A DNA stretch of 64,000 nt from Nocardia sp. BMG51109 (GTDB lineage Bacteria; Actinomycetota; Actinomycetes; Mycobacteriales; Mycobacteriaceae), in contig NZ_JAFQ01000004.1 in NCBI RefSeq assembly GCF_000526215.1, positions 1,178,001 through 1,242,000 on the forward strand, read 5' to 3'. The notes beneath the pieces are model-generated. The model saw only the letters and a program-made list of their open reading frames with translations. It did not search any database and was not told where the DNA came from. This document shows, piece after piece, positions 1 to 64,000 of this stretch. Made by a program: the position numbers and the translations under genes. How positions within the stretch are numbered: the first letter of the stretch is position 1; the number at the start of each line of letters is the position of its first letter.

Positions 1-15
1 TGGGACCTGCTGAAC

Positions 16-1260
16 TCAGCCGCCCGTCACCGTGAGGTAGATCAGCAGCAGGTTGAGTACCGAGATCACCGCGGCGATCAGCCAGGCGGCGGCGGTGGTC
101 CAGCGGTGGTTGGTGTCGGGGCCCATCAGGGTGCGGTCGCTGGTGAAGCGGACCAGGGGGATCAGGGCGAACGGGATGCCGAAGGACAGGACGACCTGGG
201 AGATGATCAGGGCGCGGGTCGGGTCGATGCCTACTGCCAGGATGATCAAAGCCGGGAGGAGGGTGATCAGGCGGCGCAGCAGCAGGGGGATGCGGCGGCG
301 CAGCAGCCCTTCCATGATCATCGCGCCGGCGTAGGCGCCGACCGATGTGGACGCCAGGCCGGAGGCCAGCAGGCCGACCGCCAGCAGCAGCGCCGCCCAC
401 GGGCCCAGGGCGTCGCCCACCGCGGCGTGTGCGGACTCGAGGGTGTCCACCTCGCCGCGGCCGTTCAGGGTGTTCGCGGCCATCAGCAGCATGGACAGGT
501 TCACCGCGCCGGCGATCACCATCGCCAGACCGACGTCGACGCGGGTGATCCGCAACAGCCGCGCGCGCTCCGGACCGGCGGCCGGTTGGCCGTGCCGATC
601 GCGGGACAGCGCCGAATGCAGGTAGATCGCGTGCGGCATCACCGTCGCGCCGATCATCGCCGCCGCCAGCAGCACGCTCTCCGCGCCGTCGAAGCGCGGC
701 AGCAGGCCGCCCACCGTGCCGGACGGCGACGGCGGCGAGATCACCACGCTGGCCATGAAGCCGATCGCGATGATCACCAGCAGGCCGATGATGACCCGCT
801 CGAACGGCTTCTGGCCGCGCCGGTTCTGCACCGTCAGCAGCCCCATCGAGACCACGCCGGTGATCACGCCGCCGAGCAGCAGCGGGAGATCGAACAGCAG
901 GTACAGCGCGATCGCGCCGCCCACCACTTCGGCCAGATCCGTTGCCATGGCGACCAACTCGGCCTGCACCCAGTACGCCAGCCTGGTCGGCCGGCCGGAC
1001 CGGTCGCGCACCACCTCCGGCAGCGTGCGACCGGTGACCAGGCCCAGCTTCGCCGACAGGAACTGCACCAGCGCGGCCATCACGTTGGCCAGCACGATCA
1101 CCCACACCAGCAGGTAGCCGAACTGCGCACCGGCGCTGATATTCGACGCGACGTTGCCGGGGTCGACGTAGGCGATGGCGGCCACGAAGGCCGGGCCGAG
1201 CAGGATGGTCGCCGACCGCGCCCGGCGGAACGACGTGCGGGGCGGGGCGGCGGTGCTCAT
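16..1260 (-). CDS. mntH: Nramp-family Mn2+/Fe2+ transporter (MntH)
   Basis: A 414-residue integral membrane protein of the Nramp (SLC11) family, which imports Mn2+ or Fe2+ with protons across the cytoplasmic membrane. The family metal-site motif DPGN is near residue 33 and the second signature MPHAIYLHS is near residue 210. Roughly ten to eleven hydrophobic segments fill the remainder, and the length is typical of bacterial MntH. The ATG at 1260 opens a short basic N-terminus (RTSFRRARS) just before the first membrane span. No strong Shine-Dalgarno is seen: GGAG lies about 16 nt upstream and the leader is AT-rich. The gene is downstream of the mycolyltransferase on the same strand with a 67-nt gap. 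It may be part of the metal economy of the strain and need not belong to the peptide locus. Family assignment is secure; metal preference is inferred. Confidence 0.93.
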   Translation of the reverse strand: MSTAAPPRTSFRRARSATILLGPAFVAAIAYVDPGNVASNISAGAQFGYLLVWVIVLANVMAALVQFLSAKLGLVTGRTLPEVVRDRSGRPTRLAYWVQAELVAMATDLAEVVGGAIALYLLFDLPLLLGGVITGVVSMGLLTVQNRRGQKPFERVIIGLLVIIAIGFMASVVISPPSPSGTVGGLLPRFDGAESVLLAAAMIGATVMPHAIYLHSALSRDRHGQPAAGPERARLLRITRVDVGLAMVIAGAVNLSMLLMAANTLNGRGEVDTLESAHAAVGDALGPWAALLLAVGLLASGLASTSVGAYAGAMIMEGLLRRRIPLLLRRLITLLPALIILAVGIDPTRALIISQVVLSFGIPFALIPLVRFTSDRTLMGPDTNHRWTTAAAWLIAAVISVLNLLLIYLTVTGG

Positions 1261-1327
1261 GAATTTATTTTACGGGTCTCCGAACTTTTTGTTGAGCTGA
1301 CCCTGTAAGAATCGGCTGCGCTGCTGG

Positions 1328-2410
1328 TCAGATCCCCAGGCCCCGGGCCAGCACGGGCCAGGAGTTCATGAAATCGTCGCGCCAGTAGCCCCACGAGTGC
1401 GTGCCCGAGTCGCGGAAGTTGTAGGTCGCGGGGATGGCCAGCGAGTCCAGCTTCGTCTTCAGGTTGTGGGTGCAGTAGTTGGTGCCGGCCTCGATGACGC
1501 CGCCGACCAGGATCTGATTGGCCACGCCGTAGGAGCCGGGCAGCGCATACGGGCCGTTCATGGTGTCGTAGACGCCGGGCAGGCCGTTGCCGGTGGAGAT
1601 GTACATGTCCAGGCCGCGCAGCTTGTCGGCGTTCACGTACGGGTCGTTCTCCACCCAGGCCGGGGAGTCGTCGGGGCCGTACATGTTGGTGACGTCACCG
1701 CCGCCCCAGGTGTTCACCGTCAGCTTGACGAATTCCTGGCCGGTCGGGTCGCTGGTCTGGGCGCAGCCGGAGTAGGCGGCGGCGGCCTGGTACAGGCCGG
1801 GCTTGTGGATCGGCAGGTTCAGCACCGTGGTGCCCGAGGTGGACAGGCCCGCGACGGCGTTCTTGCCGTTGGTGCCCAGCGCGCCGTCGATCAGCGGCGG
1901 CAGCTCCTCGGTGAAGAAGGTGGTCCACTTGTTGCGGCCCAGGGTGGGGTCGTCGTTCACCCAGTCGGTGTAGTAGCTCCACTTGCCGCCGATCGGCTGG
2001 ACCACGTTGACGTTCTTGTCGCCGAGGAAGCCGTGCACGATATCGGTCTTCTTCTGCCAGGAGGCGTCGTCCTGGCCGCCGCCCGCGCCGTTGAGCAGGT
2101 AGAGCGTCGGCCGCGGTTCGGAGGCGTCGGCCGGGCGCTGCACGTCGACGGGGAAGGTCTTGTCCATCGCGGCCGAGTACACGTACAGCCGGATGTTGCG
2201 GTCGTCGGTATAGGTGGCACGGGAGATATGGGAACCGTCGGGGGCCTTCGGATCACCCAGCAGCTGCTTGCCCGCGATGACCGGGTCCTCGGCCGAGGCG
2301 GTGGGTGCGCCGACTCCGGCAACGACACCAGCGAGAACTCCGGTTGCCGCGGCGAGCGCGGCGGCGGCACGCAGGCCGCTGCGCCGGAAGTGTCGACGAA
2401 TCAATTTCAC
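1328..2410 (-). CDS. Secreted antigen-85-like mycolyltransferase / esterase
   Basis: An alpha/beta hydrolase of the antigen 85 / mycolyltransferase family, which transfers mycolic acids onto trehalose or arabinogalactan outside the cell. I chose the GTG start at 2410 because it gives a classic signal peptide: basic KLIRRHFRRSG, then an Ala/Val/Gly-rich hydrophobic stretch ending at ASA. The reading frame itself continues upstream to about 2560. The nucleophile is the Ser in GLSTSG. The C-terminal SGTHSWGYW matches the conserved catalytic-His box of Ag85 (GTHSWEYW in mycobacteria). A GLSTSG elbow instead of the mycobacterial GLSMA suggests the more divergent Nocardia/Corynebacterium branch. 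The gene lies 147 nt downstream of NRPS-C on the same strand, with a GC-rich hairpin between. Co-transcription is possible, but a role in peptide export or acylation would be speculation. Confidence 0.88.
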   Translation of the reverse strand: MKLIRRHFRRSGLRAAAALAAATGVLAGVVAGVGAPTASAEDPVIAGKQLLGDPKAPDGSHISRATYTDDRNIRLYVYSAAMDKTFPVDVQRPADASEPRPTLYLLNGAGGGQDDASWQKKTDIVHGFLGDKNVNVVQPIGGKWSYYTDWVNDDPTLGRNKWTTFFTEELPPLIDGALGTNGKNAVAGLSTSGTTVLNLPIHKPGLYQAAAAYSGCAQTSDPTGQEFVKLTVNTWGGGDVTNMYGPDDSPAWVENDPYVNADKLRGLDMYISTGNGLPGVYDTMNGPYALPGSYGVANQILVGGVIEAGTNYCTHNLKTKLDSLAIPATYNFRDSGTHSWGYWRDDFMNSWPVLARGLGI

Positions 2411-2480
2411 ACCTTCACTATCTGATCGGTTGTCGGTCCAGCGATTCCCGTCGGCGCCCCGTGCCGATACCCCTTCGGAG

Positions 2481-2498
2481 CGGGCGGCAACCCGCCCG
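2481..2498 (-). terminator. GC hairpin between NRPS-C and mycolyltransferase
   Basis: A perfect 7-bp inverted repeat (CGGGCGG / CCGCCCG) around a 4-nt loop sits in the 147-nt gap after the NRPS-C stop. There is no U-tract. It could be an actinobacterial-type terminator or attenuator, but nothing more than the stem supports this. Confidence 0.35.
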
Positions 2499-2556
2499 AC
2501 CCTACGGCCTTTGAAGTCGTCCGACCAGTGGAGATCGTTACGTGACGAGTGCCTCA

Positions 2557-5500
2557 TCACGCGCCGCCGCCGTCCTCGGTCACGGCGTCATCGCTGCTGG
2601 CGAGCTGTTTCGCCAGCCGAGGCCCGATCTCCGCCAGGGCCTCCGGGGCGACCATCTCCTCGTGCCAGGCGGCGACCGGATATTCGGCGACCTCCCCGTC
2701 GACGTAGGCGCACCACTTGCCGGCGGCGGTGTCGTGGTCGCGGGCCGAGAAGTAGTCGAGACGGCCGCGGAAGATCGCGGGGCGGTGGTCGGCGATCAGC
2801 TCCGCCGAGCGGACGGCGCTGCGGTAGATGCGGCGCACCCGGTCCGGGGTGAGCAGGGCGAGGTCCGGCGGGATGGTGGCGTGCAGGGTGGCCACCGCCT
2901 CGTCGCTCAGATCGTGCACGTCGGCCTGCTCATCGGGACTACCGACCAGGATCTCCGCGCCGATGCCGATCTCCGCCAGCGCCTCCCGGACGGCGGCGTG
3001 GAAGTCGGTGACGTCGATCTCGGTGTGGCTGTCGAGCAGCGCCAGCAGTCCCACGCGCGCGCCGTCGGATTGCAGCGCGGTGGCGACCGCGTGCGCCAGC
3101 ACGCCGCCCAGCGACCAGCCCAGCAGGTGATACGGGCCCTGCGGCTGCACCCGGCGGATCTCGGTGACGTAGCGGGCGGCCATGTCCCACAGCGATTCCG
3201 GCAGATAGCCGTCCTCCGACAGCGCAGGCGATTGCAGGCCGATGATCGGCCGGTCCTCGACGTAACGACCCAGTCCGGCGTAGCACCAGGACAATCCGTA
3301 CATCGGGTGGATGCAGAACAGCGGGGCGCCGGCACCGTCGGAGCGGATCGGCAGCAGCACGTCGAGCGCGGCGTCGGAACCGAGGTCGAAGTCGTACTCG
3401 CCGCCCTGCGCGCCCTCGATTCGTTGTGCCAGAGCCGAGACGGTGGAGCCGGTGAAGAACCACTGGACCCGGACCTGGGTGCCGGTCAGCTCGCGCAGGC
3501 GGCCGACCGCGCGGGTGGCGATCAGCGAATTGCCGCCGAGGTCGAAGAAATCGTCGTCGGCGCCGACCCGGTCGAGGCCGAGGATCTCGCCGAACACATC
3601 GGCGACCGCCTGCTCCAGCGCGGTCTCGGGGACGCGGTAGGGGCGCGCGGACATCCGCGGCTGCGGCAGCGCCTTGCGGTCCAGCTTGCCGCTGGCGTTC
3701 AGCGGCAGTTCGTCCAGCACCACCAGGGCGGCCGGAATCATGTAGCCGGGCAACGATTCCCGCGCGTAGGAGAACAGCGCGGACTCGTCCACACCCGCCG
3801 GACCCGCCGGGACGACGTGGGCGACCAGGCGGTCGCCCGGACCGCCGCGGGCCAGCGAGACCACGGCGTGCCGCACCGAGGGATGCGCCGCGAGCACCGA
3901 TTCGATCTCGCCGAGTTCGACGCGCTGGCCGCGCAGTTTCACCTGGAAGTCGCTGCGGCCCAGGTACTCCAGGGCACCGTCGCGCCAGCGGACGATATCG
4001 CCGGTGCGGTACAGGCGCCCGCCGCCGGCGTGCGCGACGAAGCGTTCGGCGGTCGGCCCGGGTGCGCCCAGGTAACCGCGAGCCAGCTGGACCCCGGCCA
4101 CATAGAGTTCGCCGGGCGATCCGGGCGGGACCGGGAGCAGCTGGCGATCGAGGACGTGCACGTGGGTGTTGGCGACCGGGGCGCCGATCGGAACCGCCGC
4201 GCCCGCAGCGTGGTTCGCCGGCTTCCTGGGCCCCGAGGGATCCGGCCACGCGGTGACGACGGTGGCCTCCGCGGGGCCGTACCAGTTCACCAGGTCGGCG
4301 TGCTCGAACAGTGCCGCGAACTCCGCCGCCGTCGCGCCGGACAGCGCCTCGCCCGCGGCGAACACCCGGCGCAGCGACGGACAGCCCTGCGACAGGCCGG
4401 GATTGGCGGTGGGATCGAGGAAGGCGTCCAGCATCGACGGGACGAAGTGCACGGTGCTGACCGACCGCTCCTCGATCACCCGCGACAGGTAGGCCGGGTC
4501 GCGGTGGCCGTCGGGTTCGGCGATCACCAGGGCGGCGCCGGTCTGCAACGGCCAGAACAGCTCCCAGGCGGAGATGTCGAAGGTGATCGGGGTCTTGTGC
4601 AGCACCACGTCGCCGGTGTCGTGCGGGTAGCCGCGCTGCGCCCAGCGGAGCTGGTTGGCCATCTGGCGATGGGTGATCGCCACGCCCTTGGGCCGGCCGG
4701 TGGAGCCGGAGGTGTGGATGACGTACGCGACGGTGTCCGGGTGCGGCTCCGGGAACGGTTGTGCCACAACATCGATCGGCAGATCCAGCGTGTCGACCGC
4801 GACCGGCGGTGTGCCGGTGCCGGTGTCGAAGCCGTCGGCGGTGGTGGTCAGCACGCACACCGGAGCGGTGTTGCCGAGCACGAACTCGTTGCGTTCGGCG
4901 GGATGGTCCGGATCCAGCGGGACGTAGCCGCCGCCGGCCCGCAGCACCGCGTAGATCGCGACGACCAGGTCGATCGAGCGCCGCATGGCCACGGCCACCA
5001 GCGATTCCGGTCGCACGCCGCGGGGTGCCAGCTCCCCCGCCAGCGCCCGGGAACGGGTATCCAGCTCGTGGTAGGTCAGCACGGTGTCGCCGAAATACAG
5101 CGCCGGGGCCTGCGGGGTGCGCGCCACCTGGGCGTCGAACAGCGACAGCAGCGTCGCGTCGTCGAGCAGGGCGGGCGCCGCGGTGGCGTTGCGGGCGGCC
5201 AGTTCGGCGCGCTCGCAGTCCAGCAGCGCGTCCACCTCGGCGATCCGCGCGTCCGGGGTGTCGACGAAGCGGCAGATGAGGCCCGAGAGCCGATGGGCCA
5301 GCGTCTCGGCGGCGGGCTCGTCGAAGACGTCGCGCAGGTACTTCAGCGAGACCCGCAGCTGATTGTCCAGCACCACCAGCACCGTCACCGGGTAGTGGGT
5401 GCCGTTGACCGAGCCGATGCCGGTGATCCGCATGCCGTCGATCGAGCCGACCCGGTCCAGGCCCTCGCGGTCGATCGGGAAGGACTCGAACACCACCAGC

Positions 5501-8500
5501 GAGTCGAAAAGCCCTTCCACGCCGGCGGTTTCCTGAATATCACTCAGGCCCAGGTAGTGGTGGTCGAGCAGGTCGGCCTGCTCGGCCTGCAACCGGCGCA
5601 GCAGGCCGGCGAGGGTTTCGGTGGCGGCCAGGCGCACCCGCACGGGGATGGCGTTGAGGAACAGGCCGACCATCGACTCCACGCCGGGCAGGGCCGGCGG
5701 GCGGCCGGACACGGTGGCGCCGAACAGCACGTCGTCGCGGTCGACGCTGCGGCCGATCAGCAGGCCCCAGGCCGCCTGCACCACGGTGTTGACCGTCACG
5801 CCCAGGCGCGCGGCCAACCGGGTCAGGCCGGTGGTGTCGGCGACCGACAGCTCGAAACCGACTTCGCCTACGCCGCAGGATATTTCGCGGCCCGGATCGA
5901 CCGGGGCCAGCGGCGTCGGTTCGGTGACGCCCGACAGCGCCCGCCGCCACGCGGCCCGTGCGGCCTCGGGATCCTGGGCGACCAGCCACGCCAGGTACTC
6001 GCCGTAGGAGCGGGCCTGTTCCGGCAGCCGCGAATGCGGGCCGAGCGCGTACCGGGTCAGCAGGTCCTGCATGAGCAGCGGCATCGACCAGCCGTCGACG
6101 AGGATGTGGTGGCTGGTCACCAGCAGCCGGTAGTCGTCGTCCAACTCGCCCGCCGCGGTGCGGATCAGGGTGAACCGCAGCAGCGGGGCGGCGCTCATAT
6201 CGAAGCGGTCGGCGTAGTCGCCGGCCGTGATCCGGGCCAGTTCCGCCTCGGCCGCCTCGGCGTCGAGGGTGCCGAGATCGACCGTGCGCCAGGGCACCTC
6301 GACCCGATCGAGCACCACCTGCACCGGGTTGCCCGCGGCGTCGGCGGCGAAGGCCACCCGCAGGTTGTCGTGCCGGTCCAGCACTGCCTGCGCGGCCTGC
6401 CGCAGCCGCCGCTCGTCCACGCTGCCGTGCAGGTCGAGGGTGAACTGGGTGGTGTAGACGTCGACGGAGGACTCGGCCAGCAGGGCATGGAACAGCATGC
6501 CCGACTGCAACGGCGTCACCGGCCAGGCGTCGGCCAGGCCCGGGTACGCGTCGTGGAGCCGGTCGATATCGTTCTGCGCCAGCCGAACCAGCGGGAAGTC
6601 GGACGGGGTGAACCCGCCCGCCCCCGCCCGGGTGCCGTGTTCGGCCAGTCCGCCCAGCGCCCGAACCCAGTGTCCGGCAAGCTCCTTCACCTGTTCGACG
6701 TCCAATACCGCGGCCGCGTAGTCGAATCGGGCCAGCAGGCCGTCGTCGGTGGCCTCGATGGTGACGTCCAGGAACAGGTCGGGCGACGCGATGTCGGGAA
6801 CCGGCCGGGCGGGGCGCAGGTCGCGGTAGCGGAATGCGGTGCGCCCGTGGGCGAGTGCGGCCAGCTCGTCGGAGGTGCCCGGGTTCAGGTAGCGCAGCAG
6901 GCCGTAACCGGCACCCCGGCCGGGCACGGTGCGGCGCTGCTCCTTGACCAGCGCGATCACCGCTCCGGCGGCGGGCCCGCCCAGCAGGGCGTCGTCCACG
7001 TCGATACCGTCGAGGCCCAGCACGAACGGGTAGGCGGCGGTGAATCCGCCCACGGCGCCGGCGGATTCGGGACCCGCCGCCGTGCGGCCGTCGGCGAACA
7101 GCCGCACGACCGGGCCGAGGAGGTCGCCCGCCGGGCCCCGCTGGGTCGCCTGCGGCAGCAGCGAGGTGCTGTCCGGGTCGATCACGGCGAAACCCGCCCG
7201 CTGCCGCCGGGCCGGCTCCAACGCCAGCGCGAGGGCGGCCAGCAGCACATCCTCGACCGCGGCGTGGTAGGCGGCGGCCACGGCATCGACCGCGGCGGCG
7301 CCCTCGGCGGTGATGCCCAGCGACACCCGGCCGCGGGAGCGGGTATCGAGGCCGTCGATCGGGAAATCCGCCGGAGCATCCCGCAATGCCCGTTTCCACC
7401 AGGCCATGTCGTCGACGGTCGACTGGTCGAGGGCGCGCTCGGACAGCGTGCGCGCCACACCGGCCGCGGCGTCGGGGGCCACCGGGTCGGCGGCACCGCC
7501 GGACCAGGCCGCCGCCAGCTCGTCGACGATGCCGCGCCAGGAGACGTCGTCGACGACCAGGCCGGTGGCGACCACCACGAGAGTCATCGGAACGCCCTGT
7601 GCGACAAACTCGTCGGTGCCGTCGGTATCCGCCGGCGCGATCAGGCCGAAGCAGATGTTGCGGCCGGACGCCGGGTCCAGGTCCGCGGCCAGGGTGCGCA
7701 CGGCGATCTCGGTGGTGTCCTCGGTGGGGATGAACCACCGCAGCGCCGCCCCCGGCACGGCGTCGGGAACGACCAGGTGGGCGCTCACCGGCCCGGTGTA
7801 TTCCGGAACCTCGTCGCGGCGGACGAAGCGGGCTCCGGCGTCGGACTCGGCGGTGACGACGGGCAGGAATTCGGTGACGGCCTCGGCCGAGGCGACCGGC
7901 AGGAGTTCGGTTCCGGCGTCGAATACCGCGTCGCCCGGCGGCACGGGCAGCAGCTCCGTGACATATTCCGACGCCTCGTCCGGGCTGGACGCCCCCGGGA
8001 TCCGGCTCGCGAGACCCGTTGCGACGGCCGGATATTCGCCCGTATCGGCCACGACCGAGGGCACTCCGACGCCGACCGGCGGGCCGAACGGTTTGCCCGC
8101 GGACGCGTCCGGATCGTCGGAAACGACCGTGCCGTCCGTGGTTTCGAGGCGCGCCGACAGCATCGGGTGCCGGTCCAGCAGCGCCTGCACGGCCGCGCCC
8201 ACCCGGTCGGTCTCGCAGTCGGCGGGGATGTCCAGGACGACGGCTCGCCGGTCGCGGCCGGCGGGGTCGGCCGACAGCAACCGCGCCGCCCCCGGCGGCA
8301 GCGGCACCGGTCCGGTCGACGGCTGCTCGGGCGGCCGCTCGGTGACGACCCGGGCCAGCGCCTCGACGGTGCGGCATTCGAAGACGTCGCGCGGCGTGCA
8401 GAGCACGCCGCGGGCGCGCAGCCGCGACACCACCTGGATGGACATGATGCTGTCGCCGCCGAGGGCGAAGAAGTCGTCGTCCAGGCCGACGTGGTCCCGG

Positions 8501-11500
8501 CCCAGGACCTCGCCGATGACCTCGGCGATCGCCTGTTCGGCCGGGGTCTGCGGGGCCCGGTATTCGACGGTGTCCAGGACCGGCGCCGGCAGCGCCGCGC
8601 GGTCGAGCTTGCCGACCGGGGTGAGCGGGATCTCGTCCAGCGCCACGAGGGCGGTGGGGACCATGTACTCCGGCAGCGTGCGCGCCAGCTCCGCCGTGAG
8701 CGTCGCGGTGTCGATCTCCGCGTCCTGTTCCGGAAGCACGTAGGACACCAGAATCGTTGCGCCGGTGCCAGTTTCCCGGCCGATCGTGGTCGCGAAGCGC
8801 ACCTCGGGACGGGCGGTGAGGACGCTGTCGATCTCGCCCGGCTCGATCCGGAAGCCGCGGATCTTCACCTGGAAGTCGTTGCGGCCCACATAGTCCACGA
8901 CGTGTTCCCCCCGCCGCCAGCGCACCACGTCGCCGGTGCGGTAGAGGCGCTGCCCCGGCCGGCCGTAGGGATCGGCGACGAACCGGGCCGCGGTCAGTCC
9001 CGGCCGGTCGTGGTAGCCGCGGGCGAGCTGAATGCCGCCCAGATACAGTTCGCCCGCAACGCCTTCGGGCACCGGGCGCAGCCGGGCGTCGAGCACCAGC
9101 GCCCGCATGCCGCGGATCGGCGCGCCGATGGTCACCGCGTCGCCGGCCGCCAGCGGATCGCTGATGGTGGTCATGATGGTGGTCTCGGTCGGGCCGTAGC
9201 CGTTGTGGAAACGGCGGCCCACACCGTCGTGCGATCCGCCCCAGGTCGCCACCATGTCGGCCGGGACCGCCTCGCCGCCGGCGACGATCGCCCGCATGCC
9301 GGTCACCGCGGCCGGATCGAGCGAGGCCAGCACCGACGGGGTCAGGAAGGCGTGGGTGACGCCCTCGCGCCGGATGAGATCGGCCAGCTCGTCGCCGCCG
9401 ACGGTGCCCGGCGGCGCCACCACGAGTGCCCCGCCCGCACCGAGGGCGAGCAGCGTCTCCAGCATCGACGCGTCGAACGACGGCGAGGCGAAGGCGAGCG
9501 CCCGCGACCACCGGTCGAGCCGATAACGCTCGGTCTGCTCGGCGGCGAAGTTGGCCAGCCCGGCGTGCGTGACGACGACGCCCTTGGGCAGGCCGGTGGA
9601 ACCGGAGGTGTAGATGACGTAGGCGGCCTGATCGGTCCGCAGGGCGCCGAGCCGTTCGTCGTCGGAAATCGGTGCGCCGGAACGGTTGTCCACCTCGACG
9701 GCGAATTCCGGTGTGTCCAGGACGAGCCAGTCCGTGTCCATATCGGGCAACCCGGCGGCCGCGGCGCGGACCGTGACGCCCAGGGCCGCACCCGAATCCG
9801 CCACCATGTGTGCGATGCGGTCGGCCGGGTAGCCGGGGTCGACGGGGACGAACGCGGCGCCGGTCTTGGCGACCGACCACACCGTGACCACCGCCTCGAC
9901 CGAACGCGGAATCGCCACGGCCACCAGGGTTTCCGGTCCGGCGCCCAGCTCGATCAGTCGGCGGGCCAGCTTCGACGAAGCGGTGTCGAGCTGCCGGTAG
10001 GTGAAGCTGCGGCCGTGGAAGACCACCGCCGAACCGTCGGGATTCGCGGCGACGGCGGCCGCCATCAGCTCCGGCAGCGTGCGCGGCGGCTCGGCCGGGC
10101 CGCCCGCGCGGCGTACCAGGCCGGCGTGCTCGGAGTCGTCGAGCAGCGCCAGGTCCCCGGCCGGGACCGTCGGGTCGGCGGCCGCGGCGGCCAGGATGCG
10201 GCGGAACCGGCGGCCGAAGTCCTCGACCGTCGCGGCGTCGAAAAGGTCGCGGGCATAGGTGAACTCGGCAGCCAGTCCGGCCTCGTCGCCGTCCTCGGTG
10301 CGCAGTTCGCGCACGGTCAGCAGCAGGTCGAACTTGGCGGTGCCGGCCGCCGGGTCGAGCGCGGTCAGGCTCAGGCCGGGCAGCTCGAAACCCGACGTGG
10401 TGAGGTTTTCGAACGACAGCGCCACCTGGAACAGCGGGTGCCGGGCCGCCGAACGCGCCGGATCCACGGCCTCGACCAGCCGCTCGAACGGGATGTCGGC
10501 GTGGGCGAAGGCGCGCAGGCCGGCCTCCCGGTTGGCGGCCAGCAGCTCGGCGAAGCGGCGGCCGGGTGCGACCCGGCTGCGCAGCACGAGCGTGTTGACG
10601 AACATGCCGATCAGATCGTCGAGTTCGCGCTCGCCGCGGCCGGCGATCGGGGTGCCGACGGCGATGTCCTCGGTGCCCGAGAGCCGGGCCAGGAACACCG
10701 TGAACGCGGTGTGCACGACCATGAACAGCGTCGCGTTGTGGGTGCGCGCGAGTTCGGTGAGTGCCGCGTGCACGTCGGCGTCGACGACGAACGCCGTCTT
10801 CCCGCCGGCGAAGGACTGGGCGGGGGGCCGGGGACGGTCGGCCGGGAGATTCAGCTCGTCCGGCAGGCCCGCGAGTTCCTTTGTCCAGTAACGGAGTTGG
10901 GCGCCGGCCACCGACTCCGGATCGTTCTCGTCGCCGAGCACGGTGTGCTGCCACAGCGCGAAGTCGGCGTACTGGATCGGCAGCGGTTCCCACGCCGGAT
11001 CCTGGTCGTCGGAGCGGGCGACGTAGGCGAGCATCAGGTCCCGGGTCAGCGGGCCCATCGACCAGCCGTCGGCGGCGATGTGGTGGGCGACGAAGACCAG
11101 CACGTATTCGGTGGCGGTGAGCTGGAACAGCCGGACCCGGAACGGGATCTCGGTGGTGACGTCGAATCCCGTCCCGACCAGCCGGGCGACCTCGTGCGCG
11201 ACGCGCTCCTCGCCGATCCGGACCGGCGTCGGATCCACCGGCACCTCGTCCGGCGCGAGGATCCGCTGCTCCGGGCCGTCCGGGGTCTGCGGGTAGATCG
11301 TGCGCAGGACCTCATGGCGCGCAATCAGATCCGTGATCGCCGCCCCCAGTGCGGGCACGTCCAGCGTGCCCGACAACCGGATCGCGGCCGGGATGTTGTA
11401 CACCGCCGCGGACGTATCGAACTGGTTGAGGAACCACATCCGCTGCTGGGCGAACGACAGCGGGAGCCGATCCGGGCGCGGCGCGGCGACCAGCGGCGTG

Positions 11501-14500
11501 CGCGGGCCCTCGCCGGTGCCGCGCTCCACCCGCACCGCGAGCGCGGCCACCGTCGGGGCCTCGAACAGCAGCCGGACCGGCACCCTGGTCTCCAGCGCCG
11601 CGCCCAGGCGGGCGGCGACCTGGGTGGCCAGCAGCGAATTGCCGCCCAGGGCGAAGAAGTCGTCGTCGGCGCCCACCCGCTCGGTGCCCAGCACCTCGCC
11701 GAAGATGCCCGCCACGATCTCCTCGACCGGGGTCTCGGGGGCGCGGTACACCGTGGCCTCGAACTCCGGCTCCGGCAACGCCTTCCGGTCCAGCTTCCCG
11801 TTCGCGGTGCGCGGCAGCGCGTCCAGCGTCACGAACGCCGACGGGATCATGTAGTTCGGCAGCTTCGCGCTCAGCGCCGATGTGATGCGGGCCGGATCCG
11901 GCTTGCCGGTGGCCGGCGCCAGGTAGGCCACCAACCGGTCGCCCGTGCGGCGGTCCCGGTGCGCCAGCACGGCCGCCTGCGCGATCTCCGGCAGCGCCAG
12001 CAGCGCCGCCTCGATCTCGCCCGGCTCGATGCGGAAGCCGCGGATCTTCACCTGGAAGTCGGTGCGGCCCCGGTACTCCAGTTCGCCCGAACCGTTCCAG
12101 GCCGCCAGGTCACCGGTGCGGTACATCCGGGTACCCAGCTCGAAGGGGTTGGCCACGAACCGGTCCGCGGTCAGGTCCGGCCGTCCGAGATAGCCCCGCG
12201 CCAGCTGGTCTCCGGCGAGATACAGCTCGCCCGAGACGCCGTCCGGAACCGGATTCAGGCGCGAATCCAGCACGTACGCACGGCAATTCCATTCCGGAGC
12301 GCCGACCGGCACGGAAACCTCATCGGCCGCGGTGACGTGGTGGCCGGTGACCGAGACCGCCGCCTCGGTCGGGCCGTACAGATTGACCAGCGCGACATGC
12401 GCGAACGCGGTCCGGAATCGCTGCGCCAGGGCGCCCGGCAGCGCCTCGCCGATCACCAGCGCCCGGCGCAGCCGCGCCCACACCGGGCCGCTCGCACCGG
12501 ATGTGGCATCGGTCAGCAGCGCGTCCAGCATCGACGGGACCACGTGCAGCGTGGTCACCGACTCGCGGCTCATCAGTTCGTTCAGGTACGCCGGATCACG
12601 GTGCGCGTCGGCCATCGCGACCACCAGGCGGCCGCCGCAGACCGCGGCCGACCAGAACTCCCAGACCGACAGGTCGAACGTCGCCGCCGTCTTCAGCAGC
12701 ACGGCGTCGTCGGCACCCAGTCCGAATTCCGCGGTCTTCCACAGCAATTGGTTGACGATCGCCGCGTGCGCGACGGCCACGCCCTTCGGGCGGCCCGTCG
12801 ATCCCGAGGTGAAGATCACGTATGCGGTGTTCGAATCCCGCAGCGGCGCGGCGCGGTCCGCGTCCGTCACGGGGGCGCCGGACTGCGCGGACAGATCCAG
12901 TTCGTCGATCCGCACGACCGCACCGCGTAGTCGGGCGGGCTCGGCGTCGCCGGTATCCGTCTCGGGGGCGGGGGTGAGCGCCGCCTCGGCCGGTTCCGGC
13001 CGGGCCGCGGCGAAGGCGGGCATCGACCGGGTCCGGCCACGCCAGTCCAGAATCGCGCCCTCGGCGGGCGGCACCGGGCGCGGCACCACCGGCGGCCGCG
13101 GGGCGGGGGCGGTGTCCCGCGGGAGTCCCCGGACGGCGGAGGTGCTCAGCACGCAGACCGGATCCGACGAGTCGAGGATGTATTCGATGCGCTCGGTGGG
13201 CTGATCCGGGTCGATCGGCACATACGCGCCACCGGATTTGGCGACGGCGTACATGGCCACGATCAGATCCACCGATCGCGGCAATGCCAGCGCGACCCGC
13301 TCCTCCGGGCCGACACCCAGCGAGATGAGATGCCGCGCAAGGCGATTGGCCCGGGCGTCCAGGTCGGCGTAGGTCAGCTCGGCCCGGCCGGTCTCGGTGC
13401 CGGGCAGGTCGGCGACCACGGCCACCGCCTCCGGCGACGCCGCCACGGACCGGTCGAGCAGCGACACCAGGGTCGCGCCGTCCTCGATCCGGCGATCGGT
13501 GCCGTTGCGGTCGGTGACGGCCGCCGCGCGTTCGTGCGAGGTGAGAATCTCGATGTCCCCCACCGGCTTCGCCGGATCGGCGACGACAGCGGCCAGCAGC
13601 CGGGACAGCCGGTCGGCGAAGCCCTCGACGGTGGCGGCGTCGAAAAGGTCCGTGGCATAGGTGAAGTAGCCGCCGAGTCCGGCCGGATCCCCGCCCTCCG
13701 CGTAGGTGTCGGCGACGATGAGATGCAGATCGAACTGGGTGACCTCGAGATCGGCGTCGAGGCCGTCGATGCTCAGGCCCGGCAGCTCCAGTGCCGTGCG
13801 CGCCAGGTTCTGGAACGACAGACCCACCTGGAACAGCGGATGATGTGCCGTGGACCGCGGCGGATTGAGCACCTCCACCAACCGCTCGAACGGCACGTCG
13901 GCACGGGCGAACGCATGCAGGTCGGTCTCGCGTTGCCGGGCCAGCAGTTCCTCGAACGGCTCGCCGCGATTCAGCCGCGTCCGGAACACCACGGTGTTGA
14001 CGAACATGCCGATCAGATCGTCGAGTTCGGCCTCGCCGCGACCGGCCACCGGGGTACCGACGGCGATGTCGTCGCCGCCCGACAACCGCCCCAGCAGCAC
14101 CGCGAATGCCGTGTGCACCACCATGAACAGCGTCGCCCCGTGCGCGTGCGCCAGGTCCAGCAGTCCCGCATGGGTTTCGGCGTCTATCCGCACGTCCACC
14201 CGCGCCCCGACGGGGGACGCGACGGCGGGACGGGGACGGTCGGCCGGCAGCTCCAGCAGCTCGGGCAGGCCGTCCAGCTCCGCGCGCCAGTACGCGATCT
14301 GTTGCGCCGCAATCGATTCGGGGTCCGACTCGTCGCCGAGTACCGCCCGCTGCCACAGCGCGTAGTCGGCGTACTGCACCCGCAGCGGCGGCCACTCCGG
14401 CGCCGCACCGGCCGCCCGCGCCGCGTAGGCCGTCATCACGTCGCGTGCCAGCGGACCCGTCGACGACGCATCCGCCGCGATGTGGTGCACCACCACCGCC

Positions 14501-17500
14501 AGCACGTACTCGCGCGGCGAACCCGGTGCCGGGTCGGCGATCTCGAACAGCCGCACGCGCAGCGGCACCTCGGCGGTGACGTCCAGCGGCGTGGCGGCCA
14601 GTTCGACGACCGCCGCCAGCACGTCGGCGGCCGTGGCCCGTTCCGGCACGACGCCCAGCCCGGTATCCGCGGGCAGCACCGCCTGCTCCGGCCCGGTGGG
14701 TGTTTCGGGGTAGATGGTGCGCAGCACCTCGTGCCGGGCCACCACGTCGTCGAGCGCGGCGGCCAGGGCGCCGACGTCCAGGCTGCCGGTCAGCCGCAGC
14801 GCGAACGGCAGGTTGTAGGCCGCCGACCCGGCCGTGCCGGCGTCCTGCTCGAAGCGGTTGAGGAACCACATCCGCTGCTGGGCCGGTGACAACGGCAACC
14901 GCTCGGGCCGGGCGATCGCACCCAGCGCGACACCGCGGCGGTCGTGGGTCCCCGTCTCGACGGCCTCGGCGAGCGCCTCGACCACCGGGCTCTCGAACAG
15001 CGCCCGCACCGGAACCCGGACGCCCAGGGCCGCGCCCAGCCGGGCCACCACCTGGGTGGCGACCAGCGAATTGCCGCCGAGGGCGAAGAAGTCGTCGTCC
15101 GCGCCGACCCGGTCGATGCCCAGCACCGCGCCGTAGATCTCGGCCACGGTCTCCTCGGCCGACGTTGCGGGAGCGCGGAATTCGCGTCCGGCGTAGGTCG
15201 GCTCCGGCAGCGCCTTACGGTCGAGCTTGCCGCTGGCATTGAGCGGGAAGGCGTCCAGCGCCATCATCGTGCCCGGAACCATATAGGCCGGCAGCGTTTC
15301 CGCGAGCGCCGAGCGCAGCAGTTCCAGGTCGATCTCGGTGCCCGGCATCGGCACGAGGTAGGCGACGAGCCGGTCGCCGAGCGCCGACGGCCGCACCAGC
15401 GCCACCGCCTGGCTCACCGCCGGTTCTTGCAGCAGCGCGGCCTCGATCTCGCCGAGCTCGATCCGCTGGCCGCGGAACTTCACCTGGAAATCGGTGCGGC
15501 CCAGGTATTCCAGGCGAGCCGGGAGATCATCCACGGCGGAACGCCACGCGGCCAGGTCACCGGTGCGGTACATGCGCGCACCGGGAGCGCCGAAGGGGCT
15601 GGCCACGAACCGGTCCGCGGTCAGATCCGGGCGCCGCACATAGCCGCGCGCCAGCTGATCGCCCGCCAGATACAACTCGCCCGGCACCCCGGGCGGCACC
15701 GGGCGCAATCGGGCGTCCAGCACGTAGACCTGAGTGTTCCACTGCGGCAGGCCGATCGGAACGTTCGGCCGGTCCATGGCGCTCGCGGGCCAGTAGGTCA
15801 CCGAGACCGCTGCCTCGGTCGGCCCGTACAGGTTGTGCACGCGCGCGGCGCACACCCGGTGCACCGCGTCGATCGTGTCCGGGGGCAGCGCCTCCCCGAT
15901 CACGAACACGTCCTGCAGCGTCGCGCAGGCGCCCGCGGTGGCGTGCGCGGCGAATACCGACAGCATGGACGGCACGAAGTCGGTCACCGTGACGCCGTGC
16001 GCCGCAATCGTTTCGGCGATGTACACCGGGTCGCGCTGGCCGTCGTGGGTCGCGAGGACGAGTTCGGCCCCGGCGCGCAGCGGCATGAAGTAGCCCCACA
16101 GCGACACGTCGAAGGTCGCCGCGGTCTTCTGCAGGTAGACGTCGCCGGGGCCGAGCGGATAGGCGGCCAGCATCCAGGTGATCTGGTTGTGGATCGCCGC
16201 ATGCGAGACGGCGACGCCCTTGGGCCGCCCGGTGGATCCGGAGGTGAACAGGACATAGGCGGGATGCTCCGGCCGCAGCGGCCGCGACAGTTCGCCGTCG
16301 CGCACCGGACCGGCGTCGAACCCGTCGAGATCGGTCTCGTCCCATCGCACGACCGGCATATCCGCCGGTACCGCGACGGTATCGACGGTGGTGACGACGC
16401 ACAGCGGACGTGCCGTGTCGAGAATGTGGGCGATCCGCTCGGCGGGATGGTCGGGATCCAGCGGCACGTAGGCTCCGCCGGCGGCGATCACGCCGTACAT
16501 CGCGACCACCAGGTCCGCCGACCGCCGAATCGCCAGTGCCACCAGCACTTCCGGCCCGACCCCACGCGAGATCAGCAGCCGCGCCAGGCGATTCACCCGG
16601 GCATCGAATTCCGCATACGTGAGCGTGATGTCCTCGAACGCCACCGCGACCGCGTCCGGGGACCGGTCCACCGCCCGCCGGTAGCCGTCCAGCAGCGATT
16701 CCGGTTCGATCGCGCACCCGGTCTCGTTCCACTCCCGCAGAATTCGCGTGCGCTCGGCGGGCCGCAGCAGCTCGATATCGCCCACGGGCCGGGCCGGATC
16801 GGTGGCCACCGCCTCGAGCAGCTCGGTCAGGCGGTCCGCGAAGCCGGCGACCGTCGCCTCGTCGAAAAGATCTGTGGCATAGGTGAACTGCGCCGACATG
16901 CCGCGCGGGGAGTTCTGCTCCACATGCGGCACGATGGTCAGTTGCAGGTCGAACTTCGCGATCGCCCCGTCGTACTCCACCGGCGCCGCCGTCAACCCCG
17001 GCAACTCCAACCGCGGCTTATCCATATTCTGAAAGAACAACGCCACCTGGAACAACGGATGATGCGCCTGCGAACGCACCGGATCCAGCACCTCCACCAG
17101 GCGCTCGAACGGCAACTCCGCATGCGAGAACGCACCCAGATCCGCCTCCCGCACCCGCGCGAGCAGATCGGCGAACGGCTCGCCCGGGTCGACCGGCGTC
17201 CGCAACACCAACGTGTTCACGAACATCCCCACCAGCGCGTCGAGTTCGCGGTCGCCGCGGCCCGCTACCGGGGTGCCGATCGCGATGTCGCCGGTGGCGG
17301 ACAGCCGGGCCAGCAAGACCGCGAACGCCGCGTGCACCACCATGAACAGCGAGGCGCCCGAGGACAACCCCAGATCCGTCAGTCCGGCATGGGTTCCGGC
17401 ATCGACCTCGAACGAGTACTGCCCGCCCCGTCCGGACGCCAGCGCGGGACGCGGCCGGTCCGCCGGCAGGTCCAGGCGATCGGGAAGTTCCGCGAGGGCC

Positions 17501-19953
17501 GAACGCCAGTAGGCCAGCTGGGCCGACGCGATCGAATCCGGATCACCCTCGTCGCCCAGCACCGACCGCTGCCACAGCGTGTAATCCGCGTACTGCACCG
17601 GCAGCGGATGCCAGGCGGGAGAGGAACGATTGCGGCGAGCGAGGAAGGCCCCCAGCAGATCTCGCATGAACGGCGCGACCGACTCGCCGTCGGCGGCGAT
17701 GTGATGCGCCACGACGACGATCACGTGGTCGCCGGGGGCCAGCTCCGCCACGGCGATCCGCAGCGGGACCTCGGCGGCGACGTCGAAGCCGCGCAGCGCG
17801 AATCCGGCCAGCCAGTCCGCCATTCCGGACTCGGCGACCGGTTCCGGCGTCAGATCCGGAATCGCTTGTTCCACCGGCAGAATCACCTGATGGCCGGTGC
17901 CGTCGATATCCGGGTAGACCGTGCGCAGCGTCTCGTGCCGCTCGATCACATCGGCGACCGCGGCCTGTAGCGCGTCCGTATCGAGCCGGCCGGTGAGCCG
18001 GAGGGCGAACGGGACGTTGTCGGCCGGCGAGTCCGGATCGAACTGGTTGAGGAACCACATCCGCTGCTGCGCGGGAGACAACGGGATGCGGTCCGGCCTC
18101 GGCATCGGCCGCAGCGGTGGCCGCCCGCCGCCGCCCTTGATCGGTTCCAGGCGCTGCGCCAGCGCGGCGACCGTCGGCGCGTCGAACAGCAGCCGGGCCG
18201 GGACGCGGCCGGAGATCTGCGCGCCCAGCCGGGCGGCGACCCGGGTGGCGATCAGCGAGTTCCCGCCCAGATCGAAGAAGTCGTCATCGGCGCCGATCGG
18301 CGTTGCGGGACCGAGCAATTCGGCGAACACGCTCGCCACCAGCTCCTCCAGCGGGCCGGACGGCGGCCGGAACTCGCGGATCTGCAGCACCGGTGCGGGC
18401 AGTGCGGCGCGGTCGAGCTTGCCGACCGGGGTCAGCGGGATCTCGTCGAGGACCGTGATACTGGTGGGCACCATATGCGGCGGGAGGCTCCGCCCGGCGG
18501 CTGCGAGCAGCGTATCGACATCGACGGCGGCGCCCGGTGCGGGATGGACATAGGCCGCCAGGATCGTGGCGCCGCCGTCGAGCCGGTGGCCGATCGTGAC
18601 CGCGAAATCGACCGCCTCGTGCGCCGCCAGCACCGCATCGATCTCACCCAGCTCGATCCGGAAACCACGAATCTTCACCTGAAAATCGTTGCGGCCCAGA
18701 TACTCCAGGCCACCGCCGGCCGTCCGGCGCACCAGATCACCGGTACGGTACAGCCGGGATACGCCGGCGCCGAACGGATTCGCCAGGAAGCGCGCCGCCG
18801 TCAGACCGGGCCGCCGATGGTAGCCGCGGGCCACCTGCGCACCGGCAATGTACAACTCACCGGCCACACCGTCGGGAACCGGCGCGAGGCGCTCGTCCAG
18901 TACGAACTCCTCGATGCCGCGAATCGGCCCGCCGATGGTCACCGTCTCCCCCGGAACCAACGGCGCACTGATATTCGTCATGATCGTCGTCTCGGTCGGA
19001 CCATACCCGTCGAAGAACTCCCGAACACCCGACCCGACCGGAACCACCCACCGCCGCACCAACTCCGGCGGACACGCCTCACCACCGGCCACCACCACCC
19101 GCAGATCATCCAAACCCACCGGATCCACCGACGCCAGCGCCGCCGGCGTGATGAACGCGTGCGTCACCTCTTCGCGCGCCATCAAGGCCGCGAGTTCGTC
19201 ACCGCCGTACACCGAGGGCGCAACCACCACCATCGTCGCGGCGCCGCCCACGGCCAGCAGCAACTCCAGCACCGACGCGTCGAACGACGGCGACGCGAAA
19301 TGCAGTGTGCGCGAATCGCCCCCGACCCGGTACCGCTCACGCTGCTCGTCACAGAAACCCGACAACCCCGCCTGCGTGACGACGACGCCCTTCGGTCTGC
19401 CGGTCGACCCGGACGTGTAGATCACATACGCCGGATGCTCGGAACGCAAGGGGCGCAAGCGATCCGCGTACGTCACCGGTTCCGCCGAATACCGTCCCAA
19501 CTCCTCGGTGAACTCCGGCGCGTCGACGACCAGCCACTCCACCCCGCCGGGCAGTCCGTCCAGCACCGAGGACACCGTAAGCCCCAGCACCACACCAGAA
19601 TCCCCCACCATATGCGCCACCCGCTCCGCCGGATAACCAGGATCCACCGGAACAAAACCCGCACCCGACTTCGCCACACCCCACACCGCAACAACCGAAT
19701 CCACCGACCGCGGCACCCCCACCGCCACCAAATCCTCCGGCCCCACCCCACGCTCGATCAACAACCGCGCCAACCGCGACGAACGCTCATCCAACTCCGC
19801 ATACGACAACTCCGCCAACGTCGCGGTGGCATCGGCGAAGACGACGGCGGTGGCGGTCGGATCGACCTCTACGGCGGTCGCCAGCAGCTGCGGCAACGTC
19901 GCGACGCGTGCTCTACGGGTCCGTACCGGGCGCACTCGGGCCGAGCGGGTCAT
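2557..19953 (-). CDS. NRPS-C: five-module nonribosomal peptide synthetase with TE
   Basis: A 5,798-residue synthetase read as A1-T1-C2-A2-T2-C3-A3-T3-C4-A4-T4-E*-C5-A5-T5-TE. Carrier serines are at about 566, 1629, 2773, 3835 (GGDS, the form found before epimerization domains) and 5476. C2, C4 and C5 have intact HHxxxDG; C3 reads HHIAADA (Ala1829 for Gly). The E domain (about 3880-4465) is degenerate. TE is about 5530-5798, nucleophile Ser5614 in GWSLGG. Codes aligned by eye to GrsA positions: A1 DALFVGGIMK, A2 DVWDFILVSK, A3 DLWHLILVSK, A4 DALFIGGIMK, A5 DIWHFAWVVK; I recognise none with confidence, though A1 and A4 look hydrophobic. A3 has a Pro/Ala-rich insertion of about 65 residues near 2275-2342. 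The start is ATG with AGGAAG 10 nt upstream. There is no N-terminal C domain, so it needs an upstream C domain in trans (probably NRPS-A) or initiates itself. Confidence 0.95.
6560..8316 (-). other. Degenerate epimerization domain inside NRPS-C
   Basis: This part of NRPS-C (about residues 3880-4465) follows a GGDS carrier domain. It keeps E-domain landmarks: a WF motif (RWFIP), the VDDVSWR segment, and VKEQRRTVP followed by GAGYGLLRY. The catalytic HHxxxDG is replaced, with Thr4130-Gly4131 in place of His-His. The usual VGWFT box reads VGGFT. About 110 residues of low-complexity, acidic, repeat-like sequence (TELLPV / TEFLPV) are inserted near 3950-4065. By family knowledge the second His is the catalytic base, so the domain is predicted to be inactive and residue 4 to stay L. 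Confidence 0.8.
16932..17160 (-). repeat. Shared near-identical tract 4 (NRPS-C copy)
   Basis: 229 bp in the C2 domain of NRPS-C, matching 29581-29809 in NRPS-B with about three mismatches by eye. Leu codons here are mostly TTG and several codons end in T (AAT, GAT), unlike the flanking C-ending usage. It is consistent with recent gene conversion between the paralogous modules. Confidence 0.85.
18599..18718 (-). repeat. Shared identical tract 3 (NRPS-C copy)
   Basis: 120 bp in the C-terminal part of A1 (motif A8 region, [16 protein letters not shown]), identical by eye to 31266-31385 in NRPS-B while both flanks diverge. Confidence 0.85.
18931..19168 (-). repeat. Shared near-identical tract 2 (NRPS-C copy)
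   Basis: 238 bp in the A1 core around motif A5 ([12 protein letters not shown]), matching 31598-31835 in NRPS-B with three mismatches by eye. It covers much of the substrate pocket, so the two A1 domains should choose the same amino acid. Confidence 0.87.
19563..19824 (-). repeat. Shared identical tract 1 (NRPS-C copy)
   Basis: 262 bp in the N-terminal part of A1, identical by eye to 32227-32488 in NRPS-B. Codons in the tract end mainly in G or T (GTG, GGT, GAT, TTT, CCT, TCT), whereas the flanking coding sequence prefers C endings, so it looks imported from another source before or during conversion. Confidence 0.9.
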
Positions 19954-19969
19954 ACCGTAGCCGCTTCCT

Positions 19970-19988
19970 GGGCGGATTTCTGCCGCCC
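19970..19988 (-). promoter_or_regulatory. Hairpin abutting the NRPS-C ribosome binding site
   Basis: An inverted repeat (GGGCGG / CCGCCC, 6-bp stem, 7-nt loop) ends directly beside the AGGAAG Shine-Dalgarno at 19964-19969. The 241-nt B-C gap also holds a possible 40-codon upstream reading frame, from the ATG at 20035 to a TAG at 19913, which overlaps the NRPS-C start out of frame. Either could tune translation. No convincing sigma-A promoter was seen in the gap. Confidence 0.3.
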
Positions 19989-20194
19989 GACCACCCGAAA
20001 CACGTGTACCTCACCTTGCCTGTTGTGTCGCTCATGCGCCTGCGCGGCGCCACCCCCTTCATCCATCCGAGCGCGGCCGGGGCATGTTACGCGCGGCGCG
20101 GCGATTCCGGCTCGGTAGGGGCGGGCCGGACCGGAACCAGACCATTGTCGGGCACCGAGGCCGACCGGTCACCCGGTGGGGCGACGGTTCCGCG

Positions 20195-32613
<12,419 letters not shown>

Positions 32614-32617
<4 letters not shown>

Positions 32618-32688
32618 GCGGGCACCCGGCCCCGAATCCGGGAGCCGCCGCTGCGCTCGCCCCGCCGACCAGCAACTCTGCCGAACAT
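32614..32688 (-). CDS. Possible 24-aa leader peptide coupled to NRPS-B
   Basis: A short reading frame starts at ATG 32688 with GGAGAAGG about 5 nt upstream, the best Shine-Dalgarno in the A-B gap. It encodes a 24-residue, very basic peptide (starts [16 protein letters not shown], ends GRVPA). Its TGA stop overlaps the proposed GTG start of NRPS-B as GTGA. NRPS-B has only a weak ribosome binding site of its own, so translational coupling through this peptide would explain how its start is found. No homologue is recognised. It may be no more than a translated leader. Confidence 0.4.
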
Positions 32689-32811
32689 CAAAACCTTCTC
32701 CGTACCCACGCCGAACCTCACCGATAATGCCTTGTCCGCGCCTATACCGCATCTGTGCTGGTAGCGCACGCCCCCGAGGTCAGGGGCACAAACTGTCAAA
32801 GCCGTACGCTA

Positions 32812-33624
32812 TCACCGGGACAGCAACTCGCCGGCAGCGACGACCACGTCGGCCGTGCCGAAGCCGGCCGGTGCCGGCCCGTCCTCGACCACCACGGCCC
32901 GCAGATCCTCCAGCGGCTCCGCGTCGAGCCCGTCGAGCACCACCGCGTCGGCGAACAGATGGGTAACCCATTCGTCGGCGAGCGCCTCGCTCGTGACCTC
33001 GCCGGGCAGCACCAGGGACGCACCGGCCGCACCGGCCGCCACCACCTCCAGCAGCGCCGTGGGAGAATCCGCGCGGCCGTGCCGGAAGATCCGGGACTCG
33101 AAGTTCAGCTCCGTGCGCGCCCGCAACAGCTCGACCGCCGAGGCCAGGTCGTCGTAGCTCAGGGTGGCACCGGCCGCGACGAATGCGGGATCCGCACCGC
33201 GCAACGGCCGCGTCCGGTTCGCATAGGTCACCGGCCGCGCCGACTCCCCCGCGATCTCGCCGATCACCGCCGGATCGTCGAGCACCAGCCAGTCGACGCC
33301 GCCGGCGGGCGCCGGCCCGGCCGTCAGCCCGGCCTTGATCTCCGGTGTCTGGGGAAGTTCCGAGCCGTCGCCGGCGGGAACCACCGCGGCCCCGGCCTTC
33401 AGCACCGCCCAGGCCGCCACGGTCGCCTCGATGCCCCGATCCAACCGGACCGCCACGCCCGTTCCCGGCCCGCAGCCGCGTCCGATCAGCACCCGCGCCA
33501 GCCGCGAGGACCGGGCGCCGAGCTCCTGATACGACACCGCCTCCTCACCGAATGCCAGTGCGGGACCGTCGGGATCGTCCTCCACCGAGGCGGCCAGCGC
33601 CTGCGTCAGCGCCGTGCCGTGCGC
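32812..33624 (-). other. Truncated, degenerate adenylation domain at NRPS-A C-terminus
   Basis: About 270 residues retain the start of an A domain (SYQELGARSSRLARVLIGRG, then AWAVLKAGAAVVP). Where the ATP-binding [10 protein letters not shown] should be, the sequence reads ADPAFVAAGATLSYDD, and it stops before the A5 motif. It cannot activate an amino acid. The remaining half-domain may act as an interface holding the downstream A-T of NRPS-B or NRPS-C against C3. The frame is intact and the protein ends in a normal TGA, so it does not look like a fresh truncation. Confidence 0.8.
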
Positions 33625-36600
33625 CGCGACCGGTTCGACCGGTGCGGCGCGCTGCAGCTCGGCCCGCGCCCGCTCCTCGGCGTCCAGCAGATCGATATCG
33701 CCGACCAGCACCTGCGGATCGTCGGCCACGGCGGCCAGGACACGCTCGAACCGGCGGCCCAGCGCCTGCACCGTCGACTCGTCGAAAAGATCGGCGGCAT
33801 AGGTGATCACGGCGGCCAGATCGCCCGCCGAGCCCGCCGCGTCGTACCGGGGCTCCACGATCACCTGCAGATCGAATTTCGCCACCACCAGATCGGTGTC
33901 CAGCGCCTCGACCGTCAGGCCCGGCAGCTCCAGCGTCGGCCGCTCGGTGTTCTGGAACGACAGCATCACCTGGAACAGATCCTGCGCGCCCGAACGGTTC
34001 GGCGACACCACCTCGGCCACCCGCTCGAACGGGATGTCGGAGTTGGCGAATGCGGAAAGGTCTGCCTCCCTGGCCTTTTCGACCAGCGCGTCGAAGGTGT
34101 CGGCGGTGCTCACCCCGGTGCGCAGCGTGAGCGTGTTGACGAACATGCCGACCAGGTCGTCGAGCGCGCGCTCGCCGCGGCCCGCGATCGGCGTGCCGAC
34201 GGTGATGTCGGCGTTGCCCGTCTGCCGGGCCAGCAGCGCCGCCAGCGCCGCGTGCACGACCATGAACATCGACGAATTATGCTCGCGCGCAATGCGAAGC
34301 AGACCCTCGTGCACGGTCGCGGGCAGCTGGAAGCCGACCGCGCCGCCGCGCATCGACGGCACCGCCGGGCGCGGACGGTCCGGCGGCACCAGCGCGGCGC
34401 CGGTGACGCCGGCGAGCTGGGTGCGCCAGTAGTTCAGCTGCCGGGCCGCGATCGAATCCTCTTGATCGTCCGTACCGATCGCCTCGCGCTGCCACACCGC
34501 GAAGTCGGCGTACTGCACATCCAGTGGCGCCCAACCGGGTTCGCGGCCCTCGACGCGGGCCAGGTAGGCGGTCATCACGTCGCGGGCCAGCGGCGCCAGC
34601 GACGCGCCGTCGCCGGCGATGTGGTGCAGCACCAGCGCCAGCAGGTGGTCGTCGCCGTTGTTCAGCAGCAGCCCGCGCACCGGAACCTGGCGCGTCACAT
34701 CGAATCCGGCGGACATCAGCTCGGTGACCCGGCGCACCGGATCGCTGCCGGCCGCCACCGGCAGCCCGTCCGGCAGCACCTCGCCGACCGGCAGGATCTC
34801 CTGATACGGCAGCCCGCCGGGGCCGCCCGCCGGATAGCGGGTGCGCAGCACCTCGTGCCGCTCCAGTACATCGGTGACCGCCTCGCCCAGGGCCCGCACA
34901 TCCAGCTCGCCGGTCAGGCGGACCGCCAGCGGAATGTTGTAGGACGGCGATTCCGGATCCAACTGGTTGATGACCCACATCCGCTGCTGCGCAAGGGAAA
35001 GCGGGAGACGGCCGGTGCGCGGCGCCGGCACCAGCCGCGGCCGGACCGCGGCGCCGGGGACGATCCGCGCCGCCAGGGCGGCCACGGTCGGCGCCTCGAA
35101 CACCTCGCGCACGGCGACGTTAGAGTCCAGCGCCTCGTTGATCCGCGCCACCGCGCGGGTGGCGAGCAGCGAGTTGCCGCCGAGCGCGAAGAAGTCGTCG
35201 TCGGCGCCCACCACGCGCTTGCCGTCCGCCCCGGCCGCGAGCAGTCCGCCGAACACGTCGGCCACCGCCTGCTCGATCGGGTTGCCCGGCGGCCGGAACG
35301 CGGCCGAGCCGAGGAACTCCGGTGCGGGCAGCGCCTTGCGGTCGAGCTTGCCGTTCGGCGTGAGCGGGAATGCGTCCAGCACCACGATGGCGTCGGGAAC
35401 CATGTAGCCGGTGAGGAATTCGCCGACCCGCGACCGCAGCGCGATCGGGTCCAGGCCGGCATCGGTCTCCGGGCTCACGTAGCCCACCAGGCGGTCGCCG
35501 GTCTGCTCGTCGGAGCGCACCACCACGACGGCCTGGCCGACCCCGCCGCAGCGCAGCAGCGCCGCCTCCACCTCGCCGAGTTCGATGCGGAAGCCGCGCA
35601 GCTGCACCTGCTGGTCGCTGCGCCCGGCATATTCGAGATTCGCCTCGCCGCCGAAGCCGGCCCATCGGCCGACGTCGCCGGTGCGGTACATCCGGGATCC
35701 GGGCGGGCCGAACGGATTCGCCACGAGCCGCGCGGCGGTGAGGCCGGGGCGGCCCAGGTAGCCGCGGGACAGCTGCTCGCCGGAGATGTGCAGCTCACCC
35801 GCCACCCCGACCGGCGCCGGATGCAACCGGTCGTCGAGGACGTAGGAACTCAGGCCGGGCAGCGCGCGGCCGATGACGCTGGCCGGATTGTCGGCCAGCC
35901 GCTCGTCCACGGCCAGGAACGACACGTGCACGGTCGTTTCGGTGATGCCGTACATGTTCACCAACTGCGGTGCGGCGGAGCCGTTTCCGCCGTGCCGCTC
36001 GTACCAGCGCTGCAACTGGCGCAGATCCAGCGCCTCGCCGCCGAAGACGATGTAGCGCAGCGCGAACTTGCCCTCGCCACCGGCGCTGTAGGCCGCGCGA
36101 TCGGCCTCGGCCAGCTGGTAGAACGCCGACGGGGTCTGGTTCAGCACGGTGACCTGCTCGCGAATCAGCAACTCGCGGAACAGCTCCGGCGACCGGGACG
36201 TCAGATAGTCGACCACCACGACCGCGCCGCCGTTGGCCAGCGCGCACCACAGCTCCCACACCGAGAAGTCGAAGGCGAACGAGTGGAACAGCGTCCACAC
36301 GTCGGTCTCGTCGAACTCGAATCGCAGCTGGGTGTTGGCGAACAGCTCCAGCACGTTGCGGTGCGAGACGCCGACGCCCTTCGGCACGCCGGTGGAGCCG
36401 GAAGTGTAGATGACGTAGGCCAGATTGTGCGGCCGCAGCGGCGCGACCCGATCGGCGTCGGTGACCGGCGTATCCGGATAGTCGTCGGCCTCCTCCAGCA
36501 GCAGGACGGGAAGGTCGCTGCCGGGCAGCGCCGCCCGCTCCTCGGCGGTGGTCAGGATGCAGGCCGGGGCGGCGTCGGAGAGCATGAACTCCAGCCGCTG

Positions 36601-39600
36601 CGCCGGATAGGCGGTGTCGATCGGGAGGTAGCCGGCGCCGGCGATCAGCACGCCCAGCAGCGCCACCGGCAGCTCCTCGTTCCGCGGAACCGCCACCGCC
36701 ACCAGCGATTCCGGGCCGACGCCGCGGTCGGTCAGGGCGCGCGCGACGCGGTTGGCCCGCCGCTGCAGTTCGCCGAACGACAGCATCGCATCGTCGTAGC
36801 GGATCGCGGTCGCGCCCGGGCGCCGCTGCGCCTGCGTGTCGATCAGATCCACCAGTGTCACCGGGGGAACCTGGGCACCGGCCGAATTCCATTCGCGCAG
36901 TACCAGTTCGCGCTCACCGCGCGCCAGCACGTCGATATCGCCCACGACCGCACCGGAATCGGCGGCCACCGCGGCCAGAACGCGGCGGAACCGATCGATG
37001 AAATCCTGCACGGTGGCTTCGTCGAACAGATCGGTGGCGTAGGTGAACGCCGCCGACATGCCCTGGGACACACCGCGTTCGTCGACGGTTTCCGCCATCC
37101 CGAGCTGGAGGTCGAACTTGGCCAGCGGTACCTCGAGATCCACCCCGGACACCGCCAGGCCGGGCAGCTCCAGATGCGTCTGCGCCAGGTTCTGGAAGGT
37201 GAGCATCACCTGGAACAGTGGATGCCTGGCCGCCGACCGCACCGGGTCCAGCAGCTCGACCAGCCGCTCGAACGGCACGTCGGCGTGCCCGAAGGCCGCC
37301 ACGTCGGTGCCGCGGACCTCGCGCAGCAGTTCGTCGAACGACGCGGCCGGGTCGATCTCGGTGCGCAGCACCAGCGTATTGACGAACATGCCGATCAGAT
37401 CGTCGAGTTCGGCCTCGCCGCGGCCCGCGATCGGGGTGCCGATCGCGATGTCGCGGGTGCCCGACAGCCGGGCCAGCAGCACCGCGAGCGCCGCGTGCAC
37501 GACCATGAACAGCGTCGCACCGTGTTCGTGCGCCAGCCGGTTCAGCGCGGCGTGCACCTCGGCGTCGATCTCGAAGCCGATGGTCGCGCCGTGATAGGTG
37601 GCCGCGGCGGGGCGCGGGCGGTCGGCCGGCAGCTCCAATTGTTCGGGCAGCGCGGCCAACTGGTGCTGCCAGTAGTCGATCTGCTGCGCCAGTACCGAAT
37701 CCGGGTCGTCCTCGGTGCCCAGCGTCTCGCGCTGCCAGAGCGCGAAATCGGCGTACTGCACCGCGAGCGGCGTCCATTCCGGCGGCCCGCCCTGCACCCG
37801 ACCCAGGTACGCGGTCATCAGGTCGCGGGTCAGCGGGGCCATCGAGAAGCCGTCGCCGGCGATGTGGTGCACGACGCACACCAGCACGTGCTCGGCGTCG
37901 GCCAGTCGCAGCACACGCAGCCGCACGGGCGGTGCGGTCGTCACGTCGAACCCGCCCGTCACGGCCTCGGCGACGAGCGCGGGCACCTCGGACTCCGCGG
38001 CGTCGACCACCGAAAGCTCCGGCGCCGCACGGGGATCGGAGACCGGCAGCACCAGCTGATAGCCCTCGCCGTCCACCTCCGGATAGAGGGTGCGCAGCAC
38101 CTCGTGCCGCTCCACCAGATCGCCCACCGCGGCCCGCAGCGCGTCCGGATCCAGCGCTCCACTCAGCCGCACCGCGCCCGGAATATTGTTGACCGCGCTG
38201 TCCGGGTCGAAGCGGTTGAGGAACCACATCCGCTGCTGCGCATACGACAGCGGGATCCGCTCCGGCCGCGGCATCGGCCGCAGCTGCCGCCCGGCCGCCG
38301 AACCGGCGTGCCGTTCCACGCGTTCGGCCAGCGCGGCCACCGTGGACGCCTCGAACAGCAGCTGCACCGGCACCCGCACCGACAGCGCCGACCCGATCCG
38401 GGCGGCGGCCTGCGCGGCCAGCAGCGAGTTGCCGCCGAGTTCGAAGAAGTCATCATCGGCGCCCACCCGGCCGGCGGCGGTGGTCACCGGTTCGCCGTCC
38501 GGCTCGGCCGGCTCCTGCGGGCCCGCCGGAACCAGCAGCGCCGCGAACACGTCGGCGACGATCTCCTCCACCGGCGTCGACGGCGCCCGGAATTCCCGTG
38601 CGGTGAAGGCGGGTTCGGGCAGCCGGGCGCGATCCAGCTTGCCGATCGGCGTCAGCGGGATCTCGTCCAGCACCATGATCAGGGCCGGAATCATGTACGC
38701 GGGCAGCGTCTTCGAGAGATGATCGAAGAGTTCTGCAGTATCCGATGCCGCGCCCGCGCGGGTGTCCACGGTGGTTCCGGCCCGCGGCAGCACATACGTC
38801 ACCAGATTCATGGCGCCCGAGGGCAGGCGGCGGCCGATGGTGGCCGCGAAGTCGACATCCGGATGTTCGGTCAGCGCGTTGTCGATCTCACCGAGTTCGA
38901 TGCGGAAACCGCGCACCTTCACCTGGAAGTCCGAGCGGCCCAGGAACTCGATGCCGCCGTCGGATTCGTTGCGCCGCACCAGATCCCCGGTGCGGTACAG
39001 CCGAGCGCCCGGATTGCCGGTCTCCGCGCCGAACGGGCTCGCCACGAACCGGCCGGCCGTCAGGCCCGGCCGTCCCAGGTAACCCTGCGCGAGCACCGGT
39101 CCGGACAGATACAGCTCGCCCACCACCCCGGCCGGAACCGGCCGCAACCGCGAATCCAGCACGAACACACCGACTCCCGGGACCGCGGAGCCGATCGTGA
39201 TCGGCTCGCCCGGCGTCAGCGCGGTGGACGTCACCAGGATCGTGGCCTCGGTCGGGCCGTAACCGTTGACGAACGACCGGCCGTCCCTGGCCCACCGGCC
39301 CACCAGTTCCGGGCCGAACCGGTCGCCGATCACCATCACGGTCTCGATGTCGTCGAGCCCCGCGGGATCCACCGACTCCAGCGCGCCCGGCGTGATCAGC
39401 ATGTGCGTGGCCCGCTCGCGGCGCAGCAGATCCGCCAGTTCGTACCCGCCGAACACGTCCGGCGGCGACACCACCAGCGTCGCGCCCGAGGAGAACGCGA
39501 GCATCAGTTCCAGCACGGAGACGTCGAAATTCGGCGAGCACACGTGCATCACGCGCGAATCCTCGCTCACGCCATAGTGTTCGCGCTCGGCGGCCACCAG

Positions 39601-40206
39601 CGCGCCGAGGCCGACGTGGGTGACGACGACGCCCTTGGGCCGCCCCGTCGAACCCGAGGTGTAGATGACGTAGGCCGGATGCTGCTCGGTGAGCGGGCGG
39701 ACACGGTCGGTGTAGGAGATCGGATGCGACGGCCGCGCCGCCACCCGCTCCCGCACCACCGGATCGTCCAGCTCCAGCCAGTACACCCCGGTGCCCAGCG
39801 CCGAGCGATGCTCCGCGGTGGTCAGGCCCAGCACCGCACCGGAATCCGCCACCATGTGGTCGATGCGCTCGGCCGGATAGCCCGGATCCACCGGCACATA
39901 CGCCGCGCCCGTCTTGGCGATGGCCCACACCGCCAGCACCGACTCGATCGAGCGGGCGATGCCGATGGCGACCACGTCGCCGGCGCCGATACCGCGATCG
40001 ATGAGCTCCCGGGCCAGCCGGGACGAGGATTCGTCGAGTTCCCGATAGGTCAGCTCACGCGCGTCGGCCGGATCGTCGGTCGGGGCGGACCGGATGGCGA
40101 CCGAATCGGCCGCGGACTCGACCGCGGCGGTGAGCAGCTGTCCGAAGAGCGGGCCACCCGACCGGCGACGACGACCTCCGCGGGCGGAACGGCGGGCAGT
40201 TTCCAT
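32812..40206 (-). CDS. NRPS-A: two-module synthetase ending in C and a degenerate A domain
   Basis: About 2,464 residues, read as A1-T1-C2-A2-T2-C3-A*. Carrier serines are at about 594 and 1679. C2 (HHIAGDG, about 780) and C3 (HHIAGDG, about 1861) look active. A1 code by eye is DVLLMIGILK (unassigned); A2 is DFWNVGMVHK, one conservative change from the threonine code. The last 270 residues (about 2195-2464) are the N-terminal part of an adenylation domain that lacks the TSGSTGxPKG loop, motif A5 and everything beyond, with no carrier domain and no TE. C3 must therefore use an acceptor carrier on another protein; NRPS-B and NRPS-C both begin with A-T and lack a C domain, so they fit. I chose ATG 40206 (Arg-rich METARRSARGGRRRR) because GAGAGGTGA lies about 10 nt upstream; the frame stays open to 40284. 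No MbtH-like protein is encoded nearby. Confidence 0.94.
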   Translation of the reverse strand: METARRSARGGRRRRSGGPLFGQLLTAAVESAADSVAIRSAPTDDPADARELTYRELDESSSRLARELIDRGIGAGDVVAIGIARSIESVLAVWAIAKTGAAYVPVDPGYPAERIDHMVADSGAVLGLTTAEHRSALGTGVYWLELDDPVVRERVAARPSHPISYTDRVRPLTEQHPAYVIYTSGSTGRPKGVVVTHVGLGALVAAEREHYGVSEDSRVMHVCSPNFDVSVLELMLAFSSGATLVVSPPDVFGGYELADLLRRERATHMLITPGALESVDPAGLDDIETVMVIGDRFGPELVGRWARDGRSFVNGYGPTEATILVTSTALTPGEPITIGSAVPGVGVFVLDSRLRPVPAGVVGELYLSGPVLAQGYLGRPGLTAGRFVASPFGAETGNPGARLYRTGDLVRRNESDGGIEFLGRSDFQVKVRGFRIELGEIDNALTEHPDVDFAATIGRRLPSGAMNLVTYVLPRAGTTVDTRAGAASDTAELFDHLSKTLPAYMIPALIMVLDEIPLTPIGKLDRARLPEPAFTAREFRAPSTPVEEIVADVFAALLVPAGPQEPAEPDGEPVTTAAGRVGADDDFFELGGNSLLAAQAAARIGSALSVRVPVQLLFEASTVAALAERVERHAGSAAGRQLRPMPRPERIPLSYAQQRMWFLNRFDPDSAVNNIPGAVRLSGALDPDALRAAVGDLVERHEVLRTLYPEVDGEGYQLVLPVSDPRAAPELSVVDAAESEVPALVAEAVTGGFDVTTAPPVRLRVLRLADAEHVLVCVVHHIAGDGFSMAPLTRDLMTAYLGRVQGGPPEWTPLAVQYADFALWQRETLGTEDDPDSVLAQQIDYWQHQLAALPEQLELPADRPRPAAATYHGATIGFEIDAEVHAALNRLAHEHGATLFMVVHAALAVLLARLSGTRDIAIGTPIAGRGEAELDDLIGMFVNTLVLRTEIDPAASFDELLREVRGTDVAAFGHADVPFERLVELLDPVRSAARHPLFQVMLTFQNLAQTHLELPGLAVSGVDLEVPLAKFDLQLGMAETVDERGVSQGMSAAFTYATDLFDEATVQDFIDRFRRVLAAVAADSGAVVGDIDVLARGERELVLREWNSAGAQVPPVTLVDLIDTQAQRRPGATAIRYDDAMLSFGELQRRANRVARALTDRGVGPESLVAVAVPRNEELPVALLGVLIAGAGYLPIDTAYPAQRLEFMLSDAAPACILTTAEERAALPGSDLPVLLLEEADDYPDTPVTDADRVAPLRPHNLAYVIYTSGSTGVPKGVGVSHRNVLELFANTQLRFEFDETDVWTLFHSFAFDFSVWELWCALANGGAVVVVDYLTSRSPELFRELLIREQVTVLNQTPSAFYQLAEADRAAYSAGGEGKFALRYIVFGGEALDLRQLQRWYERHGGNGSAAPQLVNMYGITETTVHVSFLAVDERLADNPASVIGRALPGLSSYVLDDRLHPAPVGVAGELHISGEQLSRGYLGRPGLTAARLVANPFGPPGSRMYRTGDVGRWAGFGGEANLEYAGRSDQQVQLRGFRIELGEVEAALLRCGGVGQAVVVVRSDEQTGDRLVGYVSPETDAGLDPIALRSRVGEFLTGYMVPDAIVVLDAFPLTPNGKLDRKALPAPEFLGSAAFRPPGNPIEQAVADVFGGLLAAGADGKRVVGADDDFFALGGNSLLATRAVARINEALDSNVAVREVFEAPTVAALAARIVPGAAVRPRLVPAPRTGRLPLSLAQQRMWVINQLDPESPSYNIPLAVRLTGELDVRALGEAVTDVLERHEVLRTRYPAGGPGGLPYQEILPVGEVLPDGLPVAAGSDPVRRVTELMSAGFDVTRQVPVRGLLLNNGDDHLLALVLHHIAGDGASLAPLARDVMTAYLARVEGREPGWAPLDVQYADFAVWQREAIGTDDQEDSIAARQLNYWRTQLAGVTGAALVPPDRPRPAVPSMRGGAVGFQLPATVHEGLLRIAREHNSSMFMVVHAALAALLARQTGNADITVGTPIAGRGERALDDLVGMFVNTLTLRTGVSTADTFDALVEKAREADLSAFANSDIPFERVAEVVSPNRSGAQDLFQVMLSFQNTERPTLELPGLTVEALDTDLVVAKFDLQVIVEPRYDAAGSAGDLAAVITYAADLFDESTVQALGRRFERVLAAVADDPQVLVGDIDLLDAEERARAELQRAAPVEPVAAHGTALTQALAASVEDDPDGPALAFGEEAVSYQELGARSSRLARVLIGRGCGPGTGVAVRLDRGIEATVAAWAVLKAGAAVVPAGDGSELPQTPEIKAGLTAGPAPAGGVDWLVLDDPAVIGEIAGESARPVTYANRTRPLRGADPAFVAAGATLSYDDLASAVELLRARTELNFESRIFRHGRADSPTALLEVVAAGAAGASLVLPGEVTSEALADEWVTHLFADAVVLDGLDAEPLEDLRAVVVEDGPAPAGFGTADVVVAAGELLSR

Positions 40207-40283
40207 TCGAGTGCATTCACCTCTCGCGTCCAACAGGTCCGCGCGGCCGAACGAACGTCGGCGCCCCTCGCACGGTCCGGGCA

Positions 40284-40334
40284 ATCATATAGGGGTCGCG
40301 ACACCGCGGTGTCCGCTGTCGGCACCACGGTGTT
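40284..40334 (-). promoter_or_regulatory. NRPS-A promoter with two palindromic operator sites
   Basis: On the minus strand a good -10 hexamer (TATGAT, 40289-40284) has no TTGACA-like -35. In its place lies a perfect 14-bp palindrome (GACACCGCGGTGTC, 40300-40313). A second site with the same CACC...GGTG arms (40323-40332) is centred 21 bp, two helical turns, further upstream. The inferred transcript would have a leader of about 70 nt before the ATG at 40206. This arrangement suggests activator-dependent transcription by a dimeric regulator, plausibly the LuxR-type protein encoded just upstream. Confidence 0.6.
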
Positions 40335-40468
40335 TGTTGTGTTCAACGGCGTTCGCGACGCGGCACGTGGTTCGTGCTCGCCGCCATGTGCCGCTCCCTC
40401 TAGTCATCGGTACGAGGGTGCCTCGCCGTTGCGCAACCCGGCGAATCAGGTGGGTTGTGTCACAAGAT

Positions 40469-41446
40469 TTACAGCCACCCGCGCCGGATCGCCTGCACAC
40501 CCGCCTGGAACCGGGTGCTCGCGCCCAGCCGCTCCAGCAGGCTCGCGGTGCGGCGCACGACCGTGCGCCGCGACATGCCCAGCCGCCGCGCGATGGTGTC
40601 GTCGGTGGCGCCCAGCCCCATCAGGGTGAGGATGGCGCGATCGCGCTCGTCCAGCGGCTCGTTCGGGTTCACCGAGATCGGCGCGGCCAGCGACCACAGC
40701 ACGTCGAAGGTGTGTATCAGCACGTCCAGCGTGGGCGAGGGACCGATGCGCAGTCCCATCGGATCGCCGCGCCGCTCGTCGTGATGCAGCACCAGGGCGG
40801 CCCGCTCACCGTCGGCGATGACCACCTTCAGCGGCGGATCCGGCAGCGTGCGCGCCTGCGCCCCGGCGGCATTGGTGGCCAGTGCGAACCGCAGTCGATC
40901 CGGATCCTGGTAGATGGTGTCCTGATACAGGGTCTGGTAGCGGACCCCGGCATCGATGCGGGCCGACTGCAGGTCGAACAGCCGCTCGGCCTTGTCGATA
41001 TCGCTGATGTACGGACCGCGCTCGATCGCCCGCACGCCGCTGCGCGCCGCGCGCTGCAGATCCTCGAACTCGGCGATCAGTTCCCGGGTTTCGTACATCG
41101 GGGCGACGGTACCGCCGCCCCGCGCGGTGCGGCGCACCGAGCGGAACGTCTCGCCCAGCCGCGCGGCGGCCGCGTGCATGCGTGCCGTCTCGGCCTGGCG
41201 ACGCCGGGATTCGGCCTCCGACAACGCCTCCGGGGCGTGCGCGTCCCACACGGTGGTCCCATTACTGTCGATACGTACGGCGGCCTGCAGTTCACAGAGG
41301 CGGTCCAGCGCCGCCTCGACCGCCTCGAGCGGGCTTTCCAGATAACGGGCGAGTTCGGGAAGGCTGGAGCGCGGATGCTGGACGAGCGCGGCGTACGCCC
41401 GCCCGTGCACCGATCTGGGATCGAATAATTCCTGCAAGCCCGTCAC
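40469..41446 (-). CDS. LuxR-type HTH transcriptional regulator
   Basis: A protein of about 325 residues with two DNA-binding-like ends. The N-terminal 60 residues resemble a TrmB/winged-helix fold (LPELARYLESPLEAVEAALD). The C-terminal 65 residues form a LuxR/GerE-type helix-turn-helix (LMGLGATDDTIARRLGMSRR, then TVVRRTASLLERLGAS). The middle is a coiled or sensor region without a recognisable ligand domain. I prefer the GTG at 41446, which has GGGGG 8 nt upstream; an alternative GTG at 41521 would overlap the peptidase gene by 16 nt. Such standalone two-HTH regulators often sit beside actinobacterial biosynthetic clusters. Its position 262 nt upstream of NRPS-A, facing the same way, makes it the likely pathway-specific regulator acting at the palindromes at 40300-40332. 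The regulatory role is inferred. Confidence 0.85.
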   Translation of the reverse strand: MTGLQELFDPRSVHGRAYAALVQHPRSSLPELARYLESPLEAVEAALDRLCELQAAVRIDSNGTTVWDAHAPEALSEAESRRRQAETARMHAAAARLGETFRSVRRTARGGGTVAPMYETRELIAEFEDLQRAARSGVRAIERGPYISDIDKAERLFDLQSARIDAGVRYQTLYQDTIYQDPDRLRFALATNAAGAQARTLPDPPLKVVIADGERAALVLHHDERRGDPMGLRIGPSPTLDVLIHTFDVLWSLAAPISVNPNEPLDERDRAILTLMGLGATDDTIARRLGMSRRTVVRRTASLLERLGASTRFQAGVQAIRRGWL

Positions 41447-41505
41447 ACCATCAGCCCCCACAACCGAAGACCGCACCGGCGTCCGGCCATTGACGCCCGC
41501 GACGA

Positions 41506-42372
41506 TTACTGCGGTCCCCACGACTGCTGCGACAGGATCACACCCTTACTGGCCAGATAGGGCGCCGGATCCATCTTCGCGTCGCCCGGATCCCAGATCT
41601 CCAGGTGCAGGTGCGGGCCGGTGGAGTTGCCGCGGTTGCCGACGGTGGCGATCACGTCGCCGGCGTTCACCCGCTGGCCGACCTGGGTCAGGATGTCGTT
41701 GACGTGGCCGTAGACCGCGGTGGTGCCGTCGTCGTTCTTGACCCGCACCCACTGGCCGAAGCCCGACGCCGGGCCCGCCTCGATCACGGTGCCGTTCTCC
41801 ACCGAGCGGATCGGGGACCCGAGCGAATCGGCGAAGTCGATGCCGGAGTGCATGGCGCCCCACCGGTAGCCGTAGTTGGAGCTGACGGCACCGGCCACCG
41901 GACGCACCGCGGCGGGCGGGGCCGCCATCTGGTTCTGCAGGCCCTTGATGACCTGCTCGGCCTGCGACAGCGGGCCGGCCACCTCGGGCGGCAGATTCTG
42001 CAGGCCGAAGGGAGCGGGCGGCGCGGGGGCGGCGACCGGTGCGGCCACCGCCGTCGCCGGCTCCGGAGCGGCGGCCTCGGCGGGCTCCGGCTCGGCGGCC
42101 TGCTGCTCCGCCTGCTGCACCGGCGCCGAGGCCTTCGCCAGCTCGGCCGTATCGGGGCCGTTGTCGTGCCCGACGGGTAACAGCGGCGCGGCCTGCGCGA
42201 ACTGGGCGGCGGTGCCGACGATGGCACCGGCGGCCACCGCGGCGCTCGCGGCCAGTTTCACCCGGTCGGTCGTGCGCGGCTCGGCGCGGTGCCGGCTCGG
42301 CCGATCGACTACACCCTCCCTGAGCAGGTCCTTCACGGATATGGAACCGGCGGTCTCACGGTGCTGCGGCAA
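41506..42372 (-). CDS. M23-family (LytM) peptidoglycan endopeptidase
   Basis: A 288-residue protein with an N-terminal cytoplasmic stretch, a single hydrophobic segment (about 40-62, ending AQAAP) and an Ala/Pro/Glu-rich linker. The C-terminal M23 domain carries zinc ligands in HSGIDF (HxxxD) and HLHLE (HxH). It should cleave peptide cross-links or activate amidases in the cell wall outside the membrane. The start is a TTG with AGGA 6 nt upstream; no better ATG is in frame. It is upstream of the LuxR regulator on the same strand, with the stop close to or overlapping the regulator start. It probably belongs to general wall remodelling rather than peptide synthesis. Confidence 0.9.
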   Translation of the reverse strand: MPQHRETAGSISVKDLLREGVVDRPSRHRAEPRTTDRVKLAASAAVAAGAIVGTAAQFAQAAPLLPVGHDNGPDTAELAKASAPVQQAEQQAAEPEPAEAAAPEPATAVAAPVAAPAPPAPFGLQNLPPEVAGPLSQAEQVIKGLQNQMAAPPAAVRPVAGAVSSNYGYRWGAMHSGIDFADSLGSPIRSVENGTVIEAGPASGFGQWVRVKNDDGTTAVYGHVNDILTQVGQRVNAGDVIATVGNRGNSTGPHLHLEIWDPGDAKMDPAPYLASKGVILSQQSWGPQ

Positions 42373-42560
42373 GGCTCGTCCTAGCGTCGATCAACATCGG
42401 TGGCATCCCGATCCGAAACCTCGATTTCGGTAACGATTCGGCATACGCTGTGACGGAAACTGTACTCCGCCGTGACCTTTTCGCAACCTTCCGAGGGAAA
42501 TGCCCAGCTGAAGCGAGTACCGCGGTCCTGATCTACCGTTACCTGAGCCAGACTGGAGGT

Positions 42561-43613
42561 GTGATCCTCGACGACCTGCGCACCCCGATCGTGCTGGCAC
42601 CGATGGCCGGCGGACCCTCCACCCCCGAACTCGCCGCCGCCGTCTCGGCCGCGGGCGGCCTGGGCTTCCTGGCCGCGGGCTATCTGAGCGCCGGAGATAC
42701 CGCCGACCGCATCGTGCGCACCCGGGTCCTACTGGGCAACGACGCCACCCCGTTCGGCGTGAACCTGTTCGTCCCCGGCGCACCCACGCCGCCGGAGCGG
42801 TTCGCCGGATACCTGGAGCGCCTGGGCCGCAACCACCCGCTCGGCGACGCGAAGTTCGACACCGACGACTGGGACGCCAAGCTCGACGCCCTGGTCACCG
42901 ATCCGGTGGCGGTCGTGTCGTTCACCTTCGGCTGCCCGGCGGCGAGCGAGGTGGCCCGGCTGCACGCGGTCGGCTCGGAGGCGTGGGTGACGGTGACGTC
43001 GGTGGCCGAGGCACATATCGCGCTGGAGGAAGGCGCCGACGCACTGATCGCCCAGGGCGCCGAGGCCGGCGGGCACCGGGCGACCTTCGTGGACCGCCCG
43101 GACGACGACGCGGTCGATCCGCTGTCGACGCTGGCCCTGGTGCAGCTGCTCACCGCGGCGACCGATCGGCCGGCGGTGGCGGCCGGCGGGATCGCCACGG
43201 GCGCGGCCGTCGCCGCCGTCCTGACCGCCGGGGCGCGCGCCGCTCAGCTCGGCACGGCCTTCCTGAACTGCCCGGAGGCCGGGACCGCGCCGCTGCACCG
43301 CGACGCCCTCGCCATCGACACCCCGACGATGCTGACCCGCGCGTTCAGCGGCCGCCGGGCCCGCGGGCTGCGCAACCGATTCATCCTCGACCACCCCGAC
43401 GCACCGGCCGCCTACCCCGAAATCCATTACGCCACCGGGCCGTTGCGCAAGCAGGCCCGGGCCGACGGCAACGCCGACGCGGTCAACCTCTGGGCCGGAC
43501 AGACATACCCGCTGACCAGCGCAGACCCGGCCGGGGACCTGGTTCGTTCGCTGTCCGCCGGAGCGAAAGACGCTCTGAAATCGGCACTTTCGCGGGGAAT
43601 CCAGGATTGTTGA
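42561..43613 (+). CDS. Nitronate monooxygenase (2-nitropropane dioxygenase family)
   Basis: About 350 residues forming an FMN-dependent TIM barrel that oxidises alkyl nitronates. The N-terminus has the family LRTPIVLAPMAGGPS, and the central QGAEAGGHRATF contains the family GGH box, with phosphate-binding Gly-rich sequence later (AVAAGGIATGAAVAAVL). I chose the GTG at 42561, which puts the family motif at residue 7; the frame is open upstream to 42450. GGAGG lies very close to this start (1 nt), so the exact start is uncertain. The gene is transcribed away from the M23 gene, with the divergent region of about 190 nt between. No functional link with neighbours is visible. Confidence 0.9.
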   Translation: MILDDLRTPIVLAPMAGGPSTPELAAAVSAAGGLGFLAAGYLSAGDTADRIVRTRVLLGNDATPFGVNLFVPGAPTPPERFAGYLERLGRNHPLGDAKFDTDDWDAKLDALVTDPVAVVSFTFGCPAASEVARLHAVGSEAWVTVTSVAEAHIALEEGADALIAQGAEAGGHRATFVDRPDDDAVDPLSTLALVQLLTAATDRPAVAAGGIATGAAVAAVLTAGARAAQLGTAFLNCPEAGTAPLHRDALAIDTPTMLTRAFSGRRARGLRNRFILDHPDAPAAYPEIHYATGPLRKQARADGNADAVNLWAGQTYPLTSADPAGDLVRSLSAGAKDALKSALSRGIQDC

Positions 43614-43633
43614 CAACGTTTTTCGTTTAGAAT
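43607..43633 (+). promoter_or_regulatory. Possible sigma-A promoter for the SCO5389-family gene
   Basis: TTGTTG at 43607-43612 and TAGAAT at 43628-43633 with a 15-bp spacer, overlapping the end of the previous gene. An overlapping TTGACA gives only a 12-bp spacer. It is AT-rich compared with its surroundings. The assignment is tentative. Confidence 0.35.
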
Positions 43634-43670
43634 CGGGTGACATCATCCGCCATCCCACGAGGAGAGCGCT

Positions 43671-44063
43671 ATGTCATTGGACGTTCCAACCGCACTACTC
43701 GAGCAAGCCGAACGCGGTGAGGTCTCCGACGCCGAGTTCGTCGAATGCGTCCGCACATCGCTGCCCTACGCCTACGAGGTGGTCAGCCGCGTGGCATCCG
43801 ATCTGCGTTCCGGCACAGCCGAATTCGCCGACAACCAGGTGGCCCCGCCGGACGAGGTGGCCCGCGGCCAGCTGCTGCGCGCCATGGCGTCCGATTCCAT
43901 CCGAGGCGGCCTGGAACGGCACTTCGGGGTGAAGCTCGCGTTCCAGAATTGCCACCGGGTAGCGGCTTTCCCGCTGTCGGAGGTCGGTGGCGATACCTAC
44001 ACGACCTTCATCTCCACCCGCGCTCAGCTGCTCAACCAGAGCCCGGAACTGCGTAACTGCTGA
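43671..44063 (+). CDS. SCO5389-family conserved actinobacterial protein
   Basis: A 130-residue soluble protein that I recognise as the SCO5389 family, from its opening MSLDVPTALLEQAERGEV, the block FADNQVAPPDEVARGQLLRA and the ending QLLNQSPELRNC. These small proteins are widespread and highly conserved in Streptomyces, Nocardia and relatives, but I know of no biochemical function. The start is firm: GAGGAG lies 6 nt before the ATG. The length matches the family. The protein has two cysteines, one of them at the very end (RNC). It stands as a single gene with its own likely promoter and a strong bidirectional hairpin behind it. Confidence 0.9.
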   Translation: MSLDVPTALLEQAERGEVSDAEFVECVRTSLPYAYEVVSRVASDLRSGTAEFADNQVAPPDEVARGQLLRAMASDSIRGGLERHFGVKLAFQNCHRVAAFPLSEVGGDTYTTFISTRAQLLNQSPELRNC

Positions 44064-44075
44064 CCGGATACGCCG

Positions 44076-44107
44076 CCGGCGCGGGTGATCCCCTCCGCCC
44101 GCGCCGG
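44076..44107. terminator. Bidirectional terminator hairpin
   Basis: A perfect 10-bp inverted repeat (CCGGCGCGGG / CCCGCGCCGG) with a 12-nt loop lies exactly between two convergent genes. No U-tract on either strand, as is usual in high-GC actinobacteria. Confidence 0.7.
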
Positions 44108-44138
44108 TGTCGGTTGCGCACGCTCGCCCTGCCCCGCG

Positions 44139-44516
44139 CTATCGACGCGGCCGCAGTTCGAGCGTGGTGGATCGTGCCCTGGCACTGGTGATCTCGGAAA
44201 TGATGCTCGCGGCGTAGCGCTGGTACTTGGTCGCGTATTCGGTATCGATGTCGCCGGCGAGGGCCGGATCGGCCTCGACGAAGGAGACGTCCTGATCGAT
44301 GCTGCCCGCACGGATCCGGCCGTGCCCGCTCTCGGTCGCCGTGCGGTACCAGGTCGCGGTCGCGCCGTTCACCGAGCGCACGTACAGGCCGCGGTCGTGC
44401 CGCACCACCCAGATCGTCACCGGCATCCGCAGCGTCCCGTCCCGGCCGGCGGCCGCCAGACGCAGTTCCTCCATCGCCGCGATCCTGGTGAGCTCGTCGG
44501 CCGTCCACTTCGCCAT
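44139..44516 (-). CDS. DUF2255 family protein
   Basis: A 125-residue protein of the DUF2255 family, a small split-barrel type fold related in shape to flavin- or F420-binding proteins. The chosen start (MAKWTADELTRI) has GGAAGGAG close upstream; the frame runs further up but lacks a site. Features include VTIWVVRHDRGLYVRSV and a Trp-Tyr pair (TWYRT) typical of the fold. It is 87 nt downstream of nothing obvious on its own strand: the acyl-CoA ligase ends at 44604 just upstream in transcription order, so the two could share a transcript. Function unknown; DUF membership is fairly sure. Confidence 0.8.
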   Translation of the reverse strand: MAKWTADELTRIAAMEELRLAAAGRDGTLRMPVTIWVVRHDRGLYVRSVNGATATWYRTATESGHGRIRAGSIDQDVSFVEADPALAGDIDTEYATKYQRYAASIISEITSARARSTTLELRPRR

Positions 44517-44603
44517 CGACGTCTCCTTCCGGGTGTCCCGTGGTGAAACTGGAAGGTATCTTTCCCTCTCCACGCCCCGGGCCCCGGTTACGACACCGGC
44601 GAG

Positions 44604-46220
44604 TCACAGCTCCCGCAGCAGCCGCCCGAGCACCTTGCCGGTCGGATTGCGCGGCAGCTCGCCCAGGAAGACCACGTCGCGCGGCACCTTGTAGCGCGCC
44701 AGCGTGGCCTTGACATACGCCCGGACATCGTCGGCGCTGAGGGTCTCGTCCTCGCGGACCACGAACGCCTTCAGCCGCGCGCCGAACTCGCGGTCGGGCA
44801 CGCCGATCACGGCGGCCTCGCGGATCCGCCGGTGCGCGTTGAGCAGTTCCTCCACCTCGCCGGGGAAGACGTTCTCGCCGCCGGAGACGATCATGTCGTC
44901 GTCCCGGCCGTCGATGAAAAGCCTTCCGGCGGAATCGAAATGGCCGAGATCGCCGGTGGCCATCAGCCCGTCGACGCGCTCCCTGCCGCCCCCGCCGGTG
45001 TAGCCCTCGAACTGGGAGGCGTTGCCGACGAAGACCCGTCCGGTGACGCCGGCCGGCGCCTGCGCGCCGTCGGCGTTCAGCACCCGCACCACGGCGCCGA
45101 GCACCGGCTTGCCCACACAGCCCGGCTCCGCGGCGAGATCGCCGGGGGTGGCGACGGTGGCGTAGGCGACCTCGGTGGAGCCGTACAGGTTGTAGACCAC
45201 CGGCCCGAACATGATGGTGGCGCGGCGGCACAGGTCGGCACCGAGCTGCGCACCGGCCACCAGGATGACGCGCAGCCTGGACAGGTCGCGCCCGGTCAGC
45301 GCCTGCGGGCCGAGTTCGGCCATCCGGGCCAGCATGACCGGCACCGCGATCAGCGACGTCGCACGACGCTGGTCCATGCTGTCGATCACCCGCTGCGGAT
45401 CGAAGCGGCGCCGGATCACGAGCGTGGAACCGAACCCGATGGCCAGCAGCGACATCGCGAACCCCAGCGAGTGGAACAGCGGGGCCGGGCATTCGGTCAC
45501 CTCGCGGGGCCGGAACGGCACCTTGCTCAGGACCGCCCCGAGCGGCTCCAGCGACCGCGGCTCCGACCGCGGCGCACCCTTCGGCGTACCGGTGGTGCCG
45601 CTGGTCAGCAGGATGATCCGGGAACCCGGCCCGACCGCGGGCGGCGCCGCGGGCGAGCCCGCGGCGATCAGCGATTCGATGCTGCTCGCGTGGCCGTTCT
45701 CGGTCCAGGCGCGATAGGCGCCCCGGCGCGGGCTCAGGTCGCCGAGGATCGGCTCGTACTCCTCGTCGTACACCAGCAGATCGGCGCCCTCGCGGGTAGC
45801 GACGTCGCGCAGCTGCGGTCCCGCGAAATCGGTGTTCAGCAGGATGATCCGGGCGCCGCACTTGGCGGCGGCGAACATCGCGTCCAGCAGGCCGCGATGG
45901 TTGCGGGCCAGGATCGCGACGCCCTCGCCGGACCGCAGGCCGCGCTTGCGCCACTCGTTGGCCAGCCGGTTGGACCGGTCGTCGAGATCCCGGTAGGTCA
46001 GGCTGCCCAGTTCGTCGACGAGGGCGTTGCGGGCGCCGTAGCGCCCGGCCGAAAGTCGCAGCAGCGCAGGCAATCCGCCGTAGCGCAGCATGGCCGTCCC
46101 GGCCGACAGCAGCGGCACCGGGGAATCGATGCCGACCAGCCCGCTGCTCACGCACAGCCGCAGATATCCCAGTTCGGACCACAGCCTGGTGCCGAGCGAT
46201 CGGAGCAAGTCCATCGTCAT
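44604..46220 (-). CDS. Acyl-CoA synthetase (FadD2/FadD12-like, ANL superfamily)
   Basis: About 538 residues of the AMP-forming acyl-CoA synthetase family, which activates a fatty acid to acyl-AMP and then acyl-CoA. The phosphate loop is LLTSGTTGTPKGAPRS (about 205-220). Motif YGSTEVAYAT and the hinge TGDLGHFDSAGRLFIDGRDDD are present, as is the catalytic Lys in GKVLGRLL near the C-terminus. The N-terminal 45 residues before the first A motif (LWSELGYLRLCVSSGL) match the longer mycobacterial FadD2/FadD12 type. The start ATG at 46220 has AAGGGG 7 nt upstream. Substrate chain length cannot be read from sequence. With the thioesterase and second ligase upstream, it suggests a lipid-handling neighbourhood. 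Confidence 0.88.
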   Translation of the reverse strand: MTMDLLRSLGTRLWSELGYLRLCVSSGLVGIDSPVPLLSAGTAMLRYGGLPALLRLSAGRYGARNALVDELGSLTYRDLDDRSNRLANEWRKRGLRSGEGVAILARNHRGLLDAMFAAAKCGARIILLNTDFAGPQLRDVATREGADLLVYDEEYEPILGDLSPRRGAYRAWTENGHASSIESLIAAGSPAAPPAVGPGSRIILLTSGTTGTPKGAPRSEPRSLEPLGAVLSKVPFRPREVTECPAPLFHSLGFAMSLLAIGFGSTLVIRRRFDPQRVIDSMDQRRATSLIAVPVMLARMAELGPQALTGRDLSRLRVILVAGAQLGADLCRRATIMFGPVVYNLYGSTEVAYATVATPGDLAAEPGCVGKPVLGAVVRVLNADGAQAPAGVTGRVFVGNASQFEGYTGGGGRERVDGLMATGDLGHFDSAGRLFIDGRDDDMIVSGGENVFPGEVEELLNAHRRIREAAVIGVPDREFGARLKAFVVREDETLSADDVRAYVKATLARYKVPRDVVFLGELPRNPTGKVLGRLLREL

Positions 46221-46367
46221 GCACCAACCCCTTTGTAGCACAGCATCTCTCGCGTCACACGCACGCGAACGACGCCCGTGCCGGACCTCCTCGTCCACCT
46301 GCCTGTGGCATGTGCTCCCAGGTTAACTCGCCGGGCCGAGTCCCTGCCGACCGATCTCGATCGACGG

Positions 46368-46838
46368 TTATTTCCCGTGCGTGCGCAGCTGATAGAGCCC
46401 CGCCGTCTCGGCGACCACCACGCCGTCGGCGTCGGTGACGGTCGCGTTCAAGGTGAACTCGGCCTTCCCGTCGGCCTCGGCCGCGGCGGTGATGCGGGCG
46501 ATCTCCTCGTCCGGCAGCGACGCCTCCGCCCGCACATCGGTTTTCGCGGGCTTGCGGAAGAAGATCTGCAGATCCTTGACCAGCGGATAGTACTTCGAGG
46601 CGTCGAAGGTGGCGAGCGGGATTGCGCCGCCGAGGATTTCGGCGACGGTGAACAGCACGCCCGCGTACATGACGCCGAAGTGGTTGCCGTTGCCCTCGAT
46701 CGGCACGGTGGTGGCCGCGAAGCCGGGCCGCACCTCGAGCGCCCGCACACCCATCGTGTGCGCGATCGGGATCGTGGCCTGCAGCGCCCCATTCATCATG
46801 TCCGCGAACGCCGGAGCGTCGCTGTTCGTCTCGGCCAT
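46368..46838 (-). CDS. Hotdog-fold thioesterase-like protein (DUF4442 / YiiD-C type)
   Basis: A 156-residue single-domain protein with hotdog-fold signatures: a long N-terminal helix, GNHFGVMYAGVLFTVAEILGGAI around residues 62-82 (the central helix and its lead-in), and a later strand DVRAEASLPDEE. It is likely to hydrolyse or bind acyl-CoA/acyl-carrier thioesters in the cytoplasm. I chose ATG 46838 (MAETNSD) with GAGAGGGA upstream. It sits between two acyl-CoA ligases on the same strand, 106 nt after the upstream one, and two palindromes lie in that gap. Precise substrate unknown. The related PaaI label would be a weaker choice. Confidence 0.78.
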   Translation of the reverse strand: MAETNSDAPAFADMMNGALQATIPIAHTMGVRALEVRPGFAATTVPIEGNGNHFGVMYAGVLFTVAEILGGAIPLATFDASKYYPLVKDLQIFFRKPAKTDVRAEASLPDEEIARITAAAEADGKAEFTLNATVTDADGVVVAETAGLYQLRTHGK

Positions 46839-46871
46839 GCCGCAACCGTCCCTCTCGTCGCACACCTGCGT

Positions 46872-46935
46872 GCACCGGTGAACCACCGGTGCGCCCAGCG
46901 TACGACACCCTGTTGACAACACGCCAACAGGGTGT
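46872..46935. promoter_or_regulatory. Two tandem palindromes between ligase and thioesterase
   Basis: Perfect inverted repeats at 46872-46892 (GCACCGGT / ACCGGTGC, 5-nt spacer) and at 46905-46935 (ACACCCTGTTG / CAACAGGGTGT, 9-nt spacer). They fall between the end of the upstream ligase and the thioesterase start. The longer one could be a terminator for the ligase, but its centre, TTGACAAC, and the tandem arrangement also fit a repressor operator over a thioesterase promoter. Confidence 0.5.
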
Positions 46936-46944
46936 GTTCCGGCC

Positions 46945-48579
46945 CTACAGCGTGACCACCTTCAACTCCCCGTCCGCGTACCGGGCCCGCAGGCGCTTCT
47001 TGTCGAACTTGCCGACGCTGGTCTTCGGAATCTCGTCGACGACGGTCCAGTACTCGGGCAGCTGCCACTTGGCGAACTTGTCGGCGAGGAAATCGCGCAG
47101 TTCGGCCGGTTCCGCCGTGCCGCCCTCCTTGAACACGACCGCCACCAGCGGGCGTTCGTCCCATTTCTCGTCGGGGATGCCGATCACCGACGCCTCGGCG
47201 ACGGCCGGATGGCCCATGATCGCGTTCTCCAGATCCACCGAGGAGATCCACTCGCCGCCGGACTTGATCACATCCTTGGAGCGGTCGACCAGCGTGAGGT
47301 AGCCGTCCGGGCTGATCTTGCCGACGTCGCCGGTGCGCAGCCAGCCGTCGTGGAACTTCTCCGCATCCACCGCCTGTCCCTCGGGCGAATAGTACGAGGC
47401 GGCGATCCACGGCCCGCGCACCTCCAGCTCGCCCAGCGCCTCGCCGTCGTTGGGCTGCACGGTGCCGTCGTCGCCGACCAGGCGCGCCCGGACGCCGGCC
47501 GGGAACCGGCCCTGCGTGTAGCGGTAGGCCCACTCCTGCTCGCCCTCCGCACCGCGGGGCGGATGCCCGACGCTGCCCAGCGGGGAGGTCTCGGTCATCC
47601 CCCAGGCGTGCAGCAGCCGCACGCCGTGCTTCTCCTCGAACGCCCGCATCATCGCCGGCGGGACCGCCGCACCGCCGACCACGCAGGTGCGCAGGTGCGA
47701 GATGTCCTGCGGGTGCGCCTCGAGGCCGGCCAGCACGCCGCCCCAGATGGTCGGCACCGCGGCGGCGAAGGTCGGCCGGACCGCGGCCATCATCTCCAGC
47801 AGCGGCGCGGGCTGCAGGAACCGGTCGGGCATCAGCAGACTCGCGCCCGACATCAAGGCCGCGTACACGATGCCCCACGAGTTGGCGTGGAACAGCGGCA
47901 CGATCGTCAGCACGGTGTCGTGGGCGGTGAAGCCCATGCCGTTGGGCGAGATCACCTGCGCGGCGTGCAGCCAGTTGGAGCGGTGCGAATAGACCACGCC
48001 CTTCGGATCGCCGGTGGTGCCGGAGGTGTAGCACATCCCGGCCGCCGAGCGCTCGTCGAGCACCGGGTAGTCGTAGGTATCCGGTTGCGCGGCAAGCAGT
48101 TCGGTGTAGGAGTGCACCCGCACGCCATCGGGTGCGGACAGGCTCGCGGCGTCGCCGTTGGCGACGATCACGTGGCGCACGGTCTTCAGGTCCGGCAGAT
48201 ATTGCGCGAACATCGGCACCAGCGATCCGTCGACGATCACCACCTGGTCCTCGGCGTGATTGGCCACGTAGATCAGCTGTTCGGGGAAGAGCCGGACGTT
48301 GAGCGCGTGCAGCACCGCGCCCATCGCGGGCACCGCGGCATAGGCGACCATATGCTCGGTGTTGTTCCACATGAACGTGCCTACCCGGTCGCCCTCGCCG
48401 ACCCCCAAGCCGCGCAACGCATTCGCCAGGCGCGCACATTCGCGGCCGAGTTCGCGGTAGGTGGTGGTGCGGGCACCGTCGCCGGTCCAGGTCGACACCG
48501 TGGCGTCGCCGTGGAACGTCGTCGCGTACCGCAGCAGCGTCGCCAGCGACAGCTGTTCGTCCTGCATCGTGCTCAACAT
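46945..48579 (-). CDS. Fatty-acid-CoA ligase (FadD/AlkK-like, ANL superfamily)
   Basis: About 544 residues of the medium/long-chain fatty-acyl-CoA ligase family. The P-loop is MCYTSGTTGDPKGVVYSH (about 185-202), followed by VPLFHANSWG, LHAWGMTETSP, the hinge TGDVGKISPDGYLTLVDRSKD and the C-terminal catalytic Lys in KTSVGKFDKK. The NSWG and RSKDVIKSGGEWISS blocks are characteristic of the AlkK/FadD19-like group. I prefer ATG 48579 (MLSTMQDEQLS): GAAGGG lies 11 nt upstream, whereas the earlier GTG at 48591 overlaps that site. It leads a same-strand set with the thioesterase and the second ligase. Probably catabolic or lipid-remodelling; substrate unknown. Confidence 0.9.
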   Translation of the reverse strand: MLSTMQDEQLSLATLLRYATTFHGDATVSTWTGDGARTTTYRELGRECARLANALRGLGVGEGDRVGTFMWNNTEHMVAYAAVPAMGAVLHALNVRLFPEQLIYVANHAEDQVVIVDGSLVPMFAQYLPDLKTVRHVIVANGDAASLSAPDGVRVHSYTELLAAQPDTYDYPVLDERSAAGMCYTSGTTGDPKGVVYSHRSNWLHAAQVISPNGMGFTAHDTVLTIVPLFHANSWGIVYAALMSGASLLMPDRFLQPAPLLEMMAAVRPTFAAAVPTIWGGVLAGLEAHPQDISHLRTCVVGGAAVPPAMMRAFEEKHGVRLLHAWGMTETSPLGSVGHPPRGAEGEQEWAYRYTQGRFPAGVRARLVGDDGTVQPNDGEALGELEVRGPWIAASYYSPEGQAVDAEKFHDGWLRTGDVGKISPDGYLTLVDRSKDVIKSGGEWISSVDLENAIMGHPAVAEASVIGIPDEKWDERPLVAVVFKEGGTAEPAELRDFLADKFAKWQLPEYWTVVDEIPKTSVGKFDKKRLRARYADGELKVVTL

Positions 48580-48967
48580 CTGAAACGCCACCCTTCACCA
48601 GTGAACGAGATCACACTTGCCGCGAGGATAACCGAATTCGGACACGCCGGGAGCAGGCTCGACTGAAGTCGGGTGCCCGCACAACACGCCACGCACGCTG
48701 GGAAAACATGGGACGACCCGATCGACCTCGGCCGCGGCGCGGCGGGACCCTCGCGGCAGTCGGTCGTCGGGCATACCGCAGACGCACCCGGGCCTGCGCG
48801 GCCCGCCATTCCGATTCTCATGGTGTGCGGCGAAATAGCCCCGCGACGCATGACCAACGGGCCAGTTCGACAGGAGGAGCCGGTGACCTGCACAGAACCC
48901 GCGACGAGATGGCCGATAATGCCAACTGATTGTCCGCAGATCCCTTCGCCGGCGCGGACCGGCCCCC

Positions 48968-48979
48968 TAATCTCACTGT
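48968..48979 (+). promoter_or_regulatory. -10 element implying a leaderless transcript
   Basis: TAATCT (48968-48973) is followed after only 6 nt by the ATG at 48980, and no Shine-Dalgarno is present. This spacing is the usual signature of leaderless mRNA in actinobacteria. The remainder of the 400-nt gap back to 48580 is a divergent intergenic region in which I see no gene I can support; a GGAGGAG with a following GTG at 48892 opens a frame that lacks coding character. Confidence 0.45.
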
Positions 48980-50500
48980 ATGACTCGCACGCCGTCCATC
49001 CTCATCATCGGCGCCGGATTCGGCGGGCTCGGCATGGCGCTCGAACTCCAGCGCGCCGGCATCGAGAGCTTCGCGATCGTGGAGAAGGCCGCCGATCTGG
49101 GCGGAGTGTGGCGGGAGAACACCTACCCCGGCGCGGCGTGCGACGTGCCGTCGCCGCTGTACTCGTGGTCATTCGAGCCGAAATCCGATTGGCCGCGGCG
49201 TTATTCGGAGCAGGCCGACATCCACGCCTATATCCGCAAGGTGGCCGAGAAGTACGGGCTGCTCCGCAAGATCCGTTTCGGCACCGAGGTGACCGACGCG
49301 GAATTCGACGAGCGACAAGGGATCTGGCAGGTCCGCACGTCCGACGGCGCGACGCTGACGGCCGATGTGCTGGTGCCCGCGGTGGGCCAGCTGTCGCGCC
49401 CGGCGCTGCCGAACATCCCGGGCATCGAGACCTTCGCCGGCCCGTCGTTCCACTCGGCGGAGTGGGACCACGGCGTCGACCTCACCGGTAAGCGGGTGGC
49501 GTGCATCGGCACGGGAGCCAGTGCGATCCAATACATTCCGGAGATCCAGCCGGCGGCCGGCCACCTCACGCTGTTCCAACGGTCGGCCGCCTGGGTACTG
49601 CCCAGATTCGACACCCGGTACAGCGCGACGCATCACGCGCTGTTCAAGCACTTCCCACCCAGCCGCCTGGCGGAACGCTTCGCGATCTGGGGCGTGTTCG
49701 AACTGCTGTCGCTGGCGCTCACCGACCTTCCCGCCATCCGCAAGCCGGTGATCGCCCTCGCGGATCGCCATCGCACCCAACAGGTTCCGGACCCGGTGCT
49801 GCGCGAGAAGCTCACCCCCGACTACCAGGCCGGCTGCAAGCGCGGCCTGTTCTCCAACGACTACTTCCCGGCGTTGGCACAACCCAACGTCACCGTGGAG
49901 ACCACCGACATCGAGGCCATCACCCCGACCGGCATCCGCACCGCCGACGGCACCGAGCACGAGGCCGACGTGATCATCTACGGCACCGGATTCAAGGGCA
50001 CCGAGATCCTGTCGCCGATCAACATCTACGGCATCGGCGGCCGCAAGCTGTCCGACGAGTGGTCCCCCGAGGGCGCCCGCGCCTACCTCGGCATGTCGGT
50101 CCCCGGCTTCCCCAACCTGTTCATGATGTACGGCCCGAACACCAACCTCGGCGCCGGCTCCATCATCTACATGCTCGAATCCCAGGCCCGCTACATCCGC
50201 CAGGCCGTGCACTACCTGTCCACCCGCCCCGGCCGCTTCATCTCCGCCCGCCCCGCCACCGAACAGTCCTGGGACGACTGGCTCCAAAAGCGCCTGAAAG
50301 ACACCCCCTGGAACTTCTGCTCCAGCTGGTACCGCAACGCCTCCGGCCGGATCACCAACAACTGGCCCGCCGCCACCGCCATCTACCGCTGGAAAACCAG
50401 ACGCTTCCACCCCACCGACTACGACGAGTCCACCGCCCCCACCCCGCCGCCTGACCCGCACCCCCGCCACGATGCCACCCCACACCCCCCAACCCGGTAG
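48980..50500 (+). CDS. Flavin-containing monooxygenase, Baeyer-Villiger type
   Basis: A 506-residue two-dinucleotide-domain flavoprotein. The FAD site is IIGAGFGGLG at residues 9-18, and the NADPH site is CIGTGASAIQ near 174. Between them is the Baeyer-Villiger fingerprint FAGPSFHSAEWD (FxGxxxHxxxW). ENTYPGAACDVPSPLYSWSF is the typical FAD-pyrophosphate block. It should insert oxygen into ketones or aldehydes using NADPH and O2; substrate not predictable. The C-terminus ends in a Pro/His/Thr-rich tail of about 25 residues (STAPTPPPDPHP and beyond) whose DNA is unusually C-rich, so the last part may be a recent extension. The gene is divergent from the fatty-acid ligase and is the last clearly native gene before the tRNA. 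Confidence 0.9.
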   Translation: MTRTPSILIIGAGFGGLGMALELQRAGIESFAIVEKAADLGGVWRENTYPGAACDVPSPLYSWSFEPKSDWPRRYSEQADIHAYIRKVAEKYGLLRKIRFGTEVTDAEFDERQGIWQVRTSDGATLTADVLVPAVGQLSRPALPNIPGIETFAGPSFHSAEWDHGVDLTGKRVACIGTGASAIQYIPEIQPAAGHLTLFQRSAAWVLPRFDTRYSATHHALFKHFPPSRLAERFAIWGVFELLSLALTDLPAIRKPVIALADRHRTQQVPDPVLREKLTPDYQAGCKRGLFSNDYFPALAQPNVTVETTDIEAITPTGIRTADGTEHEADVIIYGTGFKGTEILSPINIYGIGGRKLSDEWSPEGARAYLGMSVPGFPNLFMMYGPNTNLGAGSIIYMLESQARYIRQAVHYLSTRPGRFISARPATEQSWDDWLQKRLKDTPWNFCSSWYRNASGRITNNWPAATAIYRWKTRRFHPTDYDESTAPTPPPDPHPRHDATPHPPTR

Positions 50501-50547
50501 ACTCCGGCCAAACCAGGAACCGGTTCGCTCCCGAGCGCCCGGACTCC

Positions 50548-50623
50548 GCCCTCGTAGCTCAGGGGATAGAGCACCGCTCTCCTAAAGCGGGTGTCGCAGG
50601 TTCGAATCCTGCCGGGGGCACCA
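50548..50623 (+). tRNA. tRNA-Arg (anticodon CCT)
   Basis: A full cloverleaf can be drawn. The acceptor stem GCCCTCG pairs with CGGGGGC (one G-U), the D-arm is TAGCTCAGGGGATAGAGC, the anticodon stem CCGCT/AGCGG holds loop CTCCTAA with anticodon CCT, and the T-arm is GCAGGTTCGAATCCTGC. Discriminator A is followed by an encoded CCA (50621-50623). It reads the AGG codon. It marks the junction between native-looking genes and the mobile-element-rich region, and tRNA genes of this kind are common integration sites. I found no second copy of the tRNA 3' end in the window. Confidence 0.97.
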
Positions 50624-50675
50624 ACCTGCGACGCGTTTCCGCAGCTCAGCCAGCTTGACTCGATTCGAACATCTC

Positions 50676-50993
50676 ATTCGACGCGCCGTCGAAACGGAAA
50701 CATGCAGGTCAAACAGTTTCCCGATGCGAGCCCTCGAGGAAACACAAAACATGGGCAACTCAGGACTGAGTCCTTCGCCACCGTTCCGGTCGGCGAGACG
50801 GGGTGGTGGGTTGCCCAGGACTACAGCAGGGCGCCGGGGCGTTGGTCTGCACCGAGCTAGCGACCGCTGCGACGCACGCGAGGTCGAAGTGATCGTGGTC
50901 CGCGATGCAGCCCATGCTACCCGTAACGGTCGGATGTGCGTTGTGACGCCTTTTACGGCTTTGTTGGCGTCGAATGCTGTGCCGATTCGACGC
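50676..50993. repeat. Three copies of ATTCGACGC beside the tRNA
   Basis: The 9-mer ATTCGACGC occurs at 50676-50684 and 50985-50993, and inverted at 50967-50975. The last two form a perfect 9-bp inverted repeat with a 9-nt loop, and the first is the left arm of a TTCGACG/CGTCGAA palindrome. These lie in the 617-nt stretch from the tRNA to the next gene (50624-51240), in which I see no gene: the minus-strand frame there is antisense to the tRNA. They could be recombinase or replication-protein sites, or simple terminators. Confidence 0.45.
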
Positions 50994-51240
50994 GACCGAC
51001 TCCTAACCTGAGCTGCGGCGAATGTGAGCAGGGACACCGCGAATGATACCGAGGATCATTCGGCGAGGTGAGTGGCGGATGAGTTTGCGTCTGGACCCTG
51101 CATCGCGATCGGTGTCGGCCGGTGAGCGAATGATGGGGCCCGTCACGCTACTGCCGATGCGGCTCGTGCAGGTTGACATGGCGCAGGCGCCTCAACCGAC
51201 CAGATTTCCTGCTGAACGAAAGAGAAGGAGTGATTGCCAG

Positions 51241-52203
51241 ATGACCCAGCACTCGCAGGCGGAAACCGTCGAGCTCGAGGTCGTTGGATTGCCCCCGGGA
51301 GAGGTTGACCCTGACGCGGAGCTCGGGAATGTCTTCACGGCTCACAACGTCTCCGGTAAAGACAGGGCTGCATATGCGCTTGCAGATGATGTGGTTTCCG
51401 ACTACAAGCTGAGCGATGACTCCATGCCTCAGGAAGGTGTGTATTCCGGCACGTATTACCACTTCCGCTGGGTCAGTAACCTTGTTTACCCCGGCGTCGC
51501 CAGAAGCGTGTACCTGTACGTTCCGTACGGTGCCGACCAAGCTGAATCCGTCAACCTCCTTGTATGCCAAGACGGCCCCTATTACGTCGGTCCGCAGCTC
51601 CGGGCGACCACTGTCCTCGACAACCTCGTGCACAAGGGCGAGATTCCTATGACTGCCGGCCTGTTCGTCTGCGCCGGTGAGAGTGGTCCCGGCTACCCTG
51701 TCTTCGGAGGGAACCACAACCGCAGCATCGAATACGACGTGGTTAATGGCGACTATGCACGATTCTTGGTGGAGGAGTTGTTCCCGGTCGTTCGCACGAA
51801 GGTGCGGCTCACCGATGACCCGCGGGGTCGCGTTATTTGCGGCATCAGTTCGGGTGGCGCCTGCGCCATGACAGCGGCGTTCCATCGTCCGCAGGATTTC
51901 GGTAATGTCATCTCGCACTGCGGCAGCTTCATCAATATCCGCGGCGCCCACCAACTCCCCACGATGTTTCGACAGACGCCGCGTAAGCCGATCAGGATTT
52001 GGCACCAGACAGGGTCACGCGACCTCGACATCATTTTCGGGAGCATCCCCATCGCCAACTACGACATGGATGCGTCTCTGAAATACCGCCGTTACGACTC
52101 TCGGTTCGTTTTCGGGAACGGGGGCCACAGCCTCCGCCACGGAGGGGCAGTGTTTCCCGAGACCCTCCGATGGATCTTTCGCGACCAAGTCGACGACAGA
52201 TAG
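51241..52203 (+). CDS. Alpha/beta hydrolase, enterochelin-esterase-like
   Basis: A 320-residue cytoplasmic hydrolase of the esterase-D / enterochelin esterase (Fes) type. The nucleophile elbow is GISSGG (Ser in GxSxG), the catalytic His is probably in GNGGHSLRHGG near the C-terminus, and the pattern SVYLYVPYGADQAESVNLLVCQDGPYY is the usual first-strand region. There is no signal peptide with the chosen start, ATG 51241, which has AAGGAG about 10 nt upstream; the frame is open back to 51043. Codon use is clearly more relaxed (GTT, CTT, AAT, ATT are common) than in the genes left of the tRNA, suggesting transfer. Substrate unknown; the family also includes carbohydrate and lactone esterases. 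Confidence 0.82.
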   Translation: MTQHSQAETVELEVVGLPPGEVDPDAELGNVFTAHNVSGKDRAAYALADDVVSDYKLSDDSMPQEGVYSGTYYHFRWVSNLVYPGVARSVYLYVPYGADQAESVNLLVCQDGPYYVGPQLRATTVLDNLVHKGEIPMTAGLFVCAGESGPGYPVFGGNHNRSIEYDVVNGDYARFLVEELFPVVRTKVRLTDDPRGRVICGISSGGACAMTAAFHRPQDFGNVISHCGSFINIRGAHQLPTMFRQTPRKPIRIWHQTGSRDLDIIFGSIPIANYDMDASLKYRRYDSRFVFGNGGHSLRHGGAVFPETLRWIFRDQVDDR

Positions 52204-52390
52204 ACTTCTGCTTCCGCAGGCGGAGGCTCCATCTGGTCAATCCGCCGGAGTGGATGGCTAATGGCTGCGCCGAAGGTGAAACTCGCCGATACTGCGTCGC
52301 CCCGTCGGTTCCTGCCACCCCTGCCTAGCAGGTCCCACATACCGGCCGAGCCCGGCGAGGCGGCTACGCCGCCCACTAGAACGCGGGTCC

Positions 52391-52421
52391 GGAAGAGCAC
52401 CTCAGGCGAGGTTGCTCTTCC
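52391..52421. terminator. Bidirectional terminator hairpin
   Basis: Arms GGAAGAGCA / TGCTCTTCC continue through CCTC / GAGG around a 4-nt loop, with one bulged T, in the 238-nt gap between convergent genes ending at 52203 and 52442. The rest of the gap holds no gene I can support. Confidence 0.65.
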
Positions 52422-52441
52422 GCCGCGCTGGAACGCCGCCG

Positions 52442-53149
52442 TTAGAACAGTCGCGCCGCGACGTCGGGACGATGTGAGACGGCGAGTAGCTCTCGCAGGC
52501 GGTCGGCCTGGACGGGGGCTCCCGGGTCGGCGAGGTAGTCCGCGGCGAACTTGTCCTCGTCGGCGGCGTAGATCGGTGTGTATGCACCGGACTCCGGTTC
52601 GAACCTCCAGGATTCGGCGAGCGTTCCGGCGTCGACGGTGTCGAATCCGAGGGTGTTCACGATCGTGGCGACCCGCGCTTTTGCCTCGCTGTCGTCTCCG
52701 GCGATCGCCAGCGCGGTGCGCGGGGAGGAGTGTGCCAGGTTCGGGATGTGGTGGAAGAGGATGTTGTTGAACGCCTTGACGATCGTCGTGCCCGGGAGAA
52801 GCGACTGCTCGTACTCGGCGGTCGTGTTCTTCAGGGAGTCCAGCTGTTCGATGCGGCCATCGCGATGAGGGTAGTAGTTCCCAGTGGAAAGGACCGTCTT
52901 CCCGGCGAAGGCGTCGACGGGCAGGTTCGGGTACGCGGCTAGAGGCACGGCCAGGACCGGGATGTCGCCGAACTCCGCTGCCGCGCGGACCTCGCCGGCC
53001 TGGGCCCGGGGGCCGAGTTCGTCGATCAGGTCCGTGAGCGACGCCGGGCCCCGCGAGTTCGCGATGAGGACGTCGTAGTCGGCTGCGACGGCCAGTCGAG
53101 CGACTGCCGCTCCGATCGATCCGCTACCGATAATTCCGATGCGCTTCAT
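52442..53149 (-). CDS. NAD(P)-binding reductase (NADPH:F420 reductase-like)
   Basis: A 235-residue Rossmann-fold protein of the pyrroline-5-carboxylate / NADPH-dependent F420 reductase group. The dinucleotide site is GIIGSGSIGAAVARLA at residues 4-19, followed by ANSRGP, the strand-2 motif that in this family binds the NADP phosphate. VKAFNNILFHHI is the family KAFN block. AAGGAG precedes the ATG by 7 nt. It lies 57 nt downstream of the TetR gene on the same strand and so probably under its control. A flavin- or F420-using LLM oxidoreductase was encoded on the other side of the TetR, so the reductase may have supplied its reduced cofactor. That pairing is inferred. Confidence 0.82.
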   Translation of the reverse strand: MKRIGIIGSGSIGAAVARLAVAADYDVLIANSRGPASLTDLIDELGPRAQAGEVRAAAEFGDIPVLAVPLAAYPNLPVDAFAGKTVLSTGNYYPHRDGRIEQLDSLKNTTAEYEQSLLPGTTIVKAFNNILFHHIPNLAHSSPRTALAIAGDDSEAKARVATIVNTLGFDTVDAGTLAESWRFEPESGAYTPIYAADEDKFAADYLADPGAPVQADRLRELLAVSHRPDVAARLF

Positions 53150-53206
53150 GGTGTTCTCCTTGCTGTCGATGAGTTTTCACGCCCCACACGAGGCGTGACT
53201 TCTCGG

Positions 53207-53818
53207 CTACCTGTTGTCGGTGATGCCCGTCGTGGGTGTGGTCGATTCCCACCCGCGTCTGATGAGACCGGCCAGGGCCGCGGCGGACGCGTCGTCAGCC
53301 ATAGCCGCACCCCGTACCCAGCTCGTGGCCAGAGCAGCCAGGAAGAGATCCCGGGCCCGGATGTCGCTGCGCGCACTGCCTTCGCGCTGGGCGGCGTGCA
53401 AGAACTCCTCGGTGGTCGTAATGAATCCCTGGCACGTCACGGCCAACGGAGAAGAGCCCGTCATCGTGGCTCGCAGCGGCTCCGGCAGCCCGTCGAATGC
53501 GCCGGCCCACTCGGTGAGCGCGTCGAGCCAGCCCTCGAGTGCGTCGGCCGCGTTGGCCGACCGGGTGCGGAGTTCATCGCGGCGGGACACGAGCGCCTCG
53601 TCGCGCGCGGCGAGTAACGCGGCGAGCAGTGTTTCCCGGTTCGGGAAGTGTCGGTACAGGGTCGCTGAGCCGACGCCGGCCTGTTTCGCGATCGCGTCGA
53701 GCGAACCGTTGACGCCGTGCTCGGCGAAATACCGCTCGGCGATGCCGAGGATGTGATCTCGGTTGCGTCGGGCATCAGCCCGCGGGGCACGAGCCCTGCT
53801 CGTGGCGCTCTCGGACAT
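53207..53818 (-). CDS. TetR-family transcriptional repressor
   Basis: A 203-residue regulator with an N-terminal TetR helix-turn-helix (ILGIAERYFAEHGVNG, then SLDAIAKQAGVGSATLYRHF) and a C-terminal all-helical ligand domain. The ATG at 53818 has GAGG 8 nt upstream; a GTG three codons earlier is less likely. It is divergent from the truncated LLM oxidoreductase, and the gap contains two 25-bp palindromes that fit TetR dimers. It probably represses itself with the reductase downstream and, before disruption, the oxidoreductase. Ligand unknown. Confidence 0.9.
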   Translation of the reverse strand: MSESATSRARAPRADARRNRDHILGIAERYFAEHGVNGSLDAIAKQAGVGSATLYRHFPNRETLLAALLAARDEALVSRRDELRTRSANAADALEGWLDALTEWAGAFDGLPEPLRATMTGSSPLAVTCQGFITTTEEFLHAAQREGSARSDIRARDLFLAALATSWVRGAAMADDASAAALAGLIRRGWESTTPTTGITDNR

Positions 53819-53837
53819 GGCGTTCACCTCACATTGG

Positions 53838-53893
53838 CTAAGCGGGGAGTGTCTCCGTATAGTCTACCCTAAAGGGAGAGCACCTCCGTTTAG
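53838..53893. promoter_or_regulatory. Twin TetR operators
   Basis: Two 25-bp sites with 10-5-10 symmetry. Site 1 (53838-53862) has arms CTAAGCGGGG and CTCCGTATAG. Site 2 (53869-53893) has arms CTAAAGGGAG and CTCCGTTTAG, 9 of 10 positions symmetric. Their centres are 31 bp apart, about three helical turns. They lie 20 bp upstream of the TetR start and on the path to the divergent LLM gene. A further hairpin (GAGGGG / CCCCTC) follows at about 53898-53916 in the same 247-nt gap. Confidence 0.7.
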
Positions 53894-54065
53894 CCCTGAG
53901 GGGCATAGCACCCCTCCGGCGCGCCACCCCGGACCAGCGACCGGACGTGAACCGTCAGTACGGCCTTCATCGCCGACCGCGTCTTGTCCGACGACGACCC
54001 CGCCTGCACACCCCTCAGCGCGCAGTCGACAGTGACGAACAGCTCGATCCGCACGGAAAGACGAC

Positions 54066-54442
54066 ATGATGGACAGACAGATGATCATCGGCATGCATCT
54101 GGACAACGGATACGGCAACCTGCCCGGCGCCTGGCGTGCCTCGGCGGTCGATCCCATGAGCTATACGAGCTTCGACGCGAAAGTTCGGCATGCCCAAGCG
54201 GCCGAGCGTGGAAAGCTCCAGTTCCTGTTCCTCCCCGACGGTCCCAGCCACGTCGGCGACATCAACAACGAGCCACCCAACTTCAATCTCGATGTCATGG
54301 TCACGTTGGCGGCTGTCGCGCGCGAGACGAACCGGATCGGCCTCGTCGCCACCGGCTCGACCACCTTTAACGAGCCGTTCAACCTCGCGCGACAGTTCAA
54401 GGCACTCGATGTCATGAGTCATGGACGGACGGGGTGGAACGC
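54066..54442 (+). pseudogene. LLM-class flavin-dependent oxidoreductase, 3' end lost at IS
   Basis: The first 125 codons or so of a luciferase-like monooxygenase of the NtaA/SnaA/DszA type. Visible blocks are GMHLDNGYGNLPGAWR, the FDAKVRHAQAAERGK helix, and ARQFKALDVMSHGRTGWNA, where the family normally continues into VTT. The sequence breaks right after GWNA at the left inverted repeat of the IS3 element. A full protein would be about 430-450 residues. The remainder is not found on the other side of the element, so it was deleted, not merely split. The frame runs into the element for a further 22 codons or so. GGAAAG precedes the ATG. The fragment lacks most of the FMN barrel and cannot be functional. 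Confidence 0.85.
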
Positions 54443-54777
54443 TGAACCGTCACGGGTAAGGGACCGGCTTCGGTTTCAGGCCAGCGCCGGTCGGCGTGGC
54501 GGTTGTTGAGAGTAGTACGCGGCTTCGTATTCGGTCGGGGTGAGGTAGTCCAGCCGCGAGTGCAGGCGGGCGTTGTTGTACCAGTCGACCCATTCCATGA
54601 GCGCGAATTCGACCTCGGCGAGGGGCTTGAACGGGCCGTGCCGGTTGACGACCTCGGTCTTGAACAACCCGATGATCGACTCCGCCAGCGCGTTGTCATA
54701 GGCATCGCCCACGGAGCCGATCGACGCCGAGAGCCCTTGCAGAGCAAGGGATTCGGTGAACTTCACCGACGTGTACT

Positions 54778-56235
54778 CGCCGGATTCAATCGGTCGTCGC
54801 AACACCGGTTTGTTGGAGTGATCGTAGATGTTCGTCGAACGCTTCGGCGGGGGTCTTCCAGCCGAGTGTCTTGCGGGGCCTGGTGTTGAGGGTGTGTGCG
54901 ATCGCTCCGATCTCCTCGGCGTCCCATCGGGATAGGTCGGTGCCCTTCGGAAAGTATTGCCGCAGAAGACCGTTCGTGTTCTCGTTCGTGCCGCGCTGCC
55001 AGGGGCTCTTAGGGTCGGCGAAGTAGACCTTCACTCCGGTGGTGATGGTGAATCTGGCATGGTCGGACAGTTCCTTGCCCCGGTCCCAGGTCAGCGAGTT
55101 GCGTAGTTGCTGCGGCAGTGTGGTGATCGTTCTCGCGAGTGCGTCGGCCATCGCGACGGCTCCGTAGCCGGCCAGGGCCGGTCCGTTCTTCGTGCGGGGG
55201 ACAATTCCGTAGCCGTCCTCGCGGGGCAGGTGGATCAGCATGGTGAATCGCGTGGTCCGCTCCACGAGTGTGCCGACCGCCGAGCGGTTGAGCCCGATGA
55301 TCAGATCGCCTTCCCAATGCCCGGGAACGGCGCGATCGGCCACGTGCGGAGGCCGCTGACTGATCAGTGTTTCCGGGGTGACGTGGGCCCACGCTTTCTG
55401 TTTGCTCCGGGCACGTGGCACCCGCAGAGCGCGCCCTTTGCGCAGACATCCGACAAGGTCGCGTTTGAGCGCGCGCCGCGGGATTCGACGTAAAGCGCCT
55501 GGTAGATGGCCTCATGGCTGATGCGCATGGATTCGTCCTCGGGGAAGTCGATCTTCAGCCGGTTCGAGATCTGCTCCGGGCTCCATGCTGTCACCCACGC
55601 CCGATCGCCGCGATGTGGCTTGTTCCGACCTTTCCAATCAGGCGCTGCCGGCCCGGCCACAACCCCTCCATCGGCAGTGCGCACGACCCCGGCAAGCCGG
55701 TCCTGGACGTATCCGCGCAGCCGGTCGTTGGTCACCAGTTTGGCGGCTTTCGGGCGCCTGGCGCGCCGCTCGGCATGCCATTGCGCGGTCGAGGCCTTGT
55801 AGTCCAGCCAGTAGCTGCGCGTGGAGGCGTTGCGGCGCAGCTCCCGCGAGATCGTCGACGCAGACCGGCCCAGCCGGCGGGCGATCTCGCGCACACCCGC
55901 GCCCTGCGCGCGGAACAAGGCGATGTCTTCACGCTCGCTCGATGACAGATACCGACCCGAAACCGTCGGTGCCAAACGGGGATTCACGCCGCCAGCATGG
56001 CGGAACCACCGGAACCCGACCGGTGAGGACACGCCCGCTGCCGTCGCGGCGTCCTCGGTCATCACCCCGCGAGCGATCGCCGCCCAGAACCGGACCCGGT
56101 CTTCCCGCCACGCCACCGTCGGCCGACCCGGTGAGGGCATCTGCCCCCGATACTCACGAACCTTCTTCTGCCGCGGACCAATTCCCATTCAACACCTCCG
56201 AGATCAAGGTGTTGCGACGATCAGTTGAATCCGGC
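54778..56235 (-). mobile_element. IS30-family insertion sequence nested in IS3 OrfB
   Basis: Inverted ends begin GCCGGATTCAA and continue to TCGTCGCAACACC at both sides with only about three or four differences. The element is about 1.46 kb. The host sequence (a Gln-Tyr junction of OrfB) is split with a short CT duplication, as expected from the 2-3-bp target duplications of IS30. It was therefore the later arrival. Confidence 0.85.
54786..56188 (-). pseudogene. IS30-family transposase, frameshifted
   Basis: Two overlapping frames together make one IS30 transposase. The upstream frame (56188-55364) has the HTH (ALFRAQGAGVREIARRLGRS, ASTISRELRRN) and runs to ISHEAIYQALYVESRGA. The downstream frame (to 54786) holds the catalytic DDE part (GHWEGDLIIGL, LTWDRGKELSDHA, SPWQRGTNENTNG). 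They are joined across a GC-dinucleotide run near 55478-55490, where the normal family sequence GALKRDLVGCLRKGRALRVP requires a shift of frame: one CG dinucleotide is extra, or one base is missing. A slippery GC repeat explains the mutation. Programmed frameshifting is not known at this place in IS30, so I treat it as broken. Confidence 0.82.
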
Positions 56236-56852
56236 CTGACTGCCGGCGTCGGAGTGGTGGATCAACCCGGGCTCGACCGGGTGCCCGTAGTGGTCACGCC
56301 GCCAGATCGCCATGTTGAGTGCCTTGGACACCAGCGTGGTCGTTCTGGTGGACGAGGCGGCCCAGCCGACGATCGCGCGGGAGTAGGCGTCGAACACGAA
56401 CGCCACATACGTCCATCCGGTCCATGTCGACACGTAGGTGAAGTCGGCGACCCACACGTGGTTCGGCGCGTCGGCGGTGAAGTCCCGGTTGAGCTTGTCA
56501 CCGGCCCGCACGCCGTCCTTGACAGGAATCGTGGTGCGTAGCTTGCGGCCTCGCACCACCCCGTTCATGCCGATCTCGCGCATGATCCGGTCCACCGTGC
56601 AGAACGCCACGTCGTGGCCCTGGCGGCGCAGATAGCGGGTCATCTTGCGGCGCCCGTACATTTCCTCCGGCGTGCCGGCCAGGTCCCGTAATGCGTTCTC
56701 CACGTGGGCATCAGCAACATCCCGGGCCGAGGGTGGCCGGCGGCGGGCTTTGCGGTAGGTCCTCGGCGCGATCTGCACCCCGTGCGCGCACAGCGCGCGG
56801 CAGATCGACTCGACCCCGTAGACCTTGCGGTATTCGTCGATGAACCCGACGA

Positions 56853-57179
56853 TCAGGGGTGTCGCGGGTCGAGTTCCCGCGCGAAGAAAGCCGACGCCAG
56901 CTTCAGGATCTCGTTGGCCTGCTTGAGATCCCGGACCTCTTTCCGCAGTTTCAGCAACTCGTCACGCTCGGCGTCCGACACACCCGAACCGCCCTTGCCA
57001 CCCGGCCGGGACCCCTCGGCGAGGGCCTTCTTCACCCACACCCGCAATGTCTCGTAATGCACATCGACCAGCGGGCCGATCGCCTTCGCAGCGGCATACG
57101 GGGACTCGAACTCATCGAGACGCTCCAAGACCAGGCGAACGGCCTTCTCACGAACCTCGGGCGGATAACGCTTCGACAT
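56853..57179 (-). CDS. IS3 transposase OrfA (HTH/leucine-zipper subunit)
   Basis: A 108-residue OrfA with an N-terminal helix-turn-helix (SKRYPPEVREKAVRLVLERL, AKAIGPLVDVHYETLRVWVK) and a C-terminal coiled coil (DELLKLRKEVRDLKQANEILK, then LASAFFARELD). It binds the element ends and pairs with OrfB. It appears intact, but its partner is split. I chose the ATG at 57179; the frame extends to 57218, inside the terminal repeat. Confidence 0.88.
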   Translation of the reverse strand: MSKRYPPEVREKAVRLVLERLDEFESPYAAAKAIGPLVDVHYETLRVWVKKALAEGSRPGGKGGSGVSDAERDELLKLRKEVRDLKQANEILKLASAFFARELDPRHP

Positions 57180-57534
57180 GATGGAGACCATCTTCCTCAA
57201 GACAGGAAGCGGCCCCAAACCCGGGACGGTTCACCGGCCGGCTCACAAGCGTCCCGCCGTGCTCCAGCCCTGGACGGGGACAGCTCTGACCGGAAGAACG
57301 TCTGCCGAACACGACCACCACGGCGGTGCTGACGGGTGATCCACGAGGCCGGGGGTGAGTTCGATTCCGCTGGTGTTCCTAAACCTCCTCGTAGCCCCAG
57401 GTGGCAGTGGCTGTATCGCTCCCAGCCCGGAATCTCGAAGTCGCATGATCTCGGGAGCATCGCCGTCCCAGCACGAATGGGGTGTCCCACGCATTGGCGT
57501 AGACGCTCAATAAGCGGCAGGTTAGTGCATTCAG

Positions 57535-57650
57535 GTGTCGAGCAGCGCCCAGTTCTGGGTCCCCCACGACGTACTCGGGCGGGTCACCGCCAGCATGCGG
57601 ACCATCTCCAAGGGCGCGTTCCTCGGCGGTGTCCTCGGTTTGGGGTGTCC
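57535..57650 (+). pseudogene. Remnant of an MFS transporter gene
   Basis: About 38 codons reading FWVPHDVLGRVTASMRTISK, then GAFLGGVLG, a conserved piece of MFS exporters (EntS-like group, normally P-x-LLGRVTASMRTISWG). No start and no matching sequence either side. It shows that host DNA next to the IS has been lost. The rest of the 661-nt stretch 57234-57894 holds nothing I can support as a gene. Confidence 0.6.
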
Positions 57651-57894
57651 CTATGTGGTTGTCAAGCCGCGGCTGGAGCAGGAGCTGGTTCGGGTTGGCG
57701 GTAGTGGGTGCCGTTGCGGAACGCCGAAACCGTTTCCCGGTCCGAATTCAGCGCGACTTGCCTTTGCCGTGGGCTTGCCCGATTTCCGTTCAGCGCCCAG
57801 CGCCTGCACAAGGTGTTCACCTCTCTGACGCAGAGACACCATTCGCTAATGGCCTCCGCCGCGGACAGGGCCGGGGGCTCCGGTTCCTTTGGAT

Positions 57895-58923
57895 CTACAA
57901 AGACGGACGTGCTGGGGCTCCCGGGAGCAGACCCAGAGACCTAAGTATGCGTCCGGTATCGGCCCCGTCAATGATCATATAGAAACGGGGGTGCCGGGCG
58001 TCGTGGGCGTAGGCGTCCATCATGCCAACCACGCTCGGCTTGATCTGATGACAGTGCTGCAGAACGAGTAGCTCCGCGGGCTCGGTGAACAACCGATCGA
58101 TCTGGTCACCGTTCTTGCCCAGGGCCTTGACGTCCATCGCGCGAGGGAAGCCCGGTCCCTTGAACAACCACGCGGCCGACACCTGGCGCCCACGGGCGAA
58201 CACTCGTGACGTGTAGAGGTCGGAGCGCTCGCCACCCCAGTCCTTCGGAACGTACGACTCGCCGATCAGCCCGGCAAATGCGCGCTTCACCGTGTCCTCC
58301 GGCACACGCAGCACCGCTTCACCCTCGGCCTCGGCGACGGGAGAGGCGAAGTCGATCCCGCTGAACTGGCCGATATCGCTGGGGTAAACCCGCGCTCCCG
58401 GCGCTGGACCTCCGTCGGCAAGGTCGTCATCAACGAACGACCTGATTCCGATGAAGACCGGCCTGAGCTCAACGCGCTCCGCGCCGAGATTGGTGACCGT
58501 CCCGATCACGTAGACCCGCCTGTTCCCGGTAAGGTTGCCGGACGCGGAGGAACTAGCGATTCTTGCCGCGTTGAATGTCCCGGTGACGCGCACCGGCTCT
58601 CCCACGTCGAGCACCGCCGTGAAGCTGGCCGACTTGAAGCCTGGGGCGTCGCGGTCCCGATCTCGCTGGAACGCAAACTCCAGCTCGGTGCCGACGACTT
58701 GCCCCGCACGTAGGTCCCGCTCCAGGACGCGCCTCGCCAGTTCGCCGACTCCCAGCGAGAAGAGCGCCTCGGCGAGTTCTGCGGCGAGCACGTAAGGCAA
58801 CGCTGCTTCGGGATCGCTCCTGCGGGCCGCCCGCGCGCGTGCGGACTCTGTCCGCTGCTCTCCGAGAAGGGACCGAACCTGGTCCTGGTGCAGGAAGTAC
58901 GGCTCTAGCGCAATGCGCGTCAC
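57895..58923 (-). CDS. Conserved protein of unknown function, last gene of SMC-kinase operon
   Basis: A 342-residue soluble protein I cannot name. The N-terminal third is helical and mentions no known motif. The middle (about 90-240) is beta-rich (FTAVLDVGEPVRVTGTF, VYVIGTVTNLGAERVELRP). The C-terminal third has the block AMDVKALGKNGDQIDRLFTE, then LLVLQHCHQIKPSVVGMMDA and RFYMIIDGADTGRILRSLGL. I have the impression of having seen this C-terminal block in uncharacterised bacterial proteins, but no function comes with it. The closely spaced D, K, Q, H and D residues would be compatible with a hydrolase or nuclease, though that is a guess. It starts at GTG 58923 with AAAGGA 10 nt upstream, only 39 nt after the kinase stop, so it is very likely co-transcribed. 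It could be the effector or a target of the kinase. Confidence 0.75.
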   Translation of the reverse strand: MTRIALEPYFLHQDQVRSLLGEQRTESARARAARRSDPEAALPYVLAAELAEALFSLGVGELARRVLERDLRAGQVVGTELEFAFQRDRDRDAPGFKSASFTAVLDVGEPVRVTGTFNAARIASSSASGNLTGNRRVYVIGTVTNLGAERVELRPVFIGIRSFVDDDLADGGPAPGARVYPSDIGQFSGIDFASPVAEAEGEAVLRVPEDTVKRAFAGLIGESYVPKDWGGERSDLYTSRVFARGRQVSAAWLFKGPGFPRAMDVKALGKNGDQIDRLFTEPAELLVLQHCHQIKPSVVGMMDAYAHDARHPRFYMIIDGADTGRILRSLGLLPGAPARPSL

Positions 58924-58962
58924 GACAACATGATCCTTTCAGCTGGGACGGCGAGGGAACGG

Positions 58963-60345
58963 TCACGGGATGTCCTTGAGCAGGCGGAGGAATTCATCCA
59001 CGTCTTGTGGCCGGTCGGATGGGCTGTGGTGGGTTGCCTCCGCTACTACGGCTACCCATGGTCCGCTGGCAGGCAGCAGTGGTAGATTCTGCTCCGGTCG
59101 TTCCCTGGTCAGGATGGCTGCAATGAGCCGCCCGATGCTGTAGATATCGGCGGCGGCCGTCACGTTGTGAGGGTTTCCGGACGACAGCTCCGGCGCGGCG
59201 AATCCCTCGGAGCCGAAGCCGGTGCCGGTCCGAGTTCGGCGCGGAATGCTGGTTTCCCCCCGGGGCTGTCGGCCTAGCCCCCAGTCCGCTACGACCCACT
59301 CGTCGTTGAGGAGCAGGACGTTGGCTGGCTTAATATCGCGGTGGATCCTGTCGTCGGTGTGTGGGCGGCGCAGTCCTTTGCAGACCGCTGTGACGAGGTC
59401 CCGGAGGCCTCCTGTTTCCCGCTGTAGGCGTTCCGCGTGGCTGGCGGCACTGCCGTTCGCGAGCGGCATGACGAACCACCGCCCGTCTGGGTCGGAGTCC
59501 AGGACCGGCATGACGTTCGGGTGCCCTCCGTAGAGGTGCCCGATGGAGATCTCGCGGCGCATGCGGTGTAGGGCGTCTTCATCGCCGTAGCGGAGTTGCT
59601 TCAGCGCAATGGGGATGCGGGTGCGTTTGTGCATGCCGCTGTAGACCGCGCCCTGACCACCTTGAGCGAGCGGCTCTTGGTCCCTGTCGTAGTCCGACTT
59701 CGTTCCGCGCTTGAGCCAGCGCACAGCGGCCCACGGCGCGGCCCTACCTGTGTCGGTCATGGTGTCGTCGGCGAGGAAGGCGCGGGCGGTCTCGATGACG
59801 TGGTCACGGTATGGCCCGCCCCTATGTGCTCTGAGGATCGCTACAAGGGGCTCGGCAGCCGGATAGTGGGTGAGCTCGGCAGCGAGGCGGCTTGCCTCGT
59901 CGTCCTGAGCGGCCCGGCGGGCGGCGCGCTTGCTGTTTTGCTCTTGCCAGGCCGCGTGCAGGTCAGGATGAGGAGCCCAGCCGCGGGGTGGATGGCAGAT
60001 CGTGCCTGATCGGTAGTCGTGTTCAAGGCCAACGCATCCTGCTCGGGCCAAGGCGAGCGCCACGTCATCAGCACGATCACCGAGTTTGGTCGTGATGGTG
60101 TTCCATCGGCGAGGCGCGGTGGTGGCCCAGTTCCAGTCGGCATCGTTGACGAGTCCGTCTGGCCGCTGTGGTGCAGTGGGTGGATGCGCACGTAGGTGTA
60201 CTCGCCCCACTTTGGGCCGGCCAGCGCGGTCGTGGTCGAAGGTGCCGTCGGCGTGTGTTGGCTGTGCATAGGCGCAGAGTCCCTCGGGCACGCCGGGGTG
60301 ATCGGGCATGGGGAATTCCCCTGTTGGGTGAGAAGGTTCGGTCAC
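58963..60345 (-). CDS. Serine/threonine protein kinase with a novel N-terminal domain
   Basis: A 460-residue soluble protein. Residues 1-190 are an unrecognised domain with a Trp-rich patch (DADWNWATTAPRRWNTITT) and an Arg/Ala helix. The kinase domain starts near 225: Gly-rich loop GGQGAVYSG, catalytic Lys in IALKQL, Glu in MRREISIGH, catalytic loop HRDIKPANVLL, and APE motif as FAAPEL. The metal-binding DFG is DWG (VADWGLGRQ). There is no membrane span or PASTA region, unlike housekeeping PknB. Its GTG start overlaps the stop of the SMC-like gene (GTGA), so the two are translationally coupled. An alternative ATG 12 codons later is possible. Soluble Hanks-type kinases encoded with large ATPases are recurrent in phage-defence loci; here that role is an inference. 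Confidence 0.87.
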   Translation of the reverse strand: MTEPSHPTGEFPMPDHPGVPEGLCAYAQPTHADGTFDHDRAGRPKVGRVHLRAHPPTAPQRPDGLVNDADWNWATTAPRRWNTITTKLGDRADDVALALARAGCVGLEHDYRSGTICHPPRGWAPHPDLHAAWQEQNSKRAARRAAQDDEASRLAAELTHYPAAEPLVAILRAHRGGPYRDHVIETARAFLADDTMTDTGRAAPWAAVRWLKRGTKSDYDRDQEPLAQGGQGAVYSGMHKRTRIPIALKQLRYGDEDALHRMRREISIGHLYGGHPNVMPVLDSDPDGRWFVMPLANGSAASHAERLQRETGGLRDLVTAVCKGLRRPHTDDRIHRDIKPANVLLLNDEWVVADWGLGRQPRGETSIPRRTRTGTGFGSEGFAAPELSSGNPHNVTAAADIYSIGRLIAAILTRERPEQNLPLLPASGPWVAVVAEATHHSPSDRPQDVDEFLRLLKDIP

Positions 60346-63300
60346 GCCGCGCCCTCATCCGAGTTGTCCTCATCGGACTCATCCTTGGCGATGTCGGCGG
60401 CGGGTCGGTAGGAGGTCAACCATTCCCGGAGCAGTTCGACGCGGGCACGGATGGTTTCGTCTCCGACGATGACAGGTGCTTCGTTGTAGGCCATGCTGTC
60501 GGAGCGGCGGCGGAGTTTGATGTAGAGCCCAGATGCTTCGATGGCATAGCGCTCCATGTCGTCCTGTAGCGCACCGATCACGGTAACGTTGCGGTCCTTT
60601 CCGATTTGCTCGAACAGCGCGACCGCCTCACGGCGATGCTGCTTGCCGAGATTGCGGCCGAGTTCATCCAGGACGAGCAGCAAGGGGCGACTGCCTCCTC
60701 CAGCAAGCGCGGCGGCGCACACCAGTTTGACGGCCTTCTCGTCCATTTGGGCGGTGTTGCTACGAAGGTTGTAGCCCGACATCCGTTGTCCCTCGGCGCG
60801 CCGCCACTTGGGTGTGACGGTCCACCGCCACGGCCGATCGGGTTCTGCGGGTGGCTCGGGTTCCGGGTAGTCCAGGCTCGCCCCGTAACCGCCGTACCGT
60901 TGGTCGAGGCGGTCGAATTCTTCGCTTACATTCTTGAGCCTCGCCTTGATTCCCAGGGCAAGCGATGCCCGGTGCGCCCGGGAGGTCTGCTCGGCCTCGC
61001 TCAAGCCTTGCCGAGCCGCCTCCAGGTCACCGGTGCGCTGCCCACGCTGGGTTGCGATTTGCTGCTGCTGGTAGAGGTCGTGCTGTTCGGTCTGGGTCAG
61101 ATGGGTACGCAGTGCGCGGATGAGCGCGGGAACCAGGCCGACTCGAGTGTCCAGTCCGCCGCGTTGCCAGCGTTGTTCGATGAGCAGTTCCCGGATCTCG
61201 GCGGGCATCTCGTCGTGTGGTGTGCCCTCGGGGAAACACCGCCGCACAACCTCATTGACTTGATAGCAGGTTTCCTCGTTCCACGCTGCGGTGGTACGGG
61301 CCTGCTGCTCGGCATCCAGGGCCAGCAGGAACCGGTGCGCGGACTCGGGTGAGTCTCCCCAGGCCGCCTCGCGGCCGGGCAGGTCCAGAGCCAGCCGCTC
61401 ATCGGTGAGCTTCGTCTTGGTTTTGTCCTGCTCGGTCAGCTCACCCTCAAGGCGACGTTTTGTGCCGCGCAGGTTCTCGATCCGTTCCTCGCGTGCTTTC
61501 CCCATGCCCAGCGCGTCGGTGTAGGCCACGCGAGCGCCGTCCAGCACGGGCTTCAGCGCATCGCGTCGTTTCTCTCGCTCCCGGTTGGCCGCTCGCAGTT
61601 CGGACATCTTCAGCGCGGTCGCGTCCGCTTCCTCACTGGCCACGGCCGCTTCGGTACGGTTTGTGGCTCGGGACAGCGTGTGCCGGGCCATGGCGAGGAG
61701 CTTGTTGGCTTCGATGAGAAGATCGGCTTTCGCGCGATGTTCCGCGCGGGCCGCGGCGATGCGCGCGGTTCGGCCGGTGAGTGGTTCTGCGAACTCGCCC
61801 ACCACGATTACCCCGGCGGCCACGTCGATCTCCGCAGGCTGGGTGCCTGCCCTGTCGACGATCGCGGTGAAGAACGTGGTGAGGTCGAACCTCGTATCGG
61901 CGCTCGCGGGCAGGCTGGTGCTGTGGGTAGGCGCGTGCGTTCGAGGCGGGTCGGCGATAACCAGCGTCGCCGCCCTTGGCCGCCCCGCGAGTTTCTCCCG
62001 GGCTTGGTCAGCGTGCCCGCGTGGGACCACGACGGCACCGCTATAGGGCACGAGGCGGGGCTCCCAGCTGCGTCGCTGGTCGGGGTTGAGCTGGACGACG
62101 TCCAACAAGGCGGCGGCGGGGATACCCTCCTCGCGCAGCACCTGTAGCTCGTCCGCGGCGACGTCCTCACCGGATTCGGCGGCAGCCAACAGCGTGCTCG
62201 CTCGTTTCTCGGCTTCGTCGGCGACGCCCTTGGACCCGAGAGCCTGTTCCACGGCCGTGCGTGCGTCGGCCTCCTCAGCCTGCGCGGTCTCGACGCTGCG
62301 TCCGTCAGCAGCGCGAGCCTTGTCCAAGAGCTTCCGATGTTTCGTAGCCAGGTCTTCCAAATTCTGGGCGGCGACCTGATGTTCGGTGTCCAGGCGCTGG
62401 TCACGCCCGCTGAGTTCCTTCCAGCGCCCTTCGACTTCGCGGAAATTGCGGTTGAACTCCTCGTCGTCGGTCAGCCCTGAAAGATCGTCTTCCACAGTGG
62501 ACAGCTTTGCCTTCAGTTCTGTGGCGCGGACGTCCCGCGCGCTGAGTTCGAGGCGGATCTCGTCGGTGCGGGCGACCCCGTCGAGGAAGCGTCGAGCGCA
62601 GCGGGCTTGCCACGACGCCTTCGCATTACCCAACAGGTGGCGAGCTTCACCGCGCAGCGCAATGCCGGCCTCAACGACTGCCATTTCGTGTTCCCAGCTA
62701 TCGAGATCTCCTACGGCGTTGCGGACGTTGTTGCGGCGGGTGTGCTCAGCCGACCGGAGGGCCTGCTCTTGTTCGAGTTCGCGGTCCAACCCGGTCAGTG
62801 TGGCGATGGCGTCGAAGATCCTCCGTGGGTCCAGGTCGTTGAGAGGTTGGGCGAGCAGGTTGGCCGCTGGACTGGAACGCACCGAGGTCGACAGGAACGA
62901 CACACACCGCACGTGGCTGCCATACAGGACGGACGCGAGCCGGTTCGCGTGGAAGTCGGTACGTCCGTTGCTCGTAGGGAGCGCATCCCACAGCATGTCG
63001 ACTCCTGCGGCGCGTTCGAACTCGGTCGTTCCATAGGGGACGTAGAGCCCGTCCTTCCAGCGCAGGTGTACGTGCGATGCCTTGCGGTTGATCCGCACCC
63101 ACACGGTCAGGGCGCTAGCCGACAGCTCATCGGACGTGTCGGCGCGGGGGTCGGCGAACACACCGATCACATACCCCCAGTCGACGTTGGACCAGCGGCC
63201 TTCTTGCGCGGCGAGTTCGGCGGTGAACAGCAGCTCCGCAGCCTCGGCCGCCCCACCGGCCAGCCGCCATTGCTCATCGGCGTGCAGCAGGCTCACCGCG

Positions 63301-63506
63301 GCGATCAGTGAGGACTTCCCGGCACCGTTGGAGTCCTTCGGGCCTTGACCCGCGACCGTGACCAGGCCCTGGCTGATCATCGGTACTGGGTGCGTGGACA
63401 ACCGAGAGATATTGACCACTTGGACGCCGACCAGCACCCGCTCGCCGACAACGTCGAACGGGCCGGAATCGCCGCCCGCCGTAGACCAGGTTCGGGCTGT
63501 GCTCAC
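60342..63506 (-). CDS. SMC/MukB-like coiled-coil ATPase
   Basis: A 1,054-residue ABC-type ATPase of the SMC/RecN/MukB order. Walker A is DSNGAGKSS (Lys64). Coiled coils (about 240-460 and 580-890) flank a compact middle region (about 465-570, VPYSGAVVVPRGHADQAREK) that could be the hinge. Walker B is LLLVLDELG (Asp947-Glu948). The signature LSGG of true SMC proteins is replaced by NTAQMDEKAVKL, and the head ends NVTVIGALQDDMERYA. The tail is very acidic (DESDEDNSDEGAA). It is shorter than chromosomal SMC (about 1,200) and MukB (about 1,480), and close in plan to the JetC/MksB and Lamassu-type ATPases. It starts with a GTG that overlaps the upstream gene's stop (GTGA) and ends by overlapping the kinase start. 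It is not the housekeeping SMC, given its neighbours. Confidence 0.88.
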   Translation of the reverse strand: MSTARTWSTAGGDSGPFDVVGERVLVGVQVVNISRLSTHPVPMISQGLVTVAGQGPKDSNGAGKSSLIAAVSLLHADEQWRLAGGAAEAAELLFTAELAAQEGRWSNVDWGYVIGVFADPRADTSDELSASALTVWVRINRKASHVHLRWKDGLYVPYGTTEFERAAGVDMLWDALPTSNGRTDFHANRLASVLYGSHVRCVSFLSTSVRSSPAANLLAQPLNDLDPRRIFDAIATLTGLDRELEQEQALRSAEHTRRNNVRNAVGDLDSWEHEMAVVEAGIALRGEARHLLGNAKASWQARCARRFLDGVARTDEIRLELSARDVRATELKAKLSTVEDDLSGLTDDEEFNRNFREVEGRWKELSGRDQRLDTEHQVAAQNLEDLATKHRKLLDKARAADGRSVETAQAEEADARTAVEQALGSKGVADEAEKRASTLLAAAESGEDVAADELQVLREEGIPAAALLDVVQLNPDQRRSWEPRLVPYSGAVVVPRGHADQAREKLAGRPRAATLVIADPPRTHAPTHSTSLPASADTRFDLTTFFTAIVDRAGTQPAEIDVAAGVIVVGEFAEPLTGRTARIAAARAEHRAKADLLIEANKLLAMARHTLSRATNRTEAAVASEEADATALKMSELRAANREREKRRDALKPVLDGARVAYTDALGMGKAREERIENLRGTKRRLEGELTEQDKTKTKLTDERLALDLPGREAAWGDSPESAHRFLLALDAEQQARTTAAWNEETCYQVNEVVRRCFPEGTPHDEMPAEIRELLIEQRWQRGGLDTRVGLVPALIRALRTHLTQTEQHDLYQQQQIATQRGQRTGDLEAARQGLSEAEQTSRAHRASLALGIKARLKNVSEEFDRLDQRYGGYGASLDYPEPEPPAEPDRPWRWTVTPKWRRAEGQRMSGYNLRSNTAQMDEKAVKLVCAAALAGGGSRPLLLVLDELGRNLGKQHRREAVALFEQIGKDRNVTVIGALQDDMERYAIEASGLYIKLRRRSDSMAYNEAPVIVGDETIRARVELLREWLTSYRPAADIAKDESDEDNSDEGAA

Positions 63507-63994
63507 TGTTCTCCTCGGAGATGCGCGCGGCGTGCTCGTATCGCGGCAGCCAGCGGGCTGTAAGGTGCGGCAGCCAAAATCAACTCTTGCTGCAACGCCT
63601 TACGTGCCACGGGTGTCAGACGGTGAAGTTGGGGACCAGGTAAGTAGGCAGTCCCGCCGACGGAACCTCGGCCACGAGTGGGCGCGAGCTGTACGAGTCC
63701 AGCAGCACGTAACCTCTGCAGAGCGACACGAACGTCGCCTTTTCCTGGCTGCGCGTAGCGAAGAAGCTCATCGGCTGGCGTCGGTTGCGCGGAGATCCAA
63801 GAGTCGCCGGACAGTATTCCCTGGCTACGGGGAATCGCGACCGAGTGGATCAACACCAGCACGAGCACGGCCCGATCGATGACCGGGAGGGCGTTCCAGC
63901 CTGCGTCGGTCAGTTCGGCAGCGATGTCGTCGCGATACCCCGAGGTCCACTGCGTGCCGCCCACCAGGACCAGTGTCCGTCCCACTCGGTGCAA
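63503..63994 (-). CDS. Winged-helix small protein, operon head (possibly incomplete at window edge)
   Basis: About 163 codons visible; the first possible start is a TTG at 63994 and the frame is still open at the window end, so the N-terminus may be missing. The middle (ADELLRYAQPGKGDVRVALQ, RLRAAGLVQLAPTRGRG) reads as a winged helix: recognition helix, then a Gly/Arg-rich wing. VLVLIHSVAIPRSQGIL precedes it. The C-terminus is helical and basic. The TGA stop overlaps the GTG of the SMC-like gene. In MukBEF/MksBEF/Wadjet loci a small winged-helix subunit (MukE/JetB type) precedes the ATPase, so this could be the equivalent, or a repressor of the operon. I do not recognise a family. Confidence 0.65.
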   Translation of the reverse strand: MHRVGRTLVLVGGTQWTSGYRDDIAAELTDAGWNALPVIDRAVLVLVLIHSVAIPRSQGILSGDSWISAQPTPADELLRYAQPGKGDVRVALQRLRAAGLVQLAPTRGRGSVGGTAYLPGPQLHRLTPVARKALQQELILAAAPYSPLAAAIRARRAHLRGEQ

Positions 63995-64000
63995 TAGCCG

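Follow-up and report, generated by a model that had tools for sequence, protein, structure and literature searches.

A candidate forked NRPS assembly line in Nocardia sp. BMG51109, with one donor, two alternative receivers and a truncated A domain at the end of the donor

We analysed a 64-kb stretch (the window) of the 8.8-Mb genome of Nocardia sp. BMG51109, in which the ORF listing places three NRPS genes on the minus strand in the transcription order NRPS-A, NRPS-B and NRPS-C. Judging from sequence comparison, the best reading of this locus among those that we weighed is a forked assembly line, in which NRPS-A probably hands X-Thr to either NRPS-B or NRPS-C. NRPS-A would start with a residue X and then add Thr, and its last C domain would join X-Thr to the residue that the bound receiver has loaded on its first module. 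With NRPS-B as the receiver, the TE of NRPS-B would release X-Thr-a-b-c-Thr (six residues), and with NRPS-C, the TE of NRPS-C would release X-Thr-a-b-c-a-e (seven residues). Both hand-overs would happen in the cell, and X, a, b, c and e stand for predicted residues.

Motif and profile parsing (Table 1) gave 11 modules and two TEs for the whole locus, with four modules and a TE in NRPS-B and five modules, an E-like domain and a TE in NRPS-C. As stated in the preliminary description of this DNA, NRPS-B and NRPS-C both lack an N-terminal C domain, open with nearly the same A-T unit (80.9% identical) and have their own TEs, the GWSLGG motif being retained in both. No starter C domain was seen in NRPS-A by domain parsing, and of the three proteins it alone has a free terminal C domain. 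This C domain had been described as active-looking and as the end of the protein: it does keep HHxxxDG, but NRPS-A ends in a truncated A domain of about 285 residues beyond it, which we call dA. NRPS-A starts at the ATG at 40206, in a frame that extends to a TTG at 40284; the frame of NRPS-B is open from 32752, and its true start is probably the GTG at 32617, given the comparison with relatives. The E-like domain of NRPS-C is probably inactive. The loss of its HH motif recurs in other C-type lines in which the motif was located, and aurea and arizonensis (relatives are named here by species epithet or genome handle) retain AHHYAIDGVSW.

Table 1. Features of the locus, with positions in the 64-kb window
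Feature	Position	Strand	Basis
NRPS-A, donor, A(X)-T-C-A(Thr)-T-C-dA	32812..40206	-	ORFs, motif/profile parsing; ATG of conserved METARRSARG lead
Starter-type (S) N-terminal lead of NRPS-A	40114..40206	-	Lead comparison; profile A4 match E 6.8e-31
Last C domain of NRPS-A, HHxxxDG retained	33715..35019	-	Profile and motif
dA, truncated A domain closing the NRPS-A C-terminus, without A3 loop	32815..33669	-	Pfam, own profile, dN/dS, conservation, predicted fold, genus search
NRPS-B, receiver, A(a)-T-C-A(b)-T-C-A(c)-T-C-A(Thr)-T-TE	20195..32617	-	ORFs, motif/profile parsing, codes
Receiver-type (R) N-terminal lead of NRPS-B	32540..32617	-	Lead comparison; profile A3 match E 1.4e-26
TE of NRPS-B (GWSLGG)	20213..20986	-	Profile and motif
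NRPS-C, receiver, A(a)-T-C-A(b)-T-C-A(c)-T-C-A(a)-T-(E-like)-C-A(e)-T-TE	2557..19953	-	ORFs, motif/profile parsing, codes
Receiver-type (R) N-terminal lead of NRPS-C	19882..19953	-	Lead comparison; profile A3 match E 2.0e-26
E-like domain of NRPS-C, HH motif lost	6574..8313	-	Profile and motif
TE of NRPS-C (GWSLGG)	2563..3393	-	Profile and motif
PF00756 esterase gene, 4-base overlap with the NRPS-C end	1328..2560	-	ORFs, Pfam
M23 metallopeptidase, neighbour type of GCF 6	41506..42372	-	Pfam; description in PMC7413640
Nitronate monooxygenase family gene (GCF 6 'nitropropane dioxygenase')	42450..43613	+	Pfam; description in PMC7413640
Two acyl-CoA ligase genes upstream of NRPS-A	44604-46298, 46945-48591	-	
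Transposase or integrase pieces	54786-57218	-	

A-domain codes were read at positions that we placed from the PheA motifs and take to be the right ones, and the Thr assignment is likewise our assumption. Module 2 of NRPS-A then has a Thr-type code, and the a, b and c codes are identical in NRPS-B and NRPS-C. The pattern X-Thr (NRPS-A), a-b-c-Thr (NRPS-B) and a-b-c-a-e (NRPS-C) is that of seven one-donor clusters (the window, transvalensis BJ06-0148, two cyriacigeorgica strains, vulneris, suismassiliense and colli), with small code changes in the B line of suismassiliense and colli. In mexicana, the C line has one module fewer; the donors of lijiangensis and harenae are X-Ser, and that of shimofusensis has a different code.

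The A-first subunits of this family have two types of N-terminus, starter (S) or receiver (R). The starter lead of NRPS-A and its relatives reads METARRSARG..RRRRSG.PLFGQLLTAAVES, and the receiver lead of NRPS-B and NRPS-C reads MTRPARVRPTRTRRPRVTTLPQL, so that NRPS-C carries the R lead as NRPS-B does and not the S lead of NRPS-A. Leads were classed in 26 genomes, i.e. our own and 25 others chosen for holding an NRPS-A relative (G009, with its cluster at a contig edge, was excluded, and locus L018 is not included), using S and R patterns that were written after viewing the sequences. All 33 dA donors of this set were S-type (one frame each of harenae and thailandica, cut by the end of the stretch, was excluded from this count), and all 31 classed subunits immediately behind a dA donor were R-type, the broken subunit behind the donor of altamirensis being left unclassed. 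TE lines behind another TE line were R-type in 12 cases and S-type in two, and two TE lines with nothing ahead of them in the stretch were S-type. At further loci, some of which are strains of the same species, and with patterns widened after the 26-genome count, 19 of 21 subunits directly behind a donor were R-type; the two outside the pattern come from other genera (Antrihabitans and Aldersonia) and look alike though unclassed. Both leads are basic, with a charge of +6.8 for the starter versus +8.3 for the receiver lead. The TLPxL..AV..NPDG part of the receiver lead also precedes an internal a-type A domain of NRPS-C and therefore marks the type of A domain as much as it marks the lead.

Relatives of NRPS-A were found at no fewer than 77 loci, 74 of them named Nocardia among the matches listed. 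Donors and receivers were counted in the 25 near-complete genomes (five contigs at most, our own included) among the 118 genomes of the genus, with cut-offs set by eye (E <= 1e-100 for a dA donor and E <= 1e-17 for a receiver lead). One dA donor stands before two or three receiver lines of its cluster in 15 of these 25 genomes, and in 12 of the 15 it is the only dA donor genome-wide, giant-type dA (see below) aside; G037, G049 and G088 have a second one at another locus. Four genomes have two donors and two receivers (one of them, G115, at two loci), two have two donors and three receivers, and two have one of each. G098 has two donors and a single R lead in a short frame of 675 aa, and G138 has no donor, its lead match lying only inside its starter-type line. 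We also read 20 receiver leads base by base (18 from non-adjacent lines, an isolated lead of G136 and one of G080), and all begin 6-53 residues after an in-frame stop. Ahead of the 18 non-adjacent R lines, the gene end has a TE match in 17 cases; in the remaining one, of G037, it matched the E profile alone. The isolated lead (G136:C1:558485-558640, L226) opens a 2970-aa frame with no strong dA donor in its vicinity and no recognisable NRPS frame just ahead of it.

Two-donor clusters, with one donor ahead of each TE line, are present in six of the 26 genomes; in five of the six, the donor ahead of the C-type line is of X-Thr type. Five other genomes of the 26 have a single donor with a single C-type line, a layout that also agrees with the fork. 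In four of these species, the first donor (X-b type) comes before a two-module TE line and the second (X-Thr type) before a C-type line. In thailandica, a B-like line and a C-like line (the latter cut by the end of the stretch) each have an X-Thr donor before them; australiensis has no clear C-type line. Since dedicated X-Thr donors stand before C-type lines elsewhere, the X-Thr-a-b-c-a-e peptide predicted by the fork would be close to the product of a dedicated donor. Of the two-donor species, five have second donors that group in a separate clade when dA tails are placed in a quick tree, and their C-line receivers group likewise, which fits a pairing of donors with receivers but also plain descent. 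Fusions were seen as well: in four of the nine starter-type TE lines examined (lijiangensis, shimofusensis, G138 and G110), the sequence past the second C domain reads as the end of a donor C domain joined directly to a receiver-like A domain, and dA is missing. The other five have no clear donor-receiver junction; the 5141- and 5144-aa lines are somewhat alike, and those of aurea, arizonensis and harenae are not. Altogether, the leads, the two-donor clusters, the fusions and the donor:receiver counts support by sequence comparison what the preliminary description had proposed, namely that NRPS-A feeds NRPS-B or NRPS-C, giving a hexapeptide or a heptapeptide.

The dA tail (residues 2206-2490 of NRPS-A) matches our own A profile with 92.9 bits over model positions 6-292 of 394, and Pfam PF00501 with an E value of 3.3e-16 over positions 3-79 of 384. 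It is the first part of an A domain, with neither the A3 loop (TSGSTGxPKG) nor the C-terminal half of a functional one, and is by these motifs catalytically dead. A profile built from 38 tails has a match in 118 of 118 genomes of the genus at E <= 1e-55, a threshold that intact A domains can also reach (the first A domain of NRPS-C in the window scores 210 bits on this profile); the best match per genome was 4.6e-76 or better in all of them and below 1e-90 in 107. In the family, 47 of 81 genomes (31 genera) have matches at E <= 1e-50, and with a cut-off placed by eye at about 225 bits, six genera other than Nocardia have matches, two of these being assigned by score only. C-dA is the ending at all 12 loci that were fetched from that family search (eight are from four other genera), and at 10 of them an A-first frame follows immediately on the same strand. 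Among the loci retrieved as NRPS-A relatives, 58 subunits end in C-dA, with tails of 283-349 aa, and three end in a C domain without dA. That NRPS-A simply ends after its C domain is ruled out by dA, and a sequencing break as the origin of dA is ruled out because the same tail is found in many genomes with such a narrow range of lengths.

A dA tail is not always beside a receiver, as shown by a giant NRPS of the same genome (G000:C4, ~3076000-3130000; loci L011, L012 and L171), a single 17680-aa frame that ends in C-dA and after which no NRPS gene was found by Pfam on eight ORFs in the ~17 kb read. Giant-type dA (E 1e-80 to 5e-67) is additionally present in 24 of the 25 near-complete genomes, and other genomes of the genus likewise have very long frames with dA-like tails at their ends. 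An 11103-aa NRPS frame of the same genome was considered as a second such case and set aside, its end being a different kind of sequence. At G000:C4 4217080-4219974 (L002), an NRPS frame ends in a C domain plus about 540 residues unlike dA, before an A-first subunit.

The locus apparently belongs to a cluster family that has been described twice, as matched by descriptions and not by accessions. Komaki et al. (2014, PMC4035055) described it as cluster #4, for Ser/Thr-rich peptides, and noted its two TEs; in N. brasiliensis, they assigned six residues to the first two genes and five to the third, and offered either an 11-residue peptide or two separate peptides. Maennle et al. (2020, PMC7413640) described GCF 6, in which a large NRPS conserved in Nocardia, with 7 to 13 modules, is regarded as a single assembly line and has fixed neighbours (nitropropane dioxygenase, metallopeptidase, esterase, epimerase and enoyl-CoA dehydratase). 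With its 11 modules and two TEs, the window agrees with these descriptions, and the first three of these neighbours are present in it; scanning a portion of the window ORFs revealed no epimerase and no enoyl-CoA dehydratase. The passages on cluster #4 mention neither a shared donor nor a truncated A domain, and those on GCF 6 name neither a fork nor dA. AMP-binding frames similar to the acyl-CoA ligases of the window sit upstream in many relatives.

Of the two readings offered in PMC4035055, the first, one linear A-B-C line making an 11-residue peptide, fits the order of the genes on one strand, and PMC7413640 speaks of one enzyme complex. What stands between the last T of NRPS-B and the first A of NRPS-C is however a TE and no C domain, so that a C domain acting in trans would be needed; simple collinearity, already dismissed in the preliminary description, is for this reason extremely improbable. 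The second, in which NRPS-A and NRPS-B make a hexapeptide while NRPS-C starts on its own and makes a pentapeptide, is in our judgement unlikely. NRPS-C does open with an A-T unit that could in principle start a chain, and it sits behind the TE of NRPS-B, not directly behind NRPS-A, but its receiver lead and the X-Thr-type donors ahead of C-type lines in two-donor clusters argue against this. Moreover, among 11 genomes with weaker dA matches, several of these assemblies being broken at the cluster, we saw no intact C line of receiver type that lacked a donor, and three of the 11 (G138, G110 and G109) have their C-like line in starter form with no other close NRPS-A N-terminus. We had considered the 11 as donor-less genomes and abandoned this, as G028, G061, G104, G038 and G078 hold N-terminal parts of NRPS-A, apparently at contig edges; G140 has a damaged-looking donor, and G030 and G117 have no close C-type TE. 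The first modules of L204, L206, L207 and the panacis C line (L151-L153) have lost A3, T or C motifs with the frame still open, and those of the altamirensis C line have lost motifs too. Given the N-terminal parts just mentioned, the decay in L204, L206 and L207 is no evidence of donor loss. Such decayed lines, together with the five of 26 genomes that have one donor and one C-type line, would suit yet another reading, that only the hand-over from NRPS-A to NRPS-C works today and NRPS-B is idle or rarely used. We hold this to be quite improbable, considering that NRPS-B keeps the A3, T and C1 motifs of its first module as well as its TE motif, that it is the first gene behind the donor and that the first receiver is full-length in all one-donor, two-line clusters read except that of altamirensis.

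A rival of a different kind concerns dA and is compatible with the fork: the tail may be a functionless leftover, the junction being made by the C domain and the leads alone. This we find unlikely. The missing A3 loop and second half would agree with it, as would the giant NRPS, which has a C-dA end too and behind which the 20-kb stretches read in six genomes showed no further NRPS gene, and omega (dN/dS) of dA was the highest of five domains in six of 11 pairs. Its values nevertheless stay at 0.07-0.39 (catalytic A and C domains in these proteins, 0.01-0.35), showing that dA is under purifying selection. Against a leftover also stand the kept length of the tail, with few C-ended subunits lacking it, 75 positions that are at least 90% conserved across 32 tails, and the succession of C-dA and an A-first gene in other genera. 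The predicted fold is confident as well: the AlphaFold model of C-dA has a mean pLDDT of 89.8, and dA can be read as two alpha/beta subdomains. The relative orientation of C and dA in this model is unsure (pTM 0.62), and compared with C-A structures, the rmsd is ~20-24 A for both domains and ~3.5-4 A for C alone.

Docking elements of the COM, PAX and SLiM types link a carrier (or E) domain on one side to a C domain on the other. Compared with these known types (COM, PAX and SLiM/beta-hairpin; PMC9113145), the cut described here falls between C and A. We infer that dA and the basic receiver lead would form this junction, with dA docking the receivers. It is possible, if somewhat short of probable, that a C-dA end and a basic lead on an A-first receiver make up a new class of NRPS junction, in which the split between C and A lets one donor serve several receivers and clusters gain or lose products via receiver subunits. 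The genus would then be a natural series of forks (1:1, 1:2, 1:3 and 2:2) and fusions. Our searches of open-licence papers found no description of a truncated A domain at the C-terminus acting as a junction of bacterial NRPSs. Truncated A domains are kept in the fungal siderophore NRPSs SidD and Nps6 (PMC10192304), which are like dA in retaining a catalytically dead A domain; these lack the N-terminal ~290 residues and lie inside a module, whereas dA keeps the N-terminal part, lacks the rest and ends the protein.

Several points weigh against the fork. Pair-specific divergence of dA was not found when two donors of one genome were compared with one-donor orthologues: the ratio of dA divergence to that of A1, C1 and A2 was 1.0-1.26 versus a mean of 1.79, and relative to A1 and C1 alone it was 1.07-1.70 versus 1.72. 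The tail is no more diverged between donors of the same genome, giving no sign of pair-specific tuning. Modules 1-3 are homogenised, NRPS-B and NRPS-C within a genome being about as alike as NRPS-B between genomes, a likeness that gene conversion alone could explain. The basic charge of S leads, TLPxL before an internal A domain, the decayed C-line modules, the second donors elsewhere in G037, G049 and G088, the donor-less lead of G136, the case of G098, the giant NRPS with its C-dA end and no neighbouring receiver, and the five starter-type lines without a clear donor-receiver junction are to be counted on the same side.

Two-way branching had been called rarely documented in the preliminary description, a statement that has to be softened. 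A direct precedent is the bifurcated wollamide/desotamide NRPS of Streptomyces sp. MST-110588 (Booth et al., 2022, PMC9205934), in which shared upstream subunits work with either of two duplicated final subunits to give two product families. By gene content, the Nocardia locus likewise holds one upstream and two alternative downstream subunits, and the latter have matching ends at the junction, with a shared R lead and the near-identical A-T unit. In the Streptomyces system, both forks add the last two residues, the interface was modelled on a PaxB-type docking pair and the products are known; in the Nocardia one, with its predicted products, the forks are unequal (four and five modules), the split is between C and A, and there is a dA tail. 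In rhabdopeptide synthetases, one SLiM/beta-hairpin docking element can serve several partners (Hacker et al., 2018, reviewed in PMC9113145), with other docking elements than here and iterative use of modules. Since branching as such has a precedent, what is new here is the C-dA|A junction, the S and R leads and the genus-wide clusters of one donor with several, sometimes three, receivers.

If the fork is true, a large share of Nocardia species would make at least two related peptides per cluster by sharing the first enzyme, and what has been published on this cluster family (one line, or A+B and C alone) would need revision. The split between C and A with a folded dA tail would also be an added junction type for joining NRPS parts, for which the many natural donor-receiver pairs and fusions would serve as models. 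An orphan cluster family found widely across the genus also gains a prediction that can be tested.
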